A stretch of 64,000 nt of DNA from Hysterium pulicare CBS 123377 (taxonomy: Eukaryota; Ascomycota; Dothideomycetes; Hysteriales; Hysteriaceae), in the NCBI GenBank assembly GCA_000467715.1, contig AJFK01000385.1, positions 1-64,000 of the forward strand. The letters run 5' to 3'. Positions 1-64,000 of the stretch are shown piece after piece. The position numbers and the translations under genes were made by a program. Every line of letters starts with the position of its first letter. Position 1 is the stretch's first letter. The notes below the pieces were generated by a model. It worked only from the letters and a program-made list of their open reading frames with translations. It was not told the origin of the DNA and made no database searches.

Positions 1-330
1 AATCGCCAATGGATCAAGGGGTCAACCGGCGCATCGAGATGCTAGTCTATAAAGTCGCCCGGTCTTCATGTCGCCCACCCATTAGCTGGCACAACCCAAC
101 GTCGGAACGGTGTTATCAAGCGATGCGTCATCGTTCCAATCATTTGAAGTCCGGCTGGGTATCCGAGCGACTGGCCTTACATTTCAAAAGTCCAGATAAA
201 TCTGGGTGTTTATTTGCTCTTAACAAACATATCCTTGGAAAGGAGCGTTTCAGCCAATCATTTCCTTGTCCATCCGCGAGCTCGGGACCTCGATCAGCTT
301 TCACCATCTTCTTGAATTAAGAAAAGGATT
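1..330. other. Unassigned left edge
   Basis: Open frames are present but none resembles a protein I recognise. The stretch may hold 5' exons or the promoter of the membrane-protein gene that follows. A possible splice acceptor (GCGGCAG) lies just after the ATG at 331, so an upstream exon cannot be excluded. Confidence 0.3.
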
Positions 331-2920
331 ATGCGGCAGGCTAACTTTACCGAATGCGGAGCTCGTTATATGAGCGACCCAGTCTTGATTGCGCGCTACA
401 ACTTCAGCGGTCCTGTCAGACTGATACCTTCCAATCCGAGAACACAGATCACGTATAAGGGTTGTCTGGCCGTGTGCGGTCACGGGAACGATTACTACCC
501 ATGGTCTGTGATCTCCCTTACCATAACGACGTGGGTCCTGCCAATCATCGGGACGCTGCTCCAAGCACCATTCGAGAGTAATGCCTTCTGGAGGACGATA
601 AAGGCGATCAGTCGATGGGTTGGTAGTCCAATGTCGAGTCTGGCTTTCATTTTGTGGAATATTGAAATCAGTGGGAAGTGTGCTCTGTTCGGTTCGTTCC
701 CACCGCTTATCTACCCCTCAACCTGTTGATTTTCCTAGTTGACATGGCTACCGCCTACGATGAGCCGATTCCGGACGAGCACAGCGAATTCGCCAGTATC
801 AGAGATTCCTTCTATATCCTAATGAACACCAATCAATACAAGATGAAGCCACTCATCTCCATGACTAAAGAAGCCGAGGGTCTTCTACGCATCGTCCTCT
901 TCAGCAAAGATTTCAGGCTGATCGGCACAAACAAGAGCTTGGACCATATGCGTCGGAAGCTTGCTCAGGGTCTGAGAAGTAATCGCAGACGGGGCGTCGT
1001 ACCCGTTTTCATCTCCACATTTTGGTTTCTCGTCTCTCTTGCTATCTCAATTGAGTGCGGTGAGTATTAATCGTCCATATCTTGCTCAAGAACGCCTAAT
1101 AGATCTTCCATTTTGCTGATGAGCGGTGAAGCGTTTGGTTCCCTTGGCAATAACACTCAGGCTCACGATCTAGCACTGGGGCTTTTTCTAGCTTGGTTCC
1201 CGGTCTTGATCCTGTGTTCCATTCTGGATCGAAATCCAATAGCCTCCGACGATATTCGCAGAAAGCTGAACAAGATGGTAGATATGGTTTGCATTTCCCT
1301 ACTAGATGACGAGACCAGAAACCGTTATGTTTCCTCTTTCCGCGACATGCGACATTCACAACAAATGGCCTACTGGGTGGAAAAGATTAGTCGAAGAGCT
1401 GAGCTCATCAAGGGTGATTACTTCTGCGGTTTTGCAGGCCAAGCCAGAACTCGATTCCACTACGGAGCTGCGCATGCAATTCTCATAGACATCGAAAAGT
1501 CGTACGTTGCGGAGCACGGAAGGAACTGGTTTCGGGATGAAAGAGAGGCCCGCGCAGCTTTGGTGCTGGGCCGAGTTGATCAGGGCTTTGTTTGGTTCGA
1601 CGGACGTCAATTTTGGCAGATGTTCTCCTCGGTGGCACTCGTGATCGGAACCAGCTCAGGTGGGTTCCTTCTATCCTACTTTACGCCAACTGTTGGATTG
1701 GGATGTCGTGCTGGAGGATTTCTTATTTTCGTGGTCATTGCTTTGAGTTTGCTGGTCTCAGAACTGTTCATTTGGTGGTACACATCACCGTTGCGAAAAA
1801 TGGACGATTTCCGCTCTCTCGTACAGGAACACACTATGTGCATTACAGAGGGATCAATAAGCGGCAGCAAACACTTATCTTTCCCTGGAGTAGCAGCTTC
1901 CAAAGCAGCCCTGGCCTGGATTCTGCAAATCTCCGAAGAAGTTATTCTTTGGATTGTGTTATCCATCATTCGGCTACTCCCACTCAAACGAAAATCAGGC
2001 AAACTTAGGAAGGTTGATAATGCTGTGAGAAAGCATTTCATTTTCTTACACGCACTGACGGCCAGGCAATGGGCGGAGCGATGCTTCTTTACACCAGTGG
2101 AGTTCGCCAACATGGTCTGGCTATGCTATCTAATCGTTGCGCAGACAGTCGGTGCGTTTGTGAATTGCGCTTGTCAGACTAGTATCTGGGGTGGAGGTGC
2201 TGGTTACTTGGACTTCACGCAGTGGAAGGATTCCGCCGATCCACGGCGGGCTGGACGCTACTGGAAAGATGGAACGATCACCACGTGTGCTTTCATGGGG
2301 GTTGGCATGGTATACATCGTGTTTGAGGTAAACCGCCGTAGAGAACTCTCTTGCTTCTTGACCATTGACTGTGAATGTAGTGGCTACTCCAAGCACATCT
2401 CTGCACGGAAGACTACCACGACGCTGCCGTTGGTCTCAAACGGGTTCGTCGATTCCGCCGATTCACGCACTGGGTCCGCTATCCAGCTTCCGTGCTTGTT
2501 CTCCTGGTCAATCATCTATTGCAGGCACTAAAGGTACGCAAAACGAAGGAAGGCAAGACCTTAGTTTGGGAGAGGGAGAGTCACTATCGACCAAAAGTTG
2601 GCAATGCTATCATGCAGGTTGCTACCGAAATCCAACATTTACCCGAGCACGAGCCAAGTGCGGCACAAAATGCATTCTCCACGCAAGGTACCGGAAGATC
2701 AACGGTGGGAGACGACAATGCCAATCGGATTGCGGAACCAGAGCCCGCGTACCATGAACGTAGGGAAAGTGCTGGCCATTCTCTCCTGGCTCTCTCATCC
2801 ACCGTAGATCATAACAGCCTCGGATCCCCTTCTGCAACTTCAGCCGCTCCTCGAACGTATTATAAACCACCTGGCCATCTAAAAGCAAATCAGGATGATG
2901 AGGAGAAGAAGATTGGTTAG
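331..2920 (+). CDS. Multi-pass membrane protein of unknown function, four exons
   Basis: Function is unknown; it resembles large fungal polytopic membrane proteins of no assigned role. I infer exons 331-691, 739-1059, 1132-2327 and 2381-2920, which join in frame to 2418 nt (about 805 aa). The introns are 47, 72 and 53 nt and all start with GT and end with AG. The first exon encodes a hydrophobic stretch with CGHGNDYYPW followed by a helix and the segment LLQAPFESNAFWRT. A further helix lies near the exon 2/3 junction, and at least four more near FWQMFSSVALVIG, FLIFVVIALSLLVSELFIW, MVWLCYLIVAQTVGAF and CAFMGVGMVYIVFEV. The last exon is basic, then hydrophilic and Ser/Pro-rich, so it probably forms a cytosolic tail. 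The start at 331 is the first ATG of the open frame; an upstream exon remains possible. Exon joins are my inference from splice signals and reading frame. Confidence 0.75.
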
Positions 2921-3368
2921 TGGCCGCCACACGAGTCACGACGAGAGCTCATCTGGTGTCTGAACAAAATCGAGGGAAGTAAATGGAAGTTCAAAAATAT
3001 AGTAGACAGAGAACTGTACTAATCCAATCTATAATTTGACCTTCATACTGTACTCACTGGAAATACATAATCAAAACTCCCGGCCTTCCCGAAGCTTGAG
3101 AAGCTGCCTTCTTACGCAAAAAGCAGACATTCTCCTGCTTTGTAGCCCATCTTCCATGTTATCAATCTGAAACCAACCGCCTTGCGACAGCCCGTGGAAT
3201 ACTAGTAGCACTGCTTCCTAATATTGAATGTCTTTGCTGACCTTCAGAAATCGTGATTAGTCACGTGAATGATGTCATAGAGGGGCTGTGGGCCTTATCG
3301 CAGTACCATCTTGAACCATCCACAGTCAACTCAAAGTTTCCCACCACATTGCTATACCACCATGCACC
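2921..3368. other. Intergenic region
   Basis: Lies between two genes on the same strand. I see no convincing open frame, repeat or RNA gene; it should contain the 3' end of the membrane-protein gene and the promoter of the TENA-like gene. Confidence 0.5.
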
Positions 3369-4184
3369 ATGCCGGGACCCTGGCCTCTCACCTCATATCT
3401 CCTCACAGTCAACCACGGTCAATTCAAATTTGCAACTCAATCCCCCTTTCTCCGCCTCGCCGCTCAAGGTCGCCTCCCAAAATCCACCATCTCAAACTGG
3501 CTTGCCAACGATCGCCTGTACATGCAGGGATACATTCGATTAACTGGTGAACTACTACGAACTATTCCACTTCCCCAAAATGCGACCTCCGGCAAATCTC
3601 CTGACCCGGTCCAAGTACGTCTTGTGGATTGGCTCGTAGATGCCCTTGTGAATATCCGCCGCGAAGAACGATTCTTTGTTGATGTGGCTGAGCGCTATGG
3701 CCTGGACCTTGATCTGACCGTGGACGGAAAGTCTGTCCCTGATGAGAAGAAGATCGAGGGGCTTCGACGGTTCGAGAAACTTTTCTCCGGCTTAACAACT
3801 GGTGTAGAACCGCCCGCACTTCTCCCATGGCTCGAAGGCGCAGTCGTCTTCTGGGCAACGGAGAAAGTGTATTTTGAGGCATGGTCTTGGGCAAAAGCTC
3901 AAGCTTCTGGGCATTCCTCAATGGACGGGAAGGGAGACGCAGATGGTGGAGCTATGAGAAATGAATTCATTCCGAATTGGACGAATGACGAGTTTGTCTC
4001 TTTTGTGAACGCTCTAGAGAATATTATAGATGAGGGCGTCCAGGAAGCCCTCGAGGGGAATGCGGGTGGCAATGGAAGCTCTGTGAAGGAACTGAAAGGG
4101 GAAATCTACAGAAGAGCGGAGAAGCAGTGGACGGAGCTGTTGGATGCTGAGGCTGCTTTTTGGCCTACTGTATCAGACGACTGA
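3369..4184 (+). CDS. TENA/THI-4-like (heme-oxygenase-fold) protein
   Basis: A single-exon 271-aa protein that I read as a TENA/THI-4 family member. This is an all-helical fold related to thiaminase II and heme oxygenase; fungal members are usually stand-alone cytosolic proteins linked to thiamine-pyrimidine salvage or of unknown substrate. The N-terminus fits the family: a short leader, then FKFATQSPFLRLAAQG, then WLANDRLYMQGYIR, matching the conserved W-x-x-Q/N-D-R-x-Y block near residues 44-55. Mid-protein GVEPPALLPWLEGAVVFWA and the FVSFVNALENIIDEG helix near the C-terminus also fit. No signal peptide or membrane segment is seen. The ATG at 3369 places the family N-terminus at the expected distance. 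The catalytic Cys used by bacterial TenA is not evident, so enzymatic thiaminase activity is doubtful. Confidence 0.75.
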   Translation: MPGPWPLTSYLLTVNHGQFKFATQSPFLRLAAQGRLPKSTISNWLANDRLYMQGYIRLTGELLRTIPLPQNATSGKSPDPVQVRLVDWLVDALVNIRREERFFVDVAERYGLDLDLTVDGKSVPDEKKIEGLRRFEKLFSGLTTGVEPPALLPWLEGAVVFWATEKVYFEAWSWAKAQASGHSSMDGKGDADGGAMRNEFIPNWTNDEFVSFVNALENIIDEGVQEALEGNAGGNGSSVKELKGEIYRRAEKQWTELLDAEAAFWPTVSDD

Positions 4185-4605
4185 TTGAGAAGGATTGCTT
4201 AGCGCCTGAGAGGAGAAATTGAAAACGAAGATAATGTACAAACACATTGTGGCCATCATCTCCTGCGCAATACACCTCCTAGAGGGCCCGGAAACGACCA
4301 GGCCAGCAGCAATCAAGTACCAGTTCGTTTTGCTTCGCATCCTACGATAAAAGATGAAGCTTACTCTCCGGTTGGTTGGTCCTCTAGAAATCTTGCTCTG
4401 ATGTTCATATACTTTTCTTTTTATATCCCTCTTTTCCCGAGGAAGACTTCCATCATACCCCTAAGGCGGCGCCACCGACCACCAACCTTTACGAACAACC
4501 AATCACAATTTGTCTCCAACCTTACAAAACTCTTTTGATCCGGTGCACCACTACGTTAACGACATGGTTTAATCGACGAGGCAAAAAACTTACCAACCAC
4601 AGTAC
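4185..4605. other. Intergenic region
   Basis: AT-rich stretch between the TENA-like and F-box genes with no recognisable gene. The in-frame coding sense of the F-box gene appears to begin only near 4606, so a short upstream exon carrying its true start codon may lie at the right end of this stretch. Confidence 0.4.
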
Positions 4606-4635
4606 AACTATAACGTTCCGCCGGAGGTCACCTGC

Positions 4636-5930
4636 ATGATCCTTGATTATTGCGATCCCGACATTGCGACATGGAAGTCGTTCCGTTTAGTATCCAAAAT
4701 CTTTCACCAAATTGCTACTCGGCATGTATTTAAGGAGCTGCATATAGGCATGTTCGAGGACAGCCTATTGAAGGTGGAGGCAATTTCAAAACACAAGATG
4801 ATCAAGAAGTTGGTCGAGCGCTTCGTGATCCATTCGGAATTGATGCCACGGTACGCGACTGAATCGAAGTGGCGAGAGGTCATATCTTATGGAGAAGATC
4901 TTACAAAGAAGGAATGCAACGAAGCATACCGACTGTACAAGGAGCTTGTGCAACAACAAAAAATTATGGGCGGGTCGAGTGTGTTCAGCGAGAGCTTTGA
5001 GAACGTAATCGATCGTCTTCGTCAGGCTCTGGAGCGGATGCCCAATCTTAACGAAATCGAACTTACGAGTACTACACCCTCTCAGATTGCCGAGGGTGTG
5101 ATTCCTCCTCCTTGGAGAGGACTTGCCTCAAAAATACTCCAGAGCCCTTTGGACTGGGGTGAGACCGTGGACCCGCACCGCGAATATGTGCCTAATAAAG
5201 CGTTCGAGCAGGTTTTTTTGCTTATGGACGTGCTAACACAGTGGAAGTCTGACCATCGGCCGGAGGGATTCAAGCTTACCATCCCCATTCTGACTCATCG
5301 CGTAACGAACAATTAGGCTATGGAGCTCTTGGAGCCTACCAGATCTTCCACCAGCTAAAGAGGCTGGAGCTGGATTCGGGGTTCCTGCCCTGTTCGAAGC
5401 TAAAGACCCAAGAGATGATCGCCGTACAGGACGACGTGATGGACCTGATACGAAAATGCAGGAGCCTGAACGAGCTTACCATTCGATTCGACTCGTCGGA
5501 ACCAGAACGCTTCGAGCATAGAAATTATTTCGTCCCCTTTCTCGGACACCACGGTTTCCCAAACTTGCATACTCTGACTTTGAGTGGCTTTGCCGTAATC
5601 GAAAACGATGTAATCGTCGCCATACAGGACATGACCAGCTTAAACCACCTCCGGCTCGAAAACATAGAGCTCGTTCCCGGAAACTGGGATGAAACCCTAA
5701 ATACCTGGATTGACTTCTTCCATTGGGCCGCTGATATTCCCTCTCTTGGAACCTTCAGCTTCAGCGGACTGCGAGACCATACGCGCGACTCGGAGTTCTC
5801 AGCTGCTACTAAGACGTTCATTACAGACTACGTGTTGCATGGAATCCCTTCAAAAGAGCTCCCTGCGGCAACCTTCCAGGCTATGGTCGAAGCCGAGGAT
5901 GCCGTACCCTACGGGTTTTCCTTTCGATGA
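4636..5930 (+). CDS. F-box protein, reading frame broken near 5.3 kb
   Basis: Probably the substrate-recognition subunit of an SCF ubiquitin ligase. The F-box is visible as PPEVTCMILDYCDPDIATW followed by FRLVSKIFHQIATRHVFKEL. It begins upstream of the ATG at 4636 (in-frame sense from about 4606), so the true start is probably in an upstream exon. The first frame runs to a stop at 5316. The leucine-rich second half (5316-5930) is in another frame and reads smoothly from YGALGAYQIFHQLKRLEL, through NLHTLTLSGF and LNHLRLENIEL, to the stop at 5930. The frame change lies between about 5253 and 5316. No intron with a good donor fits there, so either a one-base indel (a decaying gene or a sequence error) or a weak-site intron explains it. 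Confidence 0.6.
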
Positions 5931-5945
5931 TACATCGTGATCTAC

Positions 5946-6011
5946 CTGATGAATCATGGTGGTCTCCTTATAAAACATGGTAGTTTTCTACAACCTACCA
6001 TGATTCATCAG
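5946..6011. repeat. Short inverted repeat (hairpin)
   Basis: The 15-nt arms CTGATGAATCATGGT (5946-5960) and ACCATGATTCATCAG (5997-6011) are exact reverse complements. A smaller nested pair, CATGGTAG and CTACCATG, lies inside. The element starts just after the F-box stop codon and its arm sequence recurs in the palindromic element at 6334-6456. Confidence 0.7.
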
Positions 6012-6048
6012 ATCGTTCCTTAGAATATAATCTCAACGTCCTTCTCCC

Positions 6049-6222
6049 TATCTCTCTCTCTCTCTCTCTCTCTCACCAACTAAGTAGACTTATCACATAG
6101 GCTCAAGTAGGTTCATCTCTCATCAAGTAGGCTCATCAAGTAGGTTTATCTCTCCTCCATCTTTCCATCTCTCCAGCCTTTAGCCTTCAGCCTTCAGCCT
6201 TCAGCCTTCTTCTTCTTCTTCT
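6049..6222. repeat. TC-dinucleotide tract and AGCCTTC short tandem repeats
   Basis: A (TC)n run lies at about 6050-6074. It is followed by repeated AAGTAGGCTCATC-like units and then by four to five copies of AGCCTTC ending in a (TTC)n tract near 6222. No coding sense is visible. Confidence 0.75.
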
Positions 6223-6333
6223 TTGTTCGGACTTCGGAGGTAGTAGATTAGGTAGTTAGTACACTAGAGAATAATAAGTTATTATGACATCAAGACTGAA
6301 CCACTAAATTTAAGATCCGACCGGGTCCCCTCA

Positions 6334-6456
6334 TTCACGATGAAATATCATAGAATCTACATAAATCTTGGTAGAAAAACCGAAAGAATCAGTGTTGATT
6401 TATGTAGATAAACCACCATGATTGATCGTACTAAAACAACCTTGATTCATCGTGAA
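6334..6456. mobile_element. MITE-like palindromic element (non-autonomous DNA transposon relic?)
   Basis: The outer arms TTCACGATGAA (6334-6344) and TTCATCGTGAA (6446-6456) are perfect reverse complements, and so are the inner arms ATCTACATAAATC (6355-6367) and GATTTATGTAGAT (6397-6409). The 123-nt element has no coding capacity. This fits a foldback MITE. The ACCATGATTGATCG motif beside the inner right arm resembles the arm of the 5946-6011 hairpin. No target-site duplication is obvious. Confidence 0.5.
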
Positions 6457-6835
6457 GCAAAACCCATAGGGGTATGATTTGGAAAGGGGGCAGAAGATTG
6501 GGGAAGAAGAGATGGAAAGCAACTATCATTGACGGTGGCGACAGAGGTACGCTAGATTATAACACAATGGAGCCTACGTCTCGACGAACCTGATCTCGAT
6601 GACAACGGCGACTACCTTGCGTCTGAAATACCTTTTTAGATGAGTTTGAATTTGGTTACGTGTTCAACAGTTGAATTGATATCGATTTCTTATGTGACGT
6701 GAACTAACAAATTTTAGTCCCGATTTTAGTGCTTGCTCTGAGTGTCATTTTGCTACCTTTTAACTGCCGAGACTGGTTTTCCAGTTTCAGCGGAGTTGGC
6801 AACGGGATGTGAGACTAGGTATTCATATATAGCCT

Positions 6836-7076
6836 TTAACAATTGGCCGCAGCAATACTAGCCTCGTCGATTTCCGCATTGCAAAGAACATCCCCATTTT
6901 GATGTTCAAGCAGTTCCCCAGCTATTTCGACTATTCTCATCACCTTCTCACCCAAGAATTTCGATGGGCTTTCTTCAAACGGAATTATTCTTTTCTTCGG
7001 CTTATTGAACTGGAGAGTATAATGTAGGCCCAAAATACTCTGATACCGAAGACCTGGAACCCCGGCTAAAATACGC
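6836..7076 (-). other. Coding-like fragment of unknown origin
   Basis: On the minus strand, an open stretch from a possible splice acceptor (ATTTTAG) near 7077 to the stop at 6836 encodes about 80 residues with good protein character. It includes GVPGLRYQSILGLHYTLQF and KFLGEKVMRIVEIAGELLEH. It lies just downstream of the HET gene on the same strand. However, I could not splice it in frame to the HET gene, so it may be the last exon of another or broken gene. I do not recognise the family. Confidence 0.35.
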
Positions 7077-7101
7077 CATATATGTTCCTTATCCTACCCA
7101 A

Positions 7102-9276
7102 TCACTCTAATTCTATCGACTTCATCGATTTCAGTTTAAAGGTCTCAGATTTCAGCACCTCGCCCTGCATGATGCCATGAATATAAGCTTCTCCTACAAG
7201 ACGATAACGGACCGCGGATATCTTCCGCAATACAAACGGAACGTTTGCGCCCCTGATGATCCAAATTTCGTCCGTCGGCAAAACGCTTAGTGGACCCAAC
7301 CCCAGATGTCCGTTCTTCATTCTCATCAGTCGCCGTCCGGAGAAAACCATAGCGGCATCATTATCGAAGGTAATAGCTTTATAATATGCGATGGAGGTGG
7401 TGCCATGGGTCCCGACTTGCGCAACGGTTTCCTCCCAAGTACCGATTGCTGGGAGCTTTGGCAGCGATCCTCTGTAACGTTTGTGGAAGGCTTTGTAGAA
7501 AATATTTACGTTGGCGCAGTAAGTCTCATACATGTCTGGGAGGTTTCTAGACTGCTTTAGGAGGAGGACTATCCTCCACTCCAGCCAAGAAATGAACTCT
7601 TCTGCTATGCTTTGCGGGGCTGGATACTTTCCGTCTCGCATATTCCCTATTAAGGTCCTCCACAATATCTCAACATTACTTTCCCACGCTAACTCGGTAG
7701 TGGTAAGAACTGAGGAGGGGAATTGCTCGTAGGTATCCCCAATGTCGCGGACCTGATTTATACACAATCCGTGAACAGGCAGAAGAAGCCCCGATTGGGC
7801 CGGAAATGTAATAACCTTCTTCATTGACCATGATGCTGAGTAAGGGCTGGCATGTTTCTCAGGCTTGTCTTCTGGCATGTATATACTCTCGAGCAGGTTT
7901 TCTAAACCTGAGTTCTCGAACAGATCCTCTAAAGGGAGTGGAAATGGCGGAGTGCTGAAATCCGGAACCCACGATGGCAAGTCAACTCGATTCCTCTTTG
8001 ACGCATCTTCAACTACGGATAAGAACCTGAGACTCTGGCTACAATGTAGTATTGCCCAAGTAGCTTCTGTATAGACCTCTGCTATAGACTTGCGGTAATT
8101 GGGTCTAATCCATCGTTGAAAATCTGGGTGGCTACAGCCGAGGGCGGCGTAAATGTTGTCTCTTGGATCAGACGCTTCAAAATGCGATCGGCCTCGCTCC
8201 ATGAAAAGGTCGAATGTGGCCGGCAAGCTCAGGAAGCCTCGGTTGCTTGTGCGTCGGATGACATCTCTGCTTCTTGAGATGTACCTGGCGCTATACATTA
8301 CATTCCGTTCGTCGCCACCAGCTGAACCGATCTTCGAATCCCATCGACTCACGTTGAGAAATCGCGAAGTGTGTGCTATTAGTTCCCACGAAATTTCATA
8401 TCTTCCACATAGCACCTGTAGATCTCGAGCGACCAGAGCTTCCTGGAAAATCCATGCCCTTCCAAACCACGCTCTTGACAAGAAATTACTGCAAGCCTGC
8501 CAGTCCCGCTCATCAATAGGCTCAATCCCGAGTTTTAAATAAGACGCGTTCTGCGTGTAATGGTATCCGGATATCGCCTCGAAAGCCTGTTTCGGCACTT
8601 GGGACAGCCTATTCATAACCCTTATCGTACCGTGCAAATCAGACATTTGAGGTCCGAGCCAGACCACGACGGATTGCGCAAGGCGATAGATGTCGCCCAT
8701 GAAGAGAACTTGCTGGTTGCGTTCAGGAATATTTTCCTGATCAATGCAAACTGCGTCAATCCAGATCCGGTAGAGTTTCTTTCGTGCGGGACCGTTCGCA
8801 AGCTCCCACAGTGCGTCTCTTAAACTTCGGGTTATTCGGATAGTCCTGTTATCACATATCATGGTACATTCAAGTGCTTTCCAATTGACTTTCTCGGCTT
8901 CTTGCTTGTGCGCTTTTGCTGGCAACGGATTGCCCCAGGTATAAGACAAGCAGTTGTACCAAGGCTTTTTGAGCACGTCTCTGACGATAAGAGAACAGCG
9001 GATTTCATCGCGAGATTCCCAATCGGTAATTTGTAATAATCGAATCGACGTTGAAGTGGGCAAAGGCCTGTACCGAAAGGGTTTCGTCTGCTGCTTTGCA
9101 AGGAATGGTAAGCTTACTCTATCCTTATACCGATGCGAGGTTCTCGATATGATGCTGCTGGTGCGACCTAGTTTGGCGTCGAAAGGCTCAATCGTGCTGA
9201 TCAGGCTGACAGGTGAAATCGGGATACTCTCATTGTCAATGTCCATTGTCATATCTACTGCACCATGCGATTTCAA
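7102..9276 (-). CDS. HET-domain (heterokaryon incompatibility) protein
   Basis: A single-exon 724-aa protein with a full HET domain. In fungi this domain acts in allorecognition and can trigger cell death on fusion with an incompatible partner. Diagnostic blocks are NCLSYTWGNP (about residues 108-117), IWIDAVCIDQ (171-180) followed by ENIPERNQQ, and MGDIYRLAQSVVVWLGP (193-209). Downstream come WFGRAWIFQEALVARDLQVL and DPRDNIYAALGCSHPDFQ, which typically follow the domain. The C-terminal half has no recognised NACHT, ankyrin or WD repeats. No signal peptide or membrane segment is seen. The ATG at 9276 is the first in the frame. The gene looks whole. Confidence 0.88.
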   Translation of the reverse strand: MKSHGAVDMTMDIDNESIPISPVSLISTIEPFDAKLGRTSSIISRTSHRYKDRVSLPFLAKQQTKPFRYRPLPTSTSIRLLQITDWESRDEIRCSLIVRDVLKKPWYNCLSYTWGNPLPAKAHKQEAEKVNWKALECTMICDNRTIRITRSLRDALWELANGPARKKLYRIWIDAVCIDQENIPERNQQVLFMGDIYRLAQSVVVWLGPQMSDLHGTIRVMNRLSQVPKQAFEAISGYHYTQNASYLKLGIEPIDERDWQACSNFLSRAWFGRAWIFQEALVARDLQVLCGRYEISWELIAHTSRFLNVSRWDSKIGSAGGDERNVMYSARYISRSRDVIRRTSNRGFLSLPATFDLFMERGRSHFEASDPRDNIYAALGCSHPDFQRWIRPNYRKSIAEVYTEATWAILHCSQSLRFLSVVEDASKRNRVDLPSWVPDFSTPPFPLPLEDLFENSGLENLLESIYMPEDKPEKHASPYSASWSMKKVITFPAQSGLLLPVHGLCINQVRDIGDTYEQFPSSVLTTTELAWESNVEILWRTLIGNMRDGKYPAPQSIAEEFISWLEWRIVLLLKQSRNLPDMYETYCANVNIFYKAFHKRYRGSLPKLPAIGTWEETVAQVGTHGTTSIAYYKAITFDNDAAMVFSGRRLMRMKNGHLGLGPLSVLPTDEIWIIRGANVPFVLRKISAVRYRLVGEAYIHGIMQGEVLKSETFKLKSMKSIELE

Positions 9277-10301
9277 ACACTATGAGTTCTCAATCAAAGC
9301 ACCACAAAACTGATTAGAACCACGGTTATCAAAATAATGTAGGTTTCGATTTCGTCGAAGTCGTAAAGATATTCAAAGTGGAGGTCAGAAGGTCGATTTA
9401 GCTATACGAATTTGGAGTAGAATAAGCGAAAGCGCAACTGACGATGAAGATCAAGTCCTGAACGAGTGTTTGGAATAACAGTCTTATCTATCAGGTTTCC
9501 GTTCGCTTTTAGGCAACCATAGTGCAAGGCTCATGGAGAACTGGGTTTCGTTGAAGGCATTATCTCGGAACCAGGCACACCCCGCTATTGCATCTCCAAT
9601 CTATTGGCCATCGTAAATGGTGGCTTTTTGTCGCGCAGCGAGGCAGAATCAGGTCTTCGACCTGCAAGAAGGCCGCAAGGCTGAAACGAAAAGATAACTG
9701 ACAACTAGTGGCCGTCTCAGTGGACAATAACACCTACTCGTAGGCATGTGAACACCAACCTCGAATCATTTTGGAGGAATTGGGCTATACCTAAATGGTA
9801 AAGAGGCATATCAAGATCGATACATGGACGATGAGGATCAGTTACGATGATTATCGAACTCTTAAGATCTGAGTCGATTTATTGAAGTAAAATGATTGAT
9901 TGAAGAGAAGAACAGTAGAAGCTAGCTACGGGGTTATGCATAAGTATCCAACGTGGTTGTTACAAGCACGTAGTCACAACACGTGATCTAGATTGAAAAA
10001 GTGAATACATCAATGGACGAAATTTGGAAGCACTATTATGGTTCTTGAGAGATTGACGACGTAGAGCGGTTATACACTTTCCCAATTTCCATACGTGTGT
10101 CCACCGCAAATGTGGTAGTAACCACCTTACAATTCTCGCCATGAAATCGTCGCGCTGCCATTGGCAACGAAATCTGAGTATTCGAGGAATGCGCACTGAG
10201 ATGAAAGGTGTCCAGTATTTGAGAGTGATCGTAAAGAGTCTTAAACGACAGTATTCCCTTTTAAAGTCTTTGAAAAGCCGAATGAACCTCGAGCCGTGGC
10301 T
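9277..10301. other. Intergenic region
   Basis: About 1 kb upstream of the HET gene and downstream of the next minus-strand gene. The largest open frame (9960-10196, -) has no protein-like features I can support. I see no repeat or RNA gene. Confidence 0.5.
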
Positions 10302-12256
10302 TCAATAAGCCACATTCCTAGCAACCCTCCTATAAACCCCCATGTTCTCCGTATCATTCTCAAACACCAGCTCCAATCTCTTATCAGCATTAGCTCGTAC
10401 CCTCACCGGCTCACGAAATACAGCCATAGTGTCAAGACCTCCGCTAGTATGGCCCAGGAAATCCGGCCGCTTAGAGTTCAAAGCAAGGGCGGCGACTTCG
10501 GCGATGGAATCCCAGGAGTTAGAGCTCAGGCCTGTCCCGACGGAATAAACGATATAGGTGATGGTGAAGACGCAGTAGTGAAAGAGGACACCCATTGATA
10601 GGATTACTGGGACAGTTTCTGGAGAGTATCCGATTCCGGATATGGTTGGAGTAAACTCTACGATCGTAACGTTCGGAGTTGGAAAGTAACCGCTGCTATT
10701 ATCCCAGGCCTGGCCTTGGAAACGCCAAGTATTATTAACCACCTGAAACCACGAGGGGGATATGAGTGCCGGGATAATGCCGGAAAAGCAACCTTGGTAC
10801 ATCCAGTCAATGCTGTTCAGGAAGTCGGAATACTCCGACATCGACGTCCAGCTGTTTGCCCAGGTAGCAGGAATACAAACTATGGGACTTTGGAAATTCA
10901 GTGACGCCCCATCCAAAATTTCAAATAGCCTGTTCAGCGAAGACCCTTTGACTGTCCAAGAATCGTTCTCGTCGTCTAAATACGATTCACTAGCGGTTAT
11001 CCCGGTTTGATTTACTTCGCCAATTATCAAAGGGCTCATTGTTGAAGGGAACCATTGAGCTTGGAGAGTACAAGCCACGATCTCCACCTTACGCTCGTCA
11101 TAGTCGTTGATCAATAAAATAGCCACAGCTGAGTAATAGTTCCTTAAAGTTGATGGCGGATCGTACCAAGTTAACCTACAGAAAGCATAACCCTCCACCT
11201 ATGGATCACCAATATCTTCGAGAACCCGGTGAACGGTTACGAAGACACTCTAATTCTGGCAGTTTTTTTGAATGCCACTCCGTAATCCCATGGGAAAGAG
11301 AGGTTTACCATCGTGGAACCGCTCAAAGCTGCAAACACTGGAGATGGAATCGTCGTTAATGCCGAATTAGGAAGACGTGAGGGACGTGCGACTTGAAGGG
11401 TAAATTGCTGCTGATCGTCGAGAATATCTTGTGCGAACCAGTTATCTTGCACCATAGCCCGGTTTCCCTCTCCAGTGTTAATACGTTGTGTCAGGTATTG
11501 CTCTAATAAAACAAGATCTCTAAAGGAGTATCAGCATCCAACAAAGAGGTTGGGCGATGTAGAGAAGATGATGATTTGAATCAACATGATAATGAGAGAT
11601 TCAAGTGTGAGTAAAAGTGAGCAAATGGACCGAGTTTTCTTTTCCTCATTCTTAAATGTATTGTATCCAATACATATGACGGTTCAGAAGATTAGGTTAG
11701 GAAAAGGATTTTGTGAACATTGGAAACTTGGGATTTGCAAGAGTAGGTAATAGTTACTTGAAATTACGGGACTTCAGTTCCGTCGCCCCTCATAGATAGG
11801 GGATAGAGCACCTCATCCTCCGCGGCCATAAACCATGGACCATCACGCACATGAATGCTCCGAGGTATCATCAAGACGGCACTAGAAGGACCAACCGATG
11901 CAGTAAGAAGAAAGCAGATGATGACTAGGATACACACAATCCATTTGTTGGGCCGCGCAAGACTTTTGGCCGATAGCAATGCCCAAAATTCAAGTGACCA
12001 AAGGTACGAGATGCTAATCAATTGCAGCCCGGAAAATACACCGCCAAATGGTATAGCGTTGGAAGAGATAATACAATTCCGCGAATATCCGAGCATGACT
12101 GCGGCGATCGAAGCCTGCATGCGAATCTCGTGCAATTTGGCAACAAACTGCAGGGTGCATCCAAGGGGAGAATGAAGTGACGAGTACTCTTCTGAGGTTC
12201 AAAGACAGGAGCACTACGCAGCCAAGAATGGGGAGGATATGGATGCTAGCCCGCAC
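10302..12256 (-). CDS. Multi-exon polytopic membrane protein of unknown function
   Basis: Resembles a family of fungal membrane proteins without known function. Minus-strand exons I infer are: about 12256 to 12188 (RASIHILPILGCVVLL), 12147 to about 11772 (VAKLHEIRMQASIAAV, SLEFWALLSAKSLARPN), 11519 to 11249 and 11198 to 10302 (YYSAVAILLI ... ILSMGVLFHYCVFTITYIVY, then SWDSIAEVAALALNS). The introns at 12148-12187 and 11199-11248 are in phase. The gap 11520-11771 is unusually long for this genome and may hide a further exon or an insertion. The true start codon is not resolved: the open frame continues upstream of 12256 to about 12330. Several N-x-S/T sites suggest an extracellular loop. A decayed copy of its C-terminal part lies at 22301-22635 on the other strand. 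Confidence 0.65.
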
Positions 12257-12330
12257 AATGCTGTTGGGACGACTGTGGTGGATAGCGGTTTTGCGTGGTT
12301 CCCTAGGAAGCTTTATACTTCTAAAAGTAT

Positions 12331-13073
12331 TTACAACTTAAAGGCTGAAGCTGCGAAAGAATTCCTAGAGAACGGGGTTCTTCTTGCGGGAAGTTTTTGG
12401 ACGCCTATTACTGGACTTGTGGCGATCAATCTGCGGATTCGTTGTCGGCGGGCTCTCAAGCCTGTCGCAGCTATTTGTGATGACGGTATCTGCGATAAGA
12501 AGTGATGATATCTGTGAGATATTCTCGCTATTGTGAACCTGACGCTTTTGAACACTACCCATGTGGTGGTGCTTGTTGGCTCAAGACGTTGATTCGGGTG
12601 GATTGGGGCCTTAGCTTTAGAGGAAAATGCGGGAAACCAAAGGGGCTTTGACCAAAGAAGACTTTCAGAGAGATAGGATGACTGCGAGCGGAGGAAGGCC
12701 TGGAAATCTTGGGAGCCAAATCTCGATTCAGTCTCTGTACTTAATAAAAGGCCAACACAGCCTCCAAGTAACAAAAAACCAAGCCTATGTTGAAGGATGG
12801 CCGCTCTTTAGTATTAATTGATCACCCACCTTCAGAAGTATTACCTACCACACGAGTAGTCATAGAAACACATATTCGGAAGGAAATTAAATTTGGTCAG
12901 GCTGATTCCAAAATGCGAACCGAAGCGGCGAAGTTGACAAAAGCGCGGAGGTTATGTAATCCTAAATTCGCGCTACGCCGCTTACGACAGGATCTAAACT
13001 ACATTCATCACGTTCATAAGACAGCCTCCGTACTGGCCTACTGGAATCCGCTTTAGAACATCTACCCTGGAGA
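12331..13073. other. Intergenic region
   Basis: Contains several overlapping short frames but none with protein-like composition or splice context that I can defend. It separates two convergent-looking but same-strand genes. Confidence 0.45.
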
Positions 13074-15488
13074 TCAGGAAGGTCTATCTACATTCCCATC
13101 ATCATACTCTCCAACCAACACCCCCCGAAAATACGCCTCCACATCCTGCGCGTCATCAATCTCGCCCACGAAACCCGCATACTGATCGGGTCTCGTAACA
13201 ACCACACACCCCCTCTCCTTCCCAACCCCATAACCCGTATAAGCATCTCCAAAGCCCTCATGATAACTCTCATCGTCCACGAAAACCTTATTATAATCCC
13301 ACCCCTCCTTCTCATCAAACGGATGCAAGATCTCCGGAAAGTCTCTCAACAAATCCACTTTCGTCCTCGGTGCCGAGTGGAGCGTTAGAATATCGACGAC
13401 GGAGGGGATGAAAGGTTTCCAAAATGTCGACTTCTCAAGCCCACTACAGAATGATTCTACCCTAGGCTTCTGGGTCTGAGAAGCCATATTCCCCGCGAAG
13501 AGAATAATTCTAAATCGTCCATCCGCCTTCAAAAGTTCCTGGAAATGCCATGGCCGTGCGTCGGATTGGTTCAAGACTTTGAAGCTGGGGAAGCGCATTC
13601 CGAGTTTGATGTTTGAGGCGAGCTCTTGCTTGCCGATGACCCTGTTCTTCGAGGAGGAGGAGGAGGAGGAGAGCACATCGGTGCCGTCACCCTGCTCAGC
13701 TGCGTCGCCGGGTTTGGCGACGAGCATGCTGGCGCCGTAATCAACGCTTAGACCGCTGGCGAACATGTTCCCTTTGACAAAAGCTTCTTTGAAGTCGGCC
13801 ATGCTGACACCACTCTCATCCATGACATCCTTAGCAGGACGACCAGAGAAAAGTCGAGAGAACTTGTGATCGAAGGCAATGAGATCTTGGGCTATGCGAC
13901 GCCGTTCGGACTGGTAGGTGCGGAGAATGGAGGGTTGCGCGATGTCTTTTACGACGAGACCGATTTTCCAGCCTAGGTTGAAGGCGTCTTGCATGCTTAC
14001 GTTCATGCCTTGGCCTGCTTTTGGGGAGTGCGTATGGACGGCGTCGCCGGTTAAGAAGATGCGGGTTTTGTAGTCGAAGTTTGTTCCGACTCTTTGGCCG
14101 ATCTATACGATCCCATCAGCGAACCTTAAACATAGAATTGTGGCGAGAGGAAGAAGAGACGCACTTGGTAAGCGGTCCACCAGTCACAATATTTGTAGGT
14201 TAGCTTGTATGGACTTAGGATCTTCTGGGCTGCTTTGATGATCGTGTCGGGTGTGATTTTGGATCTGTCTGCTCGACCACTTGCATCTGGCTTGATCTCT
14301 GTGAGCTGGATGTAGAGTCGTACTAGCTTGTTCTCGCGTGGGATGACCATGAGACTTCCCGATTCGGCGCTGTGGATGGCACAACGCATTCTGATGTCGG
14401 CTGCAAAATGTCAACAACGGCCCAAAAGATTGGTGAGAATCACTTACGGAAATCGGTAATGGGGATGATGTCTTGAAAACAGTGTTAGCATCTTTCTAAA
14501 CATCCAACACGTAGTCTCATACATACCTAATACTCCCCAGATAAAATCCGTAGCCTCTCCCTGCATCTCATATCCCAATTGCCTCCTTGTCCAGCTATGC
14601 GCTCCATCACAACCGACCATATACTTCGCCTTCACAATCTCCGTTGTACCCTCTCTCCCTTGACTCTTCCTAATTAAATCATCCGTATCATCCTCAGCTA
14701 ACGAGCTTCTAAACAGCCCATCACTGACACTACTGCCATTACTCTGCGCAGGTGTAGCCTCCTCGTCCGTCAAATGCCTCAATTTGACAGTTATGGGGTA
14801 TGCGGAATGATCATCGCATTTCGCGTCGTCGATCTCCAGGGATTCGGGTAGGACGCCGCGTTCGACGTTTATGGCGGCCTTCGAGTGTTTCTTGATGTGA
14901 TCAAGGAAGAAGCGTTCGATGCGACCTTGGTGTACGACTATCTGCGAGAAGCGTGATAAGCCTGGTTGCATATCAGGGATGCGGTCGGAGCGGCGGATAA
15001 TGCCATCAGGACCGGGATTCTTGGTTCTTCGTGAGTATTTCTTAGGACTTCGGAGGAGAGATGGGAAACTCATACCCACATGCACATCTACAAGAATCAT
15101 TAGCTATTGCTCAGACTACAGTTCCACCAGTTCCACATGTACCTCAATCATATGGTTTGCCTCTTTCCAAGCACGATCCGCGAACCCAAAACTGTCGAAG
15201 ATCTCCAAGCTCCGCAATTGGAGTCCATCGGCTTGACCAGCAAAGATCTTCGTTCCGCGCTTGTCAACGATCCGAGCCTTGATACCACAGCGAGCCATCC
15301 ATGCTGCTGTCATCAAGCTGAGTATTCTTCAGTATTGGTCTGTACGAAAGATATGTAAGTAGGGATCTTACCCCGCTGGCCCAGCTCCCACGATGAGGCT
15401 GTGCGGATGTATTAGCAGGCGGACACACACAAGTCGTCATGAGAACTTACACATCGCATTTTGACTCTGGTATAGAAGCTCCAGGCAT
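13074..15488 (-). CDS. FAD-dependent aromatic hydroxylase, phenol 2-monooxygenase type
   Basis: A class A flavoprotein monooxygenase that would hydroxylate a phenolic ring using NAD(P)H and O2. Exon 1 (15488-15451) and the 27-nt exon 2 (15398-15372) splice to give VLIVGAGPAG, the dinucleotide-binding GxGxxG. Later exons give the GRIERFFLDH and KYMVGCDGAHSWTRRQLG blocks, the latter carrying the DG motif. After introns comes GDAVHTHSPKAGQGMN, the second FAD-binding motif, then MQDAFNLGWKI. The C-terminal 200 residues form the thioredoxin-like domain typical of phenol hydroxylases, with GKQELASNIKLGMRFPS and ERGCVVVTRPDQYAGF. Introns at 15399-15450 and 15318-15371 are certain from frame; the junction near 15.05-15.12 kb is unresolved and may include a micro-exon. 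An SDR oxidoreductase lies upstream on the same strand, suggesting a small catabolic or biosynthetic pair. Confidence 0.88.
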
Positions 15489-16021
15489 CTTCGAGGATAT
15501 CCGCGGAGCTTCAAGTAGCTATGGAGCGAGATTGAGGTTGGGATTGAATATCGGAGAAGACCCTGGTAGAGACATAAGCCTGACGTGCATATGCCGCATT
15601 ATATAAAACTGGCCAGCTACAGTCGAATAGCTGGAAGCTACCCCTGTAGACTCATTCCCGGCAATCATGTTCGGCCAAATTTGGGGTTGAGTGTGGAGGA
15701 AGGATGACGCTGGGGGAAGGGGGATGGGTGGACCTCGGAATGCTACCCCACGTAGATGCCAAGCTTTTTGGCCCTCATCCGAAGGCTTCTCGACCGAGAA
15801 CACATAGAGAATATTCATCCATCTGACATGAATCTTGGAATTAGGATAGCTTTCACGAGGATTGCCTCAGTAGAGTTAGCTTCCTTCCGTAAGGTCCGAC
15901 TTTTGCGAACCAGCGATTGAGTCGAGCCGCTGGGGAAAGGCACATGTACGAAGGCGATGATTGATATTGTCAATTCACTATTTACCCCAACAGTTTTATA
16001 CAGACCTTACGATGACTGTTT
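15489..16021. other. Intergenic region upstream of the monooxygenase gene
   Basis: Should hold the promoter of the flavoprotein gene. A 99-codon minus-strand frame (15519-15818) is present, but its Pro-rich sequence has no family features, so I do not call it. Confidence 0.4.
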
Positions 16022-16801
16022 CTACTTCGTCATCTCATCATACTGCGTCCCAAACTCTTTCTGCCAACGGCCTAAAATCTTCTCGCTCATACCCGCCCCA
16101 ATCGTATCCTTATCCTCTTTCCACTGCCTCACAACATCCTCTATGAACTCATCAACCGTAAGCGCGTTCGGATTGTTCTCTTTCTTGTTATCATCCGGAT
16201 TCTCCCTCTCTCGATGAAGATCTGTAGCAACCGTTGGCGGAGCGATTTCTACGACTCTGACATTGGTTCCACTGAACTGCGAGCGCAGATTCATGCTCCA
16301 GAAATGCAGCCAGGCTTTGGTTCCGTTGTAGACGGGGTTAATGACCGAGAAGGGTATGTAGCCTAACACTGAGCTAACATTGACAATTACCGCGTTTGGT
16401 TTCGACTTGAAGTGATCTAGGAGTCTGACGACTAGATGCATAGGTCCTCGGACGTTGATGTCGATTTCTTGATCCGCTTTTAGGAGAAAGTCGTCTGGGT
16501 TGTCCTTCTGCACCTGAAGCGGACGTTGGACCCCGGCGTTGTTGATGAGACAGTCGACTTCCGGATGTTCCGAGATCAATTTCTGCGCAAATGAAGAGAT
16601 TGAAGAGATGTCGCCAGTGTCAAGAGTATAATACGCAATTGCCCCAAGCTCTTTCGCCGCGCTTTTCAGTTTCGACTCAGTCCGACCGACGATTATAACT
16701 TTCTTTCCCTCAGAAATGAGCCATTCCGAGAGAGCGCGACCGATGCCGCCGCCTCCGCCAGTGACGAGAGCGCATTTGAAGTTGAGATTCTCGGCAGACA
16801 T
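16022..16801 (-). CDS. Short-chain dehydrogenase/reductase (SDR)
   Basis: A single-exon 259-aa classical SDR, resembling DltE-type oxidoreductases. The cofactor-binding motif TGGGGGIG is at residues 14-21, after the first beta strand CALV. NNAG is at 87-90. The catalytic Ser is in NVSSVLG (about 141-147), and Tyr158 and Lys162 form the YxxxK motif in PVYNGTKAW. An Arg at position 40 after the second strand (VIIVGR) suggests preference for NADP(H). No signal peptide is seen, so the enzyme is probably cytosolic. The C-terminal extension (ADPN-rich) is typical for fungal members. The substrate is unknown. It lies on the same strand as the flavin monooxygenase, about 530 nt away. Confidence 0.88.
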   Translation of the reverse strand: MSAENLNFKCALVTGGGGGIGRALSEWLISEGKKVIIVGRTESKLKSAAKELGAIAYYTLDTGDISSISSFAQKLISEHPEVDCLINNAGVQRPLQVQKDNPDDFLLKADQEIDINVRGPMHLVVRLLDHFKSKPNAVIVNVSSVLGYIPFSVINPVYNGTKAWLHFWSMNLRSQFSGTNVRVVEIAPPTVATDLHRERENPDDNKKENNPNALTVDEFIEDVVRQWKEDKDTIGAGMSEKILGRWQKEFGTQYDEMTK

Positions 16802-17385
16802 GGTGGAACAATTAATTCAAATCGATGAAAGGGTACAGTTCTTACCTCCGGGACTATTTATATATCGCATTCGATGAGCATTTCATCTATGACGTTAAGA
16901 CGCGATGGAAATAGCTCTTTCTTGGGTGGCAAAACGCCATTGGACAGTAGTTTCAACTAACCAACAGCGCGTATAGCATTCGGCCTTCATCACATGCGAA
17001 CTGCAATGGCGCATCGCATGGAGGCCATAGAATGTTGACGGAGTTGAAACAAGCTGGACGGGTGTCGGGTAGGGCTGAAACCCAAGGGCCGTTCAGGAGG
17101 CGCAGCGAGTTCCGTGTTCCCATTCGGCGGCCAGTGGTTGCCCGGCAACGACAAGGCCCCGGCATCAACAAACTAATGCGCCGAACCCGCACGCCAGTGT
17201 ACATCACCTCCACTGCCATCACTCCTCGAGGACTATCTTCAAGACACTGCCTACATATTGCTACATTTTTCCTTCGCTTGGTCCTGCACTATTGACATTG
17301 CTTTGCTCCCTCATTTCTTCGGCGACGAAGCATTGCGCGGCTACAACGTCCCTCACTCGTTCCCTCCAGAGCGACCACCGTCGCA
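16802..17385. promoter_or_regulatory. Divergent intergenic region between SDR and chitin synthase genes
   Basis: The two genes diverge from this 584-nt stretch, so it should carry both promoters. A TATATATC-like element lies near 16857-16867, about 55 nt upstream of the SDR start. CT-rich tracts precede the chitin synthase start, a common feature of highly expressed fungal promoters. No open frame here is convincing. Confidence 0.45.
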
Positions 17386-20300
17386 ATGGATCGTCCAACG
17401 ACACCAAACTCACGATATGGAGGCCCACCGGCGTATTTTGCTGCAGACGAGGAGGATAATACACCCACACATCAACCGCACAATGGCGCAACAATGCGCT
17501 TGTTAACACATGTGGAGGATAACCCTTATAATCCGTCAGTATCTCGACTCTCTTCTCAAAAGGCTCCAACCTCATCTTCAACTTCTCTTTTATCATCATT
17601 CGATAGTACGGTCGCACAGGTCGGGAATGGTAGGAGCAGACGCGAGGCTGGAAAGCAAGAAGCTGCCGAAGCGGCCATTGTTGATCTACTTCGTGGAGCA
17701 TCTTCTTCAACCAGACCACAACCTGATACGACCTCACCTCGGATCAAGAGGAAGCCTATTGCAGCTCGCCTCAAAGTTCGGTTCGCGCAAAAGAAGCCTA
17801 GCAATGACGGAGACTTACCTATATATACTCCAAATAGACCCACTCCATTGACGCGATCGTATCAACCTTCGATCGCATCCCTCTCGCGAACGCCCTCAGT
17901 CCTTGACACTGCACCCCAGATACCACCTCCACGAGAAGAGGTTCCCAGCTACATTCCATACAGACCCACTTCTCCAGCCCGCCCATCACCAACCAGGCCA
18001 TACTCTCCATCGAGAGGCTCCACAGATTACACGCGGCCGCCTGCTTCAAGCGTATCTTACGAGCCGGTGGATCTCAATGGGAGCCCCAGACCGGGTACTC
18101 CATCATCTCGATATAGCGGTGGAAGTCCAAAGCGTCCTTTACCTCCGGCACCGCTATTTGCTGGGGGTCGGCCGGTATCTCGGGATTCGAACATGACATC
18201 CGTGGATGCCACAACTATTCCAATAGACGAAGATGACGTTTTCGGGGAGGGAACCGCGGAATCGCGGCCAGATCTGCACATGCGAGATTCTTTCATATCT
18301 CAGTCGACTTATACCGATGAGTACACAAACATTGACGAGAAGACGGAACATTATGGACCAGCTCCAGAAGGCGCTCAGGCAAGACGTGGAGCGAGGCATG
18401 CACAAATGTCGAAAAAGGAAGTCCGTCTCATTAATGGCGAGCTTATTTTAGAGTGCAAGATCCCTACTATTCTGTACAGCTTTCTCCCTAGACGCGACGA
18501 CATCGAGTTCACGCACATGCGCTACACCGCCGTTACGTCGGATCCGGATGATTTCGTTGATCGAGGATACAAGCTCAGACAAAACATTGGCAACCCAAGA
18601 GACACCGAGCTGTTCATCTGTATTACCATGTACAACGAGAACGAGATTGACTTTACGCGTACGATGCACGGTGTTATGCGAAACATCAGTCATTTCTGCT
18701 CTCGAGCGAAATCACGTACGTGGGGCAAGGATGGATGGCAAAAGATCGTCGTATGCATCATCTCGGATGGTCGTCAAAAGGTGCATCCTCGGACACTGGA
18801 CGCGCTGGCAGCGATGGGATGCTATCAAGATGGCATCGCGAAGAATCATGTCAACCAGCGCGAAGTTACAGCTCACGTCTATGAATATACCACTCAGGTA
18901 TCCCTGGACTCAGACCTAAAATTCAAGGGTGCGGAGAAGGGAATTGTTCCTTGCCAAATGATTTTCTGCTTAAAGGAAAAGAATCAGAAGAAGCTGAATT
19001 CCCACCGATGGTTCTTCAACGCATTTGGCCGAGCACTAAATCCGAACGTCTGCATTCTTCTTGATGTTGGAACAAAACCTGGCCCGAAAGCTCTTTATCA
19101 CCTCTGGAAAGCATTCGATACAGACTCTAGTGTTGCAGGCGCGGCTGGCGAGATCAAGGCTGGAAAGGGTAAAGGATGGCTCGGCTTACTGAACCCGTTG
19201 GTAGCCTCACAAAACTTTGAGTATAAGATGTCTAATATTCTTGACAAACCTCTCGAGTCAGTGTTTGGATACATTACTGTGCTTCCCGGTGCGCTTTCCG
19301 CCTATCGATATCACGCACTCCAAAATGATCATACTGGCCATGGTCCGCTAAGTCAATATTTCAAGGGGGAGACATTGCACGGTCAAGATGCGGACGTGTT
19401 TACTGCAAACATGTATCTTGCCGAAGATCGTATCCTGTGTTGGGAGCTGGTCGCGAAACGAAGTGAACGATGGGTTTTGAAGTATGTGAAGAGCGCGACG
19501 GGAGAGACAGACGTACCAGGTAAGACGAGCTTCCCAGTCTCCTCGTACTACTAGCTAACATCGTCATTAGACGCGGTCCCAGAATTCATATCTCAACGGC
19601 GGCGCTGGCTCAACGGAGCCTTCTTCGCCGCAGTATACTCACTCCTCCACTTCCGACAAGTTTGGTATACCGACCACACACTCTGGCGTAAAATCCTCCT
19701 GCACATAGAATTCGTCTATCAATTCGTCTCGCTTATGTTCACATACTTTTCTCTGGCAAACTTCTACCTAACCTTCTACTTCATCGCCGGTTCGCTGTCC
19801 GACCCGAAACTCGACCCCTTCGGCCACCACATCGGCAAATACATCTTCGCCATTCTGCGGTACACCTGTGTCCTCCTCATCTGCATGCAATTCATTCTTA
19901 GCATGGGCAACCGTCCCCAAGGCGCCAAGAAAATGTTCCTCGGCTCCATGGTAGTCTACTGTCTAATCATGGCCTACACGACCTTTGCCTCCGTCTACAT
20001 AGTCATCGTTCAACTCAAAGATCCCAAATCATCCAAAACCCTCGGCAACAACGTCTTCACAAATCTCATCGTCTCTACCGCCACAACAATAGGTCTCTAC
20101 TTCTTGATGTCCTTCTTGTACCTGGATCCCTGGCACATGTTCACTTCATCCGCGCAATACTTCGCCCTCCTCCCTTCTTACATCTGCACGCTGCAAGTCT
20201 ACGCCTTCTGCAATGCTCACGACGTCACTTGGGGCACGAAAGGTGATAACGTCAGCATGACGGATCTCGGCTCCGCAAACGCGAAAAAGGGAAATGTGGT

Positions 20301-20805
20301 TGAGCTTGAAATGCCTAGCGAGCAACTCGACATCGACTCCGGCTACGACGAAGCGTTGCGAAACCTCCGCGATCGAATCGAAGTTCCGAAACCCACTCTC
20401 TCGGAGTCCCAGGCGCAAGAAGACTACTATCGCGCTGTCCGCACGTACATGGTCGTCGTCTGGCTCGTCGCGAACGCTATCTTGGCCATGACGGTTTCGG
20501 AGGCTTACGCTGGATCCCATGTCGCGGATAACTTCTATTTGAAGTTCATCCTGTGGAGTGTTGCCGGCTTAGCGTTCTTCCGCGCTATTGGGAGTACGAC
20601 GTTTGTGGTTATCAATACGATTCACTCGGCTGCGGAGGCAAGGTTGAAATGGACGGATCGGAGGAGCGCGAAGACGGGGCTCGGAGGGGGAAGAGGTAGG
20701 AGTTGGCGCAGTGGCAGTTCTTGGTGGAGTGCGAGTGGGAGTTGGGTTAGTTCGAAGTTGAGCTCTATTGCGCCTAGTAGTTTGGGGAGTACGCTTGGGA
20801 AGTGA
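17386..20805 (+). CDS. chsB: Chitin synthase, class III
   Basis: Processive membrane enzyme that polymerises UDP-GlcNAc into chitin for hyphal wall growth. Exons are 17386-19519 and 19571-20805; the 51-nt phase-1 intron falls just before the QRRRW motif. The predicted protein is about 1122 aa. Residues 1 to about 340 are Pro/Ser-rich and probably disordered. The class III signature [19 protein letters not shown] follows, then [13 protein letters not shown], the [10 protein letters not shown] block, AEDRIL (E680-D681-R682) and SQRRRW (about 719-724). These are the catalytic motifs of family GT2 chitin synthases. At least six membrane segments follow, beginning near [17 protein letters not shown], with a Ser/Gly/Trp-rich C-terminus. 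Class III orthologues are called chsB, chsG or chs-1 in different fungi; the symbol is by class rather than proven orthology. The N-terminal region is longer than in most class III enzymes. Confidence 0.93.
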
Positions 20806-21600
20806 GAGGTAGTGGTGAAAAGTAAGTGGATGAGGATTTGGATTTGGGGTTGTGGATTGGCGTTTGGGATACTTGATACCCTTCATGTAGGGACTGTGTA
20901 ATGTAGATGGCGCGGATGGCCTTCATCGTCCGTTCTGTTACGAGATTTCTTTGGGGGTTGGGAAACGGAGTATATATATATTCTTCCAAATATTGAACTG
21001 TGAATCATCTACTCGTCTCAAGTCTCAGCCTTATTAAACCTAGCTTTACCTGCGCAAGAATAGATACTTGAGTATTCCAGATAACAAGAAAGTTATACTT
21101 TCGAGTAGACAGCCTAATCCAGCTTAGCTCCGAGACCAGGATTACATAACCCGCGCGCTTTCCTCGACGTCGCTCTGCCAGGCGACTTGAACGCACTTAA
21201 AGCCTTCTTATTTTCTGGCCCCATCTCAAGTTCAACTGGTTACACGGCATCTCCTATCAGTCATGCAAAATTGACTTCTAACATAATATATTAACCCCTA
21301 AAGGAGGTGCGGGGGCTATGAAAGGCCTCCTGCAAGGCACACACGAGGCGACCAGTTGCCTTCAAGGCTCTCACCAATAAAAGCGAGAGAGGGTTACTTT
21401 CGATATACAACCAGTAAGGGTTTGATATTGCAGAGATGGCGCAAGGCTTTTTTCTTGCATTTATTCTTGATTCATCATTTTATAGGTATAAGTCATCGTA
21501 TCGCCTCCGTCAAACTACGGCCACCGCACACCTTCGTAGGTTAGCTACGCTTCCAATTTTCTTTCTCCTCTAAGTTCACATGGTCAATCACAGCATCATT
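20806..21600. other. Intergenic region
   Basis: Downstream of the chitin synthase gene. It contains short AT-rich tracts (a TATATATAT run near 20971) but no supported gene. Possible frames are short and without family features. Confidence 0.45.
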
Positions 21601-21639
21601 TCTTCACAGTCACTTCGCCAAAAGTCTTCTTCTCCATCT

Positions 21640-21830
21640 GAACCCACCTCGTATCGGTAGTATCCCTCAACCCTCTATGGATAAACACGTTTCACTGCAA
21701 ACCCTTGAAAGCTCTTAGCTTCGAAACCGTCACAGACTCTGAACAGCGCTCTCACAGCTCAATCTAGTGACGTTCCATTGAAACACCTCCGAAGAATCCA
21801 TATACACCAGCTTCGCGCGAACTCTCTTCC
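21640..21830 (-). pseudogene. Relic sharing sequence with the 34 kb relic
   Basis: The minus-strand translation near 21830 down to 21680 reads AKLVYMDSSEVFQWNV and, in a neighbouring frame, RVCDGFEAKS. These align with KLLYKNTSEVLK and IVCDGCEGNS of the relic at 33.9-34.4 kb, and the nucleotide sequences also line up by eye over about 160 nt. The frame is interrupted, so this is a decayed copy. The parent family is not one I recognise. Confidence 0.45.
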
Positions 21831-22300
21831 GCGAAAAACCTCTTCTGCGAACCCGCCTATAACTTACTCTTCGCGGGAAAACAAGCACGGACACGGATAG
21901 TGATAGAGTCCAAAATACTCTAACACATCGTACAGTCCGCCAAGCATCGCCGTCGTCCGTGCTCGGGAGGGTAACATGCTGGCCTGCTGGTCTGGGCTAC
22001 CGCAACCTTGCCGGCGTCAACCCTCTCAGCTATCCCGATTCCACACGTTATTACCCGCGGGCCGGTTGCCTCTCGGCCTTTGGTCCTTGAGTCTGATCCT
22101 TCACCACATCCTCTGTGCCAATTGTACAAGCAGAACTTATACTGGTTAGGCAGATTCTTTAGTTGCTTTTCCAAAACACCTCGGTCCATTGATGTCAGAA
22201 CTCATTGCTAGAGCCTGAGCACCAGTTCCTGTGATCGTACCTTATAACTAGTGCAATAAAGATGGCAAGTGGGGATTGAATGATCACTCTCCGAACGCGA

Positions 22301-22708
22301 ACTACCGGAGACTATTCCAGTCCTTCTATCCCTGGTGGTCTTCTTTCTCTACTGCCTATTCGCTATCTCGTACGTTTACTACCCCCGTGGGCGGGCTTGA
22401 GCTCGGATAGCTGGAATTCTATTGCTGAACTTACGGCTCTAGCATTGAGTTCTAAACGGCCGGATCTCTTGGGACATACGAGTGCCGGGTTGAATACCAT
22501 GGCGGTTTTCCAGGAGCTTGTGAGCATAAGAGCTCATCATGATGGTCGGAGATTAGAATTGGTGGTGTTCGACAATGACACGGAAAAGGACGACGTTTAT
22601 AAGAGGATCAAGGAGAATGAGGCGTACTATAACGGCGCTTCTAATCACGAAAGTCTACGATTGGCGAAGACTGTATGCGGACAGCAAGGAGAGTCATCAC
22701 GAGGTTGA
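22301..22708 (+). pseudogene. Decayed C-terminal copy of the 10-12 kb membrane-protein gene
   Basis: Two adjoining frames match the C-terminal part of the minus-strand gene at 10302-12256. First, ETIPVLLSLVVFFLYCLFAI in one frame corresponds to ETVPVILSMGVLFHYCVFTI. Then SDSWNSIAELTALALSSKRP and LLGHTSAGLNTMAVFQ in another frame correspond to SNSWDSIAEVAALALNSKRP and FLGHTSGGLDTMAVFR. The frame shifts near 22390 after YYPRG. The rest of the gene is absent, so this is a truncated, frameshifted duplicate in opposite orientation. Confidence 0.75.
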
Positions 22709-22732
22709 TGCGCTGTCCATACTCCAACAATT

Positions 22733-23245
22733 ATGAGGCAAGATACCCACAGTGAAAGCGGATCAATTGATAGTATGACATCAGTTCCGTTGCATCTATC
22801 AGCCAATTCTACTTCCACTAGCTCTCAGATTTCAGGACAGCCAGCTGCATCTCAGATCTCCCTTCTCGCAGAGTCAAACTACGTTCAACCCGCCATCATC
22901 CTCCGAAGCCACCGACGAACCCCGGGAATCTTAGCCATGCGTTTCTGCGCTCTCTGCCGCCTTCTACTCCCTACCTCCTTCGCCTCACTCATCTTCACAA
23001 TATGGTTCTTCAATATATGGTTCTTCATACTTCTCGCACAGACTGCATCCCGGATGTCGGCAAATCGGACAACTTTGGTTCGCCATAACTTGAACCCAGG
23101 TCTTGACGCCAGATCAGCTGTAGTTGCAGCATTTATGCCAGCGCTGGGCACTGGGTTTTTCGGACATGTTGTTTGTTGGGGAGGTCGTAGGCTTGGTTGG
23201 GGGCATCTCGATTATGTCGTGTTGATGATGTTGGGGATGTCGTGA
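22733..23245 (+). CDS. Hypothetical protein with one membrane segment (uncertain)
   Basis: An open frame of 170 codons starting with ATG. The N-terminal 75 residues are Ser/Thr-rich; a strongly hydrophobic segment, LPTSFASLIFTIWFFNIWFF, follows near residues 82-101; the rest is Gly- and Trp-containing. I recognise no family. It directly follows a decayed membrane-protein copy and could be further relic sequence rather than a real gene. Confidence 0.3.
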   Translation: MRQDTHSESGSIDSMTSVPLHLSANSTSTSSQISGQPAASQISLLAESNYVQPAIILRSHRRTPGILAMRFCALCRLLLPTSFASLIFTIWFFNIWFFILLAQTASRMSANRTTLVRHNLNPGLDARSAVVAAFMPALGTGFFGHVVCWGGRRLGWGHLDYVVLMMLGMS

Positions 23246-23503
23246 TTGTTGGTGGATTGGGAAATGCGAGGAGTTATATCTAGGGATGTTGGTGTATGGA
23301 GATGGAGAAGGGTGATGGGGTTTTTGTAGGTGTGCAGGAGATAGGCATTCACTGCTGAATGGTTAGCTGGCAGATGGTGATGACAAGTGACGCGTCCTTA
23401 TCATGACACCACCTCGCCATGTACATAGCGTATACCGCTACTTACACATTGTTCTTTTGCGCTCACACCTCCTTCACTAATTCCTCTTCGTGGTGGTGAG
23501 CTT

Positions 23504-23839
23504 TCAAGTGTGCAGAAATCGCGGCATGTTATTCACAAAATCTACTCCTACTAAGTAAACCATGCTTTTTGGTATGAATGATTGCCCTGAGAAAGACTTT
23601 GTAACTTTCTTTGCCTGGTAATCAACTTGTAGTTCCATGGAATTGCACTCGATTAGGTTCGCTTGCTGGTACTCTACTATCGATCTAGCACCGCCGCGAA
23701 CAAGTTCCACTTCAGATTTCCGGTCGGAGTACAGTTCTAAGGTTACGCTCATGCGGACTGCTCCGAATGCGACTCTAATGATCGGAGATAGGAAGCAGGG
23801 GTTAGGTAGGTTTTGGTATATATGGTTTTTAGGATTCAA
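23504..23839 (-). CDS. Hypothetical open frame, possibly a gene fragment
   Basis: An open minus-strand frame of 111 codons with protein-like character (SVTLELYSDRKSEVELVRGG, NSMELQVDYQAKKVTKSF). I do not recognise the family. No clear upstream exon was found, and the start is simply the first possible codon. It may be part of a broken gene in this relic-rich interval. Confidence 0.3.
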   Translation of the reverse strand: MNPKNHIYQNLPNPCFLSPIIRVAFGAVRMSVTLELYSDRKSEVELVRGGARSIVEYQQANLIECNSMELQVDYQAKKVTKSFSGQSFIPKSMVYLVGVDFVNNMPRFLHT

Positions 23840-24404
23840 GAAGTCGGTGGATTTGACTAGAATTGGTAGGAATACTTCATTCGGGTTTTCGAGAACTCAG
23901 TCGCGGCTTGTAGTATGAGGAGTTTGTAACGCTTTTCCTTGTTCTCTCTTCATCTGCATCAAACGCATGGAATCACTGACTACACTAATACTGTGAGAAG
24001 GGGTTTCTTTATCTGAATATAAACTCATCATTTGTGACAAGAGACTAAGTCGTCAAGCAAGCCCATGTTTGTATTCGCACTGGAACCTTCCCCAAGACTA
24101 GTCACTACGGCCACAATTGCAAATATAAACGTCGTATTCTACTTCAACCACATCCAGACACGCCAACCCCCGTCGAATTTCCTCATCGAACACCACACCA
24201 CCGCCGGCTTCAACAGCGCAATACCTTCCAAGGTCGACACTCCTTCCACCGCTCTAATACGCTCTGCGCCGTTCATCAAATCTCGTTCACACAAAAGCAC
24301 GCAACTGAATTAATCCTCTGTAAGCCTGAACGTTTTCAATCCTCTTAAAGTCTTTGTTTCGTCGAATCTCCTTCTAATCCTCTCTTAGCGCCATCCCAAC
24401 AACC

Positions 24405-24788
24405 ATGTCCTCTCCTCCATCCGCTCCACCAGCGACCACCCCTCCCGACACCCCAGTCCGCCGCCCGTACAGCTTCCTCTACCAAGACGGCACCACATCA
24501 ACGCAGTACCTCACGGACGCCCAACACTCCCTTCTCCTCGAAAAGATCAAGGCCTTTCACGAAAACGCCCTCAAGGAGACTCAGAAGGCGACGGCATATT
24601 ACCCCGGCCGCAAAATCTATAACTGCCACCACTGTCGCTGGGACAAGCCTAAGATGATCATGAATCTTCCTTTCTGGATTGCGGAGGGAGAGAAGTGTAG
24701 ATTGTGTGGACATGGAGGTTGTAAGAAGTGTGAGAGCTACAGAATTCCGTGGGTTGAAGACGGAGTGGATGAGGAGGATGGCTTTTAG
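24405..24788 (+). CDS. Small Cys-rich, probably zinc-binding protein
   Basis: An intronless 127-aa protein of unknown function. Residues 1-30 are Pro/Thr-rich. A predicted helix (LTDAQHSLLLEKIKAFHENA) is followed by two Cys pairs: CHHC near residue 67, and CRLCGHGGCKKC near residues 98-109. The spacing C-x2-C ... C-x2-C-x4-C-x2-C suggests a zinc-binding fold, perhaps a treble-clef or ribbon. The C-terminus is acidic. No signal peptide is present. The ATG at 24405 sits in a CAACCATGTCC context, good for a fungal start. Confidence 0.65.
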   Translation: MSSPPSAPPATTPPDTPVRRPYSFLYQDGTTSTQYLTDAQHSLLLEKIKAFHENALKETQKATAYYPGRKIYNCHHCRWDKPKMIMNLPFWIAEGEKCRLCGHGGCKKCESYRIPWVEDGVDEEDGF

Positions 24789-25316
24789 GGGGTTTGTATA
24801 GAGTGAAGAGAGGCGGTTTGGGTGCTAGACTAGGGGAGTTTAAGGGTTTTGGATCGCGCCTGGGTGAGACTGTAACAGCTTAGAGTTACGAGGTATATTG
24901 AGGAAATACAATTCTAGAAAAGAGAGAAAGTGTTACCTCCGCGTATAGGTATTGCGGATATCTGTTCCATTACGTTCCACTAATGCTTGTTAAATGAGGA
25001 GACGACTGTTACACGAGACTACTTGAGCTTTGAGTCACAATGGAAATCCAGTTCGAGTCTCTGAGGGTTGACTAATGAGACCCTTTTCCCATTTGTGATA
25101 TTCTCGTTGGGAGGATAATGCTTGCTTAAATCTTGTCTCCCTAGCTCTCTACTTCCTATTCGTTTTCTTACACTATCATATCCATTTAGAAGTCCGGAGA
25201 GGCGCAGAGACATTATACAGCACCGAATTTAATCAAACATATGCTCTGCACAATAGATGAAATGCAATCGTTAGCAATATCTCTTATATCTACAAGCTAC
25301 CTCCCCCTTCAAAAGT
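24789..25316. other. Intergenic region between convergent genes
   Basis: Holds the 3' ends of the Cys-rich protein gene and the LPMO gene. One short minus-strand frame (25019-25213) has no supporting features. Confidence 0.5.
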
Positions 25317-26143
25317 TTAACCCTGCCAGACTGCGGGTCCTGGAGCCGTATAGGTTGTCTTCACTGGATAGTACGACCAAAGGAGACCAGGATCACTAGC
25401 TTTATAAGCTCCCGGGAACGCAACCAAGGGTCCAGGTGTACCATTCCCGCCGCCGGTGATCTTGACCTGGGCACAGGAGAGATAAATCTGAGCGCCTCCA
25501 ACATTTTGAGCCTGATGCAGCGCAATGCTCTCAACACGGACGAGATAGTTACCGCTTGGAACATTCTTTGGCACTGTGAAGTCCACCACCGTTGTTTCTA
25601 GAAGGAGAGTGAGCCGTTAGCATTTCCGCATGAGAGGGATGTAGGGGATGGAAGAGCGAAGCTTACTATAAGCTGGCCAGGTGGCCGTATCGGAAGTGAG
25701 TGCCTGTCCGTTGGCACTAGGCACAGCATCGATCTTCGCGGCCTTGAACCACACATTGCCCGCCGCTTCCCACGTATTGATGTCGCTACCATCCGGGACT
25801 CTCGCCATATAAAACTGCACGGGGCCGAAATGCGACACCGATGGGCTCGCTACAAAGCCCAGTTTGTCACCGGCGGCAACGGTCGCGGTTGCCGTGCCTG
25901 CTTTCAGCTGGTAGCAGCGCATATCAGAACTGTCCACACTTGTGACTCCCTGATTGCTCTGGTAGTTCTTTGTCTCGCGAATGGAGGTCCATGTAGCAGC
26001 CTCGGCTACGCCGTTGATGACGAGTTTGTTGAATTGATCTGAGCGCATTGATTAAGCTGAGATGTAATGGGAATGTGGGGATGGGACTGACAGTGTGCTT
26101 GGGCCGATGCGGCCATCAGCAGAAACTGAGCGAAAAACTGCAT
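25317..26143 (-). CDS. Lytic polysaccharide monooxygenase, family AA9
   Basis: Secreted copper enzyme that oxidatively cleaves cellulose or related glucans. Exons are 26143-26092, 26038-25667 and 25597-25317; introns of 53 and 69 nt restore one frame of 234 aa. The signal peptide [16 protein letters not shown] is followed by His17, which becomes the N-terminal His of the copper-binding histidine brace. The first intron splits the codon right after that His. The second brace His is in [15 protein letters not shown]. The conserved H...Q-x-Y motif with the axial Tyr appears as [19 protein letters not shown]. The protein is a single catalytic module with no cellulose-binding module. The length is normal for short AA9 enzymes. 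Confidence 0.93.
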
Positions 26144-26690
26144 CCTTGCAAATCGCGAACACAGAGTCTACGGTAGGGCAAAGTGAATCGTACGTGGATG
26201 AGGTAGATCGCGTGGAGGGAGAGATGTGCTCATATACTGCATAAAAGTCTGGGGAAGCACAAGGAAACATCAAATGCCGAAACGAGCTAAGTACCGAGGA
26301 GACATACCCTGCCATTTGGTATGGAGAGGGCCTGCCAAAGCCATCCGACATCTATAACCATGTTTAGCCTGTTGGTTAAATGAACTACATAGTAGGTAAG
26401 GTACATGTAATTAACTCTGCCACTGTATCCGTTAATTCCATTTCTCCGGATTCTCGTTCTCCGTTCTGTATGGAGATGAGGGAGACTAAAGATACAACGC
26501 GAACCTCTTTCGTTGGTGGTTGAAGGTAGGGAGGTCAGAAGTTTAAATGACTCGCCGCTCATATTACCTAAGCACATCTTCCGCCGAGCCAAACCCCACC
26601 GTAACTCTTATCATCGGCATCTTCTCCACGTTCTCTAAGCTCTTCACCTCTTAAGTTACCTTCAGCTCTTCTAATAGTAGACAATCGAAA
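26144..26690. promoter_or_regulatory. Intergenic region, probable LPMO promoter
   Basis: Stretch upstream of the LPMO start and downstream of the MFS gene, both on the minus strand. It should hold the LPMO promoter. Minus-strand frames here are short and overlap without family features. Confidence 0.4.
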
Positions 26691-28532
26691 TTAGTTCTTT
26701 ATTTCAATATCCGACAACTCGGCTGCATGGAGCTTTTTCCAGCTTCCAAAAAAGGCAATGAGGAAGGCAAAGCCAAACGTGCCGACGGTTATGGCAAAGA
26801 CGACCTTCAAGCCCGCCATGTACGCAGCTACAATCACAGGCACCTGGGCGGATGCGAACGCGGAGCGAATCTGCGTCGCGCCAGTCCCGAGGACGGTTGC
26901 GGGATTGATGTTTGGAGCTGTGGAAGCCAGCGTGGAAAGCAACCTGTTGTTGAAGGCCGACTGAGCTGCTGCAAGACAGAATGAGCCGCCAATCATTTGG
27001 AAGACTAGTCACCATGTTAGTGGCCTCTTCATCATCGACAGGTAGAGGGATGCTCACAAAAGAGCATGGCGGTAACGGAAGACATATCCTCGGGTTTGGC
27101 TTTGACCTGAACGACGGACATGGTAGTCTGGAATGTTGCTCCAGTGGCAAAGCCGCAAATGATCTGATAGCCTATCCATTTGCCGGCATGGGTGTTGACG
27201 TCGAGCATATAAAAGAGGCCACAGCTAATCGTTCCAAGTGCAGCACCAACAATCATAATCGGAGTAGCATAGCCAATTTTGGACAAAGCAACACCCTGAA
27301 GAGTGGCTGTTATCGTGAGCATGATGATGAGCGGTAGATTGCGCACGCCTGACCCGATAGGGCTGACGTTGAAGACACTTTGAAAATAAATGGGCAGGTA
27401 GTAGAGGATGGTAAAGTACGAGCCCGCAAAGAAGAATTGGAAGATGCAGCTAACCCATACCCAGCGATGCTTGAACTGTATTGAGTACGGCATTAGTAGA
27501 GTCCTTGGTTGAGACTTGTGCAGTACGAGCACTTACCAAGCGCGGCACCAACATGGCACGCTCACCCAAATGAATCTCCAACAGAACGCAGACAACGGCC
27601 ATGGCAAAGGCACCAACGAGCAGGCCTATGACAACGCTGCTCTTCCATGGCTTGGTCTGGCCACCGTATTCGAGTGCCAGGATGTACGACACAATCAAGC
27701 CAATGACGAGGGCGGTTCCGGCAAGGTCCATCTGCAGGAACTTTTCCCTCCAAGTGGCCTGAACTGGCTTTGAGCTGCTCGGCGTCTGAAAGAAGAAGAA
27801 CACCATGACAGCTGCCAGACCGCCGATGGGCAGGTTGATGTAAAAGCACCACCGCCAGCTGACTTTGTCGGCGAAAGCGCCGCCGAGGAGAGGGCCCAGC
27901 ACGGCGGCGATACCGTACGTCGCTCCCATGAAGCCGATCAACTGAGGCCGCTTCTTCGGCTCGGCAGCGAAGCCGATGATCGTAAATGCGCCTGTGCCGA
28001 TGCCAGCACCGCCAAAGCCCCCAATGGCGCGCCCGGCAATCAGGGCGTCGGCTCCCGGAGCGACGGCACAGATCAGACTGCCGACCTCGAAGATGAGCAT
28101 GGCGGCGATGAAGTACGTCTTCAATGGAAAGTACTTGTAAAACTTGCCCCATGTGGACTGGAACCCGCCAAAGGTCATAAAGTATGCTGATCCATACCAC
28201 GATACTTTGTCGAGGCCATGGAACTCGTCTGTAATCTTTGGAATTGCCGTACCAACAATAGTCTTGCAGAGGAAGTTAGCAGACGTTCTCACGGTAGAGG
28301 CGCAAGTACTGACATTATCCAAAGCGACCAAGAAGACGCTGAGCATAAGAGAGATAATGATTATTGTGAGGCGCAGTCCTTGCGGATACTCACTGGCGGC
28401 TTTATCCAGAAGTTCGACTGGTTCAGCATGTTTGGCGTCGTTCTCTGTTTTGTCCGTGACCATAACGTTCGAACCTTGGGAGAACTCACCTCCCAACGGT
28501 CCTTTTTCGGGCTCAGGAGCGAGACTCGCCAT
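26691..28532 (-). CDS. MFS drug:H+ antiporter, 14-TM (DHA2/DHA14 type)
   Basis: Plasma-membrane exporter of the major facilitator superfamily, similar to fungal toxin and multidrug efflux pumps. Exons are 28532-28314, 28262-27537, 27475-27058 and 27004-26691; introns of 51, 61 and 53 nt keep one 558-aa frame. After a hydrophilic N-terminus, the first helix ends in LVALDN, joined by splicing to [17 protein letters not shown], the family's helix-1 motif. [25 protein letters not shown] (motif C region) and [14 protein letters not shown] follow, all diagnostic of the DHA14 family. The end, [19 protein letters not shown], is the last helix. The adjacent genes do not form an obvious secondary-metabolite cluster, so the substrate is unknown. 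The 51-nt first intron has no stop in frame and could be retained as coding sequence, but that would disrupt helix 1. Confidence 0.92.
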
Positions 28533-29238
28533 TGCACCCTTGGAGTTTTATCCTCGGTAAAGTATCTCACAACGAGTTCGAAATTCTAACAGGTTTACAG
28601 ACAGAATTGACTGTAGGCAAATGTTACCATTAGATTCTATATGCTGTATGATCTACATGGATTAATAATAAGGAAACGAGCGAATGCCGAAAGCTTAGAA
28701 AGCATGTGCCGCTAGTGCTATTACAAAGCATCAAGTTACCGAAGCCGGGGAATCAAAATTGTTCTGTCTACGAGCCCTCCGCTCCGGTGGAACTACAACC
28801 CCTTTGTTCATCTTGACCCCAGTCGAGAGGCAGTGCACTGTTCCTCTAAAGCCCTTGTAGAGGCGTCTGCACTGGCTTCAAGCTTTGGAATTTAACTTTG
28901 TTTATTAGGGATATCTCCACTACTATGTTAGATGTTAGAATTCTAAAAAGACAATTGTAATCGCAAGAAGAAGTTCTATACATCCTCTCTTAGAAAATAT
29001 TCATTAATACAGTGCGCTCGGTCTGTGTCGAGGTTTTCCCCTGATAGGTTTAAGGGTGACGCGCTAAAAAGTCGAATTCATCGTACGAACAAAGGGATGT
29101 TGATTACAAACATTGCCGGCAGAATTCTCACCGCCCAGAAATCCTCTCTTTGGCTCAGCCGGCATAAACATATATAGAGCAGGCAAGGGCTTCTTGCTCG
29201 ACGGCACATACCTCTGACTTCTCCCTGCACTCAGAATC
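28533..29238. other. Divergent intergenic region
   Basis: Lies between the MFS gene and the SDR pseudogene. It contains CACTGGCTTCAAGCTTTG near 28870, which resembles CACTGGCTTCAAAGCCTTG near 32131; otherwise I see nothing. Confidence 0.4.
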
Positions 29239-30047
29239 ATGCCCGGCACATCTCCCATCATCCTCATCTTCGGCGCAGGGCCCAATATCGGCCATGCAGT
29301 CGCTCGAACCTTTGCCTCGAAAGGCTATTAAGTTGCCCTCGCGGCCCGGTCACTGAGGGAGGCAGACAGCACGGTCAATCAACTGAACATTACAACTGAC
29401 GTCGCCAACCCCGACGATGTTGTCCATGCTTTTACACGAGTGAAAAAACTGCTGGGTATTCCAAGCGTAGTCGTTTAAAACGGTAAGTCTCGGCACCGAA
29501 GGGCTCTAGCCGAATGCCTGCTGATGGTTTGCAGCCGGCGCCTTGACGCCCTCTCCTCTCGATGACCCGTTCGCGATCCCGTTGGCTGCTTTCAACCGAG
29601 ATATGACCATCAACACCACTAGTGCTTTTGTCGCTGCGCAACAAGCCGTCCCCGGCTTCGCGGAGCTCCCTGCCCATGCAGCAAGGTCGTTCTTCTTCAC
29701 GGGGAATATTCTGAACGTTACATTCCTCCCATCGTTTATGGACCAGGGCGCTGGCAAGTCGGCGTCCGCACACATGATGATGGCTGCTGCGGTTGCATTC
29801 AAAGACCGAGGATTCAAGTATGCCATCCCCGCCGTCCTTGAACGCGTTGGTATAGAGATTAACAGTTTGTAGGTTCTATTATGTCGACGAACGGAAGGCG
29901 GACGGCACGGCCAGATACAAGGTCGACGGAGAGGCGCATAGGAAACTCTTCTGTGAGCTCGTAGAGGCGAAGACGCAGGGCCCGTGGTTGCAGACATTCG
30001 TCAAGGGCGTGAGATATAAGAACTTCGACGGCCTATATCAACCATAG
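29239..30047 (+). pseudogene. SDR-family oxidoreductase pseudogene
   Basis: Begins with a good start, PGTSPIILIFGAGPNIGHAV, carrying the nucleotide-binding glycine motif. Two introns can be placed: about 29483-29534 (GTAAGTCTC...TTGCAG) and about 29819-29872 (GTATGCC...TTTGTAG). After splicing, the 3' part reads INTTSAFVAAQQAVPGFAEL, GKSASAHMMMAAAVAFKDRG and YYVDERKADG. It ends with TQGPWLQTFVKGVRYKNF. The coding frame has two in-frame TAA codons, after FASKGY (near 29327) and inside the IPSVVV-NG segment (near 29476). Splice sites and the remainder of the frame are preserved, so inactivation looks recent. Sequence error at these sites cannot be excluded. Confidence 0.75.
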
Positions 30048-30597
30048 TCTATGTCGCAGGTTCTGCCAGGTCGACTTGATCAAGCAAGGCGTCTGGGCCC
30101 AGATACTAGAACAAGACTAGTTTGTAGGAGGGCTGTTTGGCCATAACATTTGAAGCTTGTTTTTCATGAAGTTACTTATTCACTGGGATTAAATCTTTAA
30201 GATCTAGATAAGATGCGAGAGGGCGACTGCTAATGATGTACGTTCTAGGGAGCGGCACAAAGGCCGGCAGTTTCGGCCTATGAGCGCGAGGGTAGTTATA
30301 GGTCGCTGCACAACAACAGTCAGAGCAAACCTGGACCAGCCCACCCCATCGCCTTAACCAACATATGCCCCTATAGATCTCATGGGCCCAGGCACGGCGG
30401 AGCTGATGTGATATGTTGCATAAGAGGGGTGTCGTTAGGTAGTATACTGCTGCGTTCTTTTTAATCTTTGGCGCGTTCTAGCCAACTTAAAGCAAGGCAC
30501 ATAAAGACTTTTCCTCGAAGCCCTCTTTCTTATTCCTGATTTTTATTTTTGAACTATGGACCTCGCCAAACAAATTCCCTTGACTCCCAACACGCTT
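30048..30597. other. Intergenic region
   Basis: Between the SDR pseudogene and the GST relic, which converge here. No open frame or repeat of note. Confidence 0.45.
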
Positions 30598-30963
30598 TTA
30601 CTTGGCCTTCATAGCCGCATCCCGGTCCTACAGGATCTTTGCAATAGCTAGACGGGCCTTGATGCGCTCCAACCAGGCGTAGAGGAGGGGGAAGGCCGTC
30701 TCGAGGTTGAACCTGTCAGCGAAAAGGAACACAATGGCATACCCCGTCACGAACGCTGCATCGACATAGCTGAACTTGCAGCCGACGAGGAATTCCTGGT
30801 TCTGCAGGACGCCTTCGAGGACGCCGGAGACGCGACGGAGGAGCAACGACCAGCGTCGTGGCTTGATTGAACCCCACACTTCCATGCCACTCCACGATTT
30901 TTCATTAGGCCACCGAACGAGACGTTTTCTTACTCTCTGCTGACAAATTGCCTTGGCTGACAA
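30598..30963 (-). pseudogene. Glutathione S-transferase C-terminal relic
   Basis: The minus-strand frame reads RRVSGVLEGVLQNQEFLVG, then KFSYVDAAFVTGYAIV, then YAWLERIKARLAIAKIL. These are the C-terminal helical domain of a fungal glutathione S-transferase. A TAG at 30628 interrupts the last helix; the same frame continues as DRDAAMKAK to a stop at 30598, so a C-to-T change of CAG is likely. The N-terminal thioredoxin-like domain with the glutathione site is missing upstream; the first 35 codons here do not resemble GST. Confidence 0.7.
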
Positions 30964-32680
30964 ATGGCTTCGGCTGACAAATGATCATTTGGTAAGTGTA
31001 TATTAGGGTAGTAGGACAGTTTCGGGTAGATAAGTAAGGTGGATACTCTAGTCTTTTCAGGTTAAGGGTTGGAAATCTACCGTGGATAACGCACTCATAC
31101 CATACATACAGTAAGTAACGTATATATCGTAGATGTCCTAGCATTGTAGTATTAGATTTGTCATCATGAGTAGATAGTGATAGGACGGTGATTAGAGCAT
31201 TCAATGCCTTAGATATATGACGAAACGCGCATAACTCGGCGATGATTAGCCATATACTCGCAAATATCTCGGGATCCAAATCTTCATATTCCCTATCACA
31301 CGCCGGATCTCTTCAGCATGAAGGTCCATTAAATGTGAGCTATAACCGATGAAAACCATCTTAGGATACTTTACTCCAAGGTAATCCCACGATGACTTTA
31401 TATTGCTTGCATTGTCCGTACAAACTACAACAGCTTATGCGAGTGCTTGACTGGCTCGGTCATTCCGGAGATGGCTGCATGGAAAATCTACCGACTGTGG
31501 CACAGCTCCAGAGCTATAGCAGTCCCGGAAGGCGCGAGCCGTGGAGCGACCACGAACGTCAGGTCAATCCAATAAGAAGTTGATTTGCACATCGGCAGCA
31601 TTTACACTTATGTTAGCCATTCTAGCCGCTCTCGAAAAATCATTTCGGCCGCTAGACAGCTTATTAGAGCTTTAAGGGATTGAGCAAGGGTGGAAAACGG
31701 ACGCCGAGGTAGTTTTACCTTCCCAAGTTCGTTGTGCGAGTGCTCACAATCAACACCAGATATGAAACTTGCACTGCAAACATGCTCCTAGTCTCCGAAT
31801 TTGAATTGGTACTCCTTTGATTAGTTGAGTTGCGACCTAGACTCCTGACGTTTATTACCGGCGACTTTCATTTTTCTGGCTTTCAAAGTTGCCGCTGCGG
31901 AGTAGTTATCACAAGGCTTATGGATGAATCCAGCATTTTGATTGCTCCTTGCTTTGAGTTTAAAGTATTACCCACAATATCGTCTCCGATAAAAAACGTA
32001 CTGTTCGATTAAAACGATGGCGAATCCCTTCCTAGCAACATTATTCTTTGACGAGTCACTAAAGCTTTGTTAGCACGAACAATTCATGTAAGGGACATCC
32101 GCCGTCAAGAAAGTCTATTTTTGTCCTGCACTGGCTTCAAAGCCTTGAAGTTCTTTGTTTTGGAAAAATATCATGCGAAAGCTATGGGAGTCGATCTCAC
32201 GGATCAGTGCATCAACCGCCGTACCACCCCCTGCATGGGACTTTGAGAGCTAGATGAAAGCATATATAACAGTATTCGTTGCTCTGGAACCCAACCCCTT
32301 TGACCGACGAGAAGAAATCCAAATACATCACAAGTTTCATGTTAAGTCCAAGTGATATCGAATATAAAGTGGCAAGGCGACACAGTTCGAAAACACATTT
32401 GTATGCCACTACTCTCTTCCACCTTCATTCCAAATACATAGATGCGCTGAGGACGTCCGAGAGAGCATTATCTCAGTTGAGAAATGCTATGTGTCCTGCA
32501 CACGCAATCTAGAATCATTTACGTTATGAATATCAGCAGCATACCTCACCAACCTCCTTAGAGCCTCTCCAATGTCAAGAAACGTCATAATTACTTCCCC
32601 GGTCTTCTAGAATCCTTACCGCAGCCAAGGAAAAGCACAGACAAAGTTGATCTAGCCTGCCGCCAGCACGTGATCTCAGA
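30964..32680. other. Gene-poor region
   Basis: About 1.7 kb with only short frames and no protein-like composition. I see no repeat structure beyond a direct repeat of GGCTGACAAATG near 30956-30979. Confidence 0.4.
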
Positions 32681-32699
32681 ACGTCCATAAATACCCCGC

Positions 32700-32920
32700 C
32701 CGCCCTCGTTCTCTCTCTTCTTCTTCTTTTTTTTCTTCATCTCGCAGCTGCATCGGATAGGTAAGTATCCTCCTGGGCTGATTACCCAGGGAATTTTTGG
32801 ACAACCAATGGGTCACTTGCCCTGCACTACTGCAAGTTGCACCCTATTCTTTTTTTCATTGGCCATTGAGCTTTATGCTTGGTGCTGAAGAAGAAAACTT
32901 GATTGGTGCCTATAGTGTTT
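32700..32920. repeat. Diverged repeat, copy 1 (pairs with about 34885-35185)
   Basis: Contains a TCTTCTTC-rich tract and then TTCTTTTTTTCATTG, followed by a short spacer and TGAAGAAGAAAAC. The same order of blocks occurs at 34885-35185: a TCTTC tract, ATCTTTTTTTCATTG, then TTGAAGAAGAAAACACTGAT. A GTAAGTATCC donor-like site follows the first tract at 32760. These may be copies of one 5' gene region, but no coding sense is clear. Confidence 0.4.
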
Positions 32921-33875
32921 AGATTTGTGAGTTGTGTTTTTACTGACTGCGTGCGAACGTCGTCACTGCCTTGTACTTGGAGACCAGACAGAGCATGGGA
33001 TAGTTAGTGCAATACATCTTCCATGTCATGCTTTGAAGCGACTGAAACTGCTATAGGCTGGTCCTTGAAAAGCGTGCTTGACTTGATGGATCCAACGTTG
33101 GCGAAAGGCAAAACTGTTGGAATTTCGTAGCCGCGGTATGTATCTAAGGTTGGAAAAGGGCTCCCATGTCTACGAAACACATTTTATCTTGGATTTCCGT
33201 GCAGAGTCCATATGAACTTGCGTTGGTGGATATCCGGGGTGCTACGGCGAAACCTAAAATTGGAGCGGTTCGCGTGTCTTTCACCAAATACCACCAGCGA
33301 AAACTGAATCTTGCGAACCCACAATTCCAGGTTTCTTTTATTGCCTCCTCTAAGTCGACATAGAAACATGAACTGGAAAGCGAACAGGTCCAGTTGTCCG
33401 ATCCCTATCAATCAATTCATCAACTTCACAAGCAGTGAAGAATTTGATCCCTCTACTAGTTTGGAAGGAGCAAGCGATCTACGCAGTACCAAATGGTTGA
33501 AAAGAACGTCCAGTGTGTTTCCTTTTGCTGCCGACTTTGAAGCCGCGATAGTAAGTACTAATCATCACTTGTAGCGGACTCCTTTGGAAATCTCGGGTAA
33601 TTCAGAATGTAGCAGGAATGTCAGAATCCCCACCGCGACTCGAGCAAGGCAAACGCCCCAGGATGCATTCCTACCGCGACGACCTTGGCAACGGTCAGAT
33701 AGAGATGACCTTTTCCAGATATTAGGGAATAACAGCCAGTCCCGAACGGCTTCCACACTCAAAGCCAAAGAACACCTCTCGGACCGCTGTTCAACCAATA
33801 TTGAAACAGGCTTTCCCGTAATCAAAAAGACGTGTCTTTACGCTTCTATCGAATGAACAGCCTCAACTCAAACAG

Positions 33876-34380
33876 CCCTTGATTGCCGCACCCACTCTTT
33901 GACCACCTGATAATACACAACGCTCTCCATCTGTTCCCCACGAGGCTCAGAGCGAGTCCAGACATAATCACAGTTGTCAAAGAAATGAGGTGGATCAACA
34001 ATATGAAACAATGTGAATTTGTCTGATGTTGTCAAGAGTACCAGGTCCTCTTCGCTAGGAGCGGAATGACGGGGTTATGAGCTTGGTTGCTGAGGGGGAC
34101 TTCATATTGTTTAGGAGGAACTCCCGCTCTTGTCCGTCTGGGAATTATTGACTATCATTAACCTAAACACCTCGATGCTTCATGTGGCAGCTAATTAGGT
34201 CCTTATCCCACTACGGTCAAACACGTTCCACTCGAACTCCTCAAGCACTATTACCTTCGCAGCCGTCGCAAACTATATACAGCTTTTCTATAGCTCGATC
34301 ACGGACATTCTACTTGAGTACCTCCGAAGTATTCTTATACAACAGCTTCGACAGTTCCGTGTTCAGCAACATGGGGTCCA
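33876..34380 (-). pseudogene. Stop-ridden relic of an unrecognised gene
   Basis: The minus strand has one long frame with clear protein character but many stops. It reads MDPMLLNTELSKLLYKNTSE, then NVRDRAIEKLYIVCDGCEGN, then QEREFLLNNMKSPSATKLIT. After a one-base frame shift it continues with EEDLVLLTTSDKFTLFHIVD and ESVVYYQVVKEWVRQSRAV, ending at 33876. The stops are TAG, TGA or TAA at places where CAG, CGA or CAA would fit, as expected for C-to-T decay (RIP or deamination). A related shorter relic lies at 21640-21830. I cannot name the family. Confidence 0.55.
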
Positions 34381-34436
34381 TTCTAGGGCATTCGGTAATT
34401 TGTGATATAATGGAAGGTGGATTGTGCAGATAAATC

Positions 34437-34670
34437 TTATGAGGATTCGAAGGAGAGAAGAGCCTGTTGCGCACCAGGACTATCGGAATCGGGCAAGGGA
34501 ATAAAGCGATTGATTGGTGTATCCGCGTGAGGCTTTGTATTTCCAAAAAGCAGAAGTACCGCGAACTCTTGTGAACGTATATAACTATCAAGAAAACGTT
34601 GTTGTAACATAGCGACCGTTTTTCTATTAAATACATTGCACCTTGACTTCATATAACGATACGATCTCGC
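34437..34670 (-). other. Coding-like stretch upstream of the 34 kb relic
   Basis: A minus-strand open frame reads VFNRKTVAMLQQRFLDSYIR and TPINRFIPLPDSDSPGAQQA. It ends just upstream of the relic at 33876-34380 on the same strand, so it may be part of the same decayed gene in another frame. No family is recognised. Confidence 0.25.
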
Positions 34671-34884
34671 CAATCTAATTCCCACATTCTTTATAAACAG
34701 GAACTCGCCGAGCTAGAAGGCCCAGTATAAAGAACACTAGATTCCGGCAATCGGACCATACTGAGACTGGCCATTCAGATCGCCTGATCCCATTCTCTGA
34801 GCTTTGACCTATCTAGCCCAAACGAGCCCAAACGAGCCTAGACGCATAGATGACTAAGTCTTGCCTACAAAACTCTCCTTCGCC

Positions 34885-35185
34885 TTCGTGTTTCCTCTTC
34901 TTCTTTTCTTCATCTTCTTGGACGTTTTGTGCCGCCCTCCCTAGGGGGCAAACCACCGCGCGTCCAATAGGCTCCCTGGGGAGCAACACCAAGTGTAGTC
35001 CCTGAATTTGGACCCGCAATCACTTTTTGGAATCAGTTCTCTGGCCGCTGGACTTTGTCTATGTCAGAGAACACAGTGTCGCTCGTATTGCACTGCCTCG
35101 GGCTGACGCAAATCTTTTTTTCATTGAGATGGCCAGCTTGTTTCTGGTCACTTGAAGAAGAAAACACTGATGAGCAATGCCATAT
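34885..35185. repeat. Diverged repeat, copy 2 (pairs with 32700-32920)
   Basis: Shares the TTTTTTTCATTG and GAAGAAGAAAAC blocks with the 32.7-32.9 kb segment in the same orientation, with lower similarity between them. Confidence 0.4.
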
Positions 35186-35764
35186 TGCGTTGATTTTGTT
35201 TTGTGTTTCCGATTCCAATTGACCCTGTGATATGACTCTATTGATACTGACTCTGTGATGTGTGCTATCCGGATACTGATTATGGAGTTGGAGCCTGGTT
35301 TTCGGAGACTGTGCGAGCCTTCGACAGCAAAGCGCGCGCAGGCTCACCCGCCAGTGCTCGGGCAGTCTTCACCAGAGCCCCCCCCCGAATCATTCCCAAA
35401 TGCGTAAACAACCAACCCATAACAGAATGAGCGCAATTGCTGACAGGATTACTTCGATAGACTTGAGGTCTAAGCACTGATTAGTTGCGAGTATATTCAA
35501 GAGTTTGGTTTCGATAGTGCATTGTAGTGTCTCTTATTGTTTCTCGGGGCGTGCCATTGATCTCAAGTCTAAGGTGAACCGTCGTAATTTTAAATCGAAG
35601 TGAATGATGACATTTTGGTAAGCCTCAGCTACCCGATGTCCCATTTCGCTTCCACCTCCATCCGTAAAGCCATACGTCCAATCTCTGCTCTCGCACAGCG
35701 TCGAACGCATCATATTACTTTCTCGAGCATAGATCTACCCTGATTATCCCTTTCCTCTATTCAA
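35186..35764. promoter_or_regulatory. Upstream region of the 35.8 kb gene
   Basis: No convincing open frame. The last 120 nt are CT-rich and end in TCCTCTATTCAAATGG at the start codon, as expected for a fungal promoter and leader. A run of C residues lies near 35378. Confidence 0.4.
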
Positions 35765-36712
35765 ATGGCTTCTCCTCTTCTCCCCCAGGATCTCTCCCAG
35801 CAATCCACCCCGACCTCCCTTCAGACCTCCTCCTCTTCCTCCTCTTCTACCGATCTCCTACATACAATCGAACATCGTGTGGGCATCATAAAGAGAGCTT
35901 TTGATGTGATCTGCGAGCAAATGTTCCATACTCCAGTCATTGGCTTGGAGAAAGACACAACTATTGGAGTTCCCTGGCCAGTCTACAACGTTGATATAGA
36001 TGAGGAGGTAGAAAAGGAACTGAAAGAGAATCCTCTCAGGCTCTGTGCTCTTCGAGAAATGTCTGAGGAAGACCGTAAAGCTATATTGAAGTGGAATAAT
36101 TGCGACATGGCATGCTTTTTTATGTGGGATTGGATTCCAATCATTCTGGGAGGTATATTATGGTTTTATGGTCGTCTAATGAGAACAAAGTGCTAATCAC
36201 CTGTAGGTTACATCAAACCTGAAGAAACAACGTGGAAATTTGCATATGTAACGCCCCGGAGAGACGCCAAGCGCCGTTCACGGCCATACCTACTATCCAT
36301 TCATTCCATAATCGAGATATTACTGGTAGATGGAAAGCGTTTTATCATGGACCTCGCTGGGGAACAGTACGATTATGAAGAAGTTCTCCAGCCTCTGGAA
36401 CAATACAATCACAAAGTTCAGTTCTGGGGATACGACGAGCTACGCCCCATGAAAGAGGGATCACCTAGGCTTGACGAAGAGCTCAAAAGGACAGCAGCTT
36501 CCGTTGACCCTAGCCAAGCTGACTGGACGGAGCGAGACGAGTTTGAATGGATGGTGCGCTTTCGGTTGTTAACGATGCTCCGTGGTTGGCTCGACAAGTA
36601 CTCCTCTTCAGGGAAGACATACTCCGAGGATGCTATTCAAGAGCTACTGGAAGAGGTGGTAGCTGTCATCGGCACCACTCGTGAAACGTGGGGTACCTTC
36701 CCGGACCCATAG
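35765..36712 (+). CDS. Unnamed paralogue family, member A
   Basis: A protein of about 297 aa of unknown function, first of five related genes in this window. Exons are 35765-36152 and 36207-36712, with a 54-nt phase-1 intron. The Ser/Thr-rich N-terminus is followed by a helical stretch. Then comes DRKAILKWNNCDMACFF, which corresponds to RKAVVMWNACDNGNLFF in member D and EAILTNNYCDDGNWYFF in member C. The intron falls about ten residues after this motif in every member. Exon 2 carries IHSIIEILLVDGKRFIMDLA followed by GEQYDY, matching the H-S-I-I and D-L-S-G-A-Q-F motif of the others. The C-terminal third is predicted helical and charged. No signal peptide or membrane segment is seen. This is the most diverged copy and stands apart from the tandem group. 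Confidence 0.75.
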
Positions 36713-37155
36713 GACTTTGGGGACGATAGGGGTAGCTGCTTTGGGGTATGGTGGAAAGAAAAAAGAAGAAAAGGGGGTATTTGAAGGATGGGTGAGCATC
36801 TGGAGAACGTCCCAAGAAAAAAAGAGGAGGACCTCAGCAACGAGTTCGCACTTCTACGCAGTGCTGAGGACTAGTAGCCTGTATCCAGGCGAAGCTAAGA
36901 CGAACTCTCTCCATCTCCCTTGTCATACCGGAGCAGGTAGCGACACTGTGCGTCTTTGGCTTGCTCTATGGGAACGGAGCAGAAAGAGCTGGGGCTCCAG
37001 GACCATAGCCTTTCATTTCTTCACTACCATCACTCTAGAATTGGATTGCTGACATGATACAGCTAGGTTATAGCCTCTTTCTGGGGCTGTTCTTGGTTCT
37101 TTTTACCAGGGAATATATTTACATACAGGCCTTCCTTTCCGCGCTTCGCTTACTC
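36713..37155. other. Intergenic region between convergent genes
   Basis: Holds the 3' ends of family member A and the GH2 gene. A plus-strand frame (36681-37052) overlaps the end of member A and is not supported. Confidence 0.45.
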
Positions 37156-39792
37156 CTATCCAGCCTGCAATGTTACCTGGGCTCCTGTTAGACCGTCCGC
37201 GACTGCCGAGACGGTGATACTTCCTGTGCCATTGGCGCGCACAATTGCAAGGGCAAGGCCACTGAATGCTTTCCGCGTGTGAGACGGAAACGCGGTCATA
37301 TCAGTAGGATCCCCGTTGTCCGTCGAAACAATCTGGCCGGGGCCAGAAACGGAAAAGGTAATAGTGTTGTTTGCCCGTGGTACTGTATCCCCATTACTGT
37401 CAACAACGGCGACAGTAATAAAGGAGAGATCATCCCCGCCACTAATAGCAGTACGATCGGCTGTTATATTCAGTTTCGCAGCGTCCCCGACCGTTTTCTT
37501 GCTATCTACCGCCCATTGCACCCCGTTCTTATATGTGATTACGTGTAAGTCGCCTGGTTGGTAAGTCACATTATCCCACCGGAAACGGTATGTATATTGT
37601 GCCTTCTTCAGTCGCCCTGCTGACTTCCCATTTACAAAAAGCTCAGCTTCGTCAGCTGCCGAGAACACGTGAACCGGAGTGACTTGGCCAACTCGGTCGG
37701 GCCATGTCCAGTGCGGAAGAATATGCGCCATGGGAAAGTCGGAGCGCCAATGCGACTGGTACAGGAAGAAGCGGTCTTTCTTAAAGCCTGCCATATCGAT
37801 GATTCCGAAGTATGAGCTCCGGGCTGCGTCGTACGGCGTCGGCTCCCCTACATAGTCCCACCCGGTCCATACAAACTCTCCAGCAACGTACGGATATCTG
37901 TCCTGCTGCCCAAACACCTTATCTGGGGACGATCCCCACGAGGGCGCGTATAGCTCGTAGGAGCTAACCTGCTTGGCCGTAGGGTTTCCGCCCGCGCTGA
38001 CGCCGCCAACAGTCGCGCTATTGGCGCTCGTTACTGGGAATATATACGTGCCACGTGTGCTAAGCACCGAAGAGGTTTCAGTGCTCCATATCATCTTGTT
38101 TGGATATGTCTTGCGGAAACTGGAGAACGAGCCCGAGGTTGAAGTGCCCTTGCCCTCGCCCTGGTAGTTCAGGCCAATAATATCTAGAACATCAGCCATG
38201 GAGCTGCCCGGGGAGGCGGAGTTCATCGCTGCTGTAATCTGCCGCGTTGGGTCCTCATCGCGGACTATGTCTTTGAGCGCCTGGGCAATCGACCCTCCGG
38301 ATGCACCGCTTTGTTCGGGAATTTCGTTACCAATGCTCCAAGCGATGACAGAGGGATGGTTACGATCCCGTCGAATAAATGACCGGAGGTCCGGCTCGTG
38401 CCAATCGGCAAAGATCAAATGGAAGTCATTCGTGGTCTTCTGGTTGTTCCAGCAGTCGAAGATCTCGTCTAGGACCATGAATCCGAGTCGATCAGCATTA
38501 TCAAGCAACTCTGGTGCTGGCGGATTATGCGATGTACGCAGCGCATTACTACCAATCTCTTGTAGCATTTCTAATTGCCGCTCAGAAGCCCGGACGTTGA
38601 ATGCGGATCCTAGAGACCCCAGGTCGTGGTGATTGCAAGTTCCCTGGACCCGCACCGCCTGGTCATTGATTAGGAGCCCCTTATTTGCATCATATGTTAC
38701 AGAGCGGATACCAAATTGAGTCTCGTAGGAGTCGATAACTCCAGATACCCCGTCGGTGGACAAAGTCGTTATCGCGACATATAAATTAGGCTTCTGCGCC
38801 GGCGGTGGCCCCCAGAGTCGCGGGTTCGTTATTGTGACTGAGCTGTTGACAGCCTGTCTGACACTCGCTGCTACATTAGCTGTCGCTTGTGGAAATGTAG
38901 CCACAACGTCACCCTTCGCTTTTCCAGTTACTGGATCAAGTTCATACACCTCGGTGACGATATTGACCTGTCGGCTAGAGTTTCTTTTGTTTTGGACTTC
39001 AACAATTAGATCAAGAGTGGCTGATTGAGCAGAGACAGTTGGTGTTGTAATGTATGTGCCGAACTGGCCTACGTGAGTTGAATCGACCTTGACGAGCCAG
39101 ACGTTTCGGTAGATGCCCGCACCGGGGTACCACCGCGAATTATCCAACGCATTGTCTAGCCGAATAGCTAGCAGGTTGTCGCCAGCTTTCGCGTACGGGG
39201 TGAGGTCCAAACGAAACGAGTTGTAGCCGTATGGCCACCCGCCGACCAGATGGCCGTTGAGCCAGACCGCCGCATAGGACATGGCCCCGTCGATGTCTAA
39301 GAAAACTGACTTGCCAGTGTCAATATCGGCCGAGGTAAATGTCACCTTTCGGCGGTACCAGCCGACTCCATTTGAGGGCAAACGGCCCATCCCGCCGCTG
39401 ACTCCAGGCGCGCCAAAAGGTCCCTTGATGGCCCAGTCATGTGGGACATTGACGGTCTCCCAGGCTCCATCATCAAATGATGCTTGCACGTAACTGACAT
39501 TGCTTCCAGGAGGAGTCCCCGAAGGAGGCTGATGTTTAGCGCCGCTAACGAAGTCGTTGGCCGAGGGAAGAATCCATTGCTTCAGCGTGGTGTAAGACAG
39601 CGAGTCCGGATTCGACGTGAAGCGTGAGAACCTCCAGCCGGCATTCAGACTAATGCGTTCACGGGCCGCGGCTGCAGCTGCAAAGGAACGAGGGTTCTTG
39701 GATGCAAGCGCTCCAACAGATGAGAAATTCGCCAACAGTAGCAGGAGGATGAGCTTGCAGGCGGTATTTGCCATTCGCACGAGAAGCGACAT
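37156..39792 (-). CDS. Secreted glycoside hydrolase family 2 (beta-galactosidase-like)
   Basis: An intronless 878-aa retaining glycosidase, probably extracellular. The signal peptide is hydrophobic (LILLLLLANFSSVGALA, about residues 13-29). The order of domains fits GH2: an N-terminal sugar-binding jelly roll with VNVPHDWAIKGPF and GVGWYRRKVTF, an immunoglobulin-like sandwich, a TIM barrel with GTCNHHDLG and RTSHNPPAPELLD, then C-terminal domains of the DUF4982 and Ig-like types. The acid/base residue is E490 in WSIGNEIPE, and the nucleophile is E572 in IWSTETSS. KPNLYVAITTL and FVWTGWDYVGEPTPYD also fit the family. Beta-galactosidase is the likeliest activity, but beta-glucuronidase or beta-mannosidase cannot be ruled out. 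Lack of introns is unlike most neighbours and would fit an old bacterial origin, which is inference only. Confidence 0.9.
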   Translation of the reverse strand: MSLLVRMANTACKLILLLLLANFSSVGALASKNPRSFAAAAAARERISLNAGWRFSRFTSNPDSLSYTTLKQWILPSANDFVSGAKHQPPSGTPPGSNVSYVQASFDDGAWETVNVPHDWAIKGPFGAPGVSGGMGRLPSNGVGWYRRKVTFTSADIDTGKSVFLDIDGAMSYAAVWLNGHLVGGWPYGYNSFRLDLTPYAKAGDNLLAIRLDNALDNSRWYPGAGIYRNVWLVKVDSTHVGQFGTYITTPTVSAQSATLDLIVEVQNKRNSSRQVNIVTEVYELDPVTGKAKGDVVATFPQATANVAASVRQAVNSSVTITNPRLWGPPPAQKPNLYVAITTLSTDGVSGVIDSYETQFGIRSVTYDANKGLLINDQAVRVQGTCNHHDLGSLGSAFNVRASERQLEMLQEIGSNALRTSHNPPAPELLDNADRLGFMVLDEIFDCWNNQKTTNDFHLIFADWHEPDLRSFIRRDRNHPSVIAWSIGNEIPEQSGASGGSIAQALKDIVRDEDPTRQITAAMNSASPGSSMADVLDIIGLNYQGEGKGTSTSGSFSSFRKTYPNKMIWSTETSSVLSTRGTYIFPVTSANSATVGGVSAGGNPTAKQVSSYELYAPSWGSSPDKVFGQQDRYPYVAGEFVWTGWDYVGEPTPYDAARSSYFGIIDMAGFKKDRFFLYQSHWRSDFPMAHILPHWTWPDRVGQVTPVHVFSAADEAELFVNGKSAGRLKKAQYTYRFRWDNVTYQPGDLHVITYKNGVQWAVDSKKTVGDAAKLNITADRTAISGGDDLSFITVAVVDSNGDTVPRANNTITFSVSGPGQIVSTDNGDPTDMTAFPSHTRKAFSGLALAIVRANGTGSITVSAVADGLTGAQVTLQAG

Positions 39793-41402
39793 CTTTACTG
39801 TTGAGCATGAGCATTTCTGGGACCATCATTAGGAAATGCGTTAGGATCTTATTTAACTTTCAAGCTTGCTCCGTGCACAAAGTTGGTTCGCGGAGGAATT
39901 GCAAATGTGATCGACGTTCTCCCATTGGACCGTCTATTGTGAGAGTACTCTATTAGCATTGAGCCGGGTTAGAAGATAAAGAGTACCGGGATTTTCACGA
40001 TATACTTTCAATCTCTGGATGTTAATTCTCCGGATGTTTCTGATATTATCCGGCAACCCACCCCTGCATGGCCCCGTGCGTGCGAGAACTAACACCGAAT
40101 GTTCGCCTTGCCGGGTTTAAGCAGTGGACCGGAAAATTAAGAGAATTGCCATGACTAAGTATGGAAAAACCGAACGCTTATATCGGTATATTTTCGAAAC
40201 TCTCTAGGCCTGCATCATGAAAGCGGCCTACTCAAAACAAGTTGTCCGAATATAGCGTTGGATCCAGCAATGGATATTGTCTGCATGAAGCTACAGAATA
40301 CTGGAGCAATTCTCTTTCTAGATGTTACGTATGTACGCCTAGTAGTTCTTGTCATTGATGGAAATCAATTATTCTCCATATGTCCAGGGACTTTCCATCC
40401 TGAAACCTCCAAGTAGCCTTTTTCTATCGAATCTGCCGTCTACGTCTTAATCAGTATTAGTTTCCTCAAAACGCGCACCGGTGTGTGTAGGCATATATTG
40501 AAGGGCTCCGAAACGCAAGAGAGATGAGGGATAGAAAAATGAGTATGTTGGAACAGCTGACTAACCATCTGAAAGAGGGGATCTAGTATCAAGAGTGTGG
40601 ACGAGAGTTGATTAGTAGCATGGACGCCGATATGTCTAGGGAAATGGCTGAGATATTGGTATATTGGGCTTCTTCAGGGTCGATGGCATAGTGTAAAAGG
40701 GCGAGGAAAGCATATATGACACAACCAGTCATTTAACTTTTCGACGCGATGGATAGAAAAGAACTTTATCTCGCTATCACGAAACTATCTCTGCAGAGGA
40801 AATCCAAAAATCAATATGCGTTTGATCTATGTCTGTGAGGCTCTACAAAACCAAAATATGCATGAGAGATTCCAATACAATTAAGAACTAGCCTAAAAAT
40901 TATGCAACAGACAATGATTCGTATCTTGAAATGGCTTAGCGCAGATACAAAGGCTTGGCCTACATTGCCGAAGTGAAAGTAGCACGCCCGCACACACTCA
41001 GTCTTCTTCTACCACCAATTTCAACTTCAACTTTCCGAAGCAAACTGAACCACAAGGTACTTTCCTTCCTCTGTAACTTAACCATCCCCCATTTGACTGA
41101 TATGTTGCAGCGCCGCAATAGTGTTAAAAGCAACTCCAAGTTTTCGAGCCCAGCAGTGACCGGTAGGTCAAACCTGAAGTTTCGAAAAGGTACGATTCCA
41201 TTCTTCAACGCCCCATCTTGAAGACTGTGATTCCAAAGCTAAACTTAGTTAGATTCACGTACTGGACGACGTGTGCGAAGCGCACTGGATTTGTGCTCGA
41301 GATCTTGAAGTAAACCTACTGGAGAATATTTGCTAGTGGAAGTTAGAACGAGAGGTTTGTCTCGTGTCTAATTGAATTTCTTACTGCTAACGTGCCTTAT
41401 AG
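39793..41402. other. Long intergenic region with possible spliced leader
   Basis: No supported gene in the first kilobase. From about 41000, plausible intron signals appear (GTACTTTCC...TTGCAG at 41057-41110 and CTAACGTGCCTTATAG ending at 41402). They could belong to 5' untranslated exons of the open frame at 41403. Coding sense here is weak. Confidence 0.35.
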
Positions 41403-42422
41403 ATGTCGACCCCTCATACCCTATTCGACGACCTTCAGTGGACGCATCGCGCAATTCTTGGTGGCTTGGACTTGTCATCGAATTTGGACGTACCTTGGCC
41501 TCCCACTTCATCAATTTACACAGTGAATCCTCGCATCTCCCAGTCAAAGTCAGCATCCGGGCCCACCACAACCGATTCCATTGAACCCATCCTTTCCCTT
41601 TCCTCAAGAGTAAGCCCTCCCGCTCTCAAATTGCAGATGCTTCGACTGATTCGAGATCGTTGCAGATCCGTTGTCCCTACAAGTCTGTATTTTAAGCGAC
41701 AGAGCAACCTTTATGGTGTGAATTTTACCACGCCGGGAGGGCCATCCCAGTATAGTCCTCGATCTACAGGGAGAGGGCGGAGGAGCTTCTTCCAAAAGTT
41801 GGCTCATGGCGCAAAGCATACCCACAACTTTCTACACCAGACACGTGTTTCTCGCGCTTACCGCGGTCGATCTATCTACCTCCAGTACCACTGCAGGCAT
41901 TTCTTCTGGCTTCAGCACTTCTGGCATCAGTATCTCTGAGATCAGCAACGCTGGGGACAGTTTCTCGGGAATCAGTGCATCCAACGGATTTCTCGACCAA
42001 TTTTGTCTCCCGATTTTCTCGAGGCTCCAGAAAAGGAGAGCAAAGAGAAGACAGATACCTTGAGCAAGCTCATCGATAACTACGGACCCGGAGACGCCAA
42101 TGAAACCGATACATCACTTATCGACTGGAAATCCCATGAATGGGATAAATTCATCTGGCTTAGCAGCTTTAGATCATCCGGGAGACCGGGACATGTTCGA
42201 ACGCATGCCGTTCATCGGGATGCAATCAGCATTGCACCCCAGGCACCACTTCCACTTGGTCCGCCATTCGAATATGAGACACCACGTCCACGTTTTGCTC
42301 GTCCGCCAATATCATCGGAAATGTTCTCACATCCGTCCTCATATGGAGATACAAATACTTACTCCAACTCTCTCAACCGCTCACGACCAACTCGAGTGAG
42401 CCGACAATTCAAGAATGGGTAG
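41403..42422 (+). pseudogene. Hypothetical gene or relic, one in-frame stop
   Basis: The frame starts with an ATG placed right after a strong acceptor (CTAACGTGCCTTATAG). It runs 178 codons to a TGA at 41937-41939, then stays open in the same frame to 42422. The product would be basic and Ser/Pro-rich, with GRGRRSFFQKLAHGAKHTHN in the middle and LSKLIDNYGPGDANETD, EWDKFIWLSSF and APQAPLPLGPPFEYETPRPR later. The overlapping frame near 41870-42000 holds a Ser/Gly/Ile-rich repeat. A GTAGGTC donor lies right after NG at 42420, so more exons may follow. The middle part has a diverged nucleotide match at 53342-53442. I recognise no family and cannot tell whether the stop is real or spliced out. Confidence 0.4.
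41776..41880 (+). repeat. Shared segment, copy 1 (pairs with 53342-53442)
   Basis: Strong nucleotide similarity by eye over about 100 nt, including CTTCCAAAAGTTGGCTCATG, ACCCACA and AGACACGTGTTTCTC. Both copies read SFFQKLAH in the plus direction. Confidence 0.7.
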
Positions 42423-42909
42423 GTCTTGTTGTCCAAATTCTTCAAACATCCTAAGCTGAGAACTAACAAGATCTGTCAGAGGCTGCGGTGTTGGTAGGCT
42501 TGAACTTGCGAATGCACACTGCAACCCATTGTATCGAAAAGTTGGTGGGGCTCAGTTTGCCAGTGTAGAAGCAATGGAAAATGTGGTTGTTGTATTTTAC
42601 GTGTCGATTAACAAGAATTATTCTAAGCATTTGGTGTGCCGATATTAAAAACCATCATTGATGTGTCTGGAACGGAGTTTATTGATAAGTGTAACTTCCT
42701 AGACTAGAATTTCCAGAGCAATTATGAAGAGATTTCTTCCTTTCTTTTGACTTCTCCCTCCACGATTGTTATCTCTCTATCACCGTCCCTAAACTACCAC
42801 GAGCGTCCAACTGTCTCCGCTTCAATGTTCCTCCCGTTTCAATATTGAGCTTTGAAACTACTCCCTCTGCACTGAGCCATCACATTCTTTGTCTGACGTA
42901 GGATTTGTG

Positions 42910-43345
42910 GTCGCATTTGTTAAGGGCGCACCCATTGGAATAGGCGTGTAGTGAGCTGTACGAACGAGTACTAAGTGTTCTTAGCTTGCTTCTTGGGATC
43001 TTGATGAGTGTAGCACGGAAGTTGATTACGGTTGCTGCAGTTTTTCAGTGGGAGCGGCCATTGCCTGGTGCCAGACGCAAGTTTGAACAAGCGCTGCGTC
43101 GTCTTTTTGCTGCTTTTGATCCTGGTTCTCAGTGCTTCTGTTCTTCGACCGCAACTTTTTCGTGGGGCTTCGTATCGCATTTTTGGGAACCGCATCTCAT
43201 CGGAATAGGCGTGTAGTGAGCTGGACGAACGAGTACTAAGAGTTTTGTCAGCTTGAAATCTTGAGAATTGTGGCACAGAAGTTGCATTACGGTTGCTGTA
43301 GTTTTAAGTAAGAGCGGCCGTTTGCTGGTGTCAAGCGCAAAGGCT
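42910..43345. repeat. Direct repeat, two copies, period about 265 nt
   Basis: GGAATAGGCGTGTAGTGAGC occurs at 42937 and again at 43202, each followed by ACGAACGAGTACTAAG, a CAGAAGTTG/CGGAAGTTG block, ATTACGGTTGCTG and AGAGCGGCC/GGAGCGGCC. The second copy ends near 43345. The unit does not encode a clear protein. Confidence 0.75.
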
Positions 43346-44159
43346 GAAACTGCCGGCTTGATGGTGTAATCCATGTCGTGATCCATATTTTGGAGAGCCA
43401 TGCCGGGATTGCGCAGGCTCGATAGTGGTCGAGGTACCTTTTGCGCTTATGAAGCAGGCTCACACTATTTCCACCGCAGCCTTCTTAATAGCGTTAGTAG
43501 CTGGTGTCACAGCGCGATAGGATGAGGTCGAATGAGTACCTTGTTGGCTGATTGTCACACGGCCACCGTTGTCAACCCAGGAGTTGCAGTCTGAATCCAT
43601 CTAGTCCTCTTCCATCAAGTCATCGTAAGTTGTCATGAAGCTGGAGCCTAGGTTATAACGTCATTAACTGAACAGGGCTCCGAGGTTATTTTGGTTGTAA
43701 AGATAGGCCCTACTTCCTTCCTCGGGCATAAAGTAGGGGCAGAGAGTGGGAGAGATGTGGGTACGTTGATGAGCGGTTCTTGAGGTGGAAGTAGTGTATT
43801 GGCGCAGTGTGGGCAGGGAAATAATTTTAGCAACTTATGTTTGCGGAGTATGGCCTTGGCATTTTTACCAACGAGTGCGGTACGGCATGCAAAAAGTACG
43901 CGTCTCATTTATACAGCTATGAAAATATTTAAAGGCATTCTACTTTATCTTACAATGGCAGGCTCAATAACCCTTATGCTATCCTTCACACAATCCTAGT
44001 CTCAACGACTTAAAGTATTGCAGCGAGGCTATCCTGGCAGTACGAATGAAAAGTTACGGCTAACGAATATTAAGAAATCGATATTATCACAAGCCCAGGC
44101 AATTGGACACCGTGTTAGTATAGAGCTTCTTCCCACTCTACTCATATAAGAACTGGATA
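43346..44159. other. Gene-poor region
   Basis: Holds a minus-strand frame of 86 codons (43648-43908) with one CPHC motif. This is too little to call a gene. No repeats noted. Confidence 0.35.
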
Positions 44160-44543
44160 ATGTCTATAACAGAATCCCAAATTCTCTTTATCGGTATCTC
44201 CCAGCTCCAGAATCGCTCTCGCCTAACTATCGCCTTAAACACAAACCATACAACATCACGCTTTGTTCTCCCACAGTCTCAGCACGAAATCCATGTCAGT
44301 TGTATCTTCGCGAGAAGACGAATACCCAAGGATGCTTTTCGCATTTACAAAGGAGCGACACTAGTCGACATCCAAGAACCGGGCGAGTCGTCTACGAGCG
44401 TTATGAGCCCGAGTCGGGCAGACAAGTCTGAGTTCTGGAAATACATTATTGTTCAAAATCCAGGCTGGAGGGTACCACCATATCCCTCCACCCCCACACG
44501 ATTAGAACAAGAAAAAGGAGCTCAGGAGAACACTGCGGATTGA
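44160..44543 (+). CDS. Hypothetical 127-aa protein (uncertain)
   Basis: An open frame from ATG with mixed, protein-like composition (SQLQNRSRLTIALNTNHTTS, DKSEFWKYIIVQNPGWRVPP). No signal peptide, membrane segment or known domain is seen. Because the surrounding region is full of relics, this could be chance or part of a broken gene. Confidence 0.3.
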   Translation: MSITESQILFIGISQLQNRSRLTIALNTNHTTSRFVLPQSQHEIHVSCIFARRRIPKDAFRIYKGATLVDIQEPGESSTSVMSPSRADKSEFWKYIIVQNPGWRVPPYPSTPTRLEQEKGAQENTAD

Positions 44544-46480
44544 AAGTAGGCCCCAACCAAATGAGCTGGAAGCTGAAAGAGACGGAAATCGCCCCGCCCA
44601 AAGAGACGAGGAAAACAACAGGACAATGAACAGAGGCTCAGTACCTAAGGACGAGGAGCAGGCTCTTTTCATTGCTCTGCCGTACGGAGACTCCTTACGG
44701 TTCTGTACAAATTGGTGTCACCCTCCTTAAATACAGTTTGGGCAGAGTATCGAAAACTACATGGGCGGGCAAACTTTCACGGTGGCTAGTACCAGTTTGA
44801 CAACATTGTTGCCTAAATTCGCAGCGGCAGGACATCACACCGGACTAAGAGGGGATAACGTTTCGCGAGAGTTATGTCTCATCGACCTTGGGAGATGAGA
44901 CAAAAGTAAAGCCGGTTCCATATCTTTATTATTCATACACCCTTTCACGATAGCTGAACCACGGTATTTGTGTCATGTCCCTGGACGTTTCTTGCAACAA
45001 GGCTCGCGCTTCCGATTGCACGACGATATCATCCATTACCCGTTGGATACCATTGCATTAGTTGTTTAGGGTCGTAACAATGATTGGGTATTGATAAGTA
45101 CCACACCTGGAGTTAGATACAATAGATCCTTCTAATTGTTACAGCTTTTCGCTATCTCTTGCTTCGTCGTCCACACGATCTCGAAAACCGAATCAGAGAC
45201 AACATTGTTTCCACCACACAGGAGATGGAATGTAGTTGGTGCCTACGCATGTGTCATATCTCCAGTCCGAGGCATAAGAACTCTGGCAACGGTTCATTCT
45301 ATAGCTCAAATACATTCTGTGCGGATTCCGGCCAGATACAAAATATGACGTCCCGGGCTATTCTCTCCTCGCCGCCACCATCTCCAAAGACAGAATCGAA
45401 GCGAGCTCTCATTCGACTCATCCCACATCGAAGATGCACATAGAGGGTCTCGGCTAACTCCTCATGTATTTGGCAAACGTTTCTCCTCGCCCGTCGGAAT
45501 GCTGAGCTGTGGCTGGCTTCTCAAGATGGCGTCCCGTTTCCAATACTCAGCTGCCTTGGAGGCATAGGAGTACTACTCCAAGACTCTATCACATTGCTTG
45601 TTAGCTAGTCATGGTAAACATCGGTGGGACGGATACGGAGATGTTGAGGTGTGAGGCTACCGACGTCGTGCGTTCCAGGATCTTCGACGGCGATGCTCTC
45701 ATCTACAGCGCTCCTGTCTCAAACGGTCACAACGCACCATGTTAAAATCGAAAGAGGAGCAATAGTAGAGGTTGAACAGGAGATCACAACTTCCATATTG
45801 AGCAGATTTGGGAGAGATGCCGGCTTGCGTGGGTATGTAGACTAATATTGTCATACGATTTGGAGTGATCATAAATAAGGCTTGTGCGGAACAAAGGGCA
45901 TCGCTGCTAAGGATATCTGGCTTTTTTCAGGTTCTATACAGGAAAGATAATATGAGGTCAGGGTGAACTAGGTTGGCGGAAATTGCATCAATCATGCTTC
46001 GTTCAATTTAGCACTCGGCTGTACTGGAAGGATGCCCACCTTGGAGGAGAACGAAACTAGCAGCCAGTAATACCCACACGTTGATGCTCGTGTTTACGTT
46101 GTATTCTACGTCAAATGGCCGGCAGCTTTGAAACACATGCGCAATCGCCCGAAAAGCTTGATCACGTGCGCAGGATAAACATAGCAGCGTTTATTCTTCC
46201 GCCCCTCTTCACCATTTCTTTCTGCTATCTCTTCACACCCCAACATCTGCGTAAACAACCACTCGCCAGCAGCAGCTGCACTTATTTGGCTATCCCAGCT
46301 ACAGGTGTCCAGCATTTCCTACTGATTTCCTATAAACTCCAGCTGATATTTGCCCTCCAGAATCACCCTCAAGTGAACCGGGTGCTCAACTTAGCGGCCC
46401 TGCCATTCCAGGCCTTCTCATGAACCCATACGGACATCACGGGTGCCTACCCCTATCTCCGTGCCGAGATCCTTGACTCT
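44544..46480. other. Gene-poor region
   Basis: About 1.9 kb of short overlapping frames. A 102-codon plus frame (46115-46423) and a 64-codon frame (45651-45845) exist, but neither has recognisable features or clear splice context. Confidence 0.35.
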
Positions 46481-46487
46481 ACTACTG

Positions 46488-46640
46488 GGTCGACCAGCAT
46501 CACTGTGGGACCATCTTGCGTTTCAATGATCTCCCCGGAGAAGTTTGAAACAACATCTACAAGAAGGCACTCATCTCCTCAGATTCCGTTATGGTCAATT
46601 CCCAGGACGTCTCTAATCCTCTCCGGTTCTTTTCCAATGC
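46488..46640 (+). pseudogene. Relic of a 2EXR/F-box-like protein, copy 1
   Basis: Nucleotide similarity by eye to 52245-52400. Shared blocks include GGACCATCTTGCGTT, CGATCTCCC/TGATCTCCC, TCTACAAGAAGGCAC and TCCTCAGA. In the better-preserved copy this encodes LPGEVRNSVYKKALVSSEPI, which resembles the LPxEIRNxIYxxxL motif at the start of many fungal 2EXR/F-box-like proteins. This copy is shifted and interrupted. Confidence 0.5.
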
Positions 46641-48031
46641 CTGCCCACGGTGCTTTTGACACGATAGCTCAGTCGTCAGAACTACAAAGGTGTCGTGCGC
46701 TTCTTCATATCACAGAGATTGGATCTGATGGCGTTTGGAAGCGCAAGAAGCGCACCCGATGGGGAGACGCACAGGAGAAGAAGACCGCTGGACCGATGGG
46801 TCTTTCGAACCAAGTCACAGCTACCATGCCTTCAGAGTTGCATCCCCATATCAGAAACCAGTCAGAAGCCGAGGATCAGTGAGGTTGCCCCAGCCGGTGG
46901 CGACTGGTAAGCTCACCAGACGGAACAAGTTTAAAGTAAATGCTAACTATCACGTCAGGTCGCCATTTGCGCCACCTCAATAATATAAGTTTGGTCGTCG
47001 TGTGAACAATCGTGAATCCGTTACCGCACTTGTGTCTAACCATCCGATTGACAAGACATGTATCTGTCGTAACGGTTTAAGCGCGTAACCATTATCCCCG
47101 TCGCCTACGCCTCATCGTTTTAAGTCGTATGTTGCTCCCTGATGTGCCGCACCTGTGACATCCGACTGATCTCCACTCAAGTAGTATTCGGATCTTACTA
47201 CTCTCGTTGAAATGCCAATTGCACCATACCCAGCTCTCTTCAATTTCTCACTCGGCCAGACTTATCCTCGAAATGTATCATCGCGAGATTTGAAAGGTCC
47301 AACACGGTTCAACGATTTGGTAAATTTTGCCAATGGCTAGTAACTCTGCCCTTGAATCACTCACGGTCTTCTTATTCGACAGGGAAAGCGGTAGAAATCG
47401 GACATAGAAAGATTCTACGGCATAATTTGAGTCCGGAGAGTCTTGGGAGTGTAGACTGAGGTTGCGTTGGAGATGCTACAGAGGATTGTGGATACTTAGG
47501 CGGATCGGTAGTAGTTTGAGTTGAATTTGAATTGGATGCACTGCGATAATTAAAAGCTCCTGGCATGTAGGTTCATTAGTATGCCACACAATTTATCGAA
47601 GCCTGGCAAATAGTGGGTGCATCTAGACTACTCTCCTGAATCCAAGCCTCCAGAATTGTGATAGATCAAGGTTTTTGTAGCTGTTCCAGATTGATGAGTA
47701 GCATAAGTTTGAATGCCAATTTTCTATAATATAAACCTGATTTATATGCTTTATACAAATACATTGGAGTCACCGTCAGACTGGATTTCATTTTACGCCG
47801 AGGAGTTGTTGAGGCCCGTGCACACAAAAGGTCTTAGCGACTTCAGTTGCTACCGTTCAGTTCACACCTCTACCTCCCAGGACATCTGCCATGTCCGCTT
47901 CCGCAGGATTCACGAAGAGTAACTCACGCTCTGCAGTATACACCTACAGGACGTTTCGTACATCAACCGTATGTCATTTGGCACTCAGCCCCCTACCCTA
48001 GAGCTTGATCGCTGATGTTAGATCACATAGA
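46641..48031. other. Gene-poor region
   Basis: No supported gene or repeat. Several short frames only. Confidence 0.35.
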
Positions 48032-48520
48032 ATGACTCTCACTGCTGTATCCAATCTCACTGGCCAGGAGTCAAACCCCACAGATATTTATGCCTCCAGC
48101 ATATATGCTGAAGGCAAGAAGCACGGTGCTGCTGAGATGCAGACCGCGCACTACAAAGAGATGGCGATGGAGTACAAGAAGGAGAGAGATGAGTCGAGGA
48201 AGGAGTTAGAAGAGTGCAAGAAAAAACTATGGATGGCAGGATTGAAGAACGAGAGAGACGAGTTAAGGGAAGAGTTGGATGAGCGTAAGAAGAGATTGTG
48301 GATGGCACAATTGAAGAACGAGTCCACACCCTTCATCAATCACATACCAAGGGAACAGGAAGCTTTGGTTTCACTGCAGCTAAAGTGGAACAATCGAAGG
48401 TGAGTAATATCTTCGACGCAACACAGCGGAACAAGCTGTCTAACGTTGAACGACTATAGATTATTTGTCATGCCAAGAATATCATCACAGCAGGCTTTCG
48501 TCTACAGCAACAACACTTGA
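48032..48520 (+). CDS. Small coiled-coil protein with internal duplication
   Basis: Predicted 142-aa protein of unknown function. Exons 48032-48399 and 48460-48520 join across a 60-nt phase-2 intron (GTGAGTAAT...CGACTATAG). The middle is highly charged and helical with heptad spacing, so a coiled coil is likely. It contains a tandem 23-residue duplication at 48176-48313: the first unit contains ERDESRKELEECKKKLWMAG, the second ERDELREELDERKKRLWMAQ. The start is the second in-frame candidate and the first true ATG. It lies just upstream of a Rho-type GTPase fragment on the same strand, but no functional link is evident. Confidence 0.5.
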
Positions 48521-48754
48521 CATCGAGAGCTCTATTGGCCAACAACGACCCCTTTGCCAATAGGACCCAATCTGCAAAAACCAACATACCAGCGAAGCGA
48601 GACCCAGCGAAGTTCCATAAAAAGATAACCCAGCTCAAGGTATTTCATTTCCTCAATTACACCTGATACGCATCATCGCTATGCAAAGGACCACTTTCAA
48701 TGTACTAACGTATACAGACAGAAGCTTGAGTCTCGCTCCGAGGAATGCATTGCA

Positions 48755-49104
48755 GGTTCTTCTGGATACCGCTGGACAGGAGGATTATGACCGTCTACGA
48801 CCGCTCTCTTACGCTCAAACAGATGTCTTCCTCATCTGCTTCTCCATAGTCAGCCCTCCATCTCTTGACAACGTCAAGGCCAAGGTAACATGACCCCGCA
48901 GCAATTCAAAGCTGTTGTTCTAACAAAAGGAAAGTGGTACCCAGAAATTGATCATCATGCGCCTGATGTTCCCATCATACTTGTTGGCACTAAGTTGGAT
49001 TTGAGGGACGATGAAGCTACCAAGAAGTGTCTTCGACAGAAGGAAATAGCGCCTACGTGTCGGACAATGGGCTGTGAGATACATGCAAGGCATGGCGACG
49101 CGTG
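48755..49104 (+). pseudogene. Rho/Rac-type GTPase fragment
   Basis: Reads [20 protein letters not shown] and [20 protein letters not shown], which contain the DTAGQE switch II (G3) motif. It then crosses a spliceable intron (GTAACATGA...AAAGGAAAG, about 48888-48932) into [20 protein letters not shown] and [11 protein letters not shown]. This includes TKLD, the G4 guanine-specificity motif. These match Rac/Cdc42 GTPases closely. The N-terminal P-loop (GxxxxGK) and effector loop are absent upstream. After KEIAP the sequence departs from the family, so the G5 motif and CaaX tail are also missing. It is a truncated duplicate, probably of a rac1-like gene elsewhere. Confidence 0.8.
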
Positions 49105-49253
49105 AGTCTCCCTTGTCTAGGAAGGGTGGTATCCACACTCATCCACCATGTTGCACATAGACTTAATCGAACACTTGCTGACAAAAGTAGGACACCCACA
49201 TCGGCTTTAGCCAGTGACGTTGGGGTGGTTGACCATAAACGCGGGCTTTTCCT

Positions 49254-49308
49254 CGCCCACGGCAGACGCCAAAGTCGCCCACGGCAGACGCCAAAGTCGC
49301 CCATGCCG
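49254..49308. repeat. 22-nt tandem repeat, about 2.5 copies
   Basis: The unit CGCCCACGGCAGACGCCAAAGT occurs at 49254-49275 and 49276-49297, followed by a partial third copy. Confidence 0.85.
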
Positions 49309-49430
49309 TCAGCAGCAACCTTCTCGTGGTCCTATCGTCTATATTGAACATGAATGGCTGGACAATCGCTCTAACTCTATTCCTGATGCTCGTAGACGGT
49401 ATGCGCTACCCACAAACGCGATCTCAAATC

Positions 49431-49835
49431 CTACGTCAGCTCCGGTGGGTTTAACTTAGACAAACCTTCAAACCCGTCTAGCCACGATGTCGTTACTTGG
49501 GTTAAGAGAATCCTAGGGTAAGGTAGCTTCGTTGCCGCACTTCTTCCTTAGCTAACATTGCTTGGAGGGTTGGGGAGACTGGATGACCAGGCAGGCTGGA
49601 AGCATATGCTCCCCAAAACACGGTCTTAGCTTCTACGTCAGCTCCGGCGTGATTCATCCGGACAACCCTCAAACCCGTCTGGTCACGCAGTGGTCGCGTA
49701 GGTTAAGAGAATCCTAAGGTTAGATACATCAAGATTAGTAGTTGTGACCTAGCTAACACTGCCCTAGGGTTGAGAAGACTGTGCGCGTTGAAGCATACGC
49801 TACATACCCAACGGCAAAATATCTGGATACCTAAC
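49431..49835. repeat. Tandem direct repeat, two copies, period about 202 nt
   Basis: CTACGTCAGCTCCGG occurs at 49431 and 49633. Each is followed at matching distances by AAACCCGTCT, GGTTAAGAGAATCCTA, CTAGCTAACA/TTAGCTAACA and GAAGCATA. No coding sense is clear in either copy. Confidence 0.8.
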
Positions 49836-50453
49836 CGTTTGTATTGATGAGGCACTTGAAACTGAGAGATTTGTGCAAAGGGCAGGAACAGGCAAGGAAT
49901 ATGTCTGCGTGTGGTGGAGTTAGGTTACACAGCTACTGATTCTCTTCAATCAACCCTCAATGTGTTTCTAGTGTCAATGGATCTGTTTTCAATCAAATCA
50001 AACGGATTACAGTAGCTTGTGAGACCTGAGCCAGGTGCAGGAAAAGCAAATATAGACCTTGTGTCGTTCGAGCTATCCGCCTTTCTGGTCGCTATACCTA
50101 GTACGCCTAAGCACGTCAAGGTAAACTCCTTGCATTCGAGGTCTGATATTAAAGTGCAATTCAGTTCCTGCTCATAGATCAAACCTACGAAAAGAAACAA
50201 CCACTACGCAAAGTATGGCAATGTGAACTGGATTTCCTACGTGAGTCCGAAACTGCGTACCGTGATTGTCTCCAATTCCCTCCTGCTATACCTAGATTGA
50301 ACACATTATATCGAGCCTGAATTCGTACTTTCGAAATGTTATAAACTACCATATAAGATAGATTGAAGCAAGTGGAAGTAGTAGGCAATGTCTGGGCACT
50401 GCAGCACGACCTTGATTTGATCCGTGGCGTCTATCTATAATATGTGGTCGCTA

Positions 50454-51330
50454 CTACTCTCGACTGTCCATATCCATCACCAGAGCATCGAAATGCGCTC
50501 TTGTGTCCATTCCAAGACGGTAGAGGAACTGCTCGATGGCAGTACCCTCATCATTCCTCACCCTATCCTCAGTTTGCACCCATATGCTACCCAGAGGCAA
50601 CCGCTTGCCAACTACCCTCAATATCCGGCTCTGATACTCCTCCGAAGAATATACCAGCCTGAACCAGGAAAATTGTGCCCCACTGAAATCAGCAACCAGC
50701 TCTCTCTTGTCTTTCAGAGTCAATACGAACACCCAATGGTTTGACGTGTCTCCTTCTGGTGGGAATGGGCTGGTTATGAACTCCATCTCCTCGATCTTTT
50801 CTACGGGCCCTGACTCTTCTATGCTATATTAGTCATCTTGAACCACTACTGTCTTACAGGAATTACGAACCAAGGAAGAGTCGACGCATTATGTAGGATA
50901 GGAGAATTACAGAGTGGGCGCATTCGGCTGCCATGAGAATTGCTGTTTCCAATTTTCCCCGATGGGCTTCGTGGACGTGGTCTAGATTGGGCAGACCTTG
51001 TGCAATTCCCGGCACCCCATCCTCAATGTCCACGAGGTAGCCGGACGTCTCGGGATTTACTGAGATTGTAGCCTTGTGGGGAAAGGTGCTTCGTCTGATA
51101 GGCAAGTACACATCGAAGATTTCTTGGATGGCGATTTTGACATCCCAGATTATTTTGGATGCTGGTGACGCTGATGTAGAAGCTACCCGGCACGCGGTAC
51201 ACATTCTCTGACCGGTAGCTGTACTGCTGTTCACGGCGTTGTAATTGCAGAAGGGGCATGCTGGGCTGAGGTTCTCGGCTGGAAGCTCGATCATTCGTTC
51301 GATGGGGCGATTGGAAAGTTGTTCGGACAT
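50454..51330 (-). CDS. Unnamed paralogue family, member B, with zinc-ribbon-like N-terminus
   Basis: Predicted 277-aa protein of unknown function. Exons are 51330-50867 and 50823-50454; the 43-nt intron (GTAATTCC...ACTAATATAG) restores a single frame. Unlike the other members it has four cysteines early on, in CPFCNYN and RMCTACRVA (about residues 25-49), suggesting a small zinc ribbon. The pre-intron block is HRGKLETAILMAAECAHSV, equivalent to the W/N-x-C-D motif of the others but with C-A in place of C-D. Exon 2 has HWVFVLTLKDKRELVADFSG followed by AQFSWF, the shared hydrophobic strand and GAQF motif. The C-terminus is helical. It is the only member on the minus strand and lies 8 kb from the tandem group. 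Confidence 0.7.
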
Positions 51331-52244
51331 GGTAGATTGAGATTATGTGGTCTGTCTCAGGAGAGTTGAAAAGCAGTGATGTGATGATGTTTGTCATGCG
51401 AAGAGTCTCTGGCATGCTACAAGACGGACCTTGTAGTCTTCCGAAAGAGGCTTAGCCTTACCCGGCTTCACGCGACTCTCGTTGCAAAATACAAACCCAC
51501 ATTCACCCCACCAACACGCCCAGTCAAAACAATTCTCCTCATTCTTTGTCCAGCCGGTAAGTCTCATCTGACGGTCGTCGAGGCCTGAAATGCTGAAGAT
51601 CTACTCTAACAACCTCCAGTATCTTTCCGCAGCCATATGGTCAACAGGGGGACGCTTGACTCCAGGGTCACTGGATGCCTCATCGTCTGTATTGATCAAG
51701 CCACTCGACTCGTGAAGTCGCAATAAGGGGCAGGCGAAGAGTACATGTGCTTAACATGGATACGGCGTACCAATGAAAGCCTCCCAGTTGTCGACGCCCA
51801 GTTTGCTCGTGCTCTCGAGACTCTCACCTGTGCAGATTTCCAGCGGCTCAAGGTATTTCAACGGCCGCCTCTCTTGGAGCCAGGAAAGAGGCAAATACGC
51901 ATCCGGACCATCCACGAAAGCAAACTCTATGAATTCGATAATGGCCGGAAACTCGCCGTTTTCTGGGTTAGGCTGTGAAGCAGGAACCTACATCAGAACT
52001 CTCTGTGTTCGCTTCCGCTGTTCGCTGGACAATACTGTGAACGCCATCTGCTACGTCTCGCGATATCCTGGAATTCTACGCTATGGTAGGTTTGGTCTCT
52101 TTGCATGCAAGCCTAGTTGCTAACTTATAACAGAGGCTGGTATTGAAGAGCGAAGTTTTCGCCGTCGGAATCGCTCAGATGTCAACTGTAGAAATGTCCT
52201 CATGGCGGGCGGCACGGGAAAACTTCACCATTTCGAAGAGTATT
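51331..52244. other. Relic-like region
   Basis: Contains several interrupted frames, such as DAQFARALETLTCADFQRLK in a 77-codon frame (51745-51978), and possible intron ends, but no frame long enough to call. It leads into the relic at 52245. Confidence 0.35.
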
Positions 52245-52400
52245 GGAACCATCTTGCGTTCCAACGATCTCCCTGGAGAAGTTCGAAACAGCGTCTACAA
52301 GAAGGCACTTGTTTCCTCAGAGCCCATTGTTGTCAATTCGCACGATGGCTCTAACATACTGATATCCTTTCCGAAGCCTGCGCTTGGTGTTAATATCCTC
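52245..52400 (+). pseudogene. Relic of a 2EXR/F-box-like protein, copy 2
   Basis: Open in one frame as SIGTILRSNDLPGEVRNSVY, then KKALVSSEPIVV, within a 130-codon frame (52143-52535). The LPGEVRNSVYKKAL block resembles the N-terminal motif of fungal 2EXR/F-box-like proteins. No complete domain follows. A second, more damaged copy lies at 46488-46640. Confidence 0.5.
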
Positions 52401-53017
52401 GAGGGTGACCGGTATGGCGGGACAGGGGGTGCGCAATACCGACAGCGCAACAATCGGGACAAATCTTATGTGCCTGTGACACCCGCTACATTTGGAACTA
52501 ATCGGTATCCAACAACGTGCTATCCTGGGCGTTGACAAGGTGAATCAAATGGGCATTTGTTAGGACCAGTGGCTAATGCAGATTCCAGGGCACGATGCCA
52601 TTGCGCAGGAGCAGTCAGGTACCGACAAGACCGCCATCTTCTCCATATCACTCCTCCAGAAACGTACTCCATAATCAACACCTGCCAGGCTCTCATGCAG
52701 GGTCTAACCCTACACTCGCCTCTGCGCCAGCGTTCGTGATGATATGAAGGCTTCGGAAAAGTCTTCAGGTAGCCTATGATGAGTTTGGCCGAGTTCACGA
52801 TATGATTCAGGGCGAGACTCAGCACCGGCAATGCGATGCTGCTCTGGCCGCTATTAATGGATACACTGGGCAAATCTACGACATCTTCCAGCTCCTGCCG
52901 CAGCTCAGATCGCCCTTCTCTCGGACTACCATGGGTAATTCTCGCTTCGGATGGGGGTGTCAGAGAAGTCGTACTTCTCTCGGGCGTCGATGGCATAACC
53001 TACGGAGAGGTGTGCGC

Positions 53018-53180
53018 TGGCACACACCGTTGCTGATGGCAACTCATATTGCGCTGAGGTTTCTCGCATTGTCTACCAAAACATCAGCCAAGTTGGCAGT
53101 TACAACGGCACGACTCGCATGCAGGTGGATAACGGGCTCTGCTCACATGAAGATGTGTCGTACCCAGGAACTGTTTGGTA
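53018..53180 (+). other. Coding-like stretch of about 50 codons
   Basis: One plus frame reads ADGNSYCAEVSRIVYQNISQ and VGSYNGTTRMQVDNGLCSHE before a stop. Two Cys residues and N-glycosylation sites (NIS, NGT) suggest part of a secreted protein. No start codon or signal peptide can be tied to it, and I do not recognise the family. Confidence 0.3.
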
Positions 53181-53260
53181 GACAAGCTACGTGGAGAGGT
53201 ATGTATGCACTTGCAGACAAACATTTGTTGACTTTCTTTTGCTGACCCTTGATATGCAAT

Positions 53261-53600
53261 AGGTCTCAATGCATCTCTTTCCTGGTTCGATGAACCCTTC
53301 TCAGCTTGCGGTATACACCAGTCCAAAGGCCGCTGGAAAGGTGCGGAGGAGTTTCTTCCAAAAGTTGGCTCATGTCGCGAAGCAGACCCACATCTTTCCA
53401 GGCCAGACATGTGTTTCTCACCGCCTACCGTGATCGATCTAACATGTTTCTCACCGCTCGGCGGCCTCGTCGTTCGATGTGGTATGACATGTCGACGAAG
53501 GCCTTAGAATTCCCGAAGCTAATTCTTGAGTCGCAATAGGTCTCTATGCATCTTTGCGGTCCGATGAACCTGTCTCAGCTTGCCGTGTACATCATTTCAC
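53261..53600. repeat. Direct repeat, two copies about 275 nt apart
   Basis: AATAGGTCTC.ATGCATCT followed by CGATGAACC and CTCAGCTTGC occurs near 53261-53330 and again near 53537-53600. The spacer holds the segment shared with 41776-41880. Confidence 0.65.
53342..53442 (+). repeat. Shared segment, copy 2 (pairs with 41776-41880)
   Basis: Contains TTCTTCCAAAAGTTGGCTCA, then ACCCACA and AGACATGTGTTTCTC, matching the 41.8 kb copy. It lies in a context with no intact gene. Confidence 0.7.
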
Positions 53601-54294
53601 AGGCGACATTGCTCGAATGTCCAGTACTCGGAACAGGCCTACAACAATGGGCAGCCCAGTCAGCTTCGGGGTGACGAGGATGGAAATACATTGCGGGGGT
53701 AACCAGGTTTCATAGGATAGTAATGTCTCTGAAGCAGTGGGTTGGAGCTTTTGCATGGAGGATCTATGGGTCTTCCGAATGGCCCATGTCGTCAGTTGCA
53801 GAGATCTATTTCAATGAAGTTTTATACACAGTCATATTCTGATTTGAATGTGCCAGTTCCTGTGATGCAACGCGAGAGAGCCAAAAGTTCTCGAGAAAGT
53901 CATTGTGCAGTGTACCGCTTACTGTGATTGCGCAGCTGTTCGTCTACGATCCATTGTAGTTGCTGGTTCCTGTACAGCCACTCGATAGATATCCATTGCA
54001 AATATTTCGGCTTTTCATGAAGAGCCTTCAGTCGAAGAGGGCCTCACTGTGTTCCACCCCAAAGCGTATTTAATAAACGACACCTATGCAATGCACATCG
54101 TTCTGCACTTCCTTACTGGGTGATGTTGAATATCCTTCAAATCGCATCGGACTATACACCCAAACCTCCAGCTGCTCGCCGCACAACATCAACAAGGCCC
54201 TCTGTGTTTAAAATTCAGGAGCGAGTAGTACAGATGGGTTTTCATCATTGCCCGTAATTTTCATGTGAATCCAGATTAACTGCGCGGAGCACCA

Positions 54295-54699
54295 TCAACG
54301 ACGGGTTGTGGTAGATATATGCGCTGTCTTGGATTTTGCTTCAAGATCAACCCTTTCGACTTCATGCAACAGTGCACAACATTTCCACGGCAGAATTTCT
54401 TTAAAATTCACAGGCTTAGAGATGAGACTAACTCCCATCGTTGCGTGAATTTCCTGTGTAAATCCGAGTAGTTTCGATGGAACGCACTCCTTCGCAACTG
54501 GGAGTGGTGATCTTGTGCATTCCAGCCAATCTATCACCCTAAACAATACGGCGATACCAGTGGTCTCCCAGTTGGTATGCCACTCAAGGTTCTCTTTCAT
54601 TCCTAGATTCAGGACATCAGAGACGTGGTGTTGTTGCTTGGTTATCGCTCTTTTAAGATGCTGATTCGTCTTAAGATTCATGGCTCCAAACGCATCCAT
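54295..54699 (-). CDS. Hypothetical 134-aa open frame (uncertain)
   Basis: An open minus-strand frame from an ATG at 54699. The composition is mixed and partly protein-like (WETTGIAVLFRVIDWLECTR, GFTQEIHATMGVSLISKPV). No signal peptide, known domain or splice context was found. It could be a real small gene or chance in a relic-rich region. Confidence 0.3.
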   Translation of the reverse strand: MDAFGAMNLKTNQHLKRAITKQQHHVSDVLNLGMKENLEWHTNWETTGIAVLFRVIDWLECTRSPLPVAKECVPSKLLGFTQEIHATMGVSLISKPVNFKEILPWKCCALLHEVERVDLEAKSKTAHISTTTRR

Positions 54700-54714
54700 C
54701 GAGGGAGAGAGCAA

Positions 54715-55539
54715 CCAGGAGAGCCGCTATGCAGATTGAGGGTGAGGAAACTACGCCCTGTTTGATCTTTGATTGCCAGCCAGGAGCAAAGGGCCTTCGT
54801 TGGTTTGGAGATATCACGATGATTTCAATAGGGACGCAAGATAGTCCTATGCCCTAACTAGTATTTCGAATGAATTCTCTAACGGCCACGATATTACAGG
54901 GGGCGGTTAGGTGCAATAATAACACGTTCCATCTTTTCTCTTAGTCCACTATCTTCTGGCAATGAGGGGTGCTGTTGTGTTGAAGCTGTTGATATTGAAA
55001 GGGGTCGTTCTTCCGCATTGCTCCTACTTGACATGTAGATCAATCATTCGGAGAGTACACAAAAGTGCAGTAAGCGCAAGTGAAAGCACGCCTTCAGGGC
55101 ATGCAATTGCTGAGATTTGGCTTAGAAGATCAGGACCTGATAGAACAAATCAAACTAGAAGATCCAGGGAGCGAAGTCTCAACGTAGGGCTTTACCGGTG
55201 GGATTGTTTTTTACGAGAGGCTGCAAGGGCGCAGTAGGCGGAAAAGAAAGCGTAGACTCTGGGCTTTCCGGAGCTGTCACTCCTGGCTTACCGGTCCTTT
55301 AAACCGTTGAGTTATCCGCTGCTGAAGCCCCAGACCTAGATCTCCTTCCCCTTTAGGCCGCTGAAGCCAAGAAGCCGGACAGGGACGCTTCCACAAAGCT
55401 CGGGCCAAGTGAATTGCCGGAGGCGCGGATTTCGCACACAAAAGGCAGCGCCGGCTTCACTCCTCACTTTCTTCCTCTTCTTCCTCGCACACTTTTGCTT
55501 CTTCTTCAACAACAGTATTGTATGCTCAAAAGGCGCTCT
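54715..55539. other. Gene-poor region
   Basis: Short frames only. GGCTTTACCGG, GGCTTTCCGG and GGCTTACCGG motifs recur between 55184 and 55300, and a similar GGCTTTCCGG occurs near 57158, but no longer repeat is clear. Confidence 0.35.
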
Positions 55540-56188
55540 ATGGCGACAGATCCGACGGCTGGGTTGAAGCACTTGGTTATCAAAGGATACCATTCCTGGT
55601 CCTCATCACGGTAAGCCAACCTGCCGATGGTGGATTGTCAGGTTTCGCTCGAAACCCTTGGGTACCCGTGCAACAAAACTTTTTCTGACTCCGATAGTAC
55701 GCTCCTGGCGAGCCAGATGTTTCTCTACGATAAGTGGAAGTTAGGAGTCGTCTCTCTCTGAACGACTCCCAACACGCTCCATCGACCGGCTTTCCTGATC
55801 GTGCTGCCTACATTTCTCCTCACTTGCGAGGAAGGCCACAGCCACCTCCAGAACCTCCTCCCATGGACGCTCCACCTATGATGAACAGTGGCAATATGAA
55901 CGCTGTGAACAGCAGCCCTGGGGCCTACGCCTCCGTATGTATACTACCACATCCCACCCTGATAATCCGAACTGATCTCCAGTAGTGGCTATGGTGGACC
56001 TCCACCTCGACAAATGAACGGCGGCGGCAACTGGGCCAATGCACCCAACTTCACTCCACGAGGTAGTGACGCTCCCTACGCACCCCAACAGTTCGGCAGC
56101 TGGTCAGCCAAGTCAGGCCACACACAGAGCGAAGATTCGGTCACCCGCAGGCGTGAAGTGAGGATGGATGGCGCGGAGACGAATTGAC
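55540..56188 (+). pseudogene. Decaying gene for a Pro/Gly-rich protein
   Basis: The 71-nt first exon (55540-55610) encodes MATDPTAGLKHLVIKGYHSW and ends at a GTAAGCC donor. A typical acceptor region (CTGACTCCGATAG) ends at 55697. The following exon sense is split: YAPGEPDVSLR then a TAA at 55731-55733, and in the same frame SRLSLNDSQHAPSTGFPDRA and PPPEPPPMDAPP. A second intron (GTATGTATA...GATCTCCAG, about 55937-55982) leads to GYGGPPPRQMNGGGNWANAP and WSAKSGHTQSEDSVTRRREV, ending at 56188. Exon phases do not match at either junction, so at least a stop and a frame shift are present unless other splice sites are used. I do not recognise the family; the C-terminal part is disordered and low-complexity. 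Confidence 0.45.
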
Positions 56189-56287
56189 GTGCAGAGGTGA
56201 CATTGCTTCTTCCCCGTCAAACTTGTTTCCTATACTGACTTCTTGCAGAAGGGCTTCTTCAGCGACCACGTCGTCGTAACACTTGGT

Positions 56288-56692
56288 TGCTGAGGCATGG
56301 GGATTCTGACGAGATGTGCTGAGGCATGGGGATCAAGTCCCTGTAAGACCTCAAAAGCCCGGGCTTGGGGTTCATGCCCTTGTAAGACCTTCGGCAGCAC
56401 ATGAGCCACGTGCTGAGGCTTGGGGATTCATGTCCCTGTAAGTCCTCCCAATGCCTGGGCTTGGGGTTCATGCCCCTGTAAGACCTTCGGCAAAGGCACG
56501 ATAGTGGCATGCCACATCGTCGATCTTGGGGCAGCGCAGAGCTGCTGGCCAGATGTGCTGAGGCATGGGGATTCATGTCTCCTATAAGACCTCCAATGCC
56601 TGGGCTTGGGGTTCATGCCCCTATAAGACCTTCGGCACAAGCACATCAGTGGCATGCCACCTCGTCGATCCCCTGTAAGCCCTCAGACATTC
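56288..56692. repeat. Minisatellite array, three copies of about 130 nt
   Basis: Copies start near 56288, 56411 and 56554. Each contains GTGCTGAGGCATGGGGATTC-like sequence, then CCTGTAAGACCTC, GGGCTTGGGGTTCATGCCC and TGTAAGACCTTCGGCA. The two half-units are themselves related (TGGGGATTCATGTCCCTGTA and TGGGGTTCATGCCCCTGTA). The third copy ends directly before the next coding fragment. Confidence 0.85.
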
Positions 56693-56696
56693 ACGA

Positions 56697-57029
56697 GGAC
56701 AAGCTCGCTTTGGTTGGATGTGCTGCTGCGCAGCCACGCAGTAAGAGATCTCAAACCAAATGAGATAATGGATAAGCTAATATCTGGTAGGGGTTCACCG
56801 CCATAAACATGCCCAACGAGATGTTGTCACTGAGATCACCTATACAACGGTCATTGTTGCGGAGGTGATTGTTTGGGTTGATAAAGATGGACTGCCGTAC
56901 ACCACTTCAACTGAGGACGGAGACATTGCTTCTGCGGTGGCAAGGAGATCCAAGAGGAGGCAGAAGATGGCGTTGGAGTGGTTGAGTTGGGGGTTATCTG
57001 GTTGTGTTTTTCTTTGTATGTGTGCATGA
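56697..57029 (+). pseudogene. N-terminal fragment of a secreted cell-wall-type protein
   Basis: The exon ending at 56740 reads DKLALVGCAAAQPR, which has the look of a signal-peptide core and cleavage site. A 50-nt intron (56741-56790, GTAAGAG...TATCTGGTAG) joins it in frame to RVHRHKHAQRDVVTEITYTT and VIVWVDKDGLPYTTSTEDGD. This pattern is typical of fungal secreted wall proteins, such as SUN- or GH17-type proteins, just after the signal peptide. No start codon precedes it: the minisatellite abuts the exon on the left. After about 80 residues the frame ends at 57029 without a catalytic domain. I read it as a truncated gene whose 5' end was lost or replaced by the repeat. Confidence 0.55.
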
Positions 57030-57379
57030 GGTAGAAAATTCAAGATCATATCTCCTAAGCTTGACTTCTACATCAATGGTATCCGTTTTGATCTCTCAAA
57101 TGCCTGTATTAAGAGATCACAAAGGCGCAACAAGCGCAAATGAGAGCCCTGGCTCAGGGCTTTCCGGTGTTTCTACTCTGGCTCGATCAGTCGCAGGCCT
57201 CGTCGAGTAGACCCCGCTGGAAGCCCGCTTGACCGCCTTTCCCTACGGGCCTTGCAAGAGGGGAATGCGATGCAGTGACGTCGCTAAGGCTGCTCTGTGC
57301 ACGGACCACCTTTTTCGCACAAAAAGGTGAGTTTGATACGGTCCTAAACACTCACCAACAACAAGCTATTTTCACGAAA
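57030..57379. other. Intergenic region
   Basis: No supported gene; it should hold the promoter of the CaaX-protein gene. TTTTTCGCACAAAAAGG lies near 57311. Confidence 0.4.
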
Positions 57380-57901
57380 ATGGCCACTCACCACCGCCGC
57401 CACAGCGATCCGCTACCCTTCGGTAGCATGAAAGAAGTCTTTGTCGACGAGTAAGTTGATACTCCTTTTCCGCAGAGCTGGATCAGGCAGCTGACGAGGA
57501 CGTAGCACTTGGGAAGAGTTTACCACCAGCTTCCGCGCCGCCGACGATGCATACCATGAGATGCACAACAAGCGTATCGGCCGCGATGACCTCCTGCGCG
57601 GTTTTGTACGTAGCCTTGAGCCACTTTGACCTCTTACGCGTGCTAATTTTGATAGCCGGGTCCCCGTCCTGCCTCGCCCACCAACGCCTCTTTTGGCTCC
57701 GAGGCATCCGCCCGCAAACGCTTCGCTCGCCTTCGGGCTCTATTCAAACTCCGCCGCCAACGACATGATCACGACCGGCGAGACCAGGACCGTTCGCGAA
57801 GCCCAGATGATAGGGAGAGGGAGGAGGAGGATGGCGGCAACCGCGAGAACGGTACGAATGACGACGAACGCAAGAGAGGCCACAATTGTGTGGTGATGTG
57901 A
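57380..57901 (+). CDS. Small arginine-rich protein with a C-terminal CaaX prenylation box
   Basis: Predicted 138-aa protein of unknown function, assembled from three exons: 57380-57450, 57506-57605 and 57656-57901. The introns (55 and 50 nt) start GTAAGT and GTACGT and end GTAG and GATAG with good branch sites (GCTGACG, GCTAATT), and the frame is kept throughout. Exon 2 encodes TWEEFTTSFRAADDAYHEMH. Exon 3 begins with PGPRPASPTNASFGSEASAR and turns into a basic stretch, KRFARLRALFKLRRQR. It ends in an acidic/basic mixed tail and KRGHNCVVM. The last four residues, C-V-V-M, form a CaaX box; Met at the end favours farnesylation. The protein is therefore probably anchored to a membrane by a lipid and the basic patch. 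No G-domain motifs are present, so it is not a Ras-type GTPase. Confidence 0.65.
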
Positions 57902-57959
57902 GAGGTGTGAGGTGGAGTTATTTATTTTAGTTATGATGAATGAAAGTCTTGTCATCCGG

Positions 57960-58745
57960 GCTGGGAGCCCTCCACAACTGTCTCCACTGTGTACCGTGAT
58001 ATCTTGACCTGTGGGAGCCCAGACATTCCATCGATCCTGCCATGAGAGCTACAGCATTGATCCTGCTGCCGTCATGCTGATTCAGCATTGTGCCGGCGTC
58101 CTATCATCCCTCAAGCTTGAAAATGCAGCCTGATACTACTTCCTTTTGCTTTGAGAGTGCCCCAGAAGCGTAGGAATTAAGTGTCATACTTCCAACTCCA
58201 TGGAAACTGAATTTTGAACCAGGGAAGTCCCGTATGCTGTCCAAATCGTCCTATCAAGGTAGCTACAGTGTCCGCTATACGAACGGGCTGTGGGACGCTC
58301 ATCATTCCAAGCTACGCGCCCGGTAAGATACAGCGTAGAGAGCTGTGCATACATCCTAGATCCGTGATATGCAGCTTGTTCTACAGTCCTGAAGCCTAAA
58401 TTCAGCTCTCTGGACTAGGTTAATGCCCAGATATGTCATTCACAGCTCCATGGTAGCATGGCGTGAGACGTTGAGCCGGAGAAGTCTCAAATGCTGCCCA
58501 TATGGTCCTACCAAGGTAGCTGCGGCATCCACTCTAGGATCAGGCTGTGGGAGCCCCATCATTCCAAACTACGTGCCCAGTGAGCTACTGTGTAGATAGC
58601 CTGGCATAATTCCTGAATCTGAGGGATGTAGCTTGATCCAGAGCTCTAGAGCTGCTGTTTAAGCTCTCCCAGGCCTTGTAAATGTCTAAATACGTCATCG
58701 GCAGCCTCCATAGTGCATTGCGTGACTCTCCAGCCTTCAGGTGAT
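57960..58745. repeat. Tandem repeat, period about 250-260 nt
   Basis: Copy starts can be set at the CTCCATGG/CTCCATAG motif: 58196, 58447 and 58706 (the third copy is partial). Within each full copy the same order of blocks recurs: AGTC(C/T)C, TGCTG(T/C)CCA, CCTA(T/C)CAAGGTAGCT, GGGCTGTGGGA/AGGCTGTGGGA, CATCATTCCAA(G/A)CTACG, TGCAGCTTG/TGTAGCTTG, TCAGCTCTC/AAGCTCTC and ATA(T/C)GTCAT. A partial older copy with CTGTGGGAGCCC and CATTCCA lies at 57960-58150. No coding sense was found. Confidence 0.8.
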
Positions 58746-59273
58746 CATTCGAATGCGTTACGCTAAAGTCTTGGTTCTTCCACACTTTATTTGCGAACGC
58801 ACCCCAATTGACTATATAATTAATTTAATTAGCCACTTCCTTTAACCTTCGGGGGGCCCTTCACAGTTTACTCACTCGCATCACATCGTCGCATTACCAT
58901 TCGGGAATTAAGCTAACGTTCTTATGTGTCAACCAGAATCCGGACTGTTCGAGTCCCAATACCATCTTTTTTTGGTAGATTTTTTTTCTTTTGCCTGAGG
59001 CTTGGCAGATGAATGAAATGATCTGTCAGCGAGGTCTAAGAGCTGGTAGAGGCTTCTACGTGGCGTAGATAATTAGTTTATCTTTTTGTATGCCAGCTTA
59101 AATGGGTTCTGAGGCCGCTGCGTGGCGGACTTAGTCGTTTGGACGTTACTGGAGGAATGCCAAGACTGGGGAAAGGGGGTTTTGTAAGCGAGGCTGCCTC
59201 CGCCAAGACTTTGCAGCAACAAAACTTCATGGACGCAGCTCGCGATTGGGACTGAACAACAACACTCGCAGCC
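58746..59273. promoter_or_regulatory. Upstream region of family member C
   Basis: Includes a TTAATTTAATTAG tract, runs of T near 58968-58990 and, near 59149-59180, the block GGAGGAATGCCAAGACTGGG. A closely similar block, GGAGAAATGCCAAGACCGGT, lies upstream of member D near 60568. This shared sequence suggests the duplication included the promoter. Confidence 0.5.
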
Positions 59274-60232
59274 ATGGTAAGTAGCAGTCAAGCACTAGTT
59301 CTCAGGATCCTAACCGCGTTGTAGGATGTCGACCGCCGTATCGAAATTGAGCGGGTTCGCCATTTGCTATCGGTGCAACAGCAACAACTCCTAAGAATCC
59401 TAGAGATCACATACCCGTACCACATCGATGGAATTCCAAACAAATGCGATGAATGTACCGCGAAAGCAGGCATTCCAGTATACGAGATTCGTTGTCGCCC
59501 TGGATTTAGGCTCTCTGCCGGCACAGCGTACCCAGTAGACCCAAGCATTCCGTCGGAGCTTCGAGAGGCGATACTCACGAACAACTATTGTGATGATGGC
59601 AATTGGTACTTCTTTGAACTTTTTGAGGAACTTCGACAAGGTAGGCAATCGCAAACACCAACTACGACGGCATCATCGCTAATAATGCCACAGCCGAACC
59701 AACAATCCAGAAGGCCGAATGGCTCGTAGTGAAACCTCGTCCGGATTTGTTGATGAAGATTTGGAACTTTGCGCCATTTCACAACGGCGCAATATACTTT
59801 GACCACTCAGCCATTCTCTTGACGTTAAAAATCGGAGAGAACACAGAAGAATGGGTATTCAATCCCACAGGTGCCCAGTTTGGAGACCTGGAAATCCTAT
59901 CACCACTTGAGCAATACCGGAAGACGAGAACTCGTCAGGATTCTCCCTATGACATAACGACCGCCCAAGCAAGGCTTGAAATGATGAATGAAGTTCTTGC
60001 GAGGTATGGAGGGCGTGGCATTATTGACGAGCTGTATGACTCCATTCGGCATACCGGGGCAAAAGCATTCAGGGAGTGGAATACATGGCTGAAGGAAAAT
60101 GGGTTGGGATTGGGAGACCTAGGTGCATTAAACCCAAGAGAACGCGCCTGGCTCTCAGGAGATCTACTCAGGAGGACGGAGAGTAAGATGGAGATGCTCA
60201 TGGAGGAGACACGGGCAGCGCAGGCGTCCTAG
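59274..60232 (+). CDS. Unnamed paralogue family, member C
   Basis: Predicted 285-aa protein of unknown function. Exons: 59274-59276 (only the start codon ATG), 59325-59640 and 59694-60232. The first intron begins GTAAGTAGC right after the ATG, as in member D, and the second is phase 1 and 53 nt long. Exon 2 carries an amphipathic helix, two Cys in KCDECTAKAG, then SELREAILTNNYCDDGNWYF, the pre-intron motif. Exon 3 has WLVVKPRPDLLMKIW, then DHSAILLTLKIGENTEEWVF followed by NPTGAQFGDLE, then LSPLEQY. The rest is helical, charged and rich in Arg and Glu. No signal peptide or membrane segment is seen. It starts the tandem trio C-D-E. Confidence 0.75.
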
Positions 60233-60694
60233 GCCACAGACAGGTACTGCGGGCGAGCTAGGACACGGCGAGAAGGTCTGTAGGAACGATCGAGTAGACC
60301 CAGGGGTTTTCAAGTGCTTTCTGGGCATTTTTGCGCTTTGTTTCTGGCATACTACTACAGTCGATCTCCGTCCAGCGATCTTGACTTTGCAGGAGAGCAT
60401 GTAGAGCCTAATCCTCGTTTCATTGATCCATCCATGATTCCAATGAACTACTGTTGTGGCTGAAATCGACAACCCGGTGATTGAGGCCTACGCTCAGTTT
60501 TCGAATCTACAGTAATCTTTGTACGAGATCTGATAAGGCATACCCCGCAATGGTAGGGCTGCCATCATGGAGAAATGCCAAGACCGGTGAAGGGGTCACG
60601 TTGGACTACCTTAGGCGACAACCGCACCAAGACCTCCCATTGCATCAGCCACAACAACAAAGTCCCATTATTGTGATTCGGATAAAGCGAAACA
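60233..60694. promoter_or_regulatory. Spacer between family members C and D
   Basis: Contains TTTTCGAATCTACAGTAATC at about 60498, matching TTTTCGAATCTACAGCGATT at about 61903 upstream of member E. It also holds the GCATACCCCGCAATGG block near 60539, like GCAATACCCCGCCATTG near 61967. These shared blocks are probably promoter sequence copied with the genes. Confidence 0.55.
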
Positions 60695-61607
60695 ATGGAT
60701 CTGGACTCGCCTCCAGAAATGGTAAGTAGCCAGCTGGCATGCTACAGGCAACACCTAACGTCTCGCAGGAGGGAGTTCAACCAAGCATGCATTTTCGACG
60801 GCTATGCGCGATCACGTTTGCAATCTGGCAAGCGATTCGCGAAATTGTGTGTGAGATACACGTCGAAAGGATCATTCCGTCTACGGGTGCGGATACTTCG
60901 AATTGGCCCGGTGCTCCATACCCAGTGCTCGACGTACACACAGGAGGGATCAAGGAACATGGAGTACTCGTGAACGCACCACCATTGAGCCCCGAACATA
61001 GGAAGGCAGTTGTCATGTGGAACGCCTGTGACAACGGTAACCTCTTTTTCCAGAAGATGTTGGTGGACTTCTTGGACGGTAAGTGAACAGTTGGGCGCCG
61101 AATCAGATTTGTGTCTAACCAATTCTCATAGCGTGCCCCGAAGTTATCAAAGTACAATGGGTCAGAGTGAAGCCAAAGCCCAAGACTCTTTTCAGACTCG
61201 CCGGCACGCCCTCCGTCCCCACGAGAATGCACTCCATCATACTTTTCACGCTCACAACCGGCCGTCAATGGGTTTTGGATTTGAGTGGAGCCCAGTTTGG
61301 GTTCTCGCAGTACTTGATCCCATGGGAGGATTACATGAGAGAATACTCCCTAGAAACCCCGAAGGAAAGAGACATCAACTCGTTCGACCACTTCGAGCGC
61401 AAGTTCCGCAAGAAAGGCAGCATAACTCCTTCGATGGACAAATACGAAGGCAAGGGGGCATCTGTATTCAGGGAGTTGATGGCGGACATGAAGACCGAAG
61501 GAATCCCGGTCCAAAATCTTGCCGAAATCTCGAAGGAAGATTACGACAAACTTCTTGAGCGCCTTCAAAAGGAGATAGAGGCCAAGTTACAGGAGTTGGT
61601 GACATAG
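60695..61607 (+). CDS. Unnamed paralogue family, member D
   Basis: Predicted 270-aa protein of unknown function. Exons 60695-60721 (MDLDSPPEM), 60769-61078 and 61132-61607; introns of 47 and 53 nt are phase 0 and phase 1. Exon 2 includes helical sequence, then PPLSPEHRKAVVMWNACDNG and NLFFQKMLVDFLDG, the clearest form of the pre-intron motif. Exon 3 starts CPEVIKVQWVRVKPKPKTL, paralleling EPTIQKAEWLVVKPRP in member C. It continues with MHSIILFTLTTGRQWVLDLS followed by GAQFGFSQYLIPWEDY, the family core. The C-terminus is helical (ISKEDYDKLLERLQKEIEAK). This looks like the best-preserved member and the one to use as reference. Confidence 0.78.
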
Positions 61608-62104
61608 TGCATGCTTGAGCGGACACCATCTTGGGCGGACAGAAAGGGAGGCTTCGGAGGTGTACAAGGGGGATTAAGGCACATTCTTTCAGCCTTCAGC
61701 GCAGCTTCTGCTCCAGAGATCGTGCACTGTCCTGGCTGGCTGCCCAGCTTCATCGATCTTTGTTCAGCGGCCTCAAAGAGCAGAGGCTTTCATAGCGTGA
61801 GGGATAGCTGCTGGTTTCTATCTTTCTAGATCCATTTAGGTTTCAAATGTACCATAGGAGCAACTAGAATTCGCAGCTCCTTCTCCATAGAGAATACCTC
61901 ATTTTCGAATCTACAGCGATTTTCGCTTGCACAAGCCATTCGCGTTTCTGACGGAAGCGTGAAAATGCAATACCCCGCCATTGTCAGAGCTGGGGGGTGT
62001 TGGCCGTGTTGAACCGACACGGACCGTGAAGGTATTCTCACGCGCCAGCGTCGCCTGTCCTCTCAAACGCCACTCGCAACACACACCGCACGAGATTCGA
62101 CTCG
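61608..62104. promoter_or_regulatory. Spacer between family members D and E
   Basis: Carries the same TTTTCGAATCTACAG and TACCCCGCC blocks as the spacer before member D. No open frame here is supported. Confidence 0.5.
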
Positions 62105-63242
62105 ATGGCAGCGTCATCCGGGATAGAGGCAATGGATCCCCAATTTACATCGAATGCAACGATGCAGCACATGCCGCCGCCAAGGGTAAGCATGCACTTG
62201 AGCATCCAAATGGCGGTCATTAACACGATTGCAGACGAGTTTTACAACGACACAGTTGCTAGAACGGATTCTCGAGATCCCTCGGATTCAGTTCAGGGTT
62301 TATCGAGAATTGGCATACCCATTGGCAATCACACGCGTTACGAAGTCCGAGATGAGCTACACGGTTGAGGACCCTTTCGACGTTTACGACGTCGATACTG
62401 ACCCCCGATTCTATTCTCACGAACCGGGAATTGTGCATCTTTTGCCGGACAACCTCCTCCCTGAAGATCGAGAGCCTTTGCTTTACTGAAACGCGTGTGA
62501 CGATTTCGCCCGCTACTTCCAGAAAGTTGAAGCGGAATTGTTTGAAGGTATGTTGACCCAGCGCTGAGAGACCCCGAAGTCATCGTCTAACCAGATGAAA
62601 GGCAGTCGACATATAAAATGTTACTGGGAGAAAGCTCCAGTGGTCCCGAAGAGAGTCCAAAAGTATAGCGACGATGACGAGGTACCTCGAATGATGCACT
62701 CATTCATACGCATCACAGCCACAAACCTCCGCACCGGCCCTCCAAAATGGGAATGGATTTTCGATCCTACCGGAATACAATTTCGGTTCCCCGAGACATT
62801 GGTATGGTCGACGACCTACAGATCGACGCGAATAGACTGGGACGCAGGGGAACTTTTCCCAGTCGACCAAAACGAGGAGCGACGGGAGTTAGAGGAAGTG
62901 GGTGCATACGGCCATTACATCGATTCCATCTGGGAAATGGCTGCATGGGCCTTGAGGGAGTGGAAAATGTTTCTGGGTTGCCGCTTGCCCATTCTGATCA
63001 GACTCCCCGAGCCTGAGTACAGGATGCTATTGGAGGATTTGGAAGTGAGAACGAGATCATGGATCCAGGGATATTTAGACAGTTCTGGAACTTGTGTTTT
63101 CAAAGATGGAGTTCAGTTTAGTGGTCCCAGATGTCCGGTTCCTGTGTCAGTCTGGAATTCAAGCTGGGTGTGTACAGCGGAAAAGGCGTTTGGAAGGCTT
63201 CTCAATCGCCAAGGTTGCGTTATCTGGCGGCAAGATGCATAG
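62105..63242 (+). pseudogene. Unnamed paralogue family, member E (broken)
   Basis: Third gene of the tandem trio. Exon 1 (62105-62185, or from the in-frame ATG at 62132) and exon 2 (62235-62547) splice in phase 0. Exon 2 ends with LLPEDREPLLY, then TGA, then NACDDFARYFQKVEAELFEG. The stop falls where member D has Trp (MWNACD), so a TGG-to-TGA change is likely. At the next junction the usual acceptor (CTAACCAG, ending 62594) gives the wrong frame; only AAAG at 62601 keeps it, which hints at an added one-base indel. The last exon has HIKCYWEKAPVVPKRVQ and RMMHSFIRITATNLRTG, then WEWIFDPTGIQFRFPETL, the core motif. The frame then runs about 50 residues beyond the end point of its siblings. Confidence 0.7.
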
Positions 63243-64000
63243 AAGTGTGCACTGCATAGAGGGTGTTTCCGGCGCTTTTGCTCTTTTGGCGTTGGTCAAT
63301 CAGATCAGTCTGCCTGCATGGAGCGTTGTTAATGTAGCACCTGTCCTCTAGTTGAAGTTCTCTGCCTATTATTTCTTCTGTAGATGTAGGCTCTTGATGT
63401 GGCTTCCGGCAAGCCAAACAATTATCCTAAAATGTGAACCAGCATGCCGCTTTCCTGTGCAACATAGCTGCGAGTTGGGAACAAGTTGGTAAGGAAGCAT
63501 GATAGAATGCTACCCCGCCAGATGGCAGGACTAAAGAAGCGTGCCTGAATGTAGCGGCCAAGTGTTTGAGGCTCGTGCGTGATGGTTTTCCTACTGCGAT
63601 GAACAACACACTCGTTAGATTTCAGTTTCAAACTCACCTATATATATTTAATAATTTGCTCGAACTTTCGTCTGGGGACCAAGCCCTTATGGCTCCAGCC
63701 CTTATGGCTCCCTGGACACGTAGATAGTTGCTTTTCCGCGCTGCTGCATTTCGTTCGTTTCGCACAACTGAGTAGGTACTACGCTAATGAGTGTGTAGGG
63801 CTTCATACCCAGGGTTCGAGCTAGCCTCCCCGCCTTTTTTTTGCATTTTTTGATTTTAATTTTTCTTATTGCTTTTCCTGTCAGGGAAATGGGGCTTGGG
63901 GGACACGACCACACTCAGCACAAACCACCAATCCTAGCGTCATAGACTCAGCAGTGACAACACACAACATCGGAGCCCATGGCGCGCATCATCTCCAGCA
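63243..64000. other. Unassigned right edge
   Basis: A block near 63509-63530 (GCTACCCCGCCAGATGG) resembles the TACCCCGC promoter blocks of members D and E and may be left from a further copy. A direct repeat AGCCCTTATGGCTCC lies at 63686-63715. T-rich tracts follow near 63831. No gene is supported. Confidence 0.4.

Follow-up and report, generated by a model that had tools for sequence, protein, structure and literature searches.

A tandem gene array as the MYND-less branch of an unnamed MYND-linked fungal family with a predicted papain/transglutaminase-like domain

The tandem genes analyzed in this work make up a MYND-less branch within an unnamed fungal family, whose other members carry the same two-part domain linked to a MYND finger. 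According to the reading that we favour, and which we consider reasonably probable, this domain is papain/transglutaminase-like and the intact copies are predicted thiol enzymes. The window, that is, the whole stretch of DNA analyzed (64,000 nucleotides, C300:1-64000, from a genome of 37.2 Mb in 596 contigs), contains five copies, named g1 to g5 by position; m6 and m7 are the next two copies past its end.

Gene models and family membership

The five genes reported by the first-pass annotation were found at the coordinates given there and were homologous to one another. Their features, together with one upstream element and the start of the sixth copy, were as follows:

35765..36152, plus strand, g1 first part with the Cys motif RKAILKWNNCD (E 9.2e-30 with the whole-family profile, g1 itself included)
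36153..36206, plus strand, g1 intron, 54 nt, phase 1
36207..36712, plus strand, g1 second part, HSIIEI ... FIMDLAGEQY (leave-one-out E 2.5e-9)
50454..50823, minus strand, g2 second part, HWVFVL ... VADFSGAQFS (leave-one-out E 6.1e-5)
50824..50866, minus strand, g2 intron, 43 nt, best reading phase 2
50867..51330, minus strand, g2 first part with N-terminal C-x2-C .. C-x2-C
59274..60232, plus strand, g3, exons 59274-59276, 59325-59640 and 59694-60232; introns of 48 nt (phase 0) and 53 nt (phase 1); leave-one-out E 4.2e-18
60541..60548, plus strand, TACCCCGC, 154 bases upstream of g4
60695..61607, plus strand, g4, exons 60695-60721, 60769-61078 and 61132-61607; introns of 47 nt (phase 0) and 53 nt (phase 1); leave-one-out E 2.9e-29
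62105..63242, plus strand, g5, a broken copy with its first intron at 62186-62234; leave-one-out E 8.2e-11 for the second part
63979..64000, plus strand, start of the sixth copy, m6, which continues past the window to about C300:65040

Predicted protein sizes were 297, 277, 285, and 270 aa for g1, g2, g3, and g4, respectively, g5 being interrupted, and the seventh copy, m7, started at C300:65481.

Homology was assessed by a leave-one-out test: seven copies supplied the second-part profile, each being withheld in turn, and the profile was run against the 5042 stop-to-stop ORFs present on C300 and C399. The omitted window gene was recovered every time (E from 6.1e-5 to 2.9e-29, rank 7 or 8), and the top three other ORFs printed per run fell at C300:79.6k or on C399, loci with further family genes, C399:1777-2172 being only a candidate domain part. 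Membership of g1-g5 in one family is thus practically certain. Identity to g4 was 27% for g3, 25% for g1, and 20% for g2, in support of the earlier description of a single, strongly diverged family in tandem array; its size of five members had to be abandoned, as there are nine genes on contig C300 and at least twelve in the genome. With three family profiles, no additional ORF below E 0.1 was found on C300.

The motifs proposed for the family were kept to variable extents. The form R-K-A-x3-W-N-x-C-D followed by F-F applied to g4, was one residue shorter before FF in g1, and was loose in g3 (REAILTNNYCD), whereas it failed in g2 (ETAILMAAECAH) and in g5, where a stop lies inside. W-x-x-V-K-P was present in g3 and g4 but not in the remaining three of the five, and the GAQF core read GEQY in g1 and GIQF in g5.

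Other open frames were present in the window: a chitin synthase frame (PF01644) and, behind it, a 416-aa frame with no Pfam hit at E 0.001 (17296-20802, plus strand), a large frame of glycoside hydrolase family 2 that lies between g1 and g2 (37159-39825, minus strand), and a Ras-family frame near g2 (48621-48890, plus strand; PF00071, 2.5e-11).

Conserved introns, damaged copies and upstream repeats

The main intron was in phase 1 and exactly 16 codons past the Cys column in 9 of the 11 modules modelled from the genome, among which g5 is not counted; the exceptions were C300:80k (20 codons) and g2 (17 codons, phase 2). In g1, g3, g4, m6, and m7 it measured 48-54 nt with GT..AG borders at this same place and phase. 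The claim that the intron always occupies the equivalent position, with phase 1 on the plus strand, consequently stood for g1, g3, and g4 but not for g2, on the minus strand, where 43 nt in phase 2 was the best reading; on visual inspection, phase 1 would also be possible there if an unusual donor is accepted. Near their start, g3, g4, g5, m6, and m7 have in common an additional intron, of 47-49 nt and in phase 0. Since the main intron position was alike in MYND-bearing and MYND-less genes, we take it as an ancestral mark of the domain.

One dead copy had been announced in the window, and g5 indeed contains an in-frame TGA (62487-62489) within the Cys motif, its second part (HSFIRI ... WIFDPTGIQF) being open. 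For its main intron, CAG acceptors of usual length (47 or 58 nt) break the frame, whereas AAG at 54 nt or CAG at 93 nt keep it. Beyond the window, m7 is cut by a TGA at C300:66297-66299 (plus strand) where sibling copies run on. The interruption of g5, the shortening of m7, and the unusual intron of g2 would be expected if the window copies were a gene cluster in decay that has little remaining function; we consider this improbable, because the frames of g1, g3, g4, and m6 are complete and these copies retain both the GT..AG introns in the family position and the triad although they have diverged very strongly, a combination suggestive of selection.

The element TACCCCGC upstream of g4 was also found at 61971, 134 bases upstream of g5, and TTTTCGAATCTACAG was located 197 bases upstream of g4 and 203 bases upstream of g5. 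Within the 177 kb contig the core TTCGAATCTACAG occurred twice and the 8-mer five times. As these elements are common to g4 and g5, their arrangement suggests that the duplication carried the promoter region along. A third TACCCCGC was present at C300:63511, 468 bases before m6, and two more at 15369 and 32692.

MYND-linked relatives

Five genes of the genome join the domain in-frame to a MYND finger: C300:80k (80.7-79.6k), C300:86k (86.8-85.6k), and one each on C323, C399, and C451. In hhalign, the window-type profile (g1-g4, m6, and m7) reached 98.1% (E 9.5e-14, 236 columns) against the profile made from C323, both C399 modules, P0016, and a portion of P0014, and 96.4% (E 1.2e-9, 111 columns) against that of the other three MYND-bearing genes; reversed-profile controls gave 0.0-0.2%. 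This match identifies the window genes as a MYND-less branch of the MYND-linked family. No MYND match (PF01753) was obtained in g1, g2, g3, or g4, nor in the second part of g5, the part scanned. The N-terminal zinc-ribbon match of g2 was weak (E 0.05), and its Cys pairs may represent half a MYND finger. The MYND census listed 18 places, 16 of them past the Pfam cut-off (two only with neighbouring matches), and 20 candidates were scored, these counts being lower bounds. At C399:2141-4049 (minus strand), two domain modules flank one MYND, the first without and the second with the Cys.

Relatives in further ascomycetes, anticipated by the first-pass annotation, were found with the C399 query: 17 proteins outside this genome matched, namely 13 jgi/lgn homologues, three from Parastagonospora nodorum and one from Paraphaeosphaeria sporulosa, which, where named, are hypothetical proteins. 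Together with the short introns and the HET-domain gene, these homologues in Pleosporales point to a filamentous ascomycete. The three P. nodorum models P0014, P0015, and P0017 are distinguished from one another by internal deletions and apparently lack MYND and the second first-part; these differences possibly reflect annotation or splice variants. A protein search with g4 alone returned 394 candidates, none at E ≤ 10. The profile search with alignment A2 (7 of the 13 modules) returned 4451 candidates, none at E ≤ 1; this result is no evidence of absence, since P0016, a row of A2 itself, was not returned either, apparently owing to a word-filter limit. Pattern matches in bacterial or archaeal contigs (17) and viral contigs (2) were not confirmed by tblastn in any case.

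That no named family would be recognised also proved right, the window copies having no significant match in Pfam or NCBIfam; the NCBIfam scan of seven proteins gave weak matches in two only (E at least 0.035, far under the cut-off). Among the open-access PMC papers listed, none describes the domain in its title or abstract start. The domain is unnamed, covered by no named family, and the reading of an undescribed family holds in part, given the finger-bearing relatives and the probable superfamily.

In a tree of 13 modules (without g5), one of ten inner branches was starred, with g3, g4, m6, and m7 grouping at 79/81. No history is argued from this tree, as g2 was placed with C300:80k in what was flagged as a possible long-branch join.

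Triad columns, predicted fold and activity

Among the 13 aligned modules, Cys was present in 9, His in 12, Asp/Asn in all 13, and Gln in 12, and all four columns were filled in the 8 of 8 C300 modules with an open motif. In g1, g2, g3, and g4 the Cys, His, and Asp/Asn followed a papain/transglutaminase-like order with a His-Asp spacing of 16-19, a pattern of sequence that leaves spatial closeness aside. The key residues of g4 are C96, H146, D162, and Q167, and the triad columns of g3 are Cys, His, and Asn; papain itself uses Asn in its triad. The Cys column was replaced in C323 (R), the first C399 module (S), C451 (S), and P0016 (G), and CASRC occurred in the second module of 12 of the 13 jgi/lgn homologues, P0013 ending earlier.

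From this pattern and a structure model of low confidence, the domain is likely to adopt a papain/transglutaminase-like fold. Comparison with viral structures gave no E below 0.001. A second fold model (g1 with an insert of 18 residues derived from an intron, alignment A8 of 7 rows) was rejected (pLDDT 46, pTM 0.30) and served as control in the structural comparison, a weak one, being of the same family, mostly helical, and aligned mainly over the last 70 residues. Alignments A3, A5, A6, and A7 were unused for modelling because first-part pieces were misplaced. Alignment A4 has 21 rows and comprises 16 of the 17 homologues, P0008 being omitted as a near copy of P0007; the window first-part pieces were left out as well.

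We propose that the first part would supply the Cys at a helix start, whereas the second would contribute a strand with the His and another with the Asp/Asn, which is the D in WVxDLSGAQ; the intron lies between the two parts. Since the intact copies keep Cys, His, and Asp/Asn, they are predicted thiol enzymes, which would be intracellular (peptidase, amidase, or acyl-transferase) and act on a protein substrate. The ancestral MYND finger would have recruited the domain to a partner, and the array copies would have dropped it and then diversified via duplication and decay. That the Cys-bearing copies are catalytic is a tentative prediction, with chances somewhat short of even, and several Cys-less relatives are probably pseudo-enzymes with a binding role only.

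The Cys-less modules also bear on a second explanation, according to which the family is MYND-linked as described, yet its domain has no enzymatic activity in any member and serves to bind proteins, with structural His, Asp, and Gln and an incidental Cys in the window copies. MYND fingers are peptide binders, the Cys is absent in 4 of the 13 modules (C323, first C399 module, C451, and P0016), and His and Gln stay in three of those four. However, all eight open C300 modules have the Cys although their identity is low, and the Cys column is followed by a helix, as in thiol enzymes; we regard the binding-module explanation as plausible but less likely than not.

Possible role in allorecognition or conflict

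A self/non-self role of the family, as suggested by the first-pass annotation, is speculative. It would make the array an allorecognition or conflict locus whose rapid-turnover copies decide compatibility or fight mobile elements, and it agrees with the tandem copies, their strong divergence, the broken g5 in the window, and the shortened frame of m7 beyond it. A HET-domain frame of 725 aa lies in the same window (7105-9279, minus strand; PF06985, E 5.8e-28), about 26 kb from g1, but HET genes are frequent in such genomes, and g1-g4 gave no match to a HET, NACHT, or HeLo domain. A precedent is HET-Va of Podospora, a SET-MYND protein of allorecognition (PMC9262711). Taken together, these observations leave the conflict locus an unlikely explanation. 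The more specific idea that these are fungal thiol enzymes of a new and rapidly evolving family, which arose MYND-linked, was freed in a tandem array where active and Cys-less versions coexist, and acts in self/non-self recognition or intragenomic conflict, is more doubtful still.

Some fungal proteins annotated by MYND alone carry a large unnamed part, and, if this part is papain-like, a class of hypothetical proteins becomes testable by standard thiol-enzyme assays. Cys-bearing array copies alongside Cys-less relatives would offer a natural comparison of enzyme and pseudo-enzyme.

Comparison with known systems

HET-Va is a SET-MYND protein of Podospora anserina whose catalytic Tyr is required for V/V1 incompatibility, whereas the R/V vegetative reaction does not depend on it; its locus varies among strains or species by absence of the gene and by pseudogenes (PMC9262711). 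It combines an enzyme domain with a MYND finger in one fungal protein, as the MYND-linked relatives combine their putative enzyme domain with such a finger; the HET-Va enzyme is a SET methyltransferase, for which we claim no homology to the window domain.

With the papain/transglutaminase-like superfamily (NTAQ1, arylamine N-acetyltransferases, and vasohibins) no sequence or profile similarity was detectable, and the window family differs by an extra conserved Gln five residues past the Asp. The closest likeness is to the unnamed MYND-linked proteins (C399 type, Parastagonospora nodorum, and Paraphaeosphaeria sporulosa), which share the two-part domain over most of its length; C399 presents the phase-1 intron and the GAQF core of the window copies, but it combines a MYND with two modules, the first Cys-less, whereas the window copies have one module, with the Cys kept, and no complete MYND.
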